Assembly: GCF_021021415.1 (NCBI RefSeq)
Contig: NZ_JAINWJ010000047.1
Coordinates: 1-64,000, forward strand
Direction of reading: 5' to 3'
From: Martelella mediterranea
GTDB lineage: Bacteria > Pseudomonadota > Alphaproteobacteria > Rhizobiales > Rhizobiaceae
Length of the DNA: 64,000 bases
Position 1 is the first letter of the stretch; every line of letters begins with the position of its first letter. The notes below the pieces were generated by a model. The model was not told where the DNA came from. It made no database searches and worked only from the letters and a program-made list of their open reading frames with translations. Shown here piece after piece: positions 1 through 64,000 of the stretch. The position numbers were made by a program, and so were the translations under genes.

Positions 1-262
1 CCTTCTGATATCACTCAATAACTTTTAAATCGGCCTCTTAGCGATATCCATGATGATGATATGTATTCTCTCAAGGGCATGTTCGACCGCAGCCGCCGGA
101 CGGAGATCTCCGTTGGCGCCCACTCTCCGGCAAGCCCGGCGCGGTTCAGTACCAGAATTGGTCTGGCGCATCGCAACTTTGAAAATGACATTGGAGTGCG
201 GCACTGGCTATAACTAGAAATCTATGAATTGCCGGCGTTTACTGCTGGCGATCGGAGGGGGC

Positions 263-3200
263 ATGCTTCGTTTCAGATCTACGAAACCAATCGAGCGCTC
301 AGATGGACGGTTGCGGATCAGGACTGTTGCGTCCTCGATTCTGTTCCAGTCCACCGCCCTTGCCGGAACGCTTGCCGGCGTTCCGCTGCCACTCTATTCG
401 CGCGGCTATACGCGGGCCTATGCGGCGGTGAGCTGCAGTCCTTCTGCGGTGAAGACGGAAACGGCGTCGAATATCGATGCAGACCAGTTCCAGCAGCGAA
501 ACACTGATGTCGCGGGCCAGACGATCAGCTGCACCATCGGTTCAGGAACACTGACGGGCCCGCAATATGCCTATGGCGGCCCCTATATGGCGCTCTACAA
601 TGTCGGCGCCGGCGGCAGTGACACCTATCGCGGCCAGACCTATAACGTGCACTCCAACTGGGCCTGGTCGGGCTTCGGCGTCAGCGTCACGAACAATGCC
701 GCGATCACGGTCACCGAGGCTGGCAGCACGCAATTGCTGTTTTCGCCGGGCGGGAACATTACGCTCGGCGATCTGCGCACATCGGGCACACAGTACAACG
801 CGCTCGGCGCGGTCTCGCTTGGCGCGCTCAACTGGAGCGGCTCCGATGACAACATGAAGACCGGCGGCGGCAATGGCGGCGCGGTGACGATCATAAGCTC
901 CGGCGATGTGTCGAGCACGGTCGGCGGCGGCATCTTCGCGCTCTCGCAGGGCGGCACCAACAAGCATGCCGACGACATGGGAGAACAATATGCCGGTTCC
1001 GGATCCGCCGTTACCGTCAAATCCTACGGTACGGTCTCCGGCTCCCGTTTCGGGATCGCGGCGCTCAGCATAGGCGGGCCCTCGACCTACAGCAGCGACA
1101 GCGATTTTTCCGGATCGGGGGACGGTGACTATGTCTCCGTCTATGCCGGCGGGTCGGTTTACGCCACCACGAGCGGGCCGGCGGTCCTCGCCGCATCCTA
1201 TGGCGGCAATACGCCCTACAACGTCAACAGCTTCGGCGATGGCGTTCAGGGCGGCAATGGCGGAAACAGCTTCGACCAGAGTGCACCCGACTGGCAGGAT
1301 CGCCCGGCCTACACGGCGGCCAAGGTTGTCGTCGGCAGCAGTTCCAAGCTGATGGCCGGAACGATCAGCACGCAATCCGCAGGGGCGGTCAATCTCTGGC
1401 TCAATAACCAGAATATCCAGCTGACGCGCGAGACAGGTGCTGCAATCGCGGCGATCGCGCGCGGCGGCAACGGCCTTGCCGAAGGCGGCAAGCAGGCGAT
1501 GTTCGGCGGTTCCGCGGTGCAGTCGAAAATCTACGTCTATGGCACGTCGGCGACAACCATCAAGACGAGCGGCTCGCAATCGCCCGGGATTTTCGCGCTC
1601 AGCCAGGGCGGCACGTCCTACGAGACCGACAAGGACGACAATGAGCGGCCGGGCGGATATGGCTCGGCGGTTCACGTGACCGTGACCGGCGGCGGCTCGA
1701 TCTCGACCGGCGGCAGCAACGCGACGGGCATCATCGCCCAGTCGCTGGGCGGCGGCGGCACGTCGACCTTCAAGCAGTCCAAGGGGATGGGCGCGCCGGC
1801 GGGCGCGGTCTATGTCTCCAGCGATTTTTCCATCGTCACCTCCGGCGATCATTCGCACGGCATCATCGCGCAATCGGCCTCGGCCGCGGATGGCGATGGC
1901 ATTTACACCAATGCCGGCACCGGCACGCTCACCTGGGGGGACACCAGCGCCAGCGGGTCGACGAGCAGCGATGTGACAGTAACCAATTCCGGCAATATCA
2001 CCGTCTACGGCATCGATTCGCACGGCATCGTGGCGCAATCGATCGGCGGCGGCGGCGGGCTTCTGCAGTCCACCGGAACGATAGCGACGAAGAGCTATGC
2101 CACGGGCTCGGCCGTTTCCGATCCGAGCGGCGGCCAGACGATCGGCGGACAGACCGCCGGCTCGCTCGCCGCTCAGGTGACCGTCACCAACAAGGGCAAT
2201 ATTTCCACCTATGGCGGCTATGCCGGCGCGAAGACATCGGCCAGCAGTTCCGACCAGACCGCGCTTGGCGGCGGGATCGCGATCCTGGCGCAATCGATCG
2301 GCGGCGGCGGCGGCGTCAATACCGGCACCGGCGCGACGGGGGCGATCGGCGCGGGAACGGGGTCGTCATCCGGCAGCGGCAGCAATGGCGGCACGGTTGA
2401 TGTTCACAATTACGGCAATCTGACCACAACCGGCTCGGAGGCGCACGGCATCGTCGCCCAGTCGATCGGCGGCGGCGGCGGTCAGGGCCGCAACAAGAAG
2501 GGCCTGTTTCATACGGTCGGTGGCGCGGGCGGGCCCGGTGGCACCGGCGGAAAAGCAACCGTCATAACCGAGTCCGCGACGGCGATTGCGACGACCGGCG
2601 ATTACGCCATGGGCATGGTTGCGCAGTCGGTGGGCGGCGGCGGCGGTGCGGGCGGCCAGGCAACGTCCTGGGGCCTGTTTGTTTCGAGTGCGACCGGCGG
2701 CAAGGGCGGCGCCGGCGGCGCGGGCGGCACGGCAAAAGTCACGCAGTTCGGCTCCGGCACGAAGGGCGCCAGCGATTACAGCACGCTTTCGACCAAGGGC
2801 GACCACGGCACCGGCATACTGGTGCAGTCGATCGGCGGCGGCGGCGGCATCGGCGGCAATGGCAAGTCAACCAGCGCCGGCTTCGGCATCGACATCTCGA
2901 TCGCCCATGGCGGCTCGGGCGCTTACGGCGGCAGCGGCGGCGACGCGAAGGTCTATACCAACGGCGTTGTTGCCACCAGCGGCACGGATGCACAGGGAAT
3001 CGTCGTCCAGTCGATCGGCGGCGGCGGCGGTTCGGGCGGTCAGGCCTCCTCCAAGGCGATTGCCGCCGGCGTGCCGTTCGATGAGGACGGCAACACGATC
3101 TCATTTTCCGTTTCGATCGCCCATGGCGGGATCGGCGGCGCGGGCGGCGATGGCGGCGCGGCCGAGGCGCATGTCTACAAGACCTCCAGAATCCAGACCT

Positions 3201-6200
3201 CCGGCGACGGCGCAGCCGGCCTCGTGGTCCAGTCCATCGGCGGCGGCGGCGGCAATGGCGGGGATGCGACCGCCAGTTCCGTCGCCAAGTCGATCACCTC
3301 CTGGCTGGCCGAAGACGAGGAGAAAGTCGACGCGGGCACGGATTTCGCGGTCGCGGTGAATTCCTATGTCGGCGGCTATGGCGGCGTGGGCGGCATCGGC
3401 GGCACGGTCAGCGTCAGCCATTACGGCGCGATCAGCACGACGGGCGGCTATGCCGACGGCATTCTGGCGCATTCGATCGGCGGCGGCGGCGGCAATGCCG
3501 GCACCGGCTCCGGTTCGACCAAGGCGGCAGACGGCATCAAGTCGGCCGCGTTGAATATCGGGCTCGGCGCCTATGGCGGCGCGGGCACCGATGGCGGCAG
3601 CGTCGACGTGCACATGGATGACGCCGGCGCCTCGATCTACACCGGCGGGCATGTTTCGCGCGGTATCTTCGCCCAGTCGATCGGCGGCGGCGGCGGCTCC
3701 TCCTCCGGGGGCGGCGGCAGCGGCGACGCGGACTGGGACATCACCATCGGTCTCGGCGCTCAGGGTTCAGCGGGCGGCGATGGCGGCGCGGTCAGCGTTT
3801 CGAGCGAAGGCGCGATCACCACCAAGGGCGACTGGTCGGATGCGATACTGGCGCAATCGATCGGCGGCGGCGGCGGCGCGGCGGGTTCCGGCAAGAGCTC
3901 GCTTTCCATCAAGGAGGACGAGGACGACGACGACGATGATGGCGGGGACGACGCCGAAGCGACGGAAACGTCGCTCGCCATGGTGTCATCCTCGGATGAC
4001 GATGATGATGACGGCGGCGATGATGGCGCTGACGACGACGACAAGACCCTCACATTCGGCGTGACCGTCGGCTCGACCGGCGGCGCGGGAGGGGCCGGCG
4101 GCGCGGTGACCATCGGCCAGAACAGTTCGGGCACGATCGTCGGCACCGGCACGATCCACACCTATGGCACGATGTCGGCCGGCATCGTCGCCCAATCGGT
4201 TGGCGGCGGCGGCGGCGCGGTGGCGATCTCGTCGGGCAGCGATGATTCCGACGACAGCGATTCCTCCAGCAGTTGCGATTCCTCAAGCAGTTCCAGCAGC
4301 GACGATTCCAGCTCCGACGACAAGGATAGCTGCGCCACGCTCACCATCGGCTCGGAAGGCGGCAGCGGCGGTGATGGCGGCAACGTCTCGGTTTACGCCG
4401 GCAACATCTATACCGGCGGCTTCGCCTCGCACGGCATCGTTGCCCAGTCGATCGCCGGCGGGGGCGGGATCGGCTTTTCCTCGGGGCTTGCCGTTTCCAA
4501 GGTCAAGATCGGCCTCGGCGGCAAGGCGGACGGCAATGCCGGAACCGCCGGCACCGTTACGGTCAAGACCCTCGCCGATACCAAAATCGTCACCAAGGGC
4601 GATACCTCGCAGGGCATCATCGCCCAGTCCATCGGCGGCGGCGGCGGCCTCGTCGGTGCGGCGCTGGGCACCGCGAGCGCCGTCAATGATGACAGCATCT
4701 CCAAGGTTCTGAGCGTGACCATGGGCTCCGGCAGCAATCCCGGCACCGCCCATGGCGGCAAGGTGGCGATCAGCCACAGCGGCGCGATCACCACCTACGG
4801 TGCGCGCTCGGTCGGCATCGTCGGCCAGTCGATCAGCGGCGGCGGCGGCTTCCTGACGGCGGCTTTGACCGTGCTCGACGAAATCTCCTTCGTCCAGGAA
4901 CAGGCGCCCAACAGCGCCGATCAGGTGACGGTCGATCTCGATAATGGCGCCGCCATCGTTACCTCCGGCGACGGCGCTTTCGGCATACTGGCGCAGGCGG
5001 TTTCCGGCGGCGGCGGCGTGGCGGCCGATCTGGCGCAGAAGCTCAATGCCTCCTACGGCTATTACGACAGTTTCTCGAGCGGCTCGAACTTCTACTACAC
5101 CGACAACGGCAATGCCGACAGCGCCGGCACCGTTGGCGTCACCATCGCCTCCGGCGCATCGATCAAGACCAGCGGCAAATACGCACACGGCATCGTGGCG
5201 CAGGCAATCGGCGGTTCTGGCGGTATCTTCACCCAGAACGGCAAGACCTATGCCGGCACACTCGGCCGTTTCAACAACATCAAGAACGGCGAGGCCGACG
5301 GCAACACGCAGTCCGGCTCGCTTGCCGTGACGATCGGCGGATCGGTTACCGTGACGGACCCGACAGCCTGGGGGGTCTGGGCCCAGACGACCGGCGAGAC
5401 GATGACGTTGACGCTCGACAAGGGCGGGTCGCTGACGGGCTCCACGGCCTCCGCCGCAAACGGAGCCTATCAGGGCGGCGCAGTCTACGCATCGGCAGCC
5501 AAGCGAACCAGCATCACACACAACAATTACGGCACGCTGACCGGCAATGTCGTGCACCACGCCTTCGATACACCATCGTCTTCTGCGGCGAACGGCGCGG
5601 TGCAGATGGCCGCTCTCGGTGGCACAAGCCTTTTCCTCAATCAGGGAACGGGCACGTTCGTGACCGGCGCGATCGCCGATGTCGACGCTGTGCTCAATGC
5701 CGGCAGCATCGATCCGGGCGGGGCGTGGAACACGATTGCCACGACTTTCACCGGCGATTTGGCCGGCGTCGGCTCATCGGGCAGCGCCTATGATGTCGCC
5801 GATCTCAGCCTTTCGCCCGCGTTCTCGCCGTTCAGCTATTTCAAACGCAGCAACCGGATCGACTGGCGCACGGAAAGCGCCAGCAAGGGCGGGCTGTTCA
5901 CCAATCTCGATGTCGACATGGAGCACGGCACGGCCGACCGGCTGACGATCGAAGGCGACTTCGCCGGGACCTGGGGCGTCGATATCAACGCCAACGCCCT
6001 GCTGCCGAACACGCGCAGCGAGTTCCTGAAGGCCGAGGGCAGCGACACCTCGTCGCTCACGGCACTTTCCTCGCTGGTCTTCGATTTCACCGACGTTACG
6101 AAATCGGCCGAAGGCTGGTACGGTTTCTCGGTCGATGACGCGTATTTCACCGGCAACGGCGTTTCGCTCGGCAAGAATGCCGGCGAGGTTTCGAAGGCGA

Positions 6201-7288
6201 TGCAGCAGGCCTGGGACAAGGTTGCCGATGGCAGCGCCACGGAGGTGAAGTTCGCCGAGGACGAGATTTCGCTCGGGCAGGCCTTCGGCGCCTTCCATCA
6301 GTCCGAACCCGATACCTTCTCCGACATGTTGCTGGAACTTGCCTCGCAGACGGCGGCGGCGCCGCTGGCGGATTCGCCCTCGGCGGCGATTTCCGCGGCC
6401 AACAGCGTGCTGTCTTGCCCGGCCTTCGAAACGACCGGCGTGATGATGGATGAGGGCTCATGCGTATGGAGCCGCGTGCTTGGCGGCGAGACGACGCAGG
6501 ACGCCCATGGCGATGCTTCCGGCTACACCCAATCCGTCGGCGGCCTACAGATCGGCGGCCAGACGGAGCTCAGCGATGGCTGGTTCCTGGGCTCGGGGCT
6601 TACCTATGAAAACAGCTGGTTCCGCAATGACAGCGGTTCGGAGAAGCTGGATCAGCAATCCTTCACCGGCGCGGTCGCGCTGAAGCGGGAGATGGGGCCG
6701 TGGCTCTTCGGCCTCGTCGGCGGCGCCGGTTACAACTGGGGCGATTCCAAGCGCTATATCAATCTCGACACGCTCTCGGCCACGGCGCGGGGCGAACCGG
6801 ATTCGGCAATGTTCTTCGCCCGGTTCCGCGCATCCTATGAAATAGCCCTCGGCGATGAGTATTACATGCGCCCCAAGGTGGATTTCGATGTCATCAACAT
6901 GCACCAGTTCGGCTATACCGAAACCGGCGCGGGCGCGGTGAACCTGATGGTCGACGGCAATTCCGACACCGCGTTCGGGGTCACGCCGGGCATCGAGTTC
7001 GGCGCGCGGATACCATTCAAGGAAAACTGGCCGGCGCGGCTTTACGGCGATCTCGGCGTGACCTTCCTGACATCGGATGAATGGGAGACGACGGCGCGGT
7101 TTGCGGGCCTCTCCTCGATGGACAGCTTCTCGACCTTCACGCCGATCGCCGATACGGTGGGCCATGTCTCGCTCGGGCTCGACCTTGCGCAACGCCAGGG
7201 CATGGAGCTGAAGTTCCAGTATGACGGCTCGTTCGCCGACGACTATCAATCGCATGTCGGCTCCGTGCGGTTCGGCTACCGGTTCTGA
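263..7288 (+). CDS. Giant glycine-rich autotransporter (type Va), 2341 aa
   Basis: Predicted surface protein secreted through its own C-terminal beta-barrel. I choose the ATG at 263 because a strong GGAGGGG ribosome site (254-260) precedes it; an upstream in-frame ATG at 224 has none. Residues ~1-56 form a long, basic then hydrophobic signal region ending near AYA-AVS. The passenger (to ~aa 1860) is a predicted beta-helix built of about 17 units, each ending in a motif like GIVAQSIGGGGG and separated by 60-120 residues. Two units carry unusual Asp/Ser-rich inserts (nt ~3898-4060 and ~4231-4340). The last ~280 residues read as an autotransporter barrel, ending in aromatic residues (FGYRF), as is usual for Bam recognition. 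Adhesion or aggregation is the likely role but is inferred. The 262 bases before the start show no gene or clear promoter. Confidence 0.93.
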   Translation: MLRFRSTKPIERSDGRLRIRTVASSILFQSTALAGTLAGVPLPLYSRGYTRAYAAVSCSPSAVKTETASNIDADQFQQRNTDVAGQTISCTIGSGTLTGPQYAYGGPYMALYNVGAGGSDTYRGQTYNVHSNWAWSGFGVSVTNNAAITVTEAGSTQLLFSPGGNITLGDLRTSGTQYNALGAVSLGALNWSGSDDNMKTGGGNGGAVTIISSGDVSSTVGGGIFALSQGGTNKHADDMGEQYAGSGSAVTVKSYGTVSGSRFGIAALSIGGPSTYSSDSDFSGSGDGDYVSVYAGGSVYATTSGPAVLAASYGGNTPYNVNSFGDGVQGGNGGNSFDQSAPDWQDRPAYTAAKVVVGSSSKLMAGTISTQSAGAVNLWLNNQNIQLTRETGAAIAAIARGGNGLAEGGKQAMFGGSAVQSKIYVYGTSATTIKTSGSQSPGIFALSQGGTSYETDKDDNERPGGYGSAVHVTVTGGGSISTGGSNATGIIAQSLGGGGTSTFKQSKGMGAPAGAVYVSSDFSIVTSGDHSHGIIAQSASAADGDGIYTNAGTGTLTWGDTSASGSTSSDVTVTNSGNITVYGIDSHGIVAQSIGGGGGLLQSTGTIATKSYATGSAVSDPSGGQTIGGQTAGSLAAQVTVTNKGNISTYGGYAGAKTSASSSDQTALGGGIAILAQSIGGGGGVNTGTGATGAIGAGTGSSSGSGSNGGTVDVHNYGNLTTTGSEAHGIVAQSIGGGGGQGRNKKGLFHTVGGAGGPGGTGGKATVITESATAIATTGDYAMGMVAQSVGGGGGAGGQATSWGLFVSSATGGKGGAGGAGGTAKVTQFGSGTKGASDYSTLSTKGDHGTGILVQSIGGGGGIGGNGKSTSAGFGIDISIAHGGSGAYGGSGGDAKVYTNGVVATSGTDAQGIVVQSIGGGGGSGGQASSKAIAAGVPFDEDGNTISFSVSIAHGGIGGAGGDGGAAEAHVYKTSRIQTSGDGAAGLVVQSIGGGGGNGGDATASSVAKSITSWLAEDEEKVDAGTDFAVAVNSYVGGYGGVGGIGGTVSVSHYGAISTTGGYADGILAHSIGGGGGNAGTGSGSTKAADGIKSAALNIGLGAYGGAGTDGGSVDVHMDDAGASIYTGGHVSRGIFAQSIGGGGGSSSGGGGSGDADWDITIGLGAQGSAGGDGGAVSVSSEGAITTKGDWSDAILAQSIGGGGGAAGSGKSSLSIKEDEDDDDDDGGDDAEATETSLAMVSSSDDDDDDGGDDGADDDDKTLTFGVTVGSTGGAGGAGGAVTIGQNSSGTIVGTGTIHTYGTMSAGIVAQSVGGGGGAVAISSGSDDSDDSDSSSSCDSSSSSSSDDSSSDDKDSCATLTIGSEGGSGGDGGNVSVYAGNIYTGGFASHGIVAQSIAGGGGIGFSSGLAVSKVKIGLGGKADGNAGTAGTVTVKTLADTKIVTKGDTSQGIIAQSIGGGGGLVGAALGTASAVNDDSISKVLSVTMGSGSNPGTAHGGKVAISHSGAITTYGARSVGIVGQSISGGGGFLTAALTVLDEISFVQEQAPNSADQVTVDLDNGAAIVTSGDGAFGILAQAVSGGGGVAADLAQKLNASYGYYDSFSSGSNFYYTDNGNADSAGTVGVTIASGASIKTSGKYAHGIVAQAIGGSGGIFTQNGKTYAGTLGRFNNIKNGEADGNTQSGSLAVTIGGSVTVTDPTAWGVWAQTTGETMTLTLDKGGSLTGSTASAANGAYQGGAVYASAAKRTSITHNNYGTLTGNVVHHAFDTPSSSAANGAVQMAALGGTSLFLNQGTGTFVTGAIADVDAVLNAGSIDPGGAWNTIATTFTGDLAGVGSSGSAYDVADLSLSPAFSPFSYFKRSNRIDWRTESASKGGLFTNLDVDMEHGTADRLTIEGDFAGTWGVDINANALLPNTRSEFLKAEGSDTSSLTALSSLVFDFTDVTKSAEGWYGFSVDDAYFTGNGVSLGKNAGEVSKAMQQAWDKVADGSATEVKFAEDEISLGQAFGAFHQSEPDTFSDMLLELASQTAAAPLADSPSAAISAANSVLSCPAFETTGVMMDEGSCVWSRVLGGETTQDAHGDASGYTQSVGGLQIGGQTELSDGWFLGSGLTYENSWFRNDSGSEKLDQQSFTGAVALKREMGPWLFGLVGGAGYNWGDSKRYINLDTLSATARGEPDSAMFFARFRASYEIALGDEYYMRPKVDFDVINMHQFGYTETGAGAVNLMVDGNSDTAFGVTPGIEFGARIPFKENWPARLYGDLGVTFLTSDEWETTARFAGLSSMDSFSTFTPIADTVGHVSLGLDLAQRQGMELKFQYDGSFADDYQSHVGSVRFGYRF

Positions 7289-7379
7289 TCAAGCAGCAGG
7301 TCACGACCTGCCGAAAAACGCTGGAGCGCGGCAAGCCATTGCCGCTCTCCCCAGCCTACCCAACGCACAGGAATACCGC

Positions 7380-8552
7380 ATGCCCGCCGATCCGTCCGAA
7401 GACAACAATGCCGCCGAGGGCATCGCCGCGCCGCCCGTGCCGGACCGCGCGGATGCGCCCGAGGCGCGGGTGGACCCCGCGGTGCTGCAGACCAACGTGA
7501 CCTGTTCGCGCGGCTTTCCGCAGTGGCTTGCCATGCACAATTGCGCGCTGGCGTTTACCTCCTACCAGACCGGCCAGCTTTTTCTTGTCGGCACCCTGCC
7601 CAACGGGTCGCTCTCGCTGCACCAGCGCAATTTCGTCCGGGCCATGGGGCTGATCGGCGACGCCCAGCGCCTGCTGCTGGCCGGCCTTGCCCAGATCTGG
7701 CGCTTTGAGAATGTGCTGGCGCCCAATGAGCGCGCCAACGAGCATTTCGACAGGCTCTACGTGCCGCGCCGCGGCCAGACCGTGTCCGATCTCGATGTTC
7801 ACGAGCTGGGCATCGACGCCGCCGGTCGGCTGCTTTTCGTCAACACCAAATATTCGTGTCTGGCGACCGACAGCGTCGCCCATTCGTTCAAGCCGGTCTG
7901 GCGCCCGCCCTTCATCTCCCGGCTGGCCCCGGAAGATCGCTGCCACCTGAACGGCCTTGCGATGGAAAACGGTGTTCCGCGCTTTGTCACCTCGGTCTCG
8001 ACCTCGGACATCGTCGACGGCTGGCGCGAGCATCGTCGCGATGGCGGCGTGGTCGTTGATATCGAAACGGACGAGATTGTCGCCGAAGGCCTGTCGATGC
8101 CGCATTCCCCGCGCCTGCACGACGGCGCTCTGTGGTTTCTCGATTCCGGCAATGGCTTTCTCACCCGGCTGGACCTTGAAAGCAGGGCGCGCGAACGCGT
8201 CGCCTTCTGCCCCGGCTTCCTGCGCGGCCTGTCCTTCCATGACGGCCATGCCCTGGTCGGGCTTTCGCTGGCGCGGCGCGAGGGCGTGTTTTCCGGGCTC
8301 AATCTCCAGGACGAACTGGAGCGCCGCAAGGCCGAGGCCTGGTGCGGACTGCAGATCGTCAACACCGCCAATGGCGATATCGTCGAATGGCTGCGCCTCG
8401 AGGGCGGGATCAAGGAACTCTTCGACGTGCGAGTCCTGCCGGGCGTCCGCTGCCCGATGGCGCTGCCGACCTTCGGCCCCGAACTCGCCAGCTTCATCAC
8501 CATCGAAGCGCCGGACCAGCCCTTGTCCGAGCGCGGCTGGAAACCGGCCTAG
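7380..8552 (+). CDS. TIGR03032 family protein (DUF4915-like)
   Basis: A 390-residue protein with no signal peptide, starting at the ATG at 7380 after a weak AGGA site. It matches the TIGR03032 pattern as I remember it: a conserved opening (CSRGFPQWL), a repeated beta-strand layout of propeller type with HxxG/DLDVHELG-like blocks, a GLAMENG segment, and a C-terminal LPGVRCPMALP block. The family's biochemical function is unknown to me. An overlapping longer frame extends back into the autotransporter but uses no plausible ribosome site. It begins 92 bases after the autotransporter stop on the same strand with no terminator between, so co-transcription is likely. That pairing suggests a role in making, modifying or sensing the surface protein, but this is inference. 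The first ~35 residues are Pro/Ala/Glu-rich and probably disordered. Confidence 0.75.
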   Translation: MPADPSEDNNAAEGIAAPPVPDRADAPEARVDPAVLQTNVTCSRGFPQWLAMHNCALAFTSYQTGQLFLVGTLPNGSLSLHQRNFVRAMGLIGDAQRLLLAGLAQIWRFENVLAPNERANEHFDRLYVPRRGQTVSDLDVHELGIDAAGRLLFVNTKYSCLATDSVAHSFKPVWRPPFISRLAPEDRCHLNGLAMENGVPRFVTSVSTSDIVDGWREHRRDGGVVVDIETDEIVAEGLSMPHSPRLHDGALWFLDSGNGFLTRLDLESRARERVAFCPGFLRGLSFHDGHALVGLSLARREGVFSGLNLQDELERRKAEAWCGLQIVNTANGDIVEWLRLEGGIKELFDVRVLPGVRCPMALPTFGPELASFITIEAPDQPLSERGWKPA

Positions 8553-8553
8553 T

Positions 8554-8690
8554 TTTACGTCGACACACCTTGGATATAGGCCTCCTGGATAACGACGGTC
8601 AGCGCCTTTTTCGCCATGCGGCGCGGCTCAGGGAAACCGGAGAATAGCTGCCTATGCGAAGCTTCGGGATGCGCAACTTACCGTCCCTAC
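8554..8690 (-). pseudogene. IS256-family transposase remnant
   Basis: Read on the minus strand, this stretch encodes GKLRIPKLRIGSY, then after a one-base shift FPEPRRMAKKAL and IQEAYIQGVST before a stop. These blocks correspond to the conserved segment of IS256-type transposases (LRIPKLR-GSYFPGFLEPRR ... ALTAVIQEAYIQGVSTR). Both ends of the gene are missing and the frame is broken, so it cannot be functional. The rest of 8690-8905 shows only weakly similar, degenerate sequence on the same strand. It separates the autotransporter locus from the vitamin B6 locus. Confidence 0.7.
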
Positions 8691-8905
8691 CCGCGTTTCC
8701 TAATCGCGCTCGCATTAGCAGCTAAGCTGCGCAAGTCAAAACGAGCCCGGCGCGCAGTGCATTCTCGCGCGGTTGATCGACGGTGGCGGTGGCGTGGCGG
8801 GCGGCGGAAGTGCCGCGGCAAGCGGCGACCAAATCCCGACAAGCAACGCCCTGACGATCCGCCGAGGGAACTTCACGACCAGCATGTCGACCAGAACATG
8901 CCATT

Positions 8906-8946
8906 AAAAAACGGCCGGCCCCTTGCATCGTCGCGAAGCCCGGCCG
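8906..8946 (-). terminator. Rho-independent terminator of the minus-strand vitamin B6 operon
   Basis: Reading the minus strand, CGGCCGG (8946-8940) pairs with CCGGCCG (8918-8912) and is followed by six T residues (8911-8906). It lies about 65 bases after the stop of the pyridoxal dehydrogenase gene and should end the operon that runs from 16526 to 9012. A T-rich run also follows on the plus strand, so it may act in both directions. Confidence 0.7.
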
Positions 8947-9011
8947 ATCCATCTTTTTGTTCTGACGCATTCGCGCGGACGTCGGCTAGCCCCTTTCGAC
9001 CGCGCAGTGCC

Positions 9012-10975
<1,964 letters not shown>

Positions 10976-10985
10976 CTGGTCCTCC

Positions 10986-12789
<1,804 letters not shown>

Positions 12790-12790
12790 C

Positions 12791-13900
12791 TCAACGCTCC
12801 TTCTTGCGTTTGTGCTGATCGATATACTCGCCAAGCCCAAGGCAGATCAGGAGGCTGGCGACCAGCACGAGGGTGAAGTTCTGCGGCACGCCGAGACGGC
12901 GGGCGGCGCTCTCGCTGCCGATCATCAGCGCGGAGTAGAAGAAGACGAGCACGATCGCGCCAAACCCGTTGAAGCGGGCAAGAAACACCAGCGGAATGAC
13001 CATCAGTCCATAGGCCGGATTCCAGTTGGCGGGCACATTCCCGGCAACGCCGAGGATTTCGGAGGCGCCCGCGAGCCCGGCCAGACCTGCCGACAACGCA
13101 AACGTCGCCATGGTCAGGAGCGGCACCGAAAGGCCAGCATGGGTGGCGGCGACAGGGTTGGCGCCCACCATCCGCAACCGCAGACCGAAGGAGGTGCGGG
13201 TCATCATCAAGTGGACCGCCAGAACCGCGATCAACCCCCAGATCAACCCGCTGGAAATCGAGGTATCGAACAGCCGCGGCAAACGATCGGCCACCGGAAG
13301 GGTGCGCGTCTGCGGCACTGTGGTCGCCGGGTCCCGGAAGATGAGCTTGACCAGAGTCGCGGCCAGCAGCACGCCGAGAAACGACATCATCAGCGTCGTG
13401 ATGATTTCGTTCACGCCCTGATAGGCCTTGAGCAGCGCCGGTATGACCGACCACAGCGCGCCGACGAGGGCCGCCAGCAGGAAGCCGACCAGAAGCACCG
13501 CCCAGCCGGGCAGGATGCCGACCAGGAGGGGCGCGGTCGCCGCGGCGGCGACAGCGCCGAGCAGGAACTGTCCGTCCGTTCCGAGATTCCATATCCCGGC
13601 GCGAAACGCGACGATCAGCCCGGCGGCGAGAAACAGAAGCGGCGCCATGCGGGTTGCCGTCTGCTGCAGGCCCAGTCCCGAAAACAGCGAGCGATCGAGG
13701 ATGTAGCCGTAATAGGTCAGCGGATTGACGCCCACCAGCATCAGAATGATCGCCGACAGCAGGAAGGCGGCGATGATCGGGCCGACCGTCAGCGTCAGGA
13801 TACGCTGGAACGCGCTGCGCTCGGTCACGGGGCGCGCGCTGCTGGCCGCTTCGGTCTTCGTATCCGCCGATACGGTGTTGATGTCGTCTTGCATGCTCAT
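12791..13900 (-). CDS. BMP-type ABC transporter permease 1
   Basis: Second permease of the same importer (NupP/YufP-like), 369 residues. A hydrophilic N-terminal ~35 residues precede the first membrane segment (ILTLTVGPIIAAFLLSAIILML). Family landmarks include NLGTDGQFLLGA, GVNEIITTLMMSF and RMVGANPVAATHAG. The start codon overlaps the stop of the ATPase gene by four bases, so the two are translationally coupled. The C-terminus is basic (HKRKKER), fitting a cytoplasmic end. Function follows from its partners: a vitamin or nucleoside importer, with vitamin B6 the best guess from position. Confidence 0.85.
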   Translation of the reverse strand: MSMQDDINTVSADTKTEAASSARPVTERSAFQRILTLTVGPIIAAFLLSAIILMLVGVNPLTYYGYILDRSLFSGLGLQQTATRMAPLLFLAAGLIVAFRAGIWNLGTDGQFLLGAVAAAATAPLLVGILPGWAVLLVGFLLAALVGALWSVIPALLKAYQGVNEIITTLMMSFLGVLLAATLVKLIFRDPATTVPQTRTLPVADRLPRLFDTSISSGLIWGLIAVLAVHLMMTRTSFGLRLRMVGANPVAATHAGLSVPLLTMATFALSAGLAGLAGASEILGVAGNVPANWNPAYGLMVIPLVFLARFNGFGAIVLVFFYSALMIGSESAARRLGVPQNFTLVLVASLLICLGLGEYIDQHKRKKER

Positions 13901-15510
13901 GCCGTCGCCTGTCTCACTTCTTCCTCGCCGGCCATCATCCGGCCGATGCGCAGGCGCAGGGCCTCGCCGCTGCCGTCATTTTCGACGATCCCGCGGATAC
14001 GGCCGCCTTCCATCACCGCGATGCGGTCCGACAGCGCCATCAACTCGTCGAGGTCTGTCGAGATCAGCAGCACGCCAAGGCCGCGTTCGGCGATATCGGC
14101 GATGCGCTGGCGCGATGTGTCGATGTTCTGAAGGTCCAGCCCGTAGGTGGGTTTGTTGAACACCACGACGCGGGCCTCGCCCGAAAGCTCGCGCCCCAGC
14201 AGGACCTTCTGGATATTGCCGCCCGAAAGCCGCCCGATCGGGGTGGTCTCGCTCGGCGTGCTCACCGAAAACCGTGCGATGAGTTCGCGTGCATGCTCGG
14301 CAATGCGGTGCGGACGCTCCATGCCGTTCACCCAGAAGGGCGGCTGGCCGATATCCTTGAGCACCGTGTTTTCCGAGATCGGAAAGGCGGCGACCGAGCC
14401 TTCGGACAAACGGTCATCCGTCAGGTAACGTAGCCCCTTGCGGCGGCGCTGGGCGATGGAGGCGCGGGTAATGTCCTCGCCATCGAGTTCGACGCGCCCG
14501 GACTTGAGAGGCCGCTGGCCCGCCATGGCCTCGGCCAGTTGCTTCTGACCATTGCCGTCGATCCCGGCCACGCCGACGATTTCGCCAGCTCTGAGGCTCA
14601 GGGAAATGTCGTAAAGGCCCATGACATCGGCATCGCCCTCGGTCGAAAGATTTTCGACCCTGAGAGCGACATTGTCGCGGACCGTGCTTTTCCTGTGCTC
14701 GGTGGACGTGGCCCCGGCCTCGCGGCCGAACATCAGGCGGACGATCTCGTCCACAGCCTGGTCCTCGGACATGGATTTCAATTGTTCCGGGCCCATTTCG
14801 CCGGCAAGCGCGCCCTGTTTCAGCACGGAAATGCGATTGCCATAGCGATAGGCCTCGGCAAGCTTGTGGGTGATGAAGATCACCGCCAGCCCGCTTTTGA
14901 CGAGCTGCTGCATCCGCTCGCCAAGCTCCTGCGCGCCCTGTGGCGTGAGCATGGAGGTCGCTTCGTCGAGGATCAGCACCTTGCTGTCGCGCAAAAGCGC
15001 TCGGGCGATCTCGATCTGCTGCTGCTGTCCGAGCGAAAGCTCGCCGGTCATGGCATCGAGCGGGAGGGAAAGCGCGAATTGCCGCTTCAACTCCTCCATC
15101 CGCGCCGTGATCCGGGCGCGGGGCGGACGCTGATACCAGGGCGCGCCCAGCGTCAGGTTTTCCAGAACCGTCAACGTCGGCACCAGCATGGAATGCTGGA
15201 AGACCGTGCTGATGCCGGCATCAAGGCTGGCGGAGGGGCTGGCCAGCCGGGTTTTCTCGCCATTGAGCGAGAGGTAGCCCTCGTCCGGCTGCTGAAGGCC
15301 GGAGAGAATGCCGACCAGCGTCGATTTGCCGGCGCCGTTCTCGCCCAGAAGGACATGAACCTCACCGGGATGAAATGTGAGCGACACGTTGTTGACCGCA
15401 ATCACGCCGGGAAAGCGCTTGGTTACGCCATGTACGCCAATGACGCCTGCCCCCGTTGCCGGGGACAGGTTTGTCGGGGTTGCCGCTGCATTTGCCACGG
15501 ATACGCTCAC
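13897..15510 (-). CDS. BMP-type ABC transporter ATP-binding protein (duplicated ATPase)
   Basis: Energises the importer. The 537 residues contain two fused ABC domains, as is typical for the sugar/nucleoside class. The first has Walker A LLGENGAGKST (about aa 55-65), signature LSLGQQQQIEIARALL and Walker B VLILDEATSML. The second has a degenerate P-loop (GVAGIDGNGQKQLAEA), signature LSGGNIQKVLLGREL and a weakened Walker B (VVVFNKPTYGLD), which is usual for this class. The first ~20 residues are low-complexity. It overlaps both the binding-protein gene upstream and the permease gene downstream by four bases, giving a tightly coupled four-gene unit. Confidence 0.9.
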   Translation of the reverse strand: MSVSVANAAATPTNLSPATGAGVIGVHGVTKRFPGVIAVNNVSLTFHPGEVHVLLGENGAGKSTLVGILSGLQQPDEGYLSLNGEKTRLASPSASLDAGISTVFQHSMLVPTLTVLENLTLGAPWYQRPPRARITARMEELKRQFALSLPLDAMTGELSLGQQQQIEIARALLRDSKVLILDEATSMLTPQGAQELGERMQQLVKSGLAVIFITHKLAEAYRYGNRISVLKQGALAGEMGPEQLKSMSEDQAVDEIVRLMFGREAGATSTEHRKSTVRDNVALRVENLSTEGDADVMGLYDISLSLRAGEIVGVAGIDGNGQKQLAEAMAGQRPLKSGRVELDGEDITRASIAQRRRKGLRYLTDDRLSEGSVAAFPISENTVLKDIGQPPFWVNGMERPHRIAEHARELIARFSVSTPSETTPIGRLSGGNIQKVLLGRELSGEARVVVFNKPTYGLDLQNIDTSRQRIADIAERGLGVLLISTDLDELMALSDRIAVMEGGRIRGIVENDGSGEALRLRIGRMMAGEEEVRQATA

Positions 15511-16526
15511 TCGGTCACGGTAACCAGGGCGCGGACATCTTCCGCATCGAACTTCGGCTCGACCGTGATCTCGCCCGCGATGATCTGGTCGCGCAGCGCC
15601 ATCACCTCGGTCCAGGCGGCCTCGTCGACCTGCGGCGTCTTGACGAGCTTGACGGAATCATCCGCCAGGCTGATCGCGTAGCCATGGGTGCCGAACTGGT
15701 CGGCCTTCAAGTCTTCGATCATGGCGGTGTAGACGGGCGTCATATCCCATAGAACCGAGGTCAGCAGATGGCCCTTGTCCAGCTCGGACTTGTCGCCGAT
15801 TACGTCGATGAAGAGCACGTCCGAACCGTCGGTCGCCTTGTTGGATTCAACGGCCTGGATCATGCCGAAGCTCGAGCCGTTGCCCTGACCGAAGATGATG
15901 TCGGCGCCGGCCGCGATGACCGACGTCGTCACGCGGTTACCGCCTGCGGCATCGGAATAGGCTGCCGGGCCGATGACCGAATACAGGATCTTGACGTCCG
16001 GGTTCTCGGCATGAACGCCCTCGGCGAAACCGGCCGACTGCGAGTTCCATGAGGGCGGCTCGCCGGAGACGACGATGCCGACGGTGCCCGTGGTCGTCAT
16101 CTTTGCGGCCAGACGGCCGGCAAGATAGGCGCCCTCATGGCCGGAAAGCGTGTAGTCGGCGACCAGCCCCTTCACCAGAGCGTCAGGGCTGTCGACGATC
16201 GCGACCGGCACGCCGGTTTCCTCGGCGATCTCCGGGCCGGCGGTATTGTAGCCGCTGGCATGCGCGATCATGAGGTCGGCGCCGTCGGCCGCGAGTTCCC
16301 GCATCGGCGCGCGAACATCGCCGTAGCCCAGACCTTCGGCGACGATGATTTCGACGCCGGTTGCCTCGGCGGCGGCCTTGGCCGCTTCGACGCCCTGCTG
16401 GTTCCAGCCATAGTCACTCCCTTGTTCCGGAGTGAGGATGGCTATGGTATCAACCTCCGCGGCAAATGCCGCCGGAGTCCCCAGCACCACGCTAAGCGCA
16501 ACAGAAGCAAGTAGGTTTTTCATCAT
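15507..16526 (-). CDS. BMP family substrate-binding protein, candidate vitamin B6 binder
   Basis: Periplasmic receptor that delivers substrate to the importer. The 339 residues start with a clear signal peptide (MMKNLLASVALSVVLGTPAAFA, cleavage before AEVD) without a lipobox. The mature part has the BMP/PnrA pattern: DYGWNQQG, a GFAEG block, and GADIIFGQGNG. The minus-strand leader contains AGGGAA just before the first ATG; an alternative ATG is the next codon. Known relatives bind purine nucleosides or riboflavin. Here the operon continues into pyridoxamine aminotransferase, lactonase and pyridoxal dehydrogenase genes, so pyridoxine, pyridoxal or pyridoxamine is the likely ligand; binding cannot be read from sequence. 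Confidence 0.88.
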   Translation of the reverse strand: MMKNLLASVALSVVLGTPAAFAAEVDTIAILTPEQGSDYGWNQQGVEAAKAAAEATGVEIIVAEGLGYGDVRAPMRELAADGADLMIAHASGYNTAGPEIAEETGVPVAIVDSPDALVKGLVADYTLSGHEGAYLAGRLAAKMTTTGTVGIVVSGEPPSWNSQSAGFAEGVHAENPDVKILYSVIGPAAYSDAAGGNRVTTSVIAAGADIIFGQGNGSSFGMIQAVESNKATDGSDVLFIDVIGDKSELDKGHLLTSVLWDMTPVYTAMIEDLKADQFGTHGYAISLADDSVKLVKTPQVDEAAWTEVMALRDQIIAGEITVEPKFDAEDVRALVTVTE

Positions 16527-17019
16527 GCTGTTCCCTAATTGGTTGTCAGTTTCCCGTCACAAGACGGAAGCGATTGGCAGACTTGTTGTTCTTGTTGCCC
16601 TGTCTGCTTGGGTTTTCTCATCTCCGGCCAAGGCCGAAAGTGAAGCTTATGTGCCCTATTCGGGCATTATTCATGGCACCGAAGGCGCCAATCCCGTGGA
16701 AATCTCAGTTGCCAATGAGACCGACACCTCGCTCGATTGCCGCGCGGCGCTGGCCCACTGGTATTCCGATGAACTGGGCCGCATCGCGCCCGGCCAACAG
16801 TTGACGTTGACTCTCTGGCACGACAGCAAGACCGGCGTTCTCAACCTGATGAACGCCACCGACGACCGCATGCCCGTCGAGGCCATCTGGTGCACGAGCG
16901 ATACCGCCCGCGCGCGCCTCGACCTGCCGATGAAGACCGGCAAGGCGGCTGCCGCGCTGCACTTTTCCTGCAAGACCGAAGAGGCTTCCGGGCTGAGCTG
17001 CGTTACCACGGACGACTAG
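16525..17019 (+). CDS. Small exported protein of unknown function
   Basis: I do not recognise a family. If started at the ATG at 16525 it has 164 residues with a hydrophobic stretch (IGRLVVLVALSAWVFSSPAKA) that fits a signal peptide cleaved before ESEA; a TTG at 16543 would give a more usual signal length. The mature part has cysteines in LDCRA, IWCTS, SCKTE and SCVTT, enough for two disulfides, and no membrane segment. The start overlaps, head to head, the start of the binding-protein gene on the other strand, so promoters of the two genes must lie inside each other's coding sequence unless the later TTG is used. The coding bias looks real. A periplasmic role near the importer is possible but unproven. 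Confidence 0.6.
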   Translation: MLFPNWLSVSRHKTEAIGRLVVLVALSAWVFSSPAKAESEAYVPYSGIIHGTEGANPVEISVANETDTSLDCRAALAHWYSDELGRIAPGQQLTLTLWHDSKTGVLNLMNATDDRMPVEAIWCTSDTARARLDLPMKTGKAAAALHFSCKTEEASGLSCVTTDD

Positions 17020-17410
17020 GCTCGATTTTTTCCGAGTAAGCGCTTCGCGCTCCGGCACGGTCCGGGCGCGGGCTTCGCCGGCGGACGCGGCAATGCCGAA
17101 CGCCTGGCGCATGCCGCGCGCGCCCTCAAGCGCGCCACCGGCGGCCATATCAAGGCCCGCAATCATGCGCCCCGCTACGCCACGGCGCATATCCATATCT
17201 GCGATAGAGGCGATTGTCGCCATGTCCCAAGCCCTCTGCCTTGGTGTCTTTGTTTGGAGGGAAGGATGACATAAACCAGACACACGTCAAGCAGATTGTC
17301 TGTCATTCTTTCATTCTTATGAGTTGACAAGAAGGCATTCACGCGATCAAATTTGCTTGCAATTACCCTTATCCCTGCTGGCCGCCGCCGGGCGCACGAG
17401 GTTTCAAACA
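17020..17410. other. Intergenic region upstream of the first GntR gene
   Basis: No gene can be defended here. On the minus strand a GC-rich frame runs from an ATG at 17223 (MATIASIADMDMRRGVAG...) but it continues antisense through the 16525-17019 gene, so I read it as either a shadow or the head of a lost gene. The stretch 17270-17345 is AT-richer and holds candidate control sequences: CAGACACACGTCAAG and ATTGTCTGTCAT, plus TTGACAAG. The first recurs in similar form before the AAMS hydrolase operon. Confidence 0.4.
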
Positions 17411-18082
17411 ATGCCGCCAGACCTGAACTTACGCATACTCCCGCGCACGGTGCAGCAGGAAACGGTCGAGAAGCTGCGGCTTGCGATTTTCTCCGGCGTT
17501 TTCGAACCCGGAAGCCGCCTGATCGAGAGTCAGCTCTGCGTGCAGCTCGGCATCAGCCGCCCCTCTTTGCGTGAAGCCTTGCGCAGCCTGGCGGCGGAAC
17601 GGCTCATCGACATCGTGCCCAACCGCGGCCCTTCGATACCCACCCTCACATGGGAAGAGGTCACCGCCATCTACGAGGTGCGCGAACTGCTGGAAGTCGA
17701 GGCCGCCGGGCGCTGTTCGCAGAGGATCTCCGCTGAGCAACTGCAAGCGCTTGAGAACACGCTTCATGCCTTCGAAAAGGCCGCCTCAAGCAAGGACAGT
17801 CTGGCGCGGGTGACCACTGCCGCGGACTTCTATTCCGTCATTCTCGCAAATTGCGGGAATCCGATCCTGGAGGAAATCCACCGGGGTCTGGTCGCCAGGA
17901 TCAGCCTTTTCCGCTCACGCTCGATGTCTCTGGAAGGGCGCGCCGTCAGCAGTCTGGCGGAGATGAAGGAAATTTACGACGCCATTGCCGCAGGTGATGA
18001 AAAAGCGGCCCGGAAAGCTGCCGGAAAGCACATCCTGGAGGCGATGGCGGCGACGAAGAGGTCGATGGACAGCGGGAGCTGA
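17411..18082 (+). CDS. GntR/FCD family transcriptional regulator, copy 1
   Basis: Cytoplasmic DNA-binding regulator, 223 residues from the ATG at 17411 (MPPDLNLRI). Residues ~10-75 form the winged helix (TVEKLRLAIFSGVFEPGSRL ... LGISRPSLREALRSL), and the rest is an FCD ligand domain (YEVRELLEVEAAGR, then a helical bundle). It is a close paralogue of the minus-strand regulator at 20324-20995: same length and near-colinear, with shared blocks such as NRGP, ILANCGN and FRGRSMSLEGR-type segments. Position inside the locus argues that it controls vitamin B6 catabolism, probably sensing a pathway intermediate. Which promoter it binds is not visible. Confidence 0.88.
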   Translation: MPPDLNLRILPRTVQQETVEKLRLAIFSGVFEPGSRLIESQLCVQLGISRPSLREALRSLAAERLIDIVPNRGPSIPTLTWEEVTAIYEVRELLEVEAAGRCSQRISAEQLQALENTLHAFEKAASSKDSLARVTTAADFYSVILANCGNPILEEIHRGLVARISLFRSRSMSLEGRAVSSLAEMKEIYDAIAAGDEKAARKAAGKHILEAMAATKRSMDSGS

Positions 18083-18085
18083 AGC

Positions 18086-18170
18086 GCGTTGACGCAAAGT
18101 GGACACCGGTTTCCGCCCGGACGCGCGGAACAACAGGCAGCAGGAGCACGATCCGGTTTCCGCCGGCATT
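18086..18170. repeat. Rhizobial-type intergenic repeat element
   Basis: The text GACGCAAAGTGGACACCGGT resembles a small element I remember as widely dispersed between genes in rhizobial genomes. Inside it the 12-mer CCGGTTTCCGCC occurs twice (18106-18117 and 18153-18164). Only one copy is visible in this window, so the dispersed nature rests on memory. Confidence 0.4.
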
Positions 18171-18219
18171 AATCCGGCCTTCAGGGCCATCGCTCCGGCC
18201 CACAAAGAAGGGGATCATC

Positions 18220-18291
18220 ATGACATTTCAGATCAGACAGCGCGCGGGCCGTAGCCTCACGCCCGCGGCCGCCATGGAGACATGGCGATGA
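18220..18291 (+). CDS. Possible 23-residue leader peptide
   Basis: An ATG at 18220 follows a good ribosome site (AAAGAAGGGG, 18204-18213) and opens a 23-codon frame (MTFQIRQRAGRSLT...) whose TGA (18289-18291) lies just after the pyridoxine oxidase start at 18282. The oxidase's own ribosome site (GGAGA) falls inside this small frame. The arrangement suggests translational coupling, but the peptide could also be fortuitous. Confidence 0.4.
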   Translation: MTFQIRQRAGRSLTPAAAMETWR

Positions 18292-19823
18292 CCGGCGCTC
18301 ATCCGGCCGAACAGATGATCGCGGACGTGGTCATCATCGGCGGCGGTTCAGCCGGCAGCCTGCTGGCCGCCCGGCTGAGCGCGAATCCGGCGCGCCGTGT
18401 TCTGCTGATCGAAGCCGGCGAGGAGCCCTCCGACCCCGATATCTGGACGCCCTCGGCCTGGCCCGCGCTTCAGGGCCGCGCCTACGACTGGGATTATCTG
18501 ACGGAACCGCAGGCCGGGACCTATGGGCGGGTTCACCATTGGGCGCGGGGCCGGCTGATCGGCGGATCGAGCTGCCTGCATGCCATGGGTTACATGCGCG
18601 GACACCCCGAAGACTATCAGGCCTGGGTCGATGCCACCGGCGATGCCCGCTGGAGCTGGGAATCACTTCTGCCCGTCTTCGACGCGATCGAAGACCGTCC
18701 GGACGGCAGCGGCCCGATGCCCATCTACATGCCCGACGAGGAGGTGAGCCCCCTCACCCGCGCATTCATCGAAACCGGCGTCTCGCTCGGCCTTTCGCGC
18801 CTTCCAAACCACAATGACGGCCGCATGGTCGGCGTCACGCCCAATTCGCTGAACATCCGCGACGGGCGCCGCGTCACGGTCGCCGAGGCCTGGTTGACGC
18901 CGGAGGTTCGGGCACGGGAAAACCTTCGGATTGTCACCGAAATCCGGGTGCACCGGCTGGTCATGGATGGCAATCGGGCACACCGGATCGAGGCCATTGG
19001 CCCGCACGGCCCGATCGGCATATCTGCGGATGAGATCGTCCTTTCCGCAGGCGCGCTGGAAAGCCCGGCCCTCCTGATGCGCTCCGGGATCGGACCCGAG
19101 GACGTGCTCAAGGCTGCATCGGTCGATTGCCGGATCGACATGCCGGGCATCGGCCGCAATTTGCAAGACCATCTGCTGGGCGCCGGCAATCTCTACGCCA
19201 CCCGCAAACATCTGCCGGCATCGCGCCTTCAACACTCCGAATCGATGGCCTATATGCGGGCCGGCGAATTCACCGCCACTGGGCGGCCCGAGATCGTGGT
19301 CGGCTGCGGCGTGGCGCCGATCGTCTCCGAATGGCTCCTGGCGCCCGAGGCGGGCACGGCCTATTCGTTCCTGTTCGGCGTCACCCACCCGACCAGCCGC
19401 GGGAGCCTCAGCCTCAGCGGACCGAACCTGGATGACCGGCTGATCATCGACCCGGCCTATCTGCAAACCGAACATGACCGCGCCATGTTCAGAAGCGCGC
19501 TGGAGGCCGCGCGGACGATCGGGCATGCGGACGGGCTTGCCGAATGGCGGGATCGCGAACTCGCCCCCGGCCCGCTCGGCAGCAGGGCCGAGATCGACGA
19601 ATTCATCGCGAAGGCCGTCATCACCCATCACCATCCCTCTGGCACCTGCCGAATGGGCAAGGACGACGATGCGGTTGTCGATCCGAACCTCAGGCTCAAA
19701 TCGCTCGACAATCTCCATGTGGTGGACGCTTCCGTCATACCCAGCCTGACGGCGGGACCCATCCACGCCGCCGTTCTGGCAATTGCCGAGACCTTTGCCC
19801 GCACGATGACCGCCGGCGATTGA
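18282..19823 (+). CDS. pno: Pyridoxine 4-oxidase (GMC flavoprotein)
   Basis: Oxidises pyridoxine to pyridoxal with oxygen, using FAD. The 513-residue protein is a GMC oxidoreductase: dinucleotide motif VVIIGGGSAGSLLAARL (~aa 11-27), GGSSCLHAMGYMRG loop, the second GMC signature around GALESPALLMRSGIG, and the C-terminal catalytic block HHHPSGTCRMG. GMC sequences alone do not fix substrate; the call to pyridoxine oxidase rests on the pathway context and on there being a second, distinct GMC gene (25221-26834) that fits 4-pyridoxate dehydrogenase. The two could in principle be exchanged. The ATG at 18288 is an alternative start. Upstream lie GntR copy 1 and a possible leader peptide. Confidence 0.75.
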   Translation: MAMTGAHPAEQMIADVVIIGGGSAGSLLAARLSANPARRVLLIEAGEEPSDPDIWTPSAWPALQGRAYDWDYLTEPQAGTYGRVHHWARGRLIGGSSCLHAMGYMRGHPEDYQAWVDATGDARWSWESLLPVFDAIEDRPDGSGPMPIYMPDEEVSPLTRAFIETGVSLGLSRLPNHNDGRMVGVTPNSLNIRDGRRVTVAEAWLTPEVRARENLRIVTEIRVHRLVMDGNRAHRIEAIGPHGPIGISADEIVLSAGALESPALLMRSGIGPEDVLKAASVDCRIDMPGIGRNLQDHLLGAGNLYATRKHLPASRLQHSESMAYMRAGEFTATGRPEIVVGCGVAPIVSEWLLAPEAGTAYSFLFGVTHPTSRGSLSLSGPNLDDRLIIDPAYLQTEHDRAMFRSALEAARTIGHADGLAEWRDRELAPGPLGSRAEIDEFIAKAVITHHHPSGTCRMGKDDDAVVDPNLRLKSLDNLHVVDASVIPSLTAGPIHAAVLAIAETFARTMTAGD

Positions 19824-19841
19824 CACAGGAAAGGACATGAA

Positions 19842-20222
19842 ATGAGCGTTTTTGACGAAGATCTGTTCCTCAAGGGCCTTGAACAGCGCAAGAGCACGCT
19901 CGGCGCGGACTATGTCGAGCAAAACCTTGCGGCGGCCGATGATTTCACCCGCCCGTTTCAGGAGGCGATGACGGCGTGGTGCTGGGGATTTGGCTGGGGC
20001 GACGATGTGATCCCCCCGAAGACGCGTTCAATGATGAACCTCGCCATGATCGGGGCGCTCGGCAAGATGCATGAGTGGGAACTGCACTGTCAGGGCGCCA
20101 TCAACAACGGCGTCTCCAAGGAGGAAATCCGCGCCATTATCCATGTCGTCGCGATCTATTGCGGCGTGCCGCAGGCGCTTGAATGCTTCCGCGCCGCGCG
20201 CAAGGTTCTGGAGGATCAGTGA
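19842..20222 (+). CDS. Carboxymuconolactone decarboxylase / AhpD-like protein
   Basis: A 126-residue all-helical protein of the CMD family, 18 bases after the pyridoxine oxidase stop and preceded by AGGAAAGGAC. The family block is present (TRSMMNLAMIGALGKMHEWELHCQGAINNGVSKEEIRAIIHVVAIYCGVP), but the redox CxxC of AhpD is replaced by ELHC with a single cysteine, so peroxidase-partner activity is unlikely. Gamma-carboxymuconolactone decarboxylase activity is also not expected, since no aromatic beta-ketoadipate genes are nearby. The defined pathway has no step assigned to such a protein; it may handle a reactive intermediate or side product. Confidence 0.8.
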   Translation: MSVFDEDLFLKGLEQRKSTLGADYVEQNLAAADDFTRPFQEAMTAWCWGFGWGDDVIPPKTRSMMNLAMIGALGKMHEWELHCQGAINNGVSKEEIRAIIHVVAIYCGVPQALECFRAARKVLEDQ

Positions 20223-20323
20223 GCCGCATTGTCCAGGCGCGACGTGGAGCGAGTATGCCTGCAAATCGGGCATGACGCATGTTTTCGCGCCACCGTCCGC
20301 CTGGCTGAGACAGGCCGGCGCAA

Positions 20324-20995
20324 TCAGGCCTCGTCTTCCATCGCGTGCCTGGCCGCCGCCTTGGCCTGGTCGAGATGGCGCTGCGCCGCCTCCCGCGCGC
20401 GCTTTTCATCGCCCGCGGCAATCGCATCGTAGATGTCGCGCATCTCCTGAAGGCTGTCCTCTGCGCGCCCCTCAAGCGACATGGACCGACCGCGGAAAAA
20501 ACTGATCCGCGCCACCAGCCCGCGATGGACTTCCTCGAGAATGGCGTTACCGCAATTGGCCAGAATGATCGCATAGAATTCAGCCGCCGTGGTTACCAGT
20601 TCGAGGCTGTCAGCGCTTTTCTGGGCGCGCTCGAAAGCCTTCAGCGCCCGTTCAAGCTCCTTGACCTGTTCGGGCGTGATCCGCGCGGCGCAACGGCCCA
20701 CCGCGGCGACCTCCAGAAGTTCGCGCACGTCGTAGATCTCGGTCGCCTCCTCCCAGGAAAGCTTGGGAACGAAGGGGCCTCGGTTGGGGATGATCTCGAT
20801 CAGCCGCTCCGCCTGCAGGCTGCGCAGCGCCTCGCGGAGCGACGGGCGACTGACCCCGAGCTGGGCGCAAAGCTGGCTTTCAACCAGCCGGCTGCCCGGC
20901 GGGAACACGCCGGCAATGATCGCCAGTCTCAGCTTCTCGATCGTCTGCTGCTGCACAGTTCTCGGCGTGATCCGGAGGTCCAGGCCAGGATTCAT
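20324..20995 (-). CDS. GntR/FCD family transcriptional regulator, copy 2
   Basis: A 223-residue regulator, paralogous to the one at 17411. The winged helix occupies ~aa 10-75 (TIEKLRLAIIAGVFPPGSRLVESQLCAQLGVSRPSLREAL, not quoted in full run) and the FCD ligand domain follows (IYDVRELLEVAAVGR, ILANCGNAILEEVHRGLV). The ATG at 20995 follows GAGGAAAC. It is transcribed away from the AAMS hydrolase operon, and the ~190 bases between them should contain both promoters and its operator. Two near-identical regulators flanking the peripheral oxidase genes suggest a duplication followed by division of labour between the peripheral and ring-cleavage arms. Confidence 0.88.
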   Translation of the reverse strand: MNPGLDLRITPRTVQQQTIEKLRLAIIAGVFPPGSRLVESQLCAQLGVSRPSLREALRSLQAERLIEIIPNRGPFVPKLSWEEATEIYDVRELLEVAAVGRCAARITPEQVKELERALKAFERAQKSADSLELVTTAAEFYAIILANCGNAILEEVHRGLVARISFFRGRSMSLEGRAEDSLQEMRDIYDAIAAGDEKRAREAAQRHLDQAKAAARHAMEDEA

Positions 20996-21059
20996 GGTGT
21001 TTCCTCAAGGCTCTTCAAATTATATTTCACGACTTTTCTACACGAACGACCGCGCAGAG

Positions 21060-21189
21060 GATAGCATGAGGCCCTCCGCTGTCTGCAATAATTAACGCAA
21101 GAATGTCTTACAATCTTATTGACAGCTAATAACGGGCGTGGTTCCCTGCCAACATAAAAAACAGACAGAAACGTCAAGGGAACAATGAA
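21060..21189. promoter_or_regulatory. Divergent promoter region between GntR copy 2 and the ring-cleavage operon
   Basis: AT-richer than its surroundings. It contains CAGACAGAAACGTCAAG (about 21162-21178), which resembles CAGACACACGTCAAG upstream of GntR copy 1 (~17277-17291), and further TGTCTTACAA and TTATTGACAG segments. A shared operator for the paralogous regulators is plausible. Exact bounds and function are inferred. Confidence 0.35.
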
Positions 21190-22020
21190 ATGGCGGACAG
21201 CCCCACCCACAGCCGGTATGAAGCACGTCGGATCGATACCGGCCGCATTACATTGAACGTGCGCATCGGGGGCAATGGCCCGCTCATGCTGTTCTACCAC
21301 GGGATCACCGCGAATTCCGCCGTGTTCGGCCCGCTCATGGACGCCTTTTCCGACCGGTTCACAACGGTGGCGGTGGACCAGCGCGGCCACGGGCATTCGG
21401 ACAAGCCGCAAACCGGATACGATGCTGCCGACTTTGCAGACGATATCGCCGCGCTCATCAAGACGCTCGATATGGGACCCGCCATCCTGGTCGGGCATTC
21501 GCTCGGATCGCGCAATTCCGTCACCGCCGCAGCGCGCCATCCCGAACTTGTCCGCTCAGTCGTCGCCATCGACTTCACACCCTATATCGAGGACGCGGTC
21601 TTCGCCTCGCTTTCCGCAAGAGTGAATGCCGGCGATCAGGCCTTCGCCGATACCGAGGCCGTTATCGCCTATCTCGCCAATCGCTATCCGAATATTCCGG
21701 CGCCAGCGATCCGAATCCGTGCGGAAAGCGGCTACGCCCAGGCCCATGACGGACTGCGCCCCCTCGCCTCGGCGTCCGCCATGGCCCAGACGGCCGAGGG
21801 CCTGCGCGCCGATCTGGCGCCCGCCTACCGCGCGGTGACCCGTCCGGTTCTGATCATGCGCGGCGCCGACAGCAAGCTGGTCTCCGCGGCGGCGCTTGAA
21901 AAGACCCACGATCTGCGTCCCGATCTGCCCATCGTCGTCGTGCCCGGCGCCGACCACTACGTCAACGAGACCAATCCGGACGTCACGATCAACGCGATCC
22001 GCAATTTCATCGACGGCTGA
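21190..22020 (+). CDS. 2-(Acetamidomethylene)succinate hydrolase (alpha/beta hydrolase)
   Basis: Last step of the pathway: cleaves AAMS to succinic semialdehyde, acetate, ammonia and CO2. The 276 residues show an alpha/beta hydrolase with nucleophile Ser104 in GHSLGS, acid Asp128 in AIDFTPYIE, and His256 in GADHYVNE. These sit exactly two positions before the Ser106/Asp130/His258 triad I recall for the M. loti enzyme, and blocks such as RITLNVR, FTTVAVDQRGHG and RYPNIPA-AIRIRAESGY match it closely. No signal peptide, so cytoplasmic. First gene of the plus-strand ring-cleavage operon, 40 bases before the oxygenase. Confidence 0.95.
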   Translation: MADSPTHSRYEARRIDTGRITLNVRIGGNGPLMLFYHGITANSAVFGPLMDAFSDRFTTVAVDQRGHGHSDKPQTGYDAADFADDIAALIKTLDMGPAILVGHSLGSRNSVTAAARHPELVRSVVAIDFTPYIEDAVFASLSARVNAGDQAFADTEAVIAYLANRYPNIPAPAIRIRAESGYAQAHDGLRPLASASAMAQTAEGLRADLAPAYRAVTRPVLIMRGADSKLVSAAALEKTHDLRPDLPIVVVPGADHYVNETNPDVTINAIRNFIDG

Positions 22021-22060
22021 GCGGCCGGCGTCCCCAATAAAAATCAACAGGAACAGAGAA

Positions 22061-23200
22061 ATGGTCAGCATCAACAAAACCTCGGACAAGACACGGGTTG
22101 CGCAGGTTGCGGGCGGCGGGTTTTCCGGCCTCACGGCCGCGATCGCGCTCCGCCAGAACGGCTGGGACGTCGTCCTGCACGAAAAGAGCCCCGAACTGCG
22201 CGCCTTTGGCGCGGGCATCTATCTCTGGCACAACGGCCTCCGGGTGCTCGAAGGCATCGGCTGCCTGAATGAAGTGCTGGAAGATTCCTTCACGCCGCCG
22301 GCCTATGAGACCTGGATGCACAACAAGTCCGTGTCGAAGGAGACATTCAACGGTCTGCCGTGGCGCATCATGACCCGCGCGCATCTGCACGATGCGCTCG
22401 CCAACCGCGCCCGTGAAGTCGGCGTTGAAATCCGCACCAATTCCGAGGCGGTCGGCGCGGAGGCCTCCGGCACGCTGAAACTGGCCTCCGGCGAGGTTGT
22501 TGAAGGCGATCTGATCGTCGGCGCTGACGGCGTCGGCTCCAAGGTGCGCGATTCGCTCGGCTTCGAGCAGGAGCGCTGGGGCGCGACCGACGGCATCATC
22601 CGCCTCATCGTACCGCGCCACAAGGACAAGCTCGGCCATGGCGAATGGGACAACACCATCGACATGTGGAACCACTGGCCGCGGGTGCAGCGCATTCTCT
22701 ATTCGCCCTGCAACGACAGGGAACTCTATCTCGGCCTGATGGCGCCGTCTGCCGATCCGCGCGGCTCCAAGGTGCCGCTCGACCTCGAGGTCTGGATGGA
22801 AATGTTCCCCTTCCTGGAGCCCTGCCTGGTCGATGCCGCGAAGATCGAGGACGCGCGCTACGACACCTATCAGACCACCAAGCTCAACACCTGGTCGCGC
22901 GGCAAGGTCGCCCTCGTCGGCGATGCCGCCCATGCCATGTGCCCGGCGTTGGCGCAGGGCGCCGGCTGCGGCATGGTGAACGCCTTCACGCTCGCGCAGG
23001 ACGTAGAGAAGGGCGCATCGCTCGAAGAAGCACTCGCCGACTGGGAAAAATCGGTGCGTCCGATCACCGACCTGACCCAGAAGCTGTCCGCCGATCACGC
23101 CGCGAACCGCACCATGTCCTATGGCAACGGCTTCACCCCGGAAGCGCTGACCGCCGCCCGCTTCGACCCGATCAACCGCGTCTATTCGTGGCCGCAGTAA
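22061..23200 (+). CDS. 3-Hydroxy-2-methylpyridine-5-carboxylate oxygenase (MHPCO)
   Basis: FAD monooxygenase that hydroxylates and opens the pyridine ring of MHPC, giving 2-(acetamidomethylene)succinate. Started at the ATG at 22061 it has 379 residues, the same length as the M. loti enzyme. Visible motifs: N-terminal VAGGGFSGLTAAIALRQNGW, the substrate-side loop FGAGIYLWHNGLRVLEG, DLIVGADGVGS, and the C-terminal GDAAHAMCPALAQGAGCGMVNAF. The typical end RVYSWPQ is present. An open frame upstream overlaps the hydrolase gene and is not used. With the preceding hydrolase it forms the committed ring-cleavage pair. Confidence 0.95.
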   Translation: MVSINKTSDKTRVAQVAGGGFSGLTAAIALRQNGWDVVLHEKSPELRAFGAGIYLWHNGLRVLEGIGCLNEVLEDSFTPPAYETWMHNKSVSKETFNGLPWRIMTRAHLHDALANRAREVGVEIRTNSEAVGAEASGTLKLASGEVVEGDLIVGADGVGSKVRDSLGFEQERWGATDGIIRLIVPRHKDKLGHGEWDNTIDMWNHWPRVQRILYSPCNDRELYLGLMAPSADPRGSKVPLDLEVWMEMFPFLEPCLVDAAKIEDARYDTYQTTKLNTWSRGKVALVGDAAHAMCPALAQGAGCGMVNAFTLAQDVEKGASLEEALADWEKSVRPITDLTQKLSADHAANRTMSYGNGFTPEALTAARFDPINRVYSWPQ

Positions 23201-23233
23201 GCACTATCCCTTTCATCTCTACAGGAGACATTC

Positions 23234-23824
23234 ATGAATTACTCTAGCCAGGTCGAAAAGGACTACGAGGTCCGCGGCTGGTACGGTGCGACACAGGAAG
23301 TGCTGCATGATGGCGGCAGCGCAACGGCCCCGCTGATCAAAGCGGCGGCAGGCGTCATCATCAAGAACCCCTTTGCGGGCAAGTTCGTGGCAGACCTTTC
23401 CGCGCTGACCGCGCCTTCGGCCGCCATCGGCTATGCGCTGGGCGAACGCGCGGTGGCCCTGCTGGGCGGCCGCCCGGCAGAAAGCTACGGCAAGGGCGGC
23501 ATCGCCGGCGTTGCCGGCGAGCAGGAGCATGTGGTGGCCTGCGTCACCACCACCTTCGGCGATCCGCTGCGCGAAGCCATCGGCGGCGGGGCCGCATGGA
23601 TTTCCTCCGCCAGCAAGGTCGCTTCGGCCGGCACCGCCATCGATATTCCGCTCGCCCACAAGGACGAGCTCTATATCCGGTCCCATTACGACGCCTTCAC
23701 CTTCGTCGTGCCGGACGGCCCGCGTCCTGACGAAATCCTGATATGTGTTGCGGTGGCCACCGGCGGCCGCGTGCATCAGCGCGTGGGCGGAATGAGCGTT
23801 GCCGACCTCAAGGCAACGGCCTGA
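23234..23824 (+). CDS. DUF1185 / 'amino acid synthesis' family protein
   Basis: A 196-residue cytoplasmic protein with no assigned biochemical step. It reads as the DUF1185 (AA_synth) family: N-terminal RGWYGATQEVLHDGG, a Gly/Ala-rich centre (SYGKGGIAGVAGEQEHV), FGDPLREAIGGGAAWISS and a terminal GGRVHQRVG. The ribosome site is AGGAG before the ATG at 23234. It is embedded between the ring-opening oxygenase and a PEBP gene in a catabolic operon, which argues for a supporting role such as isomerising or scavenging an intermediate. That is inference. Confidence 0.75.
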   Translation: MNYSSQVEKDYEVRGWYGATQEVLHDGGSATAPLIKAAAGVIIKNPFAGKFVADLSALTAPSAAIGYALGERAVALLGGRPAESYGKGGIAGVAGEQEHVVACVTTTFGDPLREAIGGGAAWISSASKVASAGTAIDIPLAHKDELYIRSHYDAFTFVVPDGPRPDEILICVAVATGGRVHQRVGGMSVADLKATA

Positions 23825-23850
23825 AACAAAACGAACACCAAGGAGACGAC

Positions 23851-24306
23851 ATGCCTCTGAACATCAAAGACCTGAAAATCACCTCCTCCGATTTCGCGCC
23901 GCTTTCGCGCCTCGCCGACAAGCATGCCGGCGACAAGGGCAACGCCCTGCCGAAACTGACGGTCAGCGGCGTGCCGGAAGGCACCAAGGAGCTGGCCGTG
24001 ATCTGCCATGATCCGGACGCGCCCCTGGCCCATGGCTTCACCCACTGGACGGTCTATGCCATCGACCCCAAGGCCACCGATCTTTCGGACGCGCAGGAAA
24101 AGTACCGCGTCGGCCCCAATGGCGCCGGAGACATGCAGTATTATGGACCGCAGCCGCCGGCCGGCCATGGCGACCATCATTATTACTTCTGGGTCTACGC
24201 ACTGGACACCAATGTCGAGGGCACGCCGACGCGCGAAGAGTTTCTCGACAAATATGCGGACAATATCATTGAGCAGAACCGGATCGTCGGTCTCTACTCC
24301 AACTAA
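23851..24306 (+). CDS. YbhB/YbcL (PEBP, Raf-kinase-inhibitor-like) family protein
   Basis: A 151-residue PEBP-fold protein, starting at the ATG at 23851 after AAGGAGA. The signature is clear: ELAVICHDPDAPLAHGFTHWTVYAID, then YGPQPPAGHGDHHYYFWVYALD. The family binds anionic ligands such as phosphate or carboxylate groups; bacterial members have no defined reaction. No signal peptide is seen. Its place inside the operon suggests a small-molecule-binding role in B6 degradation, not shown by sequence. Confidence 0.85.
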   Translation: MPLNIKDLKITSSDFAPLSRLADKHAGDKGNALPKLTVSGVPEGTKELAVICHDPDAPLAHGFTHWTVYAIDPKATDLSDAQEKYRVGPNGAGDMQYYGPQPPAGHGDHHYYFWVYALDTNVEGTPTREEFLDKYADNIIEQNRIVGLYSN

Positions 24307-24317
24307 CCGATGTTTTT

Positions 24318-24349
24318 CCCGGCGTGATTCCCTTCGGGGTCACGCCGGG
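24318..24349 (+). other. Stem-loop inside the ring-cleavage operon
   Basis: CCCGGCGTGA (24318-24327) pairs perfectly with TCACGCCGGG (24340-24349) around a 12-base loop, in the gap before the decarboxylase gene. There is no T run, so it is more likely an RNA-processing or stabilising structure than a full terminator. Confidence 0.55.
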
Positions 24350-24376
24350 GCCGCCCCTCCAGAGGAGACCTGAACA

Positions 24377-25111
24377 ATGTCTGATACGAGAACAGCGCGC
24401 GAAACCGCGATCCAGGAGCTGGTGATGGCCACCCGCATTCTGGTGAACGAGGGCATCATGGATGTCTTCGGCCATATCAGCGCCCGCGACCCGGAAAACC
24501 CGGACCAGTTCCTGCTGCCGCAGAAACTCGCGCCCAATACGATCACGCCCTCCGATATCCAGACCCTGACGCTCGATGGCGAGACGACGGACAACCGCCC
24601 CTCCTATTTGGAGCGCTATATCCACAGCGAGATCTACAAGGCCCGGCCGGATGTGATGTGCGTTCTTCACACGCATTCGCCCGCCGTTCTGCCCTTCTGC
24701 TTCATCGACACCCCGCTGCGGCCGGTCACCCATATGGGCGCCTTCCTCGGCGAATCCGTGCCGGTTTATGAAATCCGCGACAAGCAGGGCGAGAACACCG
24801 ATCTGTTCGGCGGCAGCCCCGAAGTCTGCGCCGAAATCGCCGAAAGCCTCGGCCAGTCGGCTGCCGTGATCATGGCCCGCCACGGCGTCGTGAACGTCGG
24901 CAACTCGATCCGGCAGACGACCTTCCGCGCCTTCTATATGGAACAGGAAGCCAAGGCCTATACGCTCGGCCTCCAGATCGGGAAGATCAAGTTCATGACC
25001 GATGGCGAGCTCGAGGCCGCCGGCAATCTGGTCGGCGCGCAGATCAATCGCGGCTGGGATCACTGGTCGGCGGCTGTCCGCCACAAGGGCCTTGCCGAAG
25101 ACCTCGACTAA
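24377..25111 (+). CDS. 3-Hydroxy-2-methylpyridine-4,5-dicarboxylate decarboxylase (class II aldolase family)
   Basis: Removes the 4-carboxylate of HMPDC to give MHPC. The 244-residue protein belongs to the class II aldolase/adducin family. Metal ligands are seen in [10 protein letters not shown] (two histidines) and in [10 protein letters not shown] (third histidine); the N-terminal block [19 protein letters not shown] is typical of the family. Agreement with the M. loti enzyme (mlr6791) is strong by memory, especially the [13 protein letters not shown] and [18 protein letters not shown] segments. The ATG at 24377 has a GAGGAGA site. It is a Mn-dependent enzyme in the characterised case; located 110 bases before the 4-pyridoxate dehydrogenase. 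Confidence 0.92.
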
Positions 25112-25220
25112 GACACGCCCACGGAAGGCGCAATCAAGGGCCTGAAGTCCCTGCGCCTCCCGCTCCTCAACATACGCAAGACGGATCGGACCGGTCGCGC
25201 CGATCGCAAGGAAGAACGCC

Positions 25221-26834
25221 ATGTCGCACGCTGAAACCTATGACTACGTCATCGTCGGAGCCGGCTCCGCGGGCTGCGTGCTGGCCAATCGACTGACCGA
25301 AGACCCCTCCGTTACCGTCCTGCTGCTCGAAGCCGGCGGCTGGGACCGCGATCCGATGATCCATATTCCGCTCGGCTGGGGTAAGATCCTCACCGAGCGG
25401 CGTCACGACTGGATGTATTTCTGCGAGCCGGAGGACAATGTCGGCGGCCGTGCCGTGGAATGCGCCCGCGGCAAGGTGATCGGCGGCTCGTCGTCCACCA
25501 ATGCCATGGCCTATGTCCGCGGCAATCGCGGCGATTACGACCGCTGGGCGGCTTCGGGACTTTCGGAATGGTCCTATGAAAAGACCCTGCCCTATTTCAA
25601 GAAGACGGAAAGCTGGGAAGGCGGGGAAACGGCGTTTCGCGGCGGCTCCGGCCCGGTCTCGACGCAGCGCTGCCGCTACCAGGACCCGCTGACGGATGCG
25701 GTGGCCGAAGCCAGCCGCGCGGCGGGTTATCCCCAGATCGAGGATTACAACGGCGAGACCCAGGAGGGGTTCAGCCGTCTGCAGATGACCATCGACAAGG
25801 GTCGCCGCGCCTCCACCGCCAACGCCTATCTGCGGCCCGCCATGAAACGGAAGAACCTCACCGTTCTGACCCATGCCATGGCGAAACACATCACCTTCGA
25901 GGGCAGCCGCGCCACCGGCCTCGTCTTCGACCACAATGGCAATGAGCGCCGCGTCATCGCAAAGCGCGAAGTGCTGCTTTCGGGTGGCGTCATCAACACA
26001 CCGCAACTGATGATGCTCTCGGGCCTCGGCGCGGGCGACGAGCTGCAGGCGCAGGGGATCGAGACCCGGGTCAATCTTCCCGCCGTCGGCAAGAACCTTC
26101 AGGATCACGTTTCGGTCCTGATCATGCATCACCGCAAGACGCCCGGCCCCTTCCTGCACAAGATGCGTGCCGACAGGATCGCGATCGATTTCGCCAGGAC
26201 CTATCTGACGGGCAAGGGCTTTTCCGGCGACGTGCCCGGCGGCGTGGTGGCTTTCCTGAAGAGCGATGAAACCCGCCCTCTGCCCGATATCCAGCTCCTC
26301 TTCACCGCCGCCCCGCTTGCGGCATGGCCGTGGTTCAAGCCGTTCAAGCAGCCGTTTCGCGATGGCTTTGCCACCCGCATCGTCGCGGTGCAGCCGGAAA
26401 GCCGGGGCTCGGTCAAGCTCGCCTCCGCCGATCCCTTCGCAGCCCCGCTCATTCACCAGAATTTCCTGGCCGCCGAGAACGACTGGAAGTCGCTGCGCGC
26501 AGGCTTCCGCGTCGGACGCACGCTCGCCGCCCAGCCGGCCATGGCCAATTTTATCGAGACCGAGTTCTTCCCCGGCGCCAAATGCCAGAGCGACGAGGAG
26601 ATCGACGAGCATATCCGCAAGACCTCCATCACCGTGCACCACCCGGCCGGCACCTGCCGCATGGGCGCGGACGAAGCCTCCGTCGTTGACCCGGAACTGA
26701 AGGTTCGCGGCGTTGCCGGGCTGCGCGTCGTCGATGCCTCGGTAATGCCGGATCTGCCCTGCGGCAACATCAACGCCGCCGTCATCATGATCGCCGAGAA
26801 GGCGGCAGACCTCATCAAGGCCAGCCAGACATGA
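25221..26834 (+). CDS. padh1: 4-Pyridoxate dehydrogenase (GMC flavoprotein)
   Basis: Oxidises 4-pyridoxic acid to 5-formyl-3-hydroxy-2-methylpyridine-4-carboxylate. The 537 residues make a choline-dehydrogenase-like GMC enzyme: [18 protein letters not shown] (aa ~7-24), [34 protein letters not shown], and the catalytic histidine block [12 protein letters not shown] with terminal [19 protein letters not shown]. In M. loti the corresponding gene (mlr6792) lies between the decarboxylase and FHMPC dehydrogenase genes, the same order as here, which supports this assignment over a generic choline dehydrogenase. No signal peptide; the characterised enzyme is membrane-associated. Confidence 0.87.
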
Positions 26835-26908
26835 TCCACTAGAACCAACGACCAAGGGACAAGAAGCGAAAACGCCGGTCCGGTAGCAAAACACAGAGGT
26901 GAACAAAA

Positions 26909-27294
26909 ATGAAATTCAGAACTTTCGCAGCCGGCGTGCTGCTTATGGAGAGCTCGGCCAAGCCTGCGGCTCCGGCCCGGGACATGCTCCTCCCTCCAGC
27001 CCCTCTCTTGGGGTGATGTCGATGCTGACCCCACCGGTGGCGCTGACCTCGATCACCGCGGCCAGTCTCGACGGGGCCAATATGTGGTCTAGCGGCTTCA
27101 AGGCGCCCAAATGCGCCCGGGCCTCACGCATTGCTGTCGGTTTCTGCCTGATGTTGCCGCACGCGCTGGGCCGCATGTCCACCATTTTCAACACTATCGC
27201 TGCTGTCGTGCTCGTCGCTCCGCCCGCAGAATACCCGTCTTGCCGAGACGATTCCGTCTGCAGCCACCAAGGCCGGGCACCCCGGCCCTGACCA
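26909..27294 (+). pseudogene. Remnant of a TAXI-type TRAP transporter (binding protein start + permease end)
   Basis: The ATG at 26909 opens MKFRTFAAGVLL, the start of a signal peptide, but the frame stops at 27014-27016 after 35 codons. In another frame, from about 26990 onward, the sequence reads GVMSMLTPPVALTSITAASL then DGANMWSSGFKA, matching the end of TAXI-family TRAP permeases (GVLSMITPPVALA...GAN-WKTGF-A), followed by degenerate hydrophobic sequence up to about 27235. The simplest reading is a deletion that fused the head of a periplasmic binding protein gene to the tail of its permease gene. It sits between two enzyme genes of the B6 operon and is replaced in function, presumably, by the intact TRAP genes downstream. 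Confidence 0.6.
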
Positions 27295-27316
27295 CTCAAC
27301 CAGGAAAGAGAAAACC

Positions 27317-28237
27317 ATGAAGAAAATTGCAATCATCGGGTTGGGAACCATGGGGCCGGGCATGGCGGCGCGGCTGGCGCGCGGCGGCATCGCGGTCACG
27401 GCCTATGACATCGCGCCGGCAGCACTGGAACGCGCCTCGGCCATGATCGCGACGGCCAATGCCGTGCTCGATACGCTCGGCATTGAGGGAACGGCGGATA
27501 ACCCCATCAAGCTGACGAGCGACCTCGCCGAGGCGGTCGCGGATGCCGACCTCGTGATCGAGAATGTTCCGGAAAAGGCTGATATCAAGGCCGGCGTCTA
27601 TCGCCAGATTGATGCCCTGATCGGCCCTGACGTCATCGTCGCTTCCGACACGTCGGGCATTCCGATCACCAGCCTTCAGGAACACATCTCCAACCCCGCC
27701 CGCATGGTCGGCATGCACTGGTCGAACCCGCCGCACATCATTCCGATGATCGAGGTGATTGCCGGCGCGCAGACCGCGCCGGAGACGAGCGAGGCGATCA
27801 AGACGCTGATCCGCTCGCTCGGCCTCCTGCCCGTCACCGTCAAGAAGGATGTGCCGGGCTTCGTCGAAAACCGCGTGCTTTACGCGCTTCTGCGCGAAGT
27901 GATCGATCTGGTCGAGCAGGACGTGGTCGACCCAGAGGATATCGACACCTGCGTATCCTGGGGGATCGGCTACAAGCTTGCGGTAATCGGCCCGATGGCG
28001 CTTCTGGATATGGCCGGGCTCGACATCTACAACTCCGTTTCGAGCTTCCTCAACGCCGACCTCGCCGACCGTAAGGACGTGCCGGAACTGGTCAAGGAGA
28101 AGATCGAGGCCGGCACGCTGGGCCTGAAATCGGGCAGCGGCATCTATGATTATACGCCCGAGAAGATCGCCGAACTGCAGAAGAGCCGCGCCCAAAAACT
28201 GGTCGCGATCCGCCGTATCCTGGAGGAGCGCTCATGA
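27317..28237 (+). CDS. FHMPC dehydrogenase (3-hydroxyacyl-CoA dehydrogenase-like)
   Basis: NAD-dependent oxidation of 5-formyl-3-hydroxy-2-methylpyridine-4-carboxylate to the 4,5-dicarboxylate. The 306-residue protein has the Rossmann motif IIGLGTMGPGMAARLARGG at the N-terminus, DLVIENVPEK, the catalytic region ARMVGMHWSNPPHIIPMIEV, and a C-terminal helical domain, all as in the beta-hydroxyacyl-CoA dehydrogenase fold used by the M. loti enzyme (mlr6793). AGGAAAGAG precedes the ATG. Its last four bases overlap the start of the TRAP small permease gene, so enzyme and transporter are translationally coupled. Confidence 0.9.
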   Translation: MKKIAIIGLGTMGPGMAARLARGGIAVTAYDIAPAALERASAMIATANAVLDTLGIEGTADNPIKLTSDLAEAVADADLVIENVPEKADIKAGVYRQIDALIGPDVIVASDTSGIPITSLQEHISNPARMVGMHWSNPPHIIPMIEVIAGAQTAPETSEAIKTLIRSLGLLPVTVKKDVPGFVENRVLYALLREVIDLVEQDVVDPEDIDTCVSWGIGYKLAVIGPMALLDMAGLDIYNSVSSFLNADLADRKDVPELVKEKIEAGTLGLKSGSGIYDYTPEKIAELQKSRAQKLVAIRRILEERS

Positions 28238-28767
28238 GCGAGGAAGGCAAGGCCGCCGAAAAACCGAAGGGCGCGGGCAATTTTGTCACCCGCGCGCTCC
28301 ACACCGGCCTCGGCATTGTGCTGCTCGTCGTGGTCGCTATCAATGTGCTCAACGCCGGCAGTCGCTATCTCTTCGGCATCTCTCCCGTCGGCGCCGACGA
28401 GCTGATGATCTATCTGATCATCTGGATCACGATGATTGCGGCGGTCCTGTCATTCTTCGCCCGCAGCCATATCAGCGTGGATCTGGTGCCGCTCTATACC
28501 CCCGGGCGCGCCCGGTATCTCTGGTATATCCTGCATGATCTCATCGCCATCTTCGCCTGCGCCTTCGCGACCCATGCGTCCTGGCTCTTCATTGTGAAAA
28601 TCAACCGCATCGGCGTAAGCAGCATGGGGCTCGGCATCCCGATGACGATACCGCATGCAGCCCTGCTCTTCGGTTTCGCGGGGCTGACCGTGGCAGGCGC
28701 CGTCAAGCTCGTCTTCGACATCATGGCCCTGCTGCGAAAAGCCCCGGCTTCGGAGAGCCGCCCATGA
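28234..28767 (+). CDS. dctQ: TRAP transporter small permease (DctQ)
   Basis: Inner-membrane small subunit of a tripartite transporter, 177 residues with four hydrophobic segments: GIVLLVVVAINVLNAG, DELMIYLIIWITMIAAVLSFF, LHDLIAIFACAFATHASW and IPHAALLFGFAGLTVAGAV. The N-terminal ~20 residues are charged and cytoplasmic. It overlaps the dehydrogenase gene upstream and the large permease gene downstream by four bases each. Its substrate is unknown; coupling to FHMPC dehydrogenase favours a pyridine carboxylate such as 4-pyridoxate. Confidence 0.88.
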   Translation: MSEEGKAAEKPKGAGNFVTRALHTGLGIVLLVVVAINVLNAGSRYLFGISPVGADELMIYLIIWITMIAAVLSFFARSHISVDLVPLYTPGRARYLWYILHDLIAIFACAFATHASWLFIVKINRIGVSSMGLGIPMTIPHAALLFGFAGLTVAGAVKLVFDIMALLRKAPASESRP

Positions 28768-30029
28768 TCTTCGCCTATATCGTCCTGCCCATTCTGCTGG
28801 TCGCCATCGGCACGCCGATCTTCCTCGTCTTCCTGACGGTGGTCGCCGTCGCCATGCTGTTCTTCCTGAACATACCGCCCGTGGCGCTGCAGCAGGTGAT
28901 GTTCGGCGGGCTGGACAATTTCGCCCTCCTGGCCATCCCGTTCTTCGTCTTCGCGGGCCAGCTCATGAGCTCCAGCGGCATCGCCAACCGGCTGATCGCC
29001 TGGGCCATGGCCATGGTGGGACGGGTTCCGGGCAGTCTCGGGGTCTCCACCGTCGCGGCCTCCACGGCGCTCGGCGCGATCTCCGGGTCGTCGGTCGCCG
29101 CCGTCGCCGCGCTCGGCCAGACGCTCTATCCGAAACTGATTGCGGCGGGCTACGGGCAACGCCACGCGGGCGGCCTTCTGGCCTCGTCCGGGGCGATCGA
29201 CATCGTCATCCCGCCCAGCATCGCCATGATCCTCTATGGCATGGCAGCCGAGCAATCCATTCCCCGGCTGTTCATCGCCGGGATCCTGCCGGCGATCCTC
29301 ATGGCGGCGCTTCTTTCGCTGTTCGTGGTCGCGGATTCGATGCGCCGCGGCATCCCTTCGGATCACGCCTTCTCCTTCAAGGCCGCCGCCAAGGCCACAA
29401 AGGATGCGTTCTGGGCGATCCTGATGCCGGTTTTCGTCCTCGGGGGCATCTATCTCGGCGTATTTTCCCCCTCCGAGGCGGGCGGCTTTGCCTGTTTCTA
29501 TGCGATCGTGATCGGGCTCTTCGTCTACCGCACCATGACCCTGCGCGACATCGTCAACGCGGCCGGCAGCGCGGCCATGCTCTCGGGCCAGATCCTGATC
29601 CTCGTCGCCGCTGCAAGCGTCATCACCTGGATCGTGACGACACAGGGCGTCCCGCAGGCCATCATCGCCTGGATCAACGCGATGGAGCTCTCCGCCTTCG
29701 CCTTCCTCTTGGCGATCAACCTGCTGCTCCTGGCCATCGGCGCCTTCCTCGATCCGACCTCCGCGATCCTCGTCTTCGCGCCGCTTCTGGCGCCGATCGC
29801 GATGTCGCTCGGCATCGACCCGATCCATTTCGGCATCATCATGACCGTCAATCTTGCGATCGGCATGTTCACGCCGCCCTTCGGGCTGAACATCTTCGTG
29901 GCGCAACAGGTGACCGGCCTGCCCGCGCACACGCTCTACCGGGGCGTTGCCCCCTTCGTGGCGGTGCTCATCATCGCGCTCATCGCGATCACCTATGTTC
30001 CCGCTCTATCCCTGACCCTCGCCCACTGA
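28764..30029 (+). CDS. dctM: TRAP transporter large permease (DctM)
   Basis: Sodium- or proton-coupled permease subunit, 421 residues with about twelve hydrophobic segments. Family landmarks are GGLDNFALLAIPFFVFAGQLM, STALGAISGSSVAAVAALG, PPSIAMILYGM and the C-terminal FTPPFGLNIFVAQ. It is of the DctP-associated class, unlike the decayed TAXI-type permease at 26.9-27.3 kb. It is coupled to dctQ and followed 14 bases later by the binding protein gene. Confidence 0.9.
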   Translation: MIFAYIVLPILLVAIGTPIFLVFLTVVAVAMLFFLNIPPVALQQVMFGGLDNFALLAIPFFVFAGQLMSSSGIANRLIAWAMAMVGRVPGSLGVSTVAASTALGAISGSSVAAVAALGQTLYPKLIAAGYGQRHAGGLLASSGAIDIVIPPSIAMILYGMAAEQSIPRLFIAGILPAILMAALLSLFVVADSMRRGIPSDHAFSFKAAAKATKDAFWAILMPVFVLGGIYLGVFSPSEAGGFACFYAIVIGLFVYRTMTLRDIVNAAGSAAMLSGQILILVAAASVITWIVTTQGVPQAIIAWINAMELSAFAFLLAINLLLLAIGAFLDPTSAILVFAPLLAPIAMSLGIDPIHFGIIMTVNLAIGMFTPPFGLNIFVAQQVTGLPAHTLYRGVAPFVAVLIIALIAITYVPALSLTLAH

Positions 30030-30043
30030 AAAGGACGCTTTCC

Positions 30044-31051
30044 ATGATCTCCAATCTTCTCAAAACGGCAGCCTTTGCCACCGCTCTGACGGTGAGCACC
30101 TTCCTCATCGCCCAGGCCCAAACTACGATGAAGCTCGCGACCGCGACCATCAACGACGTGCAGCATGAATGGATCAAGGTCTTCGCCGACGAGCTCGCCG
30201 AGCGCGCGCCGGGCGCCGTGACGACCGAGATTTACCCGGCCTCCCAGCTCGGCGCGATCCCGCGCATGTCGGAAGGCGTGCTTCTGGGCACGATCGAGGC
30301 CTTCACCACGCCGACCTCGTTCATGTCCAACGTTGATCCGCGCTTCCAGGCCTTCGACGTGCCGGGCCTGTTCACCTCGCCGGAAGATGTGCATGCGGCG
30401 CTTCACGACCCGGAATACCGCGATCACCTGGAAACCATGTTCCTGGAAAAGGGGCTGCGCGTGATCGGCGCGATCTACAACTCGCCGACCGTGCTGTTCA
30501 CCATGGAAGACGCCAAGACGCTGGAGGACGTCAAGGGTCTCAAAATCCGCACCTTCGCCTCGCCGCTGCAGATCAAGCCGATGGAACAGCTCGGCGCGAT
30601 CCCGCTGCCGCTGGCGCTGTCCGAGGTGATCCCGCAGCTCCAGTCCGGCGGCCTTGACGGCATGCTGGTCGGCGTGCCGATCCTCACTGCGTTCAAATAT
30701 TATGACGTCGGCAAATATATCCTCGACCTGCATTTCGCCGAAGTGGTCTCCGTCACCGTGGTGAACGAGGACTGGTTCCAGATGCAGAGCGAAGACACCA
30801 AGGCCGCCATCATCGCTGCCGGCCGCGCCGCCGAAGAAGCGGTCTACCCCTGGGGCGTCGAGAATGTCGACCGCTCCTATGCCACCTGGACCGAAAACGG
30901 CGGCGTGATCACCCAGCTTCCCCCGGAAGAGCAAGCGCAGATGGAAGAGGGCTTCGCCGCGCTTGCATCCGAACTGCTGGAAGGCCAGCCGGAAGTGAAG
31001 GCCGAATATGAGCGGCTCCACGCCCTGGTCGAGGCATCCAAGGCCCAGTAA
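30044..31051 (+). CDS. dctP: TRAP transporter substrate-binding protein (DctP)
   Basis: Periplasmic receptor, 335 residues with a signal peptide (MISNLLKTAAFATALTVSTF..., cleavage near AQA-QTT). Landmarks: HEWIKVFADELAERAPGAVTTEIYPASQLG, the LKIRTFASPLQIKPMEQLGAIPLPL block (here split: the family's conserved R that binds a carboxylate is in KIRTFAS), and a C-terminal helical tail. The conserved arginine implies a carboxylate ligand. As the last gene of the B6 operon and next to a terminator, uptake of 4-pyridoxate or a related acid is likely, not proven. Confidence 0.9.
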   Translation: MISNLLKTAAFATALTVSTFLIAQAQTTMKLATATINDVQHEWIKVFADELAERAPGAVTTEIYPASQLGAIPRMSEGVLLGTIEAFTTPTSFMSNVDPRFQAFDVPGLFTSPEDVHAALHDPEYRDHLETMFLEKGLRVIGAIYNSPTVLFTMEDAKTLEDVKGLKIRTFASPLQIKPMEQLGAIPLPLALSEVIPQLQSGGLDGMLVGVPILTAFKYYDVGKYILDLHFAEVVSVTVVNEDWFQMQSEDTKAAIIAAGRAAEEAVYPWGVENVDRSYATWTENGGVITQLPPEEQAQMEEGFAALASELLEGQPEVKAEYERLHALVEASKAQ

Positions 31052-31061
31052 AACGCCTGCC

Positions 31062-31241
31062 TCAAGGAACCGACCGTTTCCGCGCCCCGAGCATGCAAGC
31101 CGTGCTCGGGGCTTTTTGTTGCGCGCCTGCACGATCAGGCGTCATTTTCGAGGTCCCGTCTTCGATACCTATATCGAGGCCCAGCTTGCGCCGTCGCGCA
31201 GCGCCGGTAATGAAGGCGGTTTTGCCCTGTAGACGGTTCAT
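31062..31241 (-). pseudogene. Stub of a short-chain dehydrogenase gene
   Basis: Behind a good AGGAGA site, the minus-strand ATG at 31241 starts MNRLQGKTAFITGAAR, the classic head of an SDR up to the TGxxxGxG motif. The frame then diverges (RRKLGLDIGIEDG...) and runs through the dctP terminator to a stop, so only about 16 true codons survive. The operator-like site TTTACACGCGTAAA lies upstream at 31305-31318. A sugar-alcohol dehydrogenase once regulated by the adjacent LacI protein is the likely ancestor. Confidence 0.55.
31085..31119 (+). terminator. Rho-independent terminator of the B6/TRAP operon
   Basis: CCCCGAGCA (31085-31093) pairs with TGCTCGGGG (31103-31111) around a nine-base loop and is followed by CTTTTTGTT. 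It lies 34 bases after the dctP stop. Confidence 0.9.
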
Positions 31242-31304
31242 GCTTTCTCCTCGTGCTACGCCGGCGCCTGTGACGGTGCTTTCGCCTTCAACCCTACATT
31301 AATC

Positions 31305-31318
31305 TTTACACGCGTAAA
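31305..31318. promoter_or_regulatory. LacI-type operator candidate 1
   Basis: TTTACACGCGTAAA is nearly palindromic, centred on a CG step as LacI operators are, and agrees at 12 of 14 positions with TTGACGCGCGTAAA at 32387-32400. It sits upstream of the SDR stub and just after the lacI stop. Confidence 0.55.
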
Positions 31319-31327
31319 TAAATCACT

Positions 31328-32371
31328 TTACGCCGACTGACGGACCTTCAGGGTTCCCGGAAGGACGCTTGCCTCGAAAGCCGATTGCGGGTCGCCGGTC
31401 CGGCGTTCAAGCAGCGCGATCGCCCGCTCCGCAATGCCTTCGACATTCTGCGCGACCGTGGTCAGCGGCGGCGAAATGTACTGGCTCAGCGGATGGTCGT
31501 CATGGCCGGCGATGCGCAATCGTTCACCGCCGCGCTGATCCCACAGGCCGAAAAGATGGGCCGCGCGCGAGGCGCCAAAGGCGAGCCGGTCATTGGCGCA
31601 CAGGATCGTTGCCGTTCGATATCGCCCGCTGGCAAAATGGTCGCTCATGGCATCAAAGGCATAAGCTTCGAAATCCCATCCAAAGCGGGCGGACTTCTCC
31701 GAAGGGACAGGGACACTGGCAGCCTTCAGCCCGCGCCTTTCCATGGCTGCGCGAAAGGCCGCCTCCCGCTCCGCACTGTTGGAGTTCAATTGTGGCATGG
31801 CGAAAAACACCGGCGGCTCCCCGGTGCGGCAGAGGTAGTCAACCATCAGATCCACCGTCGCGAAATTGTCGGTGCCCACGAAATCCAGCGCCGGGGCATC
31901 GCCGCCGAGGCGAGCATCGAGCATGATCGTCGGCAGCATTTCGGCAAGCCGCGTGATGGCGGTCGCGGACGCCTCCCCGCCCAGCGGCGCCACGAGCGCG
32001 CCATCGACATTCATCGACAGCAGTCGGTCGATCGCGCGCGCTTCCCGTTCGGGCGAACCATGCGAACATTGGGTGATGACGGTCCCGCCACCCGCAAGCG
32101 CTGAGTCTTCGATCGCCTGCAGCAGACTGGTGTAGAAAAGATCGTTGTAATGCGGAATGACGACCCCGATCAGCCCCGTGGACTGCCGGTTCATCCGGGT
32201 TGCAAAGAAATTCGGCACATAATCGACATCCGCAAGCCGCGCGCGGATTTTCGCGGCCGTGCCGGCGCGCACGCTTTCAGGGTCGCGGAAAAAGCGCGAC
32301 AAGGTCGGTCTGGATACCTCGATGGTCCTGGCCAGCTCTTCCATGGTTTTGATCCGGCGCTTCTTCGACAA
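31328..32371 (-). CDS. LacI family transcriptional regulator
   Basis: Repressor of 347 residues. The N-terminal helix-turn-helix is at ~aa 10-30 (MEELARTIEVSRPTLSRFF), slightly unusual in having RPTLSRFFRDPE where most members have TVSRVLN. The hinge and periplasmic-binding-like sensor domain follow (STGLIGVVIPHYNDLFYTSLLQAIE, FVGTDNFA, CANDRLAFGA, GHDDHPLSQYISPPLTTV). It is divergent from the kinase/GatZ operon, and an operator-like palindrome lies between them at 32387-32400, so it should control that operon and itself. The ligand is probably a hexitol or ketose, inferred from the genes it faces. Confidence 0.9.
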   Translation of the reverse strand: MSKKRRIKTMEELARTIEVSRPTLSRFFRDPESVRAGTAAKIRARLADVDYVPNFFATRMNRQSTGLIGVVIPHYNDLFYTSLLQAIEDSALAGGGTVITQCSHGSPEREARAIDRLLSMNVDGALVAPLGGEASATAITRLAEMLPTIMLDARLGGDAPALDFVGTDNFATVDLMVDYLCRTGEPPVFFAMPQLNSNSAEREAAFRAAMERRGLKAASVPVPSEKSARFGWDFEAYAFDAMSDHFASGRYRTATILCANDRLAFGASRAAHLFGLWDQRGGERLRIAGHDDHPLSQYISPPLTTVAQNVEGIAERAIALLERRTGDPQSAFEASVLPGTLKVRQSA

Positions 32372-32386
32372 GCAGTCACCCTAAAA

Positions 32387-32400
32387 TTGACGCGCGTAAA
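32387..32400. promoter_or_regulatory. LacI-type operator candidate 2
   Basis: TTGACGCGCGTAAA lies 15 bases upstream of the lacI start and 41 bases upstream of the kinase start, and matches the site at 31305-31318. An overlapping TTTAACGTTA follows at 32403-32411 or so. Confidence 0.55.
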
Positions 32401-32441
32401 GTTTAACGTTAGAACACGCTGTATCCTTACAGGAGATCGAC

Positions 32442-33401
32442 GTGAACACAATTCCGACCCTGCTGACGATCGGCGAATTGCTGGTCGAGTTCGTATCGCG
32501 TGAGAAGGGGTGCGGTCTCGAAAGGGTCACCGCCTTCGACGGCCCGTTTCCAAGCGGCGCGCCGGCAATCTTTCTCGATCAGGCCGCCCGCATGGGCGCG
32601 CCGACCCGCATGATCGGCGCGGTCGGCCGCGACGGGTTCGGCCGCAACCTGAAGGCGCGGCTTGAGGCGGACGGCGTCGACACTCGTCACATCGGCGAAA
32701 GCGAAACGCTGACGACCGGAACCGCCTTCGTCTCCTACTATGATGATGGAACGCGAACTTTCATATTCCATCTGGCCGGAACGGCCGCGGATGCGAGCCG
32801 CTTCGACGAAGCCATGCTGCCCAAAGGCGAGATCGTCCTGCACGTTTCCGCCTCCTCGCTGGGCTCGGCCCCGCTACGCAGGGCGATCATGCAGGCGACG
32901 GAATCGGTGCTCGCCCGCGGCGGCAGGCTCTCGCTCGACCCCAATGCAAGACCCGAACTGATGCGCGATCGCGAAAGCCGCGAGGCGCTTGAGAACCTTC
33001 TTGCCCGCAGCCATTTCCTGATGCCGAGCGTCAGCGACCTCGATTTCCTGTTTCCTGGTCTTTCCACGGAGGCGGCGATCGACAGGCTGCTGGCGATGCA
33101 GGCGGAAATCGTGGCCGTCAAGAAGGGCGCGGAGGGCGCGTTGCTGGTCGATCGCGGCGAGCGCCACCTCTACGCCCCGCACGCGGTCGAGGAGGTCGAC
33201 CCCACCGGAGCCGGAGACGGTTTCTGCGGCACGCTGATGGCGTTGCTGCTTCAGGGCCGGCCGCTGGAAGAAGCGGGTCGGATGGCCAATGCAGCCGGGG
33301 CGATCGCGGTCACGCGCAGGGGACCGATGGAAGGCAATTCCACGCCGCAGGAAATTTGCGCCTTTCTGAACGCAGAGAGCGAAAAGGACCGGAAGACATG
33401 A
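32442..33401 (+). CDS. PfkB family sugar kinase, tagatose-kinase-like
   Basis: Phosphorylates a ketose, likely D-tagatose. The 319 residues start with GTG at 32442 behind AGGAG. The PfkB fold shows in TIGELLVEF at the N-terminus, IGAVGRDGFGRNL (first signature), and DPTGAGDGFCG with catalytic Asp259. The protein is next to a GatZ/KbaZ-like gene with a four-base overlap, the arrangement I recall for the Agrobacterium galactitol/tagatose pathway (tagatose kinase beside GatZ). Fructokinase or another ketose kinase remains possible. Expression should depend on the LacI-type operator immediately upstream. Confidence 0.8.
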   Translation: MNTIPTLLTIGELLVEFVSREKGCGLERVTAFDGPFPSGAPAIFLDQAARMGAPTRMIGAVGRDGFGRNLKARLEADGVDTRHIGESETLTTGTAFVSYYDDGTRTFIFHLAGTAADASRFDEAMLPKGEIVLHVSASSLGSAPLRRAIMQATESVLARGGRLSLDPNARPELMRDRESREALENLLARSHFLMPSVSDLDFLFPGLSTEAAIDRLLAMQAEIVAVKKGAEGALLVDRGERHLYAPHAVEEVDPTGAGDGFCGTLMALLLQGRPLEEAGRMANAAGAIAVTRRGPMEGNSTPQEICAFLNAESEKDRKT

Positions 33402-34651
33402 ACCTTCAAGCACTGATCGAAACCAATCGCGGCGGCGAGCCGACCGGCCTGCCGAGCTTCTGCACCGCCAACGAACTTGTCCTGAAGGCGATCCTTTCCG
33501 TAACTGCCGAAACGCGGTTTCCGACCGTAATCGAGGCGACCTGCAATCAGGTCAATCAGGACGGCGGATATACCGGCATGACGCCCGCCGATTTCATCGG
33601 CTGGCTACACGCGCTTGCCGATAGCGCCGGCGCCGATCGTGACGACCTGCTCATCGGTGGCGATCATCTCGGACCCAATCCCTGGCGCCGGCAAAGCCCG
33701 GAAAACGCCATGGCCAAGGCGCGCGATCTGGTGCGCGACTATGTCGCGAGCGGATTTCGCAAAATCCATCTCGACGCCAGCATGGCGCTCGGCGGCGAGG
33801 CCCATCCGAGCTTCGAGCTTGTCGCGGAACGCGCCGCCGATCTTTGCGCCGTCGCCGAAGACGCCGCCGCCGACCCTTCCGAACTGATCTATGTGATCGG
33901 CACGGAGGTTCCCGTGCCGGGCGGCGAAACGACCGAGCCGGACGCACTCGACGTGACGTCGGTCGCGCGGCTTGAAAAAACCATCGAAACCCATCGGGTC
34001 GCCTTTAAGGCGCGGGGGCTGCAGTCGGCATGGTCGCGCATTGCTTCTGTGGTGACCCAGCCGGGCGTCGATTTCGGGCATAGCGCGCTCTATCGCTTCG
34101 ACCCGCTCGCCTCCAAGGACCTCAGTGCCGCTATCCTCGATTTTCCCGGCCTGACCTTCGAGGCGCATTCGACCGACTATCAACCGGACGAGGCGCTGGC
34201 CCAGCTCGTCGAACAGCATTTCTTCTTTCTGAAAGTGGGCCCGGAACTTACCTTCCGTTTCCGTGAGGCGATCTTCGCGCTGGCCGGGATCGAAGAGCTC
34301 ATCGATCCGCCATCGCCAAGCCGGATCAGGGAGATAATCGAGGAGCGGATGTCTGCCGAACCCGGCCACTGGCAGGACTATTACAAGGGCAGCGAGGTCG
34401 AGATGAGGCGGCTGCGAAACTTCAGCTACAGCGACCGCATCCGCTACTATTGGGGCGATAGCGCGGTCATCGCCGCCCTCTCGCGCCTGTTCAGCAACCT
34501 CTCCAAGGCCGGGCTGACGGAAACGTTGGTATCCCAATATTTCAACGGCTTCCCCTTTGGCCATATCCCCACGGACGCCACCGAGATTCTCCACCATCAT
34601 GTGCAAACCAGCGTCCGGCGCTATTTCGCCGCCTGCGGCTACACGAATTAA
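33398..34651 (+). CDS. GatZ/KbaZ-like protein (D-tagatose-6-phosphate epimerase or aldolase subunit)
   Basis: A 417-residue TIM-barrel protein of the GatZ/KbaZ class, with IEATCNQVNQDGGYTGMTP, GGDHLGPNPWR, KIHLDASM and FLKVGPELTFRFREA landmarks. E. coli members were long called non-catalytic subunits of tagatose-bisphosphate aldolase; in Agrobacterium a homologue is, as I recall, a D-tagatose-6-phosphate 4-epimerase. No gatY/kbaY aldolase gene is present here, which favours the epimerase role, giving fructose 6-phosphate. I use the ATG at 33398, coupled to the kinase stop, not the longer frame inside the kinase gene. Confidence 0.85.
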   Translation: MNLQALIETNRGGEPTGLPSFCTANELVLKAILSVTAETRFPTVIEATCNQVNQDGGYTGMTPADFIGWLHALADSAGADRDDLLIGGDHLGPNPWRRQSPENAMAKARDLVRDYVASGFRKIHLDASMALGGEAHPSFELVAERAADLCAVAEDAAADPSELIYVIGTEVPVPGGETTEPDALDVTSVARLEKTIETHRVAFKARGLQSAWSRIASVVTQPGVDFGHSALYRFDPLASKDLSAAILDFPGLTFEAHSTDYQPDEALAQLVEQHFFFLKVGPELTFRFREAIFALAGIEELIDPPSPSRIREIIEERMSAEPGHWQDYYKGSEVEMRRLRNFSYSDRIRYYWGDSAVIAALSRLFSNLSKAGLTETLVSQYFNGFPFGHIPTDATEILHHHVQTSVRRYFAACGYTN

Positions 34652-34730
34652 GGCCGCATCCGCTCTTCGGATAAACCGAATGGCCGGACTTCTTTGCGGA
34701 ACGTAGGCGTGAAACCACTTCAGGGCAATG

Positions 34731-34753
34731 AAAAAGGGGATACCGGTCCCCTT
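34731..34753 (-). terminator. Terminator of the ftsK gene
   Basis: On the minus strand, AAGGGGA (34753-34747) and TCCCCTT (34740-34734) form a stem with a six-base loop, followed directly by TTTTTCA. It lies 65 bases after the ftsK stop. Confidence 0.75.
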
Positions 34754-34817
34754 CATCACATATCGATTTCCACATACCGTAGCGTTTGCGATATCAGCCC
34801 AACGCCGATTCCATGGA

Positions 34818-37490
34818 TCAGCCCGGCGCGGCGCTATCGAGGATCTCGCGCTTGCCGACATGGTTGGCGGGGCCGACAAGCCCTTCCTTCTCCATGCGCT
34901 CCACCAGCGAGGCGGCGCGGTTGTAGCCGATCGACAGGCGGCGCTGGATATAGGAAGTCGAGCACTTCTTGTCGCGCTGCACGATCTTCACCGCCTTGGC
35001 GAAGAGATCGTCGGCATCGTCGTCCTCGCTGCCCATATCGGTGGCGTCGAAGACGGCGGTATCCTCGTCGCCCTCGTCTTCCTCTTCCTCGTCAACCACG
35101 ACGCTGCCGAGATAGGTGGGCGTGCCTTGTGTTTTCAGATGGGCGACGACCTTTTCGACCTCGTGGTCGGAAACGAACGGACCGTGGACGCGGGCGATCC
35201 GTCCGCCGCCCTTCATGTGCAGCATGTCCCCCTGCCCCAGCAGATATTCCGCGCCCTGCTCGCCAAGGATCGTGCGGCTGTCGATCTTCGAGGTCACCTG
35301 GAAGGAGATGCGCGTCGGGAAATTGGCCTTGATCGTGCCGGTGATGACATCGACCGAGGGTCGTTGCGTCGCCATGATCAGGTGGATGCCGGCGGCGCGC
35401 GCCATCTGCGCCAGACGCTGGATCGTGCCCTCGATCTCCTTGCCGGCGACCATCATCAGATCGGCCATCTCATCGACGATGACGACGATATAGGGCAATG
35501 CGGAGAGATCGAGTTCCTGTTCCTCGAAAATCTGCTCGCCGGTGGTGCGGTCAAAACCGGTAGGCACCGACACCATGATGGTCTCGCCGGTCGTGCGCGC
35601 CTCGGCGACGCGCTTGTTGAAACCGTCGATATTGCGCACGCCGAGCCGCGACATCTTGCGGTAGCGATCCTCCATCTCGCGCACGGCCCATTTCAGCGCC
35701 AGAACCGCCTTCTTCGGATCGGTCACGACCGGGGTGAGCAGATGCGGAATACCGTCATAGACGGACAGTTCCAGCATTTTCGGATCGACCATGATCAGCC
35801 GGCATTCTTCCGGACGGAGGTGATAGAGCAGCGACAGGATCATGGTGTTGATGGCGACCGACTTGCCCGAACCGGTGGTGCCGGCCACGAGAAGATGCGG
35901 CATTTTCGCCAGTTCCGCGACCACCGGCTCGCCGCCGATATTCTTGCCGAGGCAAAGCGGCAGGCGGAAATCCGTCGTCATGTAGAGGCGGTTTTCGAGA
36001 AGCTCTCTCAGATAGACCGTCTCGCGCTCCTCGTTCGGAAGCTCGATGCCGATCACATTGCGGCCGGGGATGACCGCGACGCGCGCCGAAAGCGCCGACA
36101 TGGAGCGAGCGATGTCGTCCGAGAGGTTGATCACCCGCGATGACTTGACGCCCGGCGCCGGCTCGAATTCGTAAAGCGTGACGACTGGGCCGGGGCGGAC
36201 ATCGATGATCTCGCCCTTGACGCCAAAATCCTCCAGAATGCTTTCCAGCAGGCCAGCGCTCTGTTCCAGCACTTCCTGGCTCAGATCGCTGGTCTCGTCT
36301 GCAAGCGGCGCTTGTAAGAGCTCGATCGAAGGGAACAGGAAATCGGTCTGTTCGTGCTTCGCCAGAACGTTCAGGGGCCCGGCGACATTGTCCGACGCAT
36401 CGTTCTCCGCCGGTACGGGTTGGTGTGGTTGCGCGTCGCCGAAATCGGCAATGTCGGCTTCCGCTTCGTCTTCCCACGCATCTTCGTCTATCTCGGCGAA
36501 GGCCTCGTCACGTTCGTCCGTGAGGTTGTTGTCATCAATGGCATCGCTCGCGTCGAGAGGGGTTTCCTGCGCCTGAGCGGGCTCTGCCTCAATGTAATCG
36601 TCTGCCGCGCGCCGGGTCGGGCTGTAGAGCAGTACCTGCCGGTAAAGCGCAACCGCCGAGGCCCCCTCCTCCGCGCTCGCCGTCGGCTCATCGGCGGCGG
36701 TTTCCACCGCGTCGGAGGCGGAGGTGCAAGGCATGAGGTCTTCGCAGGCGCTCGCCTCATCGTCACTGTCGTCTTCCGCGGACGTCGCGGCCTTGGGCGC
36801 CGGCGTTGCATCGTCGAACAGCCCGAGTTCCATCATCTCGAAGGCGAGCCCGTCCGGAATGAAGGCGAGCGCCCCTGCCCCGGCCTGTGCCTGGCGGGTT
36901 TCATCCGCCGTTGCTGCGTTTGGGGCATCATGCATTTCAGAGATCGCGGGGACTTGCGGAATGTTCACTTGGCTTTTGTCATTGTTTGTTGAAGTCTGTT
37001 GCGTCGTCGTTTGCGTGACGGGCTCTGGATCAGTTTCGGGCTCGAGAAAGGCCGGCTGCGCTGCGTCATGCTGCTGCGCGCCGAGCGGGTGGAACAGGAA
37101 ATCCACCAGCACCGGCGGTTCGTCCTGGAACGGCTCTGCCGCCGGATGTTGTAAGGTGCCCTCCCCCCGTTCCGCCGGCAGCTCTTCGGCAATGCGATTC
37201 TGTAGCGCTGCGGCGGGCGATTGCGGCGGCAGGTCGTCAAGCGCCTCCGGCTTTGCGGCCGACGCCGGCGATTCGGGGTGTTTCCTGTGCGGCGTGCGGG
37301 TGAACCGCACATTCGGTCCCAGCACGAAGGGGCGCTGCCAGGTCGGAAGCCGGTCGGGATCGAGGATCGCCGCATCCGGATTGCGCCGCGACGGTTCCGT
37401 GATCCGGTCGTCACCTTTTGTCTGATCACCGTCCGTCCGCAGCGATCCGGCGGGTTTCGATTGAAGGCTTGGATAACGCGAAAAGGGCAT
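34818..37490 (-). CDS. ftsK: FtsK/SpoIIIE family DNA translocase without membrane domain
   Basis: ATP-driven double-stranded DNA pump. The frame is open to 37520 (GTG); I prefer the ATG at 37490 (MPFSRYPSL), though neither has a good ribosome site. The first ~390 residues are Pro/Ala/Glu/Asp-rich, probably disordered, and show no hydrophobic segment, so the four-helix membrane anchor of classical FtsK is absent. The motor follows: alpha domain around [17 protein letters not shown], beta domain with Walker [15 protein letters not shown] (near aa 545) and Walker [15 protein letters not shown], then [13 protein letters not shown]. The C-terminal winged-helix gamma domain, which reads KOPS-type polarity sites, is at [20 protein letters not shown]. 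Many rhizobia carry such a second copy. Confidence 0.93.
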
Positions 37491-37839
37491 GCTGATGAAG
37501 ACCAATCTGAGAGCTGTCACTCAGCCAGATTGATAGAAAAGAAACCTTAACCAGTCGTTTCCTCCGGCGACATTTGGCATCGTAAACTCGGCCGGTGTTT
37601 CCACCGATCTTTTGCTGAAAGCTGACGGACTTGCCGAGCTTCCGTCGATCTTCACGCGCGATGTGGCGAAGACCAAGGCGAAGCCATCACAAAGACCTTG
37701 CCGGAAACGGCGGCAAGTCGTGGGCTGCATATCGTGGATCGCAGAGAAGACGGCGCGACCTGCACACGATCGGACTGAGAAAAGCCGGAGCCCATGCAGA
37801 GGCATGACCGCCGGTTTCCCCAAGCCCGTGGCAATGCTC
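37491..37839. other. Unassigned spacer between ftsK and scpB remnant
   Basis: No gene is supported. A plus-strand frame (from 37612) runs antisense into the scpB remnant and has no recognisable domain. The ftsK promoter should lie here. Confidence 0.4.
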
Positions 37840-38206
37840 TTATTCCTCCTCGCTTTCCGCCTCCGCCTGGATCGCCTCCACCTGGGCTGCGGCCCTGCTG
37901 AGCAGTCCCGCATCCTCGAGCGCCTCGATATCCAGCAAATCGCGCAGCGTCTCCATCCCGAACGCCGCGAGGAAATGTCTGGTTGTTACATAGGTATACG
38001 GCGCGCCGGGCGTCGGACTGCGGCGGCGGGAAGCGATGAGGGCAGCGCTGCGGAGGGACGCGATGGTGTCGCGGCTGACCTCTTTGCCAAAGATCTTTGA
38101 CAGTTCGGCGCGGGTGATGGGCTGGAAGTAGGCGACGGCCATCAGCACCATAGGGCCGGCCGGCGAGCTCCTGCTGAAGATCGTCGATCAGCAGGTCGAT
38201 GCTGCA
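37840..38206 (-). pseudogene. scpB: Internally deleted scpB (segregation and condensation protein B)
   Basis: On the minus strand, 37840-38151 encodes a 103-residue frame beginning MVLMAVAYFQPITRAELSKI and continuing through TPGAPYTYVTTRHFLAAFGM and LRDLLDIEAL, the second winged-helix half of ScpB. Immediately upstream, in a different frame (38206-38153), the sequence reads CSIDLLIDDLQQELAGRPY, which resembles part of the ScpB N-terminal half. The middle of the protein is missing and the frames do not join, so the gene is broken. It stands upstream of ftsK on the same strand, with ~320 bases of unassigned sequence between. Confidence 0.65.
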
Positions 38207-38342
38207 AACTTTGGCTCGATCATCTGAAGAAAGGCCGTGAAGTCTAGCGCAAGAAGGACCGGTTCAAGCAGGTGGTGTCCGGCACCGTCGAGATACCAGC
38301 GCAGATCGTCGGGAAACGACGCGGCCAGGCGATTCAGCGGCG

Positions 38343-38478
38343 GACCGTCTCATAGGAAACGTCGATCCCACGCTCGAGTAGCATTTCCTCAACTTCACGC
38401 AGGCTCAGATTGAACCAAAGGTAAGCAAACCGCGTGAGCAACGATCTGTGGCGGAAAACGATGACGCTTGAAACTGAT
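38343..38478 (-). pseudogene. IS6-family transposase remnant (N-terminal part)
   Basis: The minus strand reads ISFKRHRFPPQIVAHAV and, after a one-base shift, YLWFNLSLREVEEMLLERG then IDVSYETVRR followed by a stop. This is the conserved start of IS6/IS26-type transposases (KRHRFP-EII-HAVWLY-RF-LS-RDVEE-L-ERG-DVSYETVRRW). The catalytic domain is absent. Between it and the scpB scrap (38207-38342) a frame reads SFPDDLRWYLDGAGHHLLEP, which I cannot assign. The remnant marks the left edge of the accessory island. Confidence 0.7.
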
Positions 38479-38531
38479 ATCGGCTGTCTGAATCGTCGAA
38501 ATTTGCGCCTAACCTAAAACGCAGGCAAGGG

Positions 38532-38853
38532 TCACCAGTGTCGAAACGGATAAGGTTTCGGGGGTGGCGCCCGACACCGGGCAGGTCATCAAGGCCTGGA
38601 GACAAAGCGATGGAGCACTGATGGTACTTTACCCGGTGCCAGCGGCATCACCGACGTCCGATGGGAAAACATTTACCGCCCCCTATGTCAGAGACATGAA
38701 ATTGGCCGCCGGCGACCAGCTTTGTGTGGTCTCGCAATTCCCGAAGGACGGAACCATGACCCCGTTCAACAGGCAATATGAGGGCTATCCAGGGGCTTGA
38801 GCCGGCATTTCGCTTTTCCTGCCTGCGCCGCAACGGGTGCAGGCAGGATGGCG
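38532..38853 (+). pseudogene. Duplicated C-terminal module of the 39115-40608 protein
   Basis: This stretch is a near-identical copy, offset by 1808 bases, of 40340-40661: it contains the last ~85 codons of that gene, its stop and the hairpin after it. The copied frame runs to the stop at 38798-38800 (ending FNRQYEGYPGA) but has no proper start: the upstream join at 38532 is to unrelated sequence. Only scattered point differences separate the copies, so the duplication is recent or the two are kept alike by recombination. The 260 bases from 38854 to 39114 are AT-rich and carry the promoter region of the next gene. Confidence 0.85.
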
Positions 38854-39025
38854 TCATCCTGCGATGCGCATGGCGAGCGGTCTAAAGCTAAATCACAAAA
38901 CACTAAAACTGCTCAGTTCTTTTCGAGTTGTGCTCTCAGCGGGCGTTCGCCGACAGCAATTTCCCAGCACAATAAATAACAATAGGCCTCAGAAGTAGTT
39001 TACATTGATGTAAGAATACTTCATA

Positions 39026-39038
39026 TGTAATATAGACA
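39026..39038 (+). promoter_or_regulatory. Upstream box of the leaderless family, gene A
   Basis: TGTAATATAGACA here is identical to 46252-46264 upstream of gene B, 77 bases before the start codon at 39115. Related boxes precede genes C, D and E. Confidence 0.5.
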
Positions 39039-39114
39039 TGATTTTCAAAACAATGTTATTTTTAACACATCTATAACACGTAGATTGATAAGTAAAATTT
39101 GAAGGATTGGTGAA

Positions 39115-40608
39115 ATGAATAAAAGTAATGATGATAAAGTTCATGGCGCGGTTGGCCGCGGCGCCGATGTCTCTGCCCCGAACTGGACTCCAGTCACCAC
39201 GGTCACGGAGATGGGGACACCTTTCTCACCAAGTTGCGCCCGCTTTAACGGCACCGACTGGGCCGTCTGGCGGGCAAGCTCAGACGGTTATGTCTGGTAT
39301 AACACTGACAACGGTAGCGGCTGGGGTATGGAAATCGGGTATGACGTCTCGACCAACGCGTCACCTGCGATCACGGTATATGACGGCAAGCTTTACCTAT
39401 TTTGGAGCGCCATAGGAGGGGGACGTATCAATTATGCAACTCATGATGGATTCGGGTGGACGACTGGTCCAGGATATCATCTCTCGGGAACCGATACGTA
39501 CTATGGCCCGGCAGCCGCAAGCTGGAACGGCAAGCTTTATGTGGCGTGGAATTCATACACAGATAACACGCTAAGCTATTCCTGGTTCGATGGGAAAAAC
39601 TGGTATAAGCCGCGGAAGACCAGTTATTCGCTTCGGGACAGGCCGGCTCTGGGCGTATTCGACAATACGCTTTATGGCGCCATTGCCACTCTCTCCGCCC
39701 CGGGACTTGTTCCGTTGCGATATGCCAATAGTGAATGGGTCAATGCGGGTTCGGTGCCCGGCGCGCAGAATTATTACGGGCCCGCACTGGCAAGCGACGG
39801 CCAAAAACTGTTGCTGATGTGGGCGGACTATCCTAGTGGGAACTTGATGACATCGACTCTTGCCGATGCCGATAGCCCGACTTGGACGCCGGCGGCAGGA
39901 ACCGCATCGGGGATGAAGACAAGGAACGACTCACCGGCCCTCTGTGGGGATTCAACAGGTTTTCGGGCTGTGTGGACGCCATACGGCCACAGTAACCTTG
40001 TTACGAGTACTCTTGCTTCCAGCCAGCCCACGCCGCCACCGCCGCCGCCAACCACTGATCGCCCGGTCCCGCCGGAAATTGATAACGCGGATCAAAATAA
40101 TGTATCGGGCGTTACCGGGTACAACTATTACGTGACCATAATTGTCACCTCCAGTGAGGGTGATCAGCTCACGAATGTTCAAACACAGGCCAAGTCCAAC
40201 GGCAGTTGGGCCTACACGCTCGATTACACCTTGACCCAGGGCATGACGGTTCAGGCTGTTACGTCCAAGGATAAGGACAGCACTGCATCCGATGCCTATG
40301 TCAAGGTGATCGGCCAGTTTCAAACCGGCCCGTTGAGGATCACCAGTGTCGAAACGGATCAGGTTTCGGGGGTGGCGCCGGACACCGGGCAGGTCATCAA
40401 GGCCTGGAGATTAAGCGATGGGGCGCTGATGGTCCTTTACCCGGTGCCAGCGGCATCACCGACGTCCGATGGGAAAACATTTACCGCCCCCTATGTCAGA
40501 GACATGAAATTGGCCGCCGGCGACCTGCTTTGTGTGGTCTCGCAATTCCCGAAGGACGGAACCATGACCCCGTTCAACAGGCAATATGAGGGCTATCCAG
40601 GGTCTTGA
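39115..40608 (+). CDS. Leaderless beta-propeller plus Ig-like protein (family member A)
   Basis: A 497-residue protein with no signal peptide (MNKSNDDKVHGAVGRG). Residues ~20-310 contain six to seven ~45-residue units with Trp- and Gly-rich strands (GKLYLFWSA, GKLYVAWNS, NTLYGAIAT, KLLLMWADY, FRAVWTPYG), resembling lectin or sialidase-type beta-propellers. A proline linker (PTPPPPPPTTDRPVPPEI) leads to one Ig-like domain (~aa 325-405) and the terminal module shared with neighbours (VIKAWRLSDG ... FNRQYEGYPGS). The ribosome site is GAAGGA. It opens the island; its partner genes B-G have Ig-like domains in place of the propeller. Sugar binding is plausible for the propeller; no catalytic residues can be claimed. 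Confidence 0.8.
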   Translation: MNKSNDDKVHGAVGRGADVSAPNWTPVTTVTEMGTPFSPSCARFNGTDWAVWRASSDGYVWYNTDNGSGWGMEIGYDVSTNASPAITVYDGKLYLFWSAIGGGRINYATHDGFGWTTGPGYHLSGTDTYYGPAAASWNGKLYVAWNSYTDNTLSYSWFDGKNWYKPRKTSYSLRDRPALGVFDNTLYGAIATLSAPGLVPLRYANSEWVNAGSVPGAQNYYGPALASDGQKLLLMWADYPSGNLMTSTLADADSPTWTPAAGTASGMKTRNDSPALCGDSTGFRAVWTPYGHSNLVTSTLASSQPTPPPPPPTTDRPVPPEIDNADQNNVSGVTGYNYYVTIIVTSSEGDQLTNVQTQAKSNGSWAYTLDYTLTQGMTVQAVTSKDKDSTASDAYVKVIGQFQTGPLRITSVETDQVSGVAPDTGQVIKAWRLSDGALMVLYPVPAASPTSDGKTFTAPYVRDMKLAAGDLLCVVSQFPKDGTMTPFNRQYEGYPGS

Positions 40609-40625
40609 GCCGGCATTTCGCTTTT

Positions 40626-40655
40626 CCTGCCTGCGCCGCAGCGGGTGCAGGCAGG
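40626..40655 (+). other. GC-rich hairpin after gene A
   Basis: CCTGCCTGC (40626-40634) pairs with GCAGGCAGG (40647-40655), 17 bases after the stop. No T run follows. An identical stem lies at 38818-38847 in the duplicated fragment. Confidence 0.5.
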
Positions 40656-40817
40656 ATGGCAGCAATCGAGTCTTCGCACACGACAAGACGTGAGATGGTC
40701 CGCGAGCGTTGTCGAGCGGCACATTGTCGACGATGTCGCGGTGACGTGTTCCGCTAAAATGGGACAGATATTCCTGTCTTCGTCTGAATACTGCTCAAAC
40801 GTCTCATCATACAAACA

Positions 40818-40848
40818 CAAAACCCGTCGAGAAAATCGACGGGTTTTG
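40818..40848. terminator. Strong bidirectional terminator between gene A and the second autotransporter
   Basis: CAAAACCCGTCGA (40818-40830) and its exact complement TCGACGGGTTTTG (40836-40848) flank a five-base loop; the A/T-rich outer stem supplies a U run in either direction. It should stop the autotransporter transcript arriving on the minus strand and any read-through from gene A. Confidence 0.85.
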
Positions 40849-40899
40849 CGACTATCTGGGCCGGAGCCTATGCCTCGCCTTTCCTGGTTGATATCAGGC

Positions 40900-43800
40900 C
40901 TACCACTTCACGCGGAAGCCGAGATTGCCGCCGTAGGAGTAGGAGCCGCCGCTGAGGCCGGTGGCGGCGGTGACTTCGCCGTAGACGCCGTAGTTGACGT
41001 TGTTGGTGTCGGTCCAGTCATAGGTTCCGCCGAACCCGATCTCGCCGGTCCAGGGGTCAAGTTCGGACGATGCCGTGAAGGACTGCTCGATCACCGCTTT
41101 CGTCTCGCCCATGAACTCATGGTAGATATTGGCGATGCCGTAGACATTGCCGCGACGGGCGAGGCCATTCGCATCCGTCGATATGAACTCCTTTTCCACC
41201 GCCAGGCCGAGGCGCGCCTTCAGGCTGTCGCCATTGTCGAAGGTCGCATCGTCGTTATAGGCGCCGGTGAAGCTGTCGATGTCGACCGACGACCAGGCGA
41301 GCTGGCCCTGCGGCGTCAGGATCAGATCTTTGCTGTCCAGCAGGAACTGCTGACCGGCTTCCACCGACACCGCGTAACCGAAGGCGTCGGAATTCTCGAC
41401 CCCCTTGTAGAGGTCGTCCGCCTTGAGCTCGCTTGTGTACCAGGTCGCCTGGACCTGGCCGTCGGTGTAGAAGCCATTGTCGCCATACCATGTCAGCGTG
41501 CCGCCGAAGCCGTAGCCATCCGGATGGACCTTGCTGTCGCCATGGACGGAGTCGAACTTGGCCTCACCCGTGCGGTAATGCACCGTCAGCCCGCCGACCA
41601 GAGCGCCCGGCCCGTCATCATAGAACAGCCCGTCCACGCCGGCCTGCATCTCGAAGGTGGAGAGATCGTACTTGTAGCCGGTCGTGGAACTTGTGGGATC
41701 GAGGTGCGAGAAGTCGCCGCTGATGCGTCCCCAGACGTTTTCCAGAGCCGGCGCGGACTGCTGGAGCGGGATCGTGAAGGTGGTCTCGCTTTCGTTCTGA
41801 TCCAAGTTGGGCGTGCCGTCGCCGTCAACGGAGACGCTCGCCTGCGAATAGTAGCCGGGGTCCTTGGGCGTCAGCACCGGCGCCGGCGGCGGAACAATCA
41901 CTTCTCTGCCGAGCCAGGCCCGTTTGCCGACGCGCTGGCGCATGGTCGGCAGTGTGTTCATGTCCAGCAGCGCCGACTGATAGCCTTCGTAAAGCGGCAC
42001 GAAGGGCTGGAGCCGGGGATTCGGTCCCGGTGGTGTCGGCCCCGGAGGCGTCGGTCCCGGAGCGCCGGTCGCCGAAAGGTAGACGCCGGGCGGATAGCCG
42101 TTGCCGGGGTCGCCCTCGAGGCTGTAGACCAGCCCATAGGCATAGATGCCCGATGCCGTCATCTGCTTCTTGTCGAGCGTGAACTCGTTCTTGTCGATAC
42201 CGGTCCCCGTGGTCGTGTCGACGATCAGGATCGCGCCGGGACTGGCGTTCGCACCGATATCGGCGATCTCGAGCTGCGTGACGCCGCCGAGATCCTTCCC
42301 GACGGTCAGCACGTCCGCCTTCAGATCGCCGAAGTCGACGTCCAGGCCAAGCCTGCCGCCATCGCTGGTGTAATCGCCCTCGACGATGAAATTGCCGCCA
42401 TAGGCGCCATCCTGCATCGTCAACAGGCCCTTGTTCGAGAGGTTGCCGTTGAGGGTGAAGCTCTGCCCGGTGCGGGTGCCGCCCATCACACTCGAACCGG
42501 CAAGCATGTAGAGGTCGCCCTTGCCGTTGGCGTTGCCGCCGTCATAGCCGTCGAGCGTCATGCCGTCATCGATGAACTTGATCGCGACATTCTCGTTGAC
42601 GGTGAATTTCTCCCAATTGTTGATGTTGCGACCGGCAACGCTGTCGTTATTGGCGGCGAAGGTGACCTGGTCGACATCGGTTTTGATCTGACTTTCCGGA
42701 GCGCCGCCATCCTCGCCGCCATCCAGAATGGCCGCGGCGAAATTGGCGGAACCCGGCACATAGATCGTGGCCGTATCATTGCCGCCCTGGCCGTAGAACC
42801 CGCTGTTGAGCGTGCCGCCGGACCAGATGAAGTTGTCGGCGCCCTGGTTGGCGGCCGGCGCTTCCGCCGGATCGAAATCGCCGTAAATGTCGCCCGTCCA
42901 GGAACCGCCCGCCAGCGTGAAGGTGGAGTTGCCGCCGCCCATATTTGCCGAGCCGGTGACGTTGCCCCAGGTGGTGAGGTTCATATTGGTGCCGGCCTGA
43001 TCGTCGGCATTGTAGAAGGCATGCTGGCCGGCGGCAGCGGAAGCATCGATGACCAGACCGCCGCCGAAGGTGATCGTGGCCTGGGTCGCCGCCTGACCGG
43101 CGCTCCAGCGCTCGGCAAAGCCGACCGCCGCCTTGGCGTTGCCCGTCGCGGTGATCTTCACGGCATCAAGTGAAACCTTGGTCTCGCCCCCCTGGCTGTA
43201 GGCGCTGACGCCGAAGGCATCGGAACCGGAGACGTTGATCGTGTTGGCGAAAGCATTGTTGCTCGTCGTCACGCTCGCAGTGCCAGACCCAAGCGCTTCG
43301 GCATAAAGGCCATAGGAATTGTCGCCGGACACGGTAAGATGGCCGCTCTGATAGGTGATCTCGGCGTTGCCGGCATTTGCCGCGTCCTGATTGGTCACGT
43401 AAATGCCGTGCGAATTGTCGCCGCTGGTTTGCAAGGTCGCAACATCGCCTTTGAAGGTTGCGGAGCCGCCCTGTGAAGCCACAAGGTAAACACCGTGCGC
43501 GCCCTGGCCCGAAGTGGTGATATTGCTCCCGTTCACCTCTTCACCGGAGAAGGTTGCTGTTACATCGCCTTTGCCATCGTTTTGCGCGTAGATGGCGTGA
43601 GAAGCATCACCGGTGGTGGTGACGTCCGCACTCGCCGTGACTGTGATATCCGACGTATTGCTCGCATTGTCGAGCAGGGCGGCTGCGCCGTAGGAGCCAG
43701 CGCCGCTTGTTTTGAACGTGCCGGCGTTAACCGACAGGTCAATGGAGCCAGAGCCATTGGAATAGGCATAGCCGCCATGAGCGCCGTCTCCCGAGGTCGA

Positions 43801-45504
43801 AAGCTCCTGTCCGCTCGCCGCCCCGTTATTCTGAAGCAGCATGCTGATATTGCCTGCGCCGCCAGTCGTGGCGTAAACGCCATGTGCGCCGTCGCCAAGG
43901 GTTGTCAAGGTACCCTGGTAGTATTTGGCGGTCACGTCGCTATCAACTGCCGTTGCCGCCATGCCGATGGAACCGGCGCCTTCGGTTGCGATCGTACCGC
44001 CCTGGAACCCGGCGAAGGCAGTTGCCCCGGATAGGGCGGCTTCTGCGTAAATGCCATATGCGTTTGCACCATAGGTATTAATGGTTAGCGGTATATTCTC
44101 CTTGCTGACAAAAGCATAAGCTTGACTCCCCACGGCATTGGTGGTGGCGTAGACGGCGTGAGAACCTGTTCCCTTGGTCGGATCTCCTGAATCTCCAGTC
44201 GTCACCGATCCGCCGTGAAGGTAGATGTTTGCCTTGTTGGCATTGTCGGCAGCCCTGATCTGAGCATAGAGGCCGTAGGCGTTGTCGCCTTTTGTTGTTA
44301 CCGTTCCCGCGCTCATATCGATATGTGCCTGGTCAGATCCTCCCATTTTCGCCATAACAGCGTGGCTTCCGTCTCCTTCGGTTGTTACGGTGCCACCGTC
44401 GATGTCGGCATAGGCCTGCCCTGCGGAGTTACCATAGGCGAAAACGCCCGCGGCTGACGCCCCTGTAGTCGTAACCGTTCCACCTTGCAGGTTTACGGTC
44501 GATGTGCTGGTCACGGTGTTGTCGACAGGAAATATGATCGACTGAAGTGCGTTGGCGTAGTCGCCTGAAGTTGTAACGTTCCCGGATTGCATCGTGACAG
44601 AGGCATTCCCGCTGCCGTCATTCATGGCAACTACGGCCGATCCGGTGCCATCACTTCCGTCAGCACCAGTGGCAGAGGCGTCCCCGGTGGTCGAGATTGA
44701 CATGTCGGACACGGTGACCGTGGCATCGTGTGATCCGCCGGAAATGGCAAAGACCGCGGCGGAGTTATCCGCATTCATTGTAATCGAGCCGCCCGATGCT
44801 GTGATGGCGGCGGCATCGTGAAACGAATTCGCCCAAAGGCCGGTTTGTTGCGAAACGCCGATGCCGGCATTGCCGGTGATCGTGCCACCCGTCATCTTGA
44901 TTGTTGAGGAGCCGCTGCCCTCGTTGAACAGGAATGCGCCAAATGACATATCGCCGTTGATGTCGATTGTCCCTCCCGACATGTCGAATTCGTAATCTGC
45001 TGTGGGAGCGCCGTCCTGGGAGCCAATGAAAACGCCGCCGGTCAAAGCGCCATTTGCCTTGAGCGTCCCACTGTCCAGACTGGCGCTGACTTTGCCCTCA
45101 TAGGCCTGGCCCGTAAGATCAACGGCGATCGCGGCGTGGTATTTGTTGTCAATAAGCAAAGTGCTGGGCTTGGACGTTATCGTCCCTGTCCCCGTATCGA
45201 CCTTCACATCGATCGCACCGCTTCCCGAATTGCTAGGCGTGATGTTTACGCCGTCCGTCACGCTGGTGTTGTCGGTAACGGAAAGCTCCAGATTGGTGAC
45301 GCCTGTATAAGTAATGCCCGACGCATAAGGTCCGCTATTGCAACTCACCGTCGGGCCTGTCCCGCACTCATTGTCAGCATAGGCCGCACCGGCGGGAAGG
45401 CCGGCCGCAAGCGCGGCAGCGATGATCGCCCGGGCGGAAACGGACGATGCCATCGAAACGTGCCTTCGTCCAAGGAGGATTAGGTTTCTATTATAGGTCA
45501 ACAT
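40900..45504 (-). CDS. Autotransporter with short glycine/Tyr-rich repeats, 1534 aa
   Basis: Second type Va autotransporter. Start at 45504 (MLTYNRNLILL) behind AGGAGAAACGG; the signal region is long (to about aa 43, AYA-DNE). The passenger is a predicted beta-helix of some 20 units with motifs such as TTGDASHAIYAQ, TSGDNSHGIYVT and VSGDNSYGLYAEA. A Pro-rich linker (PGPTPPGPTPPGPNP) joins it to the linker-barrel part, which contains VWGRISGDFSH-type pertactin sequence and ends GNLGFRVKW with a terminal aromatic. It is unrelated in repeat type to the first autotransporter. It points against the surrounding plus-strand family and has its own AT-rich promoter region and terminator. An adhesin role is inferred. 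Confidence 0.93.
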   Translation of the reverse strand: MLTYNRNLILLGRRHVSMASSVSARAIIAAALAAGLPAGAAYADNECGTGPTVSCNSGPYASGITYTGVTNLELSVTDNTSVTDGVNITPSNSGSGAIDVKVDTGTGTITSKPSTLLIDNKYHAAIAVDLTGQAYEGKVSASLDSGTLKANGALTGGVFIGSQDGAPTADYEFDMSGGTIDINGDMSFGAFLFNEGSGSSTIKMTGGTITGNAGIGVSQQTGLWANSFHDAAAITASGGSITMNADNSAAVFAISGGSHDATVTVSDMSISTTGDASATGADGSDGTGSAVVAMNDGSGNASVTMQSGNVTTSGDYANALQSIIFPVDNTVTSTSTVNLQGGTVTTTGASAAGVFAYGNSAGQAYADIDGGTVTTEGDGSHAVMAKMGGSDQAHIDMSAGTVTTKGDNAYGLYAQIRAADNANKANIYLHGGSVTTGDSGDPTKGTGSHAVYATTNAVGSQAYAFVSKENIPLTINTYGANAYGIYAEAALSGATAFAGFQGGTIATEGAGSIGMAATAVDSDVTAKYYQGTLTTLGDGAHGVYATTGGAGNISMLLQNNGAASGQELSTSGDGAHGGYAYSNGSGSIDLSVNAGTFKTSGAGSYGAAALLDNASNTSDITVTASADVTTTGDASHAIYAQNDGKGDVTATFSGEEVNGSNITTSGQGAHGVYLVASQGGSATFKGDVATLQTSGDNSHGIYVTNQDAANAGNAEITYQSGHLTVSGDNSYGLYAEALGSGTASVTTSNNAFANTINVSGSDAFGVSAYSQGGETKVSLDAVKITATGNAKAAVGFAERWSAGQAATQATITFGGGLVIDASAAAGQHAFYNADDQAGTNMNLTTWGNVTGSANMGGGNSTFTLAGGSWTGDIYGDFDPAEAPAANQGADNFIWSGGTLNSGFYGQGGNDTATIYVPGSANFAAAILDGGEDGGAPESQIKTDVDQVTFAANNDSVAGRNINNWEKFTVNENVAIKFIDDGMTLDGYDGGNANGKGDLYMLAGSSVMGGTRTGQSFTLNGNLSNKGLLTMQDGAYGGNFIVEGDYTSDGGRLGLDVDFGDLKADVLTVGKDLGGVTQLEIADIGANASPGAILIVDTTTGTGIDKNEFTLDKKQMTASGIYAYGLVYSLEGDPGNGYPPGVYLSATGAPGPTPPGPTPPGPNPRLQPFVPLYEGYQSALLDMNTLPTMRQRVGKRAWLGREVIVPPPAPVLTPKDPGYYSQASVSVDGDGTPNLDQNESETTFTIPLQQSAPALENVWGRISGDFSHLDPTSSTTGYKYDLSTFEMQAGVDGLFYDDGPGALVGGLTVHYRTGEAKFDSVHGDSKVHPDGYGFGGTLTWYGDNGFYTDGQVQATWYTSELKADDLYKGVENSDAFGYAVSVEAGQQFLLDSKDLILTPQGQLAWSSVDIDSFTGAYNDDATFDNGDSLKARLGLAVEKEFISTDANGLARRGNVYGIANIYHEFMGETKAVIEQSFTASSELDPWTGEIGFGGTYDWTDTNNVNYGVYGEVTAATGLSGGSYSYGGNLGFRVKW

Positions 45505-46354
45505 TCCGTTTCTCCTGAATGTTTATCGGATTTATATTTCAACAATCTCCTTTTTTGGTTAACAAGCATTTAACTATACTTTATATTTAGTTATTATACT
45601 TAAGAAATTTAGATATTAATAATTTAGAATGTTAATATAATTCTTGTTTTTACTAATAAATATTGCTTCGTGGTGGACTTTAAACGTCAGTTTCCGGCGG
45701 CTTGTCCAGCGCGTGTCGCAAAGCTTGGATGACTGAAAGCTTTGGCTTGGCGATTGCCGGGGCTTGAAGGGCGCTCGATCCAGAGCCCCTCTCCAAAGAA
45801 GCAGGGCCCTCCTGCGGGAATCGCGGGCTGTGAGTTTTCGAAGGTGGATCACAAAAAACACAGCCTATAGCGCAACAGCGTCGCCCTTGGCGGAGCGGGG
45901 AACGTCAGGAGGTGTCTGCCTGTGTCAGTGGGTGGCGCCATTTAAGAATGTCGTTTCATTTTTGACCGCCATGGCTTCTGGCGTCTCGCAGCCGGCGGAA
46001 AAGCGAGTCCGGGGACGGTTGCGCTCCCTGCAGGCCGCGGCTGGCCAGTCTGCACGTCGGTCGTCCGAAAAAAACTATGGCATGCAATTTCAGAATTTAT
46101 CCAGGATTTCCCGGAATCTCTGCGCCGTCCCCATAATATACTGTTTGATATGCGTATTATTTTATTTCGTATGACAATATTTCCCGGAATTTCTGCTGAT
46201 ATTTCTACACTTTATAGGCTGAAAAACTGACAAGTATACCAAAGGTTGCAATGTAATATAGACAACCATAGGTTTATATCGCTATTCTGTAGATGCGCCG
46301 GCCCCCATGCCGCCGTTGAAAGTTTTCAGACATTTTAATTTACGGAGATCCAAC
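45505..46354. other. AT-rich intergenic region between autotransporter 2 and gene B
   Basis: 45505-45660 is very rich in A and T and should hold the promoter of the minus-strand autotransporter. 45660-46080 is GC-richer with short frames on both strands (for example 45764-46174 plus) that match nothing I know. 46090-46340 is again AT-rich and includes the upstream box TGTAATATAGACA (46252-46264) and the leader of gene B. Confidence 0.5.
46252..46272 (+). promoter_or_regulatory. Upstream box of the leaderless family, gene B
   Basis: TGTAATATAGACAACCATAGG: its first 13 bases equal the box of gene A, and its second half (ACAACC-TAGG) equals the box of gene D. Distance from the box core to the start codon is about 90 bases. 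Confidence 0.5.
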
Positions 46355-48571
46355 ATGAATGTGAACGTCCCGGACAAAGCGTCCACTCTCGCAGGGCCTG
46401 ATCGGCCTCTTCCACCTGAGGTGAATTTCACCACCTCAACAGCAACGTTCAGCGGAACGGCTGCGCCTGGCCTGACGATTAAGCTGAGCAGCAATGTCGA
46501 CGGGCAGGCCTCTTCCGTCACCGTCGGCAAGGACGGCAAATGGAAGATCGTGCTGGGCGAAGAGGCGCGCTGGTACACGATCTTCAAGATCTGGTCCTGC
46601 GACAGCAAAAGCGGTCAGGAATCCGACAAGGTACAGTTCACCCTTGGCGGCTACAATCCGAAGCTCGAAGATGTTTATGTCGGCGAAACCGCGGCTTGCG
46701 GCCATGCATCGAAGGACAGCGACATTGCCATTTACGCTTCGAACGGCAAACTGTTCGCGCGTGCGAAGGCAATGTTCGGCCGCGGTTTCTGGCGCGTCAA
46801 ATTTCTCGAGGAGAACATGCCGCAGGCGGGGGACCGCGTTTGCATTATCGCGAAACATCCCAACGGCAATACATCCATGCCGCATTTTACCGAGGTGCAC
46901 GCATTTTCGGTCCGCGAGGCCAGCAATTACCAGTTTGCGGGCTCCGGCGCCCGACCTGGCGACCTGATCCAGCTGCTTGAGGAAGAAAGCGGCGCGTTGA
47001 TCGAGACGGTTGAAGCCAACGATGATGGCAAATGGACCCTCAAGCTCGCCAATCAGATCGAATCCGATGCGCTCACGCGGATTCAGCGCATCCACAAGGA
47101 CGGCACGATTTCCCGCGGGCCGGGCAGAATCTATCTGACTTCTGGTACCGTGGCGCCGACAATCGTCGGCCTCAAATATGACAAGATTTGGGGCACCGGG
47201 CTACCCTACGGCCGGATAATGGTTATGGTCTTTCCCAAGAACAGCCACTCAGCGCTCTCTGGTAAGTACTCGCAGGCGACCGCTGATTCGAGAGGTAACT
47301 GGCAAGCTCCACCGCCGATGCCCCCTCAGTCGGGTTACACTTTCACGGCAACTCAGCAACCATCAGGAATAGGCCCGGCATCCAATTATCACTCCGGCAT
47401 CGAATATGGCACTCCGGTCCCTCTCCCGCCTCTGGTCGGCGGTCTCGAAAATGGGCAGTACAAAGGTTTTGCCAGCCCAGGCAGTATTGTGCTCATTTCA
47501 TCCCCGCAGAACGGGGTTCAGGCCTTTACAGGCACAAATTATGACGGTTCGTTCATTTTTCCCGATCCGGCTACTCTGGGTATACCCAGGAACGAGACTG
47601 CTCTTTTCAACGTTGCCGAAGCAGCAACTGACTATGACACGCCGTGGGCGGTGACTTCACCTTTCACGGGAAGAAATCAAAGTAATGTGCTCTACGTCGA
47701 GCCGCCGGTCATCACCACTGCTGAAACCACTCTGTTTGAGGGTACCGAGGCAACGTTGCCGACAGTGGTACAGATCTACGACGAGAGCACCGGCCAAGGC
47801 CTTATGGACCCCGAAATCGTTGTTCAGTCAGACAACACCTGGAATTCAAATAACACTACGATCGAAGATACGGTCGAGAACGGACACAAAGTCTATGGTC
47901 AAGCGACCTACTCGGACCCGACAATTGGGGACGGGTTGGGGCCGACCTCACAGCCGGGAGACCCTGCCATTGTCGGCATGCCCCAAAGCAATACCAAGAA
48001 GCCGGTCCCGCCGCAAATCACCAGCTGCGACGGTTCATCGATCTATGGCGTGTCTCAGATCAACACCTATGTCTACCTGCACTATGTAGACAGCTATGAT
48101 AATCAGCAGAAGGACCCGCCCAAAATCGGCGTTGCGACACAGGCAGGCCAGAGCAAGACAAACTGGAGATACAATCTACCCGGGCACCCTCTGTCCGGGG
48201 GTAGCAAGGTGTGGGCGACCGCAGAATTTGCCGGTTCTTCGAACCAATCGGACACATATTATCGTACAGTCGGGGACAAGAATGGCGGCCCGCTTTATGT
48301 TGATGAAGTCACCACCAGTTACGTCAAGGGCAGGGCAGGAAGAGCGGGACTGTGGATTCTGGCCTGGCGCACCAGTGATGGCATGCAGCTCGTCAGTCAG
48401 CAAACGGGCAGTAGCGAAAGTTTCACGTTCAATTACGAGAATAGCCTGACCCTGGATGCCAACGACCAGATCAATGTCGTTTCGGCCCTCGCCCCAACGG
48501 GTAACTTCGGGCCCTTCAACCGGCAGGACGAGGGATACATTAATCCCGACGCACCGCCTCGCGGCGCGTAG
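46355..48571 (+). CDS. Leaderless tandem Ig-like protein (family member B)
   Basis: A 738-residue protein without signal peptide, starting at the ATG at 46355 behind TACGGAGATC. It opens with the family's conserved first module (DRPLPPEVNFTTSTATFSGT, then WYTIFKIWSCDSKSGQESDKV), followed by FGRG/AGDRVCIIAKHP and GSGARPGDLIQLLEEESG modules, each an Ig-like sandwich of ~85-95 residues with the usual G-T/S-A-x-P-G and D-G-x-W turns. The middle diverges from its paralogues and is richer in Pro/Tyr. The terminal module is LAWRTSDGMQLV ... FNRQDEGYINPD. Cysteines are few. Bacterial Ig-like domains mostly mediate adhesion or act as spacers; the export route here is unknown. Confidence 0.8.
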   Translation: MNVNVPDKASTLAGPDRPLPPEVNFTTSTATFSGTAAPGLTIKLSSNVDGQASSVTVGKDGKWKIVLGEEARWYTIFKIWSCDSKSGQESDKVQFTLGGYNPKLEDVYVGETAACGHASKDSDIAIYASNGKLFARAKAMFGRGFWRVKFLEENMPQAGDRVCIIAKHPNGNTSMPHFTEVHAFSVREASNYQFAGSGARPGDLIQLLEEESGALIETVEANDDGKWTLKLANQIESDALTRIQRIHKDGTISRGPGRIYLTSGTVAPTIVGLKYDKIWGTGLPYGRIMVMVFPKNSHSALSGKYSQATADSRGNWQAPPPMPPQSGYTFTATQQPSGIGPASNYHSGIEYGTPVPLPPLVGGLENGQYKGFASPGSIVLISSPQNGVQAFTGTNYDGSFIFPDPATLGIPRNETALFNVAEAATDYDTPWAVTSPFTGRNQSNVLYVEPPVITTAETTLFEGTEATLPTVVQIYDESTGQGLMDPEIVVQSDNTWNSNNTTIEDTVENGHKVYGQATYSDPTIGDGLGPTSQPGDPAIVGMPQSNTKKPVPPQITSCDGSSIYGVSQINTYVYLHYVDSYDNQQKDPPKIGVATQAGQSKTNWRYNLPGHPLSGGSKVWATAEFAGSSNQSDTYYRTVGDKNGGPLYVDEVTTSYVKGRAGRAGLWILAWRTSDGMQLVSQQTGSSESFTFNYENSLTLDANDQINVVSALAPTGNFGPFNRQDEGYINPDAPPRGA

Positions 48572-48945
48572 ACGAATGTGGACCAACGGCAGTCTTCTGC
48601 CGCCGTTGCGGCCCTGCGCACCGACCCGAACATCAGAATCGACCTGAGGGCCGATGCGCAACCCCAACAGATCAAAGCGTCGGGCGGTTCAGCAAAACCG
48701 CCCGCCGTTTCGGGCAGCAGCCGGCACGAATGCCGGCTGTCTTTCACACCGGGCCGTCCGGTCAATCTGCTGACCAGCGAACAGACCTTCTGCTGCGGGT
48801 CATCAATGGAACAGCAACGGGCGCGCACCGGGCAGCCCCCGGCACGACTGCCCGACGAAATACAACCTGGGATTATAAATCCTGTTCGCACCACACCATG
48901 GGTTTATCGAGCAGCTTCAACCCAAATATTCTTATGGAGAGCACA
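48572..48945. other. Spacer between B and C with two hairpins
   Basis: Two GC-rich stem-loops follow gene B: CGGGCGGTT/AACCGCCCG (48681-48704) and CAGCCGGCA/TGCCGGCTG (48718-48739, then TCTTTC). Further on, ATACAACCTGG (48860-48870) resembles the upstream box of the other family genes, 76 bases before the gene C start. A long upstream extension of gene C's frame covers part of this spacer, but no ribosome site supports it. Confidence 0.55.
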
Positions 48946-50553
48946 ATGTCGCAGGAAGCACAGGACCGGTCGTTTCTCAAGTCCAATACCCAACGACCAC
49001 TGCCGCCCGAGATAAATTTCGATTCCTTCCAGGGGCTGTTATCCGGCACGGCCGAGCCTGGACTGATCGTAAACATGAAAAGCAGCGTCGACTCGAAGTT
49101 GCGGCAGTGCTTTTCCACTGACGAAGGCAGATGGCAGCTATCCGGCGACGGACCTGCGAAATGGTTCACGATTTACGAGGTCTGGACCAGCGATCCCGAT
49201 ACCAATGCAGAGTCGGAAAAGATCAAGTTCATGCATGATCGCAAAAGCCTGAAGCTTGACGATGTCTATACCAGTACGACCACGGCATTCGGCCGTGGAA
49301 AGGCTGGCACGGAAATCACCGCTTACGGGCCGGCGGGACAGACCCTCGGAAAGGCCTTTATCTTCGGCGATGACGGCCCATGGTCGGTGACGTTCGACGA
49401 AACGCTCAACGCCGGTGACAAGGTCTGCATTACCGCAAAGCAGTTCACCGGCCTTCACGCCATGCCGATTTTTCAGAAAGCCCAGACATTCTCGATCGAC
49501 GAGCGAAATGTCGGCAGGATCAGCGGCTCAGGCGCCAAAAGCGGAGAGAGGATCTTGCTGCTCGACGCAGAAAGTCAGAATCTCATTGCAGACGCCACGG
49601 TGGGGGAAGACGGTGCATGGTCGACCTCGCCGCGTAAGCTGCTCGAGGCCGGCGCCCGCATCGAAGTCATGAGGGTCGACAAGAATGGCATGGCAACGAA
49701 GGATCTGACATTTTCCGTGACCCCGGACAATTGCCTTTCCCCGGTTATCGACATGGTTGAAGACACGTATATTCGGGGCAGAGCCAATCCGGGCCTGAAG
49801 ATCAACTACACCCTGATCCGCAATCATGAGCCCATCGCCTCGGGAAGTGCCGTGTCAGACAAGTCGGCAGCCTGGGAGGTTGGCGACCTCGACCTTCGGT
49901 CCGGTGACGGCATTGTCGTGACCACCGCGAGCCAGGATGGAACAAAGGCATCACAGCTCCATGCCTCCTTGACGATCGGCGAATACAGGCCGGGAATGCC
50001 CTACATCGAGACATCGGGAAAGAGTGGCGCGACCGGCTTCGCCAATCCCAGTGAGTTCGTTGTGGCTTCGTCTGTCAACCGCGGTGTGCTTTCCTGGGCC
50101 AGAGTCGCCGAAGACGGAAGCTGGACATTGAACTGGCAGGCAATGCCCGACTGGAGCGATGAAGTCATGCTGGTCCAGTTTACAACCTACCTGTCTCTGA
50201 CCGGCTCCGGCGTCAATAATCCCTCATCCTGTTTTGCCATGCGCTACGCCGATGATGCGGCTGATCCGGTGCCGGAGCCCACGATCACCGACTACACGCC
50301 CCCTAACGGGGCGAATAATGCAACATTCAGTGGTACAGATACCGAGGATGGCACAACGATTCTCGTCGTGAACAACACCACCGGATATCCTGTTGGTCCA
50401 AGCAGCCCGCCCACTTCAAACCAGAACTGGGTGGCGGAAAGCTACTCGGCCGTTTCCGTCGGCAGTCAATGCTATGGAATTGCGAACAGGCCGACGGATG
50501 GCGGTGACATCGGAACAAATTCAAATCCGGGGCCGTATTACTACGTTCAATGA
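48946..50553 (+). CDS. Leaderless tandem Ig-like protein (family member C)
   Basis: A 535-residue protein starting at the ATG at 48946 (MSQEAQDRSF) behind TGGAGA. It has the family N-terminal module (QRPLPPEINFDSFQGLLSGT ... WFTIYEVWTSDPDTNAESEK), then FGRGKAGTEITAYGPAG, GSGAKSGERILLLDAESQ and further Ig-like modules with GRANPGLKINYTLIRN and a PFKFILAS-like block (here PSEFVVASSVNRG). It ends after a short domain (ATFSGTDTEDGTTILVVNN ... PGPYYYVQ) and lacks the WRxSDG terminal module present in A, B, D, E and G. It may be a truncated or specialised member. Colinear with D, E and G over its first ~430 residues. Confidence 0.8.
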   Translation: MSQEAQDRSFLKSNTQRPLPPEINFDSFQGLLSGTAEPGLIVNMKSSVDSKLRQCFSTDEGRWQLSGDGPAKWFTIYEVWTSDPDTNAESEKIKFMHDRKSLKLDDVYTSTTTAFGRGKAGTEITAYGPAGQTLGKAFIFGDDGPWSVTFDETLNAGDKVCITAKQFTGLHAMPIFQKAQTFSIDERNVGRISGSGAKSGERILLLDAESQNLIADATVGEDGAWSTSPRKLLEAGARIEVMRVDKNGMATKDLTFSVTPDNCLSPVIDMVEDTYIRGRANPGLKINYTLIRNHEPIASGSAVSDKSAAWEVGDLDLRSGDGIVVTTASQDGTKASQLHASLTIGEYRPGMPYIETSGKSGATGFANPSEFVVASSVNRGVLSWARVAEDGSWTLNWQAMPDWSDEVMLVQFTTYLSLTGSGVNNPSSCFAMRYADDAADPVPEPTITDYTPPNGANNATFSGTDTEDGTTILVVNNTTGYPVGPSSPPTSNQNWVAESYSAVSVGSQCYGIANRPTDGGDIGTNSNPGPYYYVQ

Positions 50554-51068
50554 GCGCATCAATTCAAAAAAAGCCTCTGATGCATAAAGCCCGGCGCCGA
50601 TGCGAAAGCTTCTGCGCCGGGAATGTTCCGGCTGAAATGCCGGATCAGCTCTCAGTTGTTTCGACCTTGGCAATCTCCCATTCACGCAGAGCCGGAGCAA
50701 GAAGGACCGTGCTGGAATGTTTTTTTGTGGGAGTCGAGCGCAACCTTTAATTGTAATTCATCTCTTCTGTGCTCACGTCCAGCAAGAAATCAGACTATTT
50801 CGATCAGGGCACATCTGCGACCCGCGCCAGGACAATATATTGCTATTTATAAACCTTTAACTAATGCCATGACCTGCAGTTCATGAGGCGAAGTAGCGTT
50901 AATCTGATATTTCCGAGTTGATCACAAACGGCCTTACTTCTAAAAATTAAATCTTAGGTTGTATTTTTATCTAGACAACCTAGGATAGCATGGGCTAATC
51001 TTGAACTGGCGCCGGAGAGAGCCGCCGCCGGTAGAATTTCAGAGCACACTATTTTACGGAGAAGCACC
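50554..51068. other. Spacer between C and D with hairpins and upstream box
   Basis: Two stem-loops follow gene C: CCCGGCGC/GCGCCGGG (50590-50621) and TCCGGC/GCCGGA (50627-50644). 50740-50990 is AT-rich. TCTAGACAACCTAGG (50970-50984) is the clearest form of the family's upstream box, about 85 bases before gene D. No gene is supported. Confidence 0.55.
50970..50984 (+). promoter_or_regulatory. Upstream box of the leaderless family, gene D
   Basis: TCTAGACAACCTAGG; shares ACAACC-TAGG with gene B's box and TCTA-ACAAC-TA with gene E's (53683-53695). The spacing to the start codon is about 85 bases in each. Confidence 0.5.
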
Positions 51069-53483
51069 ATGTCTATCGAGACAGGGAGCCCGACGGCTCC
51101 CGCATCCGCCGCCTCGCGGCCGCTGCCGCCGGCATTGAAGTTCAACGCAGCGACGCACACTTTCACCGGCACGGCTGAGCCCGGCAAGACGGTCCGTCTG
51201 ACCGGCAGCGACGATCAGCGCATGCTCACCGCGACCGCTGATGCCAATGGCAGTTGGACGCTCGAACTCCGCAAGCCTCCACGCCTCTACACCACGTTCG
51301 AGATCTGGGTCTGCGACGGGCCGGAGGGAGAAAGCTCCGACAAGGTCAAATTCACCTATGGAGGCGATAATCCGAAGCTTTCCGATATTTATGCCAGCAA
51401 AACCCTGGCCTTCGGTCGTAGCACCCCCGGTACCAAGGTTAGCGCCTTCGGACCGGAAGGTCAGCTCCTCGGCCGTGCGCTGGCGTTGGGCGAACATGGC
51501 GCCTGGGTCATCCGCTTTGGCAATGCCGTCGAAGCAGGCGACAAGATCTGTGTTCTCGCGGAAGCCTTAAGCGGCAATACTTCCATGCCTTGCTTTGTCG
51601 AAGCGAAAGAATTTTCGCTTAACGACCACAATGTCGGTCACATCGCCGGCACAGGCGCCGAGCCGGGCGATCAAGTCGAGCTCTATGACATTGCGGCGGG
51701 GCAAGTCATCGCCTCGACCATTGCCGCTGAGGATGGCCGCTTCGAATTCTCTTTCTGCGACCCGATCGAAGCTGGTTTGCGCATCTCCGTTGAGCGTATT
51801 CACAGGAATGGGGAGACGTCGACAGGGCCGGTATTCACTGCACTGCGCAATCAATGCCTGTCTCCGGCCATCGCGTCATTTTCCGGCACGACGATCACGG
51901 GCAGGGCCGATCCCGGACTGAAGGTGACCTACACGCAGCTTCGCGACGGAAACATGGTCCACAGCGACACTGTGACCGTGCCCGAAAACGGTCTCTGGTC
52001 GAGCGACGCCGCAACCGAGCCCTACGCCTTCGATTTCCAGAAAGGTGACATCATTTTCGCAACGACGCAGAGCGCCGACGGAACGAAAGAATCGGTGTTT
52101 TCCTCCAATGTCAAGGTCGACGGTACAAGGCCCGGCACGCCGCTGGTCGAGAAAATTGACTCAGATGGCGCCAACGGCTGGGCAGAGCCATTCAAGTTCA
52201 TCCTCGCCTCGACGGCAGAAGACGGCGTCGTGGCCCTGGCGCAGGCAGGCCGCGATGGCTATTGGCAACTCGGCTGGAAGGATTTCGTCGGTTCTCTTCC
52301 AACCACCACGGTTGTGTTCTTTGCGGCGTATGACACACTGCTGGAAAACCAGAAGTTACCCACTTCGATGATCACCGCGAGTTTTGCAGATCTCGCGGGG
52401 ATAAAGCCCGCCAAACCTGTCATCGTTAAATATATGACAACCGATATCGAAGGCACCCAAACGCCGGTCCCCGGCTATGACCTCGTTGTCATTGTTCACA
52501 ACAACACAACAAGGCAGGATATCAATCCGGGCGGCGCACTCGTCGCTGACGGAATCTGGCAGGTCATACCTAAATCCCCACTGATCCCCGGTGATAATGA
52601 TGAAATCATCGCGACCACATGGCTTACCAAGAACAATATACTGTTAACCGCTTCGGACGAGTCCGTCCCCAAAAATGTCAGCTCATTTGTACCGCCTACG
52701 CCTTCGGTCACGAAAAGCTATCCGGACGATATCGAGGGCCTTGAACTAATATCCAAGCCCGCAAACCTGACAATGACCACGATCTACATTGCTCCTGAAC
52801 TGGATATCAGCCACACACCGGTCGCCAATAGTGGTCATCTCACCGGTCAGACATGGACCATTTCCCCAGCGCCGCCCCGGACCGCCGGCGAAGAGATGGT
52901 TGCCTGGGCCGTGACCGATGCCGGCGCCATATCTGGTTACCGCCCTTTCAAGATTAATGCAGCCGAAAAACCGCTCCCACCGAGTATCGGCAACTGGTCA
53001 AGCGAGATCATCACAGGGAGTGGCGTGCCTGGTCAAACCGTGAAGCTTACTGTCAACGATGGCTTTGCAGGCAGCGCCGTTGTTGATGCGGAGAGCCGAA
53101 GCTGGAAAATCGACATTGGAAACAAGCCGCCAGCTGACACCAAGTTGAGCGCCACTGCCACTGACCCAAAGACTGGCGCCGAGTCCGATCCATTTTACAT
53201 CGTCGTCGACCAACCGCGCGCAACGCTTAAAATTGATAATTCTTCAGTAACAACCAGCGGGTTCAGCGGCACGACCACTAACCTGCCGCAGATCATCCTG
53301 GGTTGGCGCGTATCAGATGGCCTGAAAGTCGTTGACTACCCTACGAATACGGCTTCGTTCAATGCCACATATATAGCCGATTCGAACATCAAGAGCGGCG
53401 ATTTCATCAGGTTCGTTTCGCAAAATGATACCGGCGATCCGGAAGCCTGCTTCTCCACTTATGAAGGGAACCAGGTCAGTTGA
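51069..53483 (+). CDS. Leaderless tandem Ig-like protein (family member D)
   Basis: An 804-residue protein, ATG at 51069 behind TTACGGAGAAGCACC. No signal peptide or membrane segment. About eight Ig-like or related sandwich modules can be followed: ~18-100 (LPPALKFNAATHTFTGTAEPGKT), ~100-190 (FGRSTPGTKVSAFGPEG ... AGDKICVLAEALSGNTSMP), ~190-270 (GTGAEPGDQVELYD), ~270-350 (GRADPGLKVTYTQLRDGN), ~350-440 (PFKFILASTAEDGVVALAQ), ~440-545 (VIVHNNTTRQDINPGG), ~545-640 (YPDDIEGLE ... NSGHLTGQTW), ~640-730 (GSGVPGQTVKLTV), then the terminal WRVSDGLKVV module. It is colinear with G throughout and shares its ~440-640 part with F. Function unknown. Confidence 0.82.
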   Translation: MSIETGSPTAPASAASRPLPPALKFNAATHTFTGTAEPGKTVRLTGSDDQRMLTATADANGSWTLELRKPPRLYTTFEIWVCDGPEGESSDKVKFTYGGDNPKLSDIYASKTLAFGRSTPGTKVSAFGPEGQLLGRALALGEHGAWVIRFGNAVEAGDKICVLAEALSGNTSMPCFVEAKEFSLNDHNVGHIAGTGAEPGDQVELYDIAAGQVIASTIAAEDGRFEFSFCDPIEAGLRISVERIHRNGETSTGPVFTALRNQCLSPAIASFSGTTITGRADPGLKVTYTQLRDGNMVHSDTVTVPENGLWSSDAATEPYAFDFQKGDIIFATTQSADGTKESVFSSNVKVDGTRPGTPLVEKIDSDGANGWAEPFKFILASTAEDGVVALAQAGRDGYWQLGWKDFVGSLPTTTVVFFAAYDTLLENQKLPTSMITASFADLAGIKPAKPVIVKYMTTDIEGTQTPVPGYDLVVIVHNNTTRQDINPGGALVADGIWQVIPKSPLIPGDNDEIIATTWLTKNNILLTASDESVPKNVSSFVPPTPSVTKSYPDDIEGLELISKPANLTMTTIYIAPELDISHTPVANSGHLTGQTWTISPAPPRTAGEEMVAWAVTDAGAISGYRPFKINAAEKPLPPSIGNWSSEIITGSGVPGQTVKLTVNDGFAGSAVVDAESRSWKIDIGNKPPADTKLSATATDPKTGAESDPFYIVVDQPRATLKIDNSSVTTSGFSGTTTNLPQIILGWRVSDGLKVVDYPTNTASFNATYIADSNIKSGDFIRFVSQNDTGDPEACFSTYEGNQVS

Positions 53484-53784
53484 CGAGAAAACATCGCTTG
53501 CGATGAGAACAGGACAACCGGCGTTTCGCCGCCGGTCGTCCGCCTCAGCTGAAGCGCTCTGCCACCACACTGGCGATTGCGCTGCGGTGAGATGGCGTGC
53601 CTACCAGAGTGTGTGGGTGGGTGTGACCGTTCAGCATGAAAAATAACACGACGCGAACGCGCCTACGACCAGATCGCGTCGATCTATACAACTTATACAT
53701 GCATAATTGGTTTTCTTCGCCTCATTCGGTTTTTTATCCAGCCAAGCGAAGCAACCAGTCCAAACAAGTGTCACGGAGAGGATC
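53484..53784. other. Spacer between D and E
   Basis: A stem-loop (53512-53541: GGACAACCGGCG pairing with CGCCGGTCGTCC, one mismatch) follows gene D. TCTATACAACTTA (53683-53695) resembles the family's upstream box and lies ~90 bases before the gene E start. Nothing else is seen. Confidence 0.5.
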
Positions 53785-55929
53785 ATGGCTCATAAGACTG
53801 TCGGCAGCCTTTCGCTGCTGCCCCCGGAAATCAACTTTGACGCGGCAAGCGGAATTTTTAGCGGAACCGCCGCGCCCGGAGTATCTGTTCGTCTGACCAG
53901 CAGCGTCGACCAGCAAATGCTCTCGACGATGAGCGGGCAAGATGGTGGTTGGAAAATCGCGCTCGGAAATACGCCGCGGCTTTATACCATTTTCGAAATC
54001 TGGGCTTGTGACCAGCACACTGGAATCTCGTCGATCAAGGTAAAATACATTTATGGCGGGAGCCAGCCTAGGCCTACCAATGTTTATGCCAGCAAAACCG
54101 TCGCCTTCGGCGAAGTCACCGGCGGCGCTGAAATCAGCGTTTACGGACCTGACGGCGCACTTCTCGGGCGCGATCTGGTCATTGCCGGACAGAGTACATG
54201 GGCTGTGAATTTCCGCACGCCGCTCAATGCCGGTGACACGATCTGCGTCATCGCGAGCGGACCTGCTGGTGCAACATCCCTGCCGGTCTTTGCAAAAGCC
54301 AAGACCTTCTCGGTAGACGACCGCAATGTCGCGCATATTGCCGGTTCCGGAGCCAAGCCGGGTGAAAAGGTTGAGCTGTTCAATCGCTCGAACGGAGAGT
54401 TACTGGCCAGCACGGATGCGACCGACCTCGGCACCTGGTCGGTGTCTTTCTGTAAACTGCTTAAGCGCGGCACACCGATTACCATCCGACGCGTCGACAA
54501 ATCAGGCGTAACCTCACATGGCCCGTCTTTCTCCGCTTCACTCAAGCGTAGCCTGATGCCATTCATCAAGTACCTTGGAGAGGCTGAATTGGCAGGACTT
54601 GCCGTGGCCGGGCTCTCTGTCCAATGCTCACTGCGTCGCAACGGAGGCATTATGGAGAGCCACACAGTCCAAGCGGATGAGAGTGGCAGATGGCGAACCG
54701 AATTCACCGACACACCGGTCAAAACGGGAGATCTTCTCATCGCAAAATCCATGGCGACGGATGAGACGGCGGATTCGCTTTTTTGTTCGATAATTCAAGT
54801 CGGTCAGGAGCGGTTCGCTCCGCCCGAAGTGACGTCTATCGACCAGAGTGAAGCTTCGGGCACAGCGGAACCTTTGAAATATGTCATCGCGTCAACTGCG
54901 GAGCATGGTTATATTGGCAAGGCGCAGGTTGACTCCGATGGCACCTGGAACCTCAAATGGGGCGCTACCTACGGTCAGCTGCCGAAAACAACCGTTGTCT
55001 ATTTCGTATCGGTTGAAAACATCTACACCGATCCCTTCTCGCCGACCTCAGATTATGCCGGCCGCTATGCTGATGCTGATGGGTCAAAGCCGCCGAAGCC
55101 CGTCATTACGGGGCAGGACTCGGACGGAGCGTTTTACGGAACCGAAGAAGACGCGAATTCAACGATCATCGTCTATAAGCAATCAGACGGCATGGCGGTG
55201 AATGATACGCCGGTTCCGGTTAACTCCGACAATTCCTGGATCGTGGCTCCTGACGATCCGCCGAGCGTGGGCGACAAGGTCTATGCGCAAGCCACGGAAA
55301 TCGGCTCGGACGCACCTGGCGCAACTTCGGATAAATCGGAGCCCTATACCGTGAAGAAGACACCGGCCGCGGGCGTGCCCTGTCCGCCGGAAATCCTGAA
55401 TGTGGCCACGCCGAAAATTTTCGGGCAGGCGCAGCTTAACACCTGGGTTGTCGTGACCGTGGAACTGCCAAATAAGCAGCCTAAGTCATTTGATCCGGTA
55501 GCTACACAAGGCACAAGCTGGAATATTGATTTGACAAGTGAGTATGGGGACTCCTTTCCGACAACGACAAGGGTTTTCGCAACGGCGCAATATAAACAGG
55601 ATTCAACCGATACGTCAGGGACATACATTAAGGAGGTGGGCGTCAGCACTCTTGGAGGCGTAATCATCAACACGGTGACGGAAACCGAAGTTACCGGAAT
55701 ATCTCCGGTGCCAGAGATGGTTGTCCAGGCCTGGCGCGGAAGTGACGGAAAGCAAATCGTCACCAATTATACAATCCCGGGCTCCGACCCCGCCTTCACC
55801 GCTAAATTTGAAGATGGCGAGAAACTCAAGGACGGCGATTTGCTCTGGCTTGTCTGCGGATATACCGACGAAGGAAGCATGACGCCCTTCAACCGCCAAC
55901 AGGAAGGTTATGTCAACCCGGATATGTAA
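53785..55929 (+). CDS. Leaderless tandem Ig-like protein (family member E)
   Basis: A 714-residue protein, ATG at 53785 (MAHKTVGSLSLLPPEINF) behind CACGGAGAGG. The long frame extends to 53707 and would add a pseudo-hydrophobic stretch, but the conserved ribosome site and the match with paralogues favour 53785. The first five modules are colinear with D and G (FSGTAAPGVSVRLTS, FGEVTGGAEISVYGPDG, GSGAKPGEKVELFNRSNG, and PLKYVIASTAEHGYIGKAQ). The later modules resemble B rather than D/G (FYGTEEDANSTIIVYKQSDG, PCPPEILNVATPKIFGQAQ), and it ends with the terminal module QAWRGSDGKQIV ... FNRQQEGYVNPDM. The pattern suggests recombination between family members. Confidence 0.8.
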   Translation: MAHKTVGSLSLLPPEINFDAASGIFSGTAAPGVSVRLTSSVDQQMLSTMSGQDGGWKIALGNTPRLYTIFEIWACDQHTGISSIKVKYIYGGSQPRPTNVYASKTVAFGEVTGGAEISVYGPDGALLGRDLVIAGQSTWAVNFRTPLNAGDTICVIASGPAGATSLPVFAKAKTFSVDDRNVAHIAGSGAKPGEKVELFNRSNGELLASTDATDLGTWSVSFCKLLKRGTPITIRRVDKSGVTSHGPSFSASLKRSLMPFIKYLGEAELAGLAVAGLSVQCSLRRNGGIMESHTVQADESGRWRTEFTDTPVKTGDLLIAKSMATDETADSLFCSIIQVGQERFAPPEVTSIDQSEASGTAEPLKYVIASTAEHGYIGKAQVDSDGTWNLKWGATYGQLPKTTVVYFVSVENIYTDPFSPTSDYAGRYADADGSKPPKPVITGQDSDGAFYGTEEDANSTIIVYKQSDGMAVNDTPVPVNSDNSWIVAPDDPPSVGDKVYAQATEIGSDAPGATSDKSEPYTVKKTPAAGVPCPPEILNVATPKIFGQAQLNTWVVVTVELPNKQPKSFDPVATQGTSWNIDLTSEYGDSFPTTTRVFATAQYKQDSTDTSGTYIKEVGVSTLGGVIINTVTETEVTGISPVPEMVVQAWRGSDGKQIVTNYTIPGSDPAFTAKFEDGEKLKDGDLLWLVCGYTDEGSMTPFNRQQEGYVNPDM

Positions 55930-55943
55930 CCGGTTGCCGGCGT

Positions 55944-55967
55944 CGGCGCCAGCGATGATTGGCGCCG
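55944..55967 (+). other. GC-rich hairpin after gene E
   Basis: CGGCGCCA (55944-55951) pairs with TGGCGCCG (55960-55967), 15 bases after the stop; no T run. Confidence 0.5.
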
Positions 55968-56066
55968 GTCTGCCGCTTTAGGATGTACTGCCTTTTCGTA
56001 GCGGTGCGAGCTGCAATACCGGAGGGGCGAAAGGCACAGAAAATCCAAACTTGGTGGAGAAGCAGC

Positions 56067-56693
56067 ATGTCTGAACAAGCGACCGGCAATGCGTCAACGT
56101 CGAAGCCCGACGCACCTGCCATCACAACATACAGGACGAGTGTTATTGGCGGCACGGAAGCGACACCAGGCACGGTTGTGGTCGTTCACAACGTGACCCA
56201 AGGCCGAGATGTCAACCCGGGGGGCGCAAGCGTCTTTTTTGGAAGCTGGCAGATCCAACCAACAGGCGCCGATACTCCGAAGGATGGCGATGAAATCACC
56301 GCAGTTGCATGGATGGTTGAAAACGGCAATTTGACGGTCTCCTCTGACCCGTCCCAGCCCAAGACGGTCAGCGCATTTGTACCGCCCAGCCCTGAGATCA
56401 TGACGAGCTATCCAGATGATGTCGAGGGCACTGAATTCATACTTCAACCCTCACTCCAGGCAATGACCACCGTGTATATCGCTCCTCAACTGGATATCAG
56501 CCGCACCCCGGTTGGCAATAGTGGTCATCTCACCGGCCAGTCATGGGCCATTACCCCATCACCGAGCAGGTCCCCTGGCGAAACGATGGTGGCCTGGGCC
56601 CAGACCGATGCCGGCGCGAAATCGGCTGAGAGACCTTTTACGATCGTTGAGCCCGACGAGCCGATCGCGCCGAAAAGCGAAGCAACCGAGTAA
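56067..56693 (+). CDS. Short family member F (two internal modules only)
   Basis: A 208-residue protein, ATG at 56067 (MSEQATGNAST) behind GGTGGAGAAGC. It lacks the family N-terminal module and the terminal WRxSDG module and consists of two units: YRTSVIGGTEATPGTVVVVH ... VNPGGASVFFGSWQI and YPDDVEGTEFIL ... NSGHLTGQSWAITPSPSRSP. These correspond to residues ~440-640 of D and the equivalent part of G, with which identity is high. The good ribosome site and clean ends suggest it is expressed as an independent short protein; alternatively it is a residue of a deletion in a longer paralogue. The upstream leader lacks the clear ACAACC box. Confidence 0.7.
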   Translation: MSEQATGNASTSKPDAPAITTYRTSVIGGTEATPGTVVVVHNVTQGRDVNPGGASVFFGSWQIQPTGADTPKDGDEITAVAWMVENGNLTVSSDPSQPKTVSAFVPPSPEIMTSYPDDVEGTEFILQPSLQAMTTVYIAPQLDISRTPVGNSGHLTGQSWAITPSPSRSPGETMVAWAQTDAGAKSAERPFTIVEPDEPIAPKSEATE

Positions 56694-56837
56694 AGACGAA
56701 GCCCCGAGATCGTCCTGCCGACAGGCGGAATTGCACCAATGGATGCACGTAATAGTAGCATTTGCTGGGGAGCAAGGCTCTTTAGTTGAGAAATGACGCA
56801 GAGCACACAGATCATAACAACGTTACGGAGAAGCACC

Positions 56838-59258
56838 ATGTCTCAGGATTTCAAAGGCAGCACGTCTCTGCTGCCGCCGGCAATGAAATTCACCGCAGCC
56901 ACCGGAGTTTTTTCCGGCACGGCAGAACCTGGCAAGACGGTTCTTCTGACCAGCAACGCTGATCAGCGCGTGCTCTCCGCAACGGCGGATGATATCAATG
57001 GCCGTTGGGCGATTGCGCTCGACGACGCACCGCGTCTTTATACTCAATTTGATATCCGGGCCTGCGACCCCGAAACGAAGGCCTGTTCGGCTACGGTCAA
57101 GTTCATTTATGGCGGAGACAACCCTGAGCTTGCCAATATCTATGTCAGCAAAACCCTGGCTTTCGGTCACAGCAGGCCCGGCACGAAAGTTATCGTCTTT
57201 GGACCCACAGGCCGGGTTCTCGGCCAGTCCTTTGTCTTCGGCAAGCACGGTGTGTGGACTGTCAGGTTTGGCGATGCCGTAGAAGCAGGCGACACAGTCT
57301 GCGTCATGGCGGAATCCCTCATTGGCAACACTTCGATGCCGTTTTTCACAAAAGCCGAAGCGTTTTCGGTCGAAGACCGGAATGTCGACCGCGTTGCCGG
57401 CTGCGGCGCCAGGCCGAACGACAACATCCAGTTATTCGATGTCGGATCAGGGCAGGAGCTTGCCAGCACTGTGGCGAGTGACGCGGGGGCATGGTCACTC
57501 TCGTTTCAGGACCCGCTGGAAGTTGGCACGCGCGTCGTCATCCAACGCACCCATATTGACGGCGACACGTCCAAAGGCCCGATTTTCACTGCCATCAGGA
57601 ACGACTGCCTTGCTCCGATCATCGAGACGTTTTCGGGCAACCAACTGGGCGGCATGGCGCAGCCAGGATTACAGGTCGACTACGCGCAATACCGCGACGG
57701 GATGACCGTTCATAAGGGCTCGGTAGCAGTGCCACAAAACGGTCTGTGGACCAGCAATGATGCAGCTGATTACCAGCCCTTTGAGTTCCAGTTCGGTGAT
57801 ATTCTGGTGGCGATGACGACGAATGGCAACGACACGGCGGAATCGCTGATCCCCTCAAGCGTGACGATTGGCAGCACGCGGCCCAGTGCCCCTCTGGTGC
57901 TATATATCGATCAGAACGGGGCCTGGGGCTACGCCGGCTCTCTGAAAAACATAATCATTTCGACCGAAGATGCCGGCCTGATCTGGGCCGCGCGGAGCAA
58001 CCGGATTGGCTATTGGTCCGCCGACTGGACGCTTTCAGTCGGAGCTCTTCCGACGACGACGCGGGTGTTTTTCGAAGTGCTTGATTCATGGCAACTGACC
58101 AATGACATCCAGACATCGACGGCCACCGTACGCTATGCCGATGCGTCGGGGGGCAAACCCGCTGCACCGGTTATCGATACCTACATCCCTTCAAAGATCG
58201 CGGGCACGGAATCCACAGCTGGCACCGTCGTATTCGTCCATAACGCAGATGAGGATGATCAGGCTATCAATTCGGGCGGCACGGCGGTCACCAACGGCGC
58301 CTGGCAGGTCAACCCGACCGGCAGTTATGCTCCCCATGATGGTGACGAGATTTTCGCCGTTGCCTGGACCCTTATTGAAGGTGGCCAGCTAGGCGTTAAT
58401 TCAGACCGCTCGACGCCTGTCGACGTCGATAGCTATGTGCCTCCGAAACCGAACGTCAGTTTCGGACATCCCACCGACATTGAGGGCGATGAGCCAGTGC
58501 TCACGGCCGACCTTAGCGAGTTGCCGAATATCGTCATCCATGTGGGTTATGCATCGGTCATGCCCCGGAAGTCGATTGCCAATAGCGGCCATCTTACCAG
58601 CGGCAGGGACTGGTCGATCACGCCTGTGCCCGCGCTCATCGTAGGCGATCAGATGGTTGCCTGGGCCGAAACCGATGCCGGCGAGCTATCCGGTGAAACA
58701 CCGTTCACGATCACGGCAGCAGTGACCGCCAAGCCGGCGCCGCCAATGATTACCAAATGGGATACGGCCGTTATCTCCGGGACCGGCCCGGGCGGAACGT
58801 TGGTGTCATTGAGCAAGAATGGGCAAGACATGGGTTCAACCGCCGTCGGCTCAGCACAGTATGGTTATAGTTGGCAAATCAATATCGGCAAGCCTGCGTC
58901 GACGGGCGATGTGTTGAAAGCCGTGGCAACAGATCAAGGCGGCTACAATTCCGATCCATTCTATATCTATGTTGGTGATGTGCCAACGATGCTTACCGTC
59001 GAAGCTGTCACCACAAGCGAACTGACCGCCAATGTGAGCACCGCCAATCAACGATTGCTTGCATGGCGTAGTGCCGACGGGTTGAAGGTCATCGACCATC
59101 TGATCGGGGGGCCTGGCACCTACACCGTACCCTATCTATCCAACGTAACCGTCGAAACCGGCGATCTCATCATGTGCTCTTCGATGGATACGACCTATTC
59201 CAGCACAGAAGGAACAATGGTGCACTATGATTCAAACTATGTTCCTTATTCAGCCTGA
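56838..59258 (+). CDS. Leaderless tandem Ig-like protein (family member G)
   Basis: An 806-residue protein, ATG at 56838 behind GTTACGGAGAAGCACC, the same leader as D. Colinear with D over its whole length: LLPPAMKFTAATGVFSGTAE, FGHSRPGTKVIVFGPTG, AGDTVCVMAESLIGNTSMP, GCGARPNDNIQLFDVGSG, GGMAQPGLQVDYAQYRDG, VFVHNADEDDQAINSGG, NSGHLTSGRDWSITP, GTGPGGTLVSLSKNG, and the terminal LAWRSADGLKVIDH. The extreme end differs from the FNRQxEGY form (SSTEGTMVHYDSNYVPYSA). No signal peptide. D and G are the closest pair in the array, separated by E and F. Confidence 0.82.
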   Translation: MSQDFKGSTSLLPPAMKFTAATGVFSGTAEPGKTVLLTSNADQRVLSATADDINGRWAIALDDAPRLYTQFDIRACDPETKACSATVKFIYGGDNPELANIYVSKTLAFGHSRPGTKVIVFGPTGRVLGQSFVFGKHGVWTVRFGDAVEAGDTVCVMAESLIGNTSMPFFTKAEAFSVEDRNVDRVAGCGARPNDNIQLFDVGSGQELASTVASDAGAWSLSFQDPLEVGTRVVIQRTHIDGDTSKGPIFTAIRNDCLAPIIETFSGNQLGGMAQPGLQVDYAQYRDGMTVHKGSVAVPQNGLWTSNDAADYQPFEFQFGDILVAMTTNGNDTAESLIPSSVTIGSTRPSAPLVLYIDQNGAWGYAGSLKNIIISTEDAGLIWAARSNRIGYWSADWTLSVGALPTTTRVFFEVLDSWQLTNDIQTSTATVRYADASGGKPAAPVIDTYIPSKIAGTESTAGTVVFVHNADEDDQAINSGGTAVTNGAWQVNPTGSYAPHDGDEIFAVAWTLIEGGQLGVNSDRSTPVDVDSYVPPKPNVSFGHPTDIEGDEPVLTADLSELPNIVIHVGYASVMPRKSIANSGHLTSGRDWSITPVPALIVGDQMVAWAETDAGELSGETPFTITAAVTAKPAPPMITKWDTAVISGTGPGGTLVSLSKNGQDMGSTAVGSAQYGYSWQINIGKPASTGDVLKAVATDQGGYNSDPFYIYVGDVPTMLTVEAVTTSELTANVSTANQRLLAWRSADGLKVIDHLIGGPGTYTVPYLSNVTVETGDLIMCSSMDTTYSSTEGTMVHYDSNYVPYSA

Positions 59259-59282
59259 GCGTTCTGAAAGGGACACTGCCGG

Positions 59283-59301
59283 CCGGCGCTGACTGCGCCG
59301 G
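59283..59301 (+). other. GC-rich hairpin after gene G
   Basis: CCGGCGC (59283-59289) pairs with GCGCCGG (59295-59301), 24 bases after the stop, as after the other family genes. Confidence 0.5.
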
Positions 59302-59317
59302 TCAGACTGGCCTCCAT

Positions 59318-59581
59318 GGAATGGTTGCGGACAAGTATCGGGTCAACGATCTCGGCGCCTCGGCGCAGCACCAGGACGAGATAGCGCGCCTTAGCGGCGA
59401 GCTGTTCGGCTGGGCGCGCAGACAGCATTCCCGCACCACCATTTCCGATGAAAAGATCGATACCGTCCTGTGCAAGGACGATGCCGCCTACGGCGTCTAT
59501 CTCGGCTTCTGTGACCAAGGCGCGCTTCGCGAATGGAGCCAGCAGCAAGCCGAAGAAAACCCGTCATCTCGAACGAGATAA
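59318..59581 (+). pseudogene. C-terminal scrap of a sulfatase / phosphonate-monoester-hydrolase-like gene
   Basis: The plus-strand frame reads YRVNDLGASAQHQDEIARLS then GELFGWARRQHSRTTISDEK and GVYLGFCDQGALREW before a stop. This resembles the C-terminal tail of alkaline-phosphatase-superfamily hydrolases (NDPGE--DLGA...; LF-WLRR---RTT-SD--I; G--IGFWD). The catalytic core is absent and there is no proper start. It marks the right edge of the island. Assignment is by pattern memory and may be wrong. 59582-59796 holds nothing recognisable. Confidence 0.4.
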
Positions 59582-59796
59582 CGGCGGAGAGGAGACCTTC
59601 GGCGAGATCGAACCAGATTAATATCCTTATAAAATTCAAATGGCAGCGCCCTTGTAGGAGCACCGGGCGATTAGTCTGCAACGCATGCGGTTGATTTGAA
59701 GTAATTCCAGCATTTCAGTGGCGTGAAGAGTTTGCAGACGTGGCCTACAGCTCTCACAGGTCGTCATAGGTTCGCGCCTTTGCCTTCCTGAGAAGC

Positions 59797-59842
59797 GCCT
59801 TGAGCTTGAGGTCGTTTGCAAAAACGACCTCAAGCTCAAGGC
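59797..59842. repeat. Perfect 21-bp inverted repeat
   Basis: The 21 bases from 59797 to 59817 (starting GCCTTGAGCTTGAGG) are exactly complementary to 59822-59842, around a GCAA loop. It begins four bases after the stop of the minus-strand SDR gene. No T run follows on either strand. Confidence 0.85.
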
Positions 59843-59846
59843 AGCA

Positions 59847-60596
59847 TCACTTGACGGCTGAGTTTCCTCCATCGGCAAAAAGCGCTGAACCTGTAACAAA
59901 ACTCGATCCCGGGCCTGCGAGGAATAGCGCGGCCTGCGCAATTTCTTCCGGCTGAGCTATGCGTTTCATAGCGTGGAGACCGGCGGCCCATTCCTTTTGC
60001 GATTGATCACCCGCCATGCCGGTGTCCGTGCCACCGGGAAGAAGTGCATTTGAACGGATATGCATGGCTCCATAATCGGCAGCGATGGCTTTGACCAAAC
60101 CCATCAATCCAGCCTTGGCCGCTGCGTAAGCTCCCATGCCGGGAAGCCCCACGCTCGTTCCAACGAAGCTTGACGTGAAAATGATCGAGCCGCCACCGCG
60201 TTTGAGCATTGCCGGTATCTGGAAACGGCTTCCAAGGAAAGCCGCCGTGAGGTTTGTGGAAATGGTTTGATGCCATTCATCAGCCGTCATGTCTGCGATC
60301 GGTTTCATCGCTCCCACTGTCCCGGCATTGTTGAAGGCAATATCAAGCCCACCGAAAACCGTCGTCGCTGCTGCGACCAGCTCTTCGTGTGTTTCGGATG
60401 AGGCAACATCTCCGGCTACCAGATGTGCGCGTCCACCATTTTCCTCAATCTGTCTCGCCACGCTCTCCAAGGACGATTTGCCTCGTGCGTTCAAAACGAC
60501 GCTCGCGCCTTCTGCGCTAAACAACAAAGCGGCGGCCCGCCCTATGCCAGAGGACGCACCGGTGATAATTGCAACTTTGTTCTCTAAAATTCCCAT
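59847..60596 (-). CDS. SDR family oxidoreductase
   Basis: A 249-residue classical short-chain dehydrogenase, ATG at 60596 behind AAGGAG. Cofactor motif TGASSGIGRAAALLF (aa ~12-26) and ARGKSS after the second strand point to NADP(H) or NAD(H); NNAG, catalytic Ser in FTSSFVGTSVG, and YAAAKAGL complete the active site. C-terminal GSSFVTGSALFADGG is typical of the family. The substrate cannot be inferred: it stands alone, with the island on one side and a long spacer on the other. It is followed at once by a perfect inverted repeat. Confidence 0.88.
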   Translation of the reverse strand: MGILENKVAIITGASSGIGRAAALLFSAEGASVVLNARGKSSLESVARQIEENGGRAHLVAGDVASSETHEELVAAATTVFGGLDIAFNNAGTVGAMKPIADMTADEWHQTISTNLTAAFLGSRFQIPAMLKRGGGSIIFTSSFVGTSVGLPGMGAYAAAKAGLMGLVKAIAADYGAMHIRSNALLPGGTDTGMAGDQSQKEWAAGLHAMKRIAQPEEIAQAALFLAGPGSSFVTGSALFADGGNSAVK

Positions 60597-61160
60597 GGGT
60601 ATTCTCCTTGAATTGGAGATCAATGGGATAAGGAAAATTCTAGTTTCCGGACACCCGATTCCTGCGGCCAGATTTGGCTTCGTAACGAACTACTTTGTCC
60701 AATGTGGCTACATACTGCATCGGCGAATGTCCGCTTTGCACCTCCTGATGAGCGGACGTGAACAACCGAAATGGGGGTGCAAAACTGCCTTTGGAACCGT
60801 CGTCCAGATCTCGGCGTCGACACAGCCGGTATTGACGGTCGGCATCAGGTCTTAATATGGACCGACGACCCCGTCGGGATGATATTCATCCGCGTAAAAA
60901 TCCTAATACTCGAACACGAACTTAATCCGGCCGATGACAAAAATGGTGCCGATTCCTGAAGGCCGATTTCATTTGTTCCTCCAAGATAATTGCGGAACGA
61001 CGTCGGCGCGACCGCTGCAATTCCGAACGCCATCGTGGCGGCTTTGCTGTGCGCCAAACATTTCCTGCAACTTTTTGCTCCGCTTTGCGTAACAGATCCG
61101 GCGTTCGACAGTCTTCTGTGAAGCAGGCTCCAGTGGGCCGCGATTTCACGAGGCGACCGA
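60597..61160. other. Spacer between the SDR and flavoprotein genes
   Basis: No gene is supported; short frames on both strands match nothing I know. An inverted repeat GTCCGCT/AGCGGAC (60729-60735, 60751-60757) upstream of the SDR gene could be an operator. The promoter of the flavoprotein operon should lie near 61000-61150. Confidence 0.45.
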
Positions 61161-62672
61161 ATGGCACCGACAGATAAAAAAACGAAAACCAGCGCACAGC
61201 GGTGGAAACGGCCTAAGCGATTTGACCGCAATCTCATCGTGATCGGCGCTGGTTCCGCAGGGCTCGTCTCGGCCTATATCGCCGCAGGCGCGAAAGCAAA
61301 GGTGACACTGGTCGAGGCGAACAGGATGGGGGGCGACTGCCTCAACTTCGGCTGTGTGCCATCCAAGGCGCTGATCGGCAGTGCGAAGGCGGCGCATCAG
61401 ATGCGCAACGCACACCGCTATGGGCTCAGACCGGTCGAGCCGAATATCCCCTTCTCCGCCGTGATGGAGCGGGTGCACGAGGTTATTGCCGAAATCGAGC
61501 CGCATGACAGCATCGAACGCTATACCGCACTGGGTGTCGAGGTCCTGCAAGGCTATGCGAAGCTGATCGATCCCTGGACGGTGGAGATCGCGTTGAGCAG
61601 CGGCGAGACCCAACGCCTGACGACCCGCGCGATCGTCATCGCTACAGGCGCGCAACCCTTCGTGCCGCCGATCCCCGGCATTGAGGATGTCGGCTTTCTC
61701 ACGTCAGACACGCTCTGGGATGGACTGCGCGATCGCCCCGAGGCGCCAAAGCGGTTGGTCGTGCTGGGCGGCGGGCCAATCGGCTGCGAACTGGCGCAAA
61801 GTTTTGCACGGCTCGGGTCAAAAGTCACACAGATCGAAATGGCGCCGCGCCTGATGATGCGCGAGGACGTGGACGCCTCCGGGCTCGTCGAGGCATCCCT
61901 CCGATCGGATGGCGTGAGGGTTCTGACGGGTCACAAGGCTGTCGCCTGCGGCGTGGACGCGGGCAGCAAATGGATCGAGGTCGAAAACGATGGCGACAGA
62001 CAGCGCATCGAATTCGACGACATGATCGCTGCCGTTGGCCGGTCGCCGCGGCTGAAAGGGTTCGGTCTGGAAGAGCTCGGCATCAAGACGGACCGTGTCG
62101 TGGCGACCAATGCGTATCTGCAAACGCTTCACCCGAATATCCTCGCCGCCGGCGATGTCGCGGGGCCTTATCAGTTCACCCATGTCGCCGGGCATCAGGC
62201 CTGGTTTGCCACGATCAATGCGCTCTTTGGCGACATCAGGCGCTTCAGAGCCGACTACCGCGTCATTCCCTGGGCAACCTTCACCGACCCGGAGGTGGCG
62301 CGTGTCGGGCTGTCCGAAACCGAGGCGAAGGAGAAGAACATTCCCCACGAGGTGACGCGCTTCGGCAACGACGATCTCGACCGCGCAATCGCCGATGGTT
62401 CGCCAGGCGGCTTCGTCAAGGTGCTGACGGTTCCGGGCAAGGACAGGATTCTCGGTGCGACCATCGTCGGCGACCATGCCGGCGATCTGCTCGCGGAATT
62501 CGTTTTCGCCATGAAACACGGACACGGTCTGGGGAAAATCCTGGGTACGATCCATATCTATCCGACACGCGCCGAGGCAAACAAGATGGTTGCCGGCCAG
62601 TGGCGCCGCAACCATCTCAACGGCGTCCTCCTTTCGCTACTCGAAAGATTCCAGACATGGAGGCGCGGATGA
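61161..62672 (+). CDS. Mercuric-reductase-like pyridine nucleotide-disulfide oxidoreductase
   Basis: FAD- and NAD(P)H-dependent flavoprotein, 503 residues. After a basic N-terminus (to ~aa 24) come the FAD motif VIGAGSAGLVSAYIAAG, the redox pair Cys60/Cys65 in GGDCLNFGCVPSKAL, the NAD(P) motif VVLGGGPIGCELAQSFARLG, the second FAD motif NILAAGDVAGPYQFTH, and the dimer-interface active-site histidine in GTIHIYPTRAEANKM. It lacks the heavy-metal-binding N-terminal domain and the C-terminal Cys pair of true MerA. Homologues are often beside CDP-alcohol phosphatidyltransferase genes, as here, where the two overlap by four bases. The substrate is unknown. Confidence 0.88.
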   Translation: MAPTDKKTKTSAQRWKRPKRFDRNLIVIGAGSAGLVSAYIAAGAKAKVTLVEANRMGGDCLNFGCVPSKALIGSAKAAHQMRNAHRYGLRPVEPNIPFSAVMERVHEVIAEIEPHDSIERYTALGVEVLQGYAKLIDPWTVEIALSSGETQRLTTRAIVIATGAQPFVPPIPGIEDVGFLTSDTLWDGLRDRPEAPKRLVVLGGGPIGCELAQSFARLGSKVTQIEMAPRLMMREDVDASGLVEASLRSDGVRVLTGHKAVACGVDAGSKWIEVENDGDRQRIEFDDMIAAVGRSPRLKGFGLEELGIKTDRVVATNAYLQTLHPNILAAGDVAGPYQFTHVAGHQAWFATINALFGDIRRFRADYRVIPWATFTDPEVARVGLSETEAKEKNIPHEVTRFGNDDLDRAIADGSPGGFVKVLTVPGKDRILGATIVGDHAGDLLAEFVFAMKHGHGLGKILGTIHIYPTRAEANKMVAGQWRRNHLNGVLLSLLERFQTWRRG

Positions 62673-63286
62673 TCGACGCCCGGATCTTGCCGCTTCAGCG
62701 CGCTGTCCTTCAGCCGGTTGCCGGGCTTCTGGCGCGGCGCGGCCTACGCGCCGACGTGATCAGCCTCACCGGTTTTCTCACCGGCGTCGGCGCGTTCGTC
62801 GGCCTTTGCTTCGGTGCATGGTCGCTGGCTCTCGCCCTTATTCTCTGTAACCGGGTCATGGACGGGCTGGACGGCGCCGTGGCCCGCATCCAGGGCCCGA
62901 CGGATCGCGGAGCCTATCTCGATATAGCGCTCGATATGGTGTTTTACGCCCTCATACCGCTGGGTTTTGCCGTTCAGGCTCCCGCTATCCATGCACTGCC
63001 GGCGGCTGTGCTGATCGTCTCCTTCGTCGGAACCGGCTCGTCCTTCCTTGCCTTTTCCGCAGTGGCCGCCAAGCGCGGCAAAGAAGCGCCGGAGTTTCCC
63101 ACGAAGGGCATCTATTACGCGGGAGGATTGGCGGAAGGATTTGAGACAATCGCGATCTTCGTCGCAATGTGCCTGTTTCCCGGAAATTTTCCAGTGATCG
63201 CCTATGGTTTCGCAGCGCTCTGCGCGCTTACCACCGTGATCCGGTGGCGGCAGGGCTGGGTCGCCTTTTCCGGCGCCGCGAAATGA
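62669..63286 (+). CDS. CDP-alcohol phosphatidyltransferase family protein
   Basis: Inner-membrane enzyme that would transfer a phosphatidyl group from CDP-diacylglycerol to an alcohol. I start it at the ATG at 62669, overlapping the flavoprotein stop, with GGAGG five bases upstream; 205 residues. The catalytic motif reads DGLDGAVARIQGPTDRGAY followed by LDIALD, with all four aspartates, although the spacing before the second Gly is seven rather than eight or nine residues. Six hydrophobic segments are visible. This subtype is not PgsA or PssA proper; its alcohol is unknown. Confidence 0.85.
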   Translation: MIDARILPLQRAVLQPVAGLLARRGLRADVISLTGFLTGVGAFVGLCFGAWSLALALILCNRVMDGLDGAVARIQGPTDRGAYLDIALDMVFYALIPLGFAVQAPAIHALPAAVLIVSFVGTGSSFLAFSAVAAKRGKEAPEFPTKGIYYAGGLAEGFETIAIFVAMCLFPGNFPVIAYGFAALCALTTVIRWRQGWVAFSGAAK

Positions 63287-63345
63287 TCACACATTGGAAA
63301 GTGCCGACCCGGGATTGGACACGGCCAAGGGCCATGCGCCTGCTG

Positions 63346-63954
63346 TCAGACTTCCTTGTCCAGACGGTCAAGGGCATTGCGCAGCGTGACACGCGCCCGG
63401 TGCAGCAAAACGCGCATATTTCCCTCGCTGATGTCGAGAAGCGCACAGACCTCGGAAGGATCGAGCTCCTGTTGACCGCGCAGGATCAGCACCGCCCGCT
63501 GTGCCGGAGGCAGCGTCCCGATCACAGCCTCCACGTGCTGCAAAATGCTTTTGCCTGCCACGTGGCGCTCGGGCGTCAGATCGTCCCAAAGCGCGGGCAA
63601 TGTGCGCCAGCGTCCGCGTCCGTCAAAAGCATCCTCCAGTCCATTGCTGTCACCCTGGTCGTCAAACAGGACGACACGCCCGTCGCGCTTTGCGCGGGTG
63701 CGGGCCTTGTTGATAAGGATGGTGAATATCCAGTTCGCCAGCGAACTGCGTCCCTCGAAGAGATCGATACGGTTGAGCACGGTAATCCACGTATCCTGAA
63801 CCACCTCTTCCGCAATCTGACGGGACTGGACCATCCCTGTGCAAAAGCGGATCATCGCCGCATTGTGCCGTCGGAACAGGCCTTCAAAGGCAACATGATC
63901 CCCTTCGACCAGCCGCCGCGACAAAGTCTGCTCGTCACTTTCCGTATTACTCAC
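63346..63954 (-). CDS. RNA polymerase ECF sigma factor
   Basis: A 202-residue sigma-70 family protein of ECF type. I choose the GTG at 63954 since GGAGGG lies just upstream; the open frame reaches 63969. Region 2 is at ~aa 20-85 (AFEGLFRRHNAAMIRFC, VVQDTWITVLNRIDLFEG, ANWIFTILINKART), region 4 at the C-terminus (ERHVAG, LPPAQRAVLILRGQQELDPSEVCALLDIS, MRVLLHRARVTLR). Between them is an unusual ~30-residue acidic/Gly linker. It converges on the phosphatidyltransferase gene. A zinc-type anti-sigma gene would be expected downstream but the next gene on this strand is not one, so its control is unclear. Confidence 0.9.
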   Translation of the reverse strand: MSNTESDEQTLSRRLVEGDHVAFEGLFRRHNAAMIRFCTGMVQSRQIAEEVVQDTWITVLNRIDLFEGRSSLANWIFTILINKARTRAKRDGRVVLFDDQGDSNGLEDAFDGRGRWRTLPALWDDLTPERHVAGKSILQHVEAVIGTLPPAQRAVLILRGQQELDPSEVCALLDISEGNMRVLLHRARVTLRNALDRLDKEV

Positions 63955-64000
63955 AACCCCTCCGGCCACCGTTGGCGTTCCATTAACAGAACAGTCCTTC

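What the first reader, a model, noticed from the sequence alone, without database searches (positions are those of the whole stretch)
39115..59258. Array of seven leaderless Ig-like (and one beta-propeller) paralogues: candidate undescribed surface or effector system
Genes A-G (39115, 46355, 48946, 51069, 53785, 56067, 56838) encode large proteins of tandem sandwich modules with a shared N-terminal module (B, C, D, E, G) and mostly a shared C-terminal module. None has a visible signal peptide, lipobox or membrane segment, although the domain types are those of secreted adhesins. They sit in one ~21-kb island without an adjacent type I, II or VI secretion operon. I know of no named system with this composition.
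Basis: partly seen in the sequence, partly recalled or inferred. Interest (0 to 1): 0.78.

Follow-up and report, generated by a model that had tools for sequence, protein, structure and literature searches.

The report
Leaderless Ig-rod and lectin cassette
A bacterium of the genus Martelella carries a tandem set of fast-changing rod-like proteins, with a probable sugar-binding protein and an autotransporter, that look built to work outside the cell but lack any export tag, so how they leave the cell is an open and testable question.

Summary
Seven genes (A-G) encode leaderless modular proteins; the starts of B-G are fixed by a ribosome-binding site shared with a second species. B-G are rods of 2-8 Ig-like modules. 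A is a predicted propeller of six-bladed fucolectin/sialidase fold plus an Ig module closest to Bap. A, B, D, E, G end in a C-terminal module (CTD) seen only in Martelella: 5 of 13 genomes, and in samples of 385 and 398 genomes only in the window's own. A second species keeps the order Ig protein, autotransporter, B, C, D, E at another site. A 24-bp dyad ends 88-92 nt before B and D in both species and, at up to one mismatch, occurs nowhere else in either genome. Ig orthologues are 32-46% identical; other ORFs compared are 77-94%. Best reading: a co-regulated, fast-diverging cassette of extracellular adhesive or glycan-binding proteins. Exit route unproven; likeliest an LssB-type type I exporter encoded elsewhere, with precedents in Rhizobium and Photorhabdus. 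New variant of a known kind.

The parts
39115..40608 (+). Gene A, 497 aa: leaderless propeller (aa ~21-304), Pro-rich linker, one Bap-like Ig module (aa 315-400), C-terminal module (CTD)
   Evidence: ORF; models; fold matches
40900..45504 (-). Autotransporter, 1534 aa, with hydrophobic N-terminal segment and AT barrel; conserved member of the cassette
   Evidence: PF03797 3.7e-30, TIGR01414 9.1e-63; 67% identical protein at the same relative place in G006
46355..48571 (+). Gene B, 738 aa: 7 Ig-like modules + CTD
48946..50553 (+). Gene C, 535 aa: 6 Ig-like modules, no CTD
51069..53483 (+). Gene D, 804 aa: 8 Ig-like modules + CTD
53785..55929 (+). Gene E, 714 aa: 7 Ig-like modules + CTD
56067..56693 (+). 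Gene F, 208 aa: two modules, 52% identical to aa 436-639 of D; a short duplicate without shared N-terminus or CTD
   Evidence: (52% to D); DNA match 52668-52954 to 56358-56644 at 77%
56838..59258 (+). Gene G, 806 aa: 8 Ig-like modules + CTD; close paralogue of D
   Evidence: D and G grouped 98/97 in the tree
46244..46267 (+). 24-bp dyad GGTTGC-N12-ACAACC, ending 88 nt before the start codon of B (possible operator)
50957..50980 (+). 24-bp dyad GGTTGT-N12-ACAACC, ending 89 nt before the start codon of D (possible operator)
38528..38852 (+). Duplicate of the tail of gene A and its 3' flank (96.6% to 40336-40660); headless second copy at the island's left border

Best explanation
The island is a co-regulated, lineage-specific cassette of extracellular adhesive proteins. 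B-G are rods of tandem Bap-type Ig-like modules; A carries a lectin-fold propeller on an Ig stalk; the autotransporter displays a further large passenger on the outer membrane. A dyad before B and before D makes B-C and D-E-F-G two units under the same control (inferred). The leaderless proteins leave the cell unfolded through a type I exporter encoded elsewhere (most likely the LssB/LapB-like one beside a VWA-Big adhesin on another contig), then sit in the matrix or on the surface, where the propeller binds glycans and the rods bridge cells, matrix or host. The CTD, the one part shared by the lectins and most rods, is the best candidate for the export or anchoring determinant. Shown by computation: architecture, leaderless starts, conserved cassette, dyad found only there, divergence, presence of the exporter gene. 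Inferred: extracellular location, the exporter used, glycan binding, adhesion, regulation.
For: Ig module of A closest to Bap-C (Z 12.6, rmsd 1.6, 80 aligned), then Bap-BSP (10.7) and SiiE (10.4). Propeller model pLDDT 80, pTM 0.82; top rows are fucose lectins AofleA, SapL1, AFL, AAL (Z 27.6-28.1, 260-263 aligned). Leaderless starts conserved in two species. Cassette order conserved with the autotransporter (67%) in G006; a 56-aa remnant of an autotransporter C-terminus lies beside the two Ig genes of G005. One relative in G005 (663 aa) has a signal-like N-terminal segment (KD 2.04, then SNAQ), which would put at least that relative outside the cytoplasm. Identity between G000 and G006: 32, 41, 46, 44% for B, C, D, E and 41% for an orphan lectin, against 76.5-94.4% for the five other matched ORFs beside that orphan, a pattern common for surface proteins. 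Dyad: at up to one mismatch 2 of 2 sites in G000 and 2 of 2 in G006 lie before B and D. LssB-type exporter over cut-off in 7 of 13 Martelella genomes, among them all 3 with Ig arrays; in G000 next to an HlyD protein and a VWA+Big_12 adhesin fragment. In Rhizobium leguminosarum, supernatant bands of two leaderless cadherin-like proteins (61 and 95 kDa in theory) are missing in a prsD mutant (PMC2275737, passages).
Against: No RTX motif (0 GGxGxD in A-G), which many type I substrates carry. C and F lack the CTD, so it cannot be the only export signal. The exporter association is weak: 3 of 3 arrays among 7 of 13 genomes has p = 0.12, and G008 and G012, which have orphan lectins, have no LssB-type match over cut-off. 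G000 and G006 have no PrtD-type exporter over cut-off. Leaderless PLL lectins are found outside the cell although no signal is recognised, so no type I exporter need be involved. The propeller fits sialidases (Z up to 27.2, a tie) as well as lectins, and no binding or catalytic residue was tested. Below the Bap rows, fibronectin III and other Ig-type domains follow from Z 9.5. Divergence could reflect separate acquisition, and the comparison ORFs come from one locus only. The right flank is nearly as AT-rich (GC 0.59) as the island, so low GC is poor evidence of import.
Confidence: 0.45

Rival explanations
1. Same extracellular adhesive role, but released without a dedicated exporter (lysis, vesicles or an unknown path), as may hold for leaderless propeller lectins of Photorhabdus.
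For: Foldseek's first 18 rows for the propeller are PLL/PHL lectins; PLLs have no recognised signal peptide, yet PLL2 and PLL3 were found in the extracellular proteome (PMC12203525, passage). Lectin genes also stand alone in G000, G006, G008 and G012, with no protein exporter that I recognised among the neighbouring ORFs (read by eye).
Against: VIA's highest rows are six-bladed lectins, while PLLs are seven-bladed. A type I exporter for Ig-type adhesins is present in all 3 genomes with arrays.
Confidence: 0.25
2. The cassette's autotransporter is the partner: the leaderless proteins are exported or held at the surface with its help, with the CTD as the recognition element.
For: The autotransporter keeps its place between Ig genes in G006 and a C-terminal remnant lies beside the G005 Ig genes.
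Against: A related autotransporter (46%) occurs in G009 without Ig genes nearby, lone CTD lectins occur without it, and classical autotransporters move their own passenger (established knowledge). The 56-aa G005 remnant could come from any of several paralogous barrels.
Confidence: 0.1
3. The leaderless proteins act inside the cell, for example as intracellular lectins or scaffolds.
For: No signal-like N-terminus in A-G, in the G006 371-aa protein or in the two other CTD proteins of G000 by the hydropathy measure, nor by eye in the G006 rods and other lectins (the true starts of some lectins are uncertain).
Against: Bap/SiiE-type Ig modules and fucolectin-type propeller; a relative with a signal-like N-terminus in G005; rapid divergence.
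Confidence: 0.12
4. The proteins are injected effectors or antagonists.
Against: T6SS marker TIGR03358 in 0 of 13 Martelella genomes (found in the E. coli control). No toxin or catalytic domain in A-G by Pfam, NCBIfam or PHROGs. Immunity genes and other injection systems were not looked for.
Confidence: 0.04

Closest known systems
Bap/SiiE-type Ig-rod adhesins (Big_6, Ca_tandemer)
   Same: Tandem Ig-like modules of the same fold; no N-terminal signal peptide, as in type I-exported adhesins
   Different: Much shorter (208-806 aa), several per locus, no RTX, genus-specific CTD, no exporter seen beside them
PrsDE-exported Rap and cadherin-like proteins of Rhizobium leguminosarum
   Same: Leaderless 60-95 kDa adhesive-type proteins exported by a type I system (PMC2275737, passages); same bacterial family (recalled)
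   Different: PrsDE is a PrtD-type exporter (recalled); G000 and G006 have none over cut-off. Sequence relation not tested
AAL/RSL (LecF) six-bladed fucose lectins
   Same: Fold of A's propeller (Z 25.9-28.1); Ralstonia LecF acts in attachment and biofilm mechanics (PMC11449490, passages)
   Different: 11-15% identity, no Pfam lectin family found; A has an added Ig module and CTD; sugar binding untested
PLL/PHL lectins of Photorhabdus
   Same: Leaderless propeller lectins found outside the cell; top Foldseek matches
   Different: Seven blades; VIA's highest rows for A are six-bladed; 14-17% identity; no Ig or CTD modules (recalled)

Membership tests
Bap-type (Big_6) Ig adhesins | Tandem Big_6/Bap-fold modules | tested here: met
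   Big_6 over cut-off in B, C, D, E, G; Ig module of A matches Bap-C Z 12.6
Bap-type (Big_6) Ig adhesins | Very large size with C-terminal RTX/type I signal | tested here: not met
   208-806 aa; 0 GGxGxD
Type I secretion substrates | No N-terminal signal peptide | tested here: met
Type I secretion substrates | Exporter present in the genome | tested here: met
   TIGR03375 793.6 bits over cut-off 693.1 at G000:C46:1852-3924, HlyD beside it
Type I secretion substrates | Export depends on that exporter | not testable with these tools
   needs a mutant
AAL/RSL-type fucose lectins | Six-bladed propeller fold | tested here: met
   Z 25.9-28.1 to AofleA, SapL1, AFL, AAL, RSL over 241-263 residues
AAL/RSL-type fucose lectins | Sequence profile of the family | tested here: not met
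   no lectin family listed at E<=10 for 7 of 7 lectin-type proteins, though HMMER's filters drop most matches above 0.1; no PDB sequence match
AAL/RSL-type fucose lectins | Fucose-binding residues and binding | not tested
   -
GH33 sialidases | Six-bladed propeller fold | tested here: met
   Neu2 Z 27.2
GH33 sialidases | Catalytic residues | not tested
   -
PLL/PHL seven-bladed lectins | Seven-bladed fold | tested here: inconclusive
   best Foldseek E-values (4.8e-11) but loose superposition, rmsd 4.6-9.4
Type Va autotransporter (40900-45504) | C-terminal AT barrel and N-terminal signal | tested here: met
   PF03797, TIGR01414; hydrophobic N-terminus KD 1.57

The most novel reading that the evidence does not exclude
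A genus-specific export and display system: the Martelella C-terminal module is a new recognition element that takes leaderless Ig rods and lectins across both membranes (through the cassette's autotransporter or a type I exporter recruited in trans), switched on as a set by an operator used only here.
Probability: 0.12. Interest if true: 0.72.

Novelty: new variant of a known kind. Interest (0 to 1): 0.44.

Why it matters
It gives a compact case of adhesin-like proteins with no visible export tag that are conserved as a set, share a regulatory dyad and diverge fast within one genus. Reporter fusions and one exporter deletion would tell whether an unlinked type I system exports non-RTX Ig rods and lectins, and whether the C-terminal module is the signal. 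The same question is open for the leaderless propeller lectins of Photorhabdus.

Tried and rejected
Upstream starts with hidden signal peptides: rejected. Phage origin: no PHROGs hit at E<=0.1; three scans of viral contigs found no relative. Plasmid-borne relatives: 5 records match A and 6 match D at 23-30% identity; by the tool's count one record covers at least 80% of D in one place; they look like other propeller or Ig-repeat proteins. T6SS: none by one marker. PrtD-type exporter as the route in G000 and G006: none over cut-off (which covered 11 of the 13 Martelella genomes). Model of A with paralogue rows gave a poor propeller (block pLDDT 26-43); replaced by a two-row alignment. No PLL/PHL chain is among the 50 rows that VIA printed. 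At E<=10 single lectin-type proteins had weak Pfam hits to GH43 (0.086) and DUF6242 (1.1), each in 1 of 7. The CTD was not folded alone, so whether its fold is known is untested; profile comparison with the Ig half gave 36% probability, E 3.7e-4 for a single comparison, and BLAST of A's CTD against D's first module gave nothing. Dyad as RNA hairpin: z -7.2 and -3.5 for D6 and D but -1.0 and -0.8 for B and B6; pair counts exceed the slid controls but not the shuffles. I prefer a DNA operator, without proof. Blade period by self-comparison: peaks near 45-47 and multiples; the best offset beat all 100 shuffles in 3 of 7 proteins, tied in 1, and not in A; the fold, not this, carries the claim. The genome-contig scan with D found nothing and the one with A3 a single locus, so such scans may miss this family. 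The broad profile searches score at most 8-9 candidates per genome and the two samples overlap, so absence elsewhere is as sampled. No description was found in the listings.
Full report
OBSERVATION. Pfam's Big_6 is over its cut-off in B, C, D, E and G. A profile built from the family and iterated over it counts 1+CTD modules in A after the propeller, 7+CTD in B, 6 in C, 8+CTD in D, 7+CTD in E, 2 in F, 8+CTD in G (E-values there are optimistic because the profile was trained on these proteins, and the CTD of G scored only iE 0.1). For the seven genes NCBIfam gives mainly Ca_tandemer and Blp2 Ig hits, all below cut-off except Ca_tandemer in D (56 bits against 50), and PHROGs gives nothing.

LEADERLESS STARTS. 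In B-G a GGAGA begins 10-11 nt before the ATG, 6 of 6, with TTACGGAGAAGCACC-ATG in D and G; the four rods of a second species (G006) have CGGAGA at the same place and equally short N-termini. A has a weaker AAGGA. By hydropathy no segment in the first 50 residues of A-G resembles a signal peptide, whereas the autotransporter has one. No signal-peptide predictor was available.

THE GENUS. One A-type relative in a public collection lies on PVUG01000013.1, titled 'UNVERIFIED_ORG: Martelella mediterranea strain USBA-857'; its contig has the same length (150,937) as G008:C13, a genome of the window's genus. So the genus is most likely Martelella (Rhizobiaceae, recalled).

DISTRIBUTION. With D as query 5 of 61 genomes match, with A 4 of 61, all in the genus. 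With the profile of the last two modules (A4, 16 rows, 177 positions) 5 of 13 Martelella genomes match (G005 weakly, 50 bits). In 385 genomes of the class, the window's own and 4 others match, the others only in positions 6-106, that is the Ig half. In 398 of the phylum, the own and 20 others match, the others up to position 123 at most; all lie in ORFs of over 1,100 aa except six of seven in G456 and one in G506. The CTD as a whole was thus seen only in Martelella. At most 8-9 candidates per genome are scored in those two searches, so this is a sampled absence.

A CONSERVED CASSETTE. In G006 a 371-aa Ig+CTD protein (-), an autotransporter (-, 67.3% over 1540 columns) and rods B6, C6, D6, E6 (+) follow in the order of the window, between ORFs that read differently from the window's flanks. 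G005 has two Ig genes and, after them, a 56-aa remnant of an autotransporter C-terminus (64%); several paralogous barrels share that end, so the remnant is weak support. G009 has a 46% autotransporter without Ig genes nearby. Single A-type lectins lie apart: one in G000 (C46), two in G006, one in G008, two in G012, and a 208-aa Ig+CTD protein is on G000 C51. Tree of the first 280 residues of 9 rods: B with B6 (97/95), D with G (98/97), E with E6 (82/86), C, C6 and D6 unresolved. I infer that the array is older than the species split and that D and G separated later. F is a duplicate of an inner part of D (52%).

DIVERGENCE. G000 against G006: B 31.8%, C 40.8%, D 46.1%, E 43.7%; orphan lectin 40.7%; the five other matched ORFs around that lectin 76.5-94.4% (the 76.5% ORF is probably an antisense reading). 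Against G008 the orphan lectin is 44.1%, two neighbouring ORFs 70.1 and 78.1%; between G006 and G008 that lectin is 71%. The autotransporter is in between at 67%. GC of A and of B-G is 0.56, against 0.64 on the left and 0.59 on the right flank; in G006 the rods have 0.59, their flanks 0.61-0.62.

REGULATION. Aligning upstream regions showed a dyad GGTTGY-N12-ACAACC that ends 88, 89, 92 and 92 nt before the start codons of B, D, B6 and D6. In the window 2 matches were found with up to 3 mismatches, 0.03 expected. In whole genomes, with one mismatch allowed, G000 has exactly these 2 sites, G006 exactly its 2, G009 one elsewhere, and G005, G008 and G012 none; the reversed control pattern has none in the 6 genomes. 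The six-base arms are constant but for one base in B, the outer arms vary; RNA folding is strong in D6 and D only. I read it as an operator that puts B-C and D-G under the same control. No regulator gene was identified.

STRUCTURE. A 1-312 with one relative as second row gave pLDDT 80.3 and pTM 0.82. VIA-align ranks six-bladed fucose lectins first (AofleA Z 28.1, rmsd 2.4, 262 aligned; SapL1 27.7; AFL 27.7; AAL 27.6), with sialidases such as Neu2 at 27.2, within the tie range. Foldseek's first 18 rows are Photorhabdus PLL/PHL lectins (E 4.8e-11 to 1.7e-9, rmsd 4.6-9.4). A lectin- or sialidase-type propeller is therefore well supported; ligand and activity are not known. No Pfam lectin family and no PDB sequence matches. 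The Ig module of A matches Bap-C (Z 12.6, rmsd 1.6, 80 aligned), Bap-BSP and SiiE; fibronectin III and other Ig-type domains follow from Z 9.5. The CTD is predicted as a further beta module, perhaps a diverged Ig module; it was not folded or searched alone.

EXPORT. No RTX motif. No T6SS marker in 13 genomes. A PrtD-type exporter over cut-off is absent from G000 and G006. An LssB-type one is over cut-off in 7 of 13 genomes: G000, G001, G002, G005, G006, G009, G011. In G000 it lies on C46 with an HlyD protein, an outer-membrane-factor-like protein (my reading of the sequence) and a VWA+Big_12 adhesin fragment at the contig start. The 3 genomes with Ig arrays are all among the 7, which has p = 0.12. 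A G005 relative (663 aa) has a signal-like N-terminal segment, which suggests that family members work outside the cytoplasm, at least there. Precedents: R. leguminosarum PrsDE exports leaderless cadherin-like and other proteins (PMC2275737, passages); PLL lectins have no recognised signal peptide but PLL2 and PLL3 were found outside the cell (PMC12203525, passage); Ralstonia LecF, a six-bladed lectin, shapes attachment and biofilm under flow (PMC11449490, passages).

CONCLUSION. The unit is real, conserved and probably co-regulated; its parts belong to known adhesin and lectin folds; the combination, the genus-specific C-terminal module and the exit route are new. The most likely role is attachment or matrix building outside the cell, with export in trans by the LssB-type system as the leading but unproven route.

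Noticed in passing
37840-38151 (-): Truncated ScpB (46 bits, profile positions 91-167 only); full-length matches lie elsewhere in the genome, one over cut-off on C1 and weaker ones on C38 and C98.
   Followed up: partly
38264-38441 (-): Scrap that I read as an IS6-like transposase fragment (from the sequence and recall, no call), beside the duplicated tail of gene A; the left border looks like a rearranged site.
   Followed up: no
L046:10655-12646 (+): G005 relative with signal-like N-terminus, four Ig modules and an unassigned C-terminal region of about 260 aa that looks VWA-like by eye; Pfam shows only Big_6 and a weak Big_13 in this protein.
   Followed up: partly
59797-59842: 46-nt inverted self-match (91%) just beyond the 3' end of the SDR gene.
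   Followed up: no
224-7288 (+): 2354-aa ORF with no NCBIfam match at E<=1e-5.
   Followed up: no
L014, L051, L047: Orphan lectins next to an XRE-cupin-like regulator gene (92 and 78% identical to that of G000) keep their place in G000, G006 and G008 while the G000 lectin is only 41-44% identical to the other two.
   Followed up: partly
L094:3-7228: LssB-type exporter, HlyD, outer-membrane-factor-like gene and VWA+Big_12 adhesin fragment on G000 C46.
   Followed up: partly
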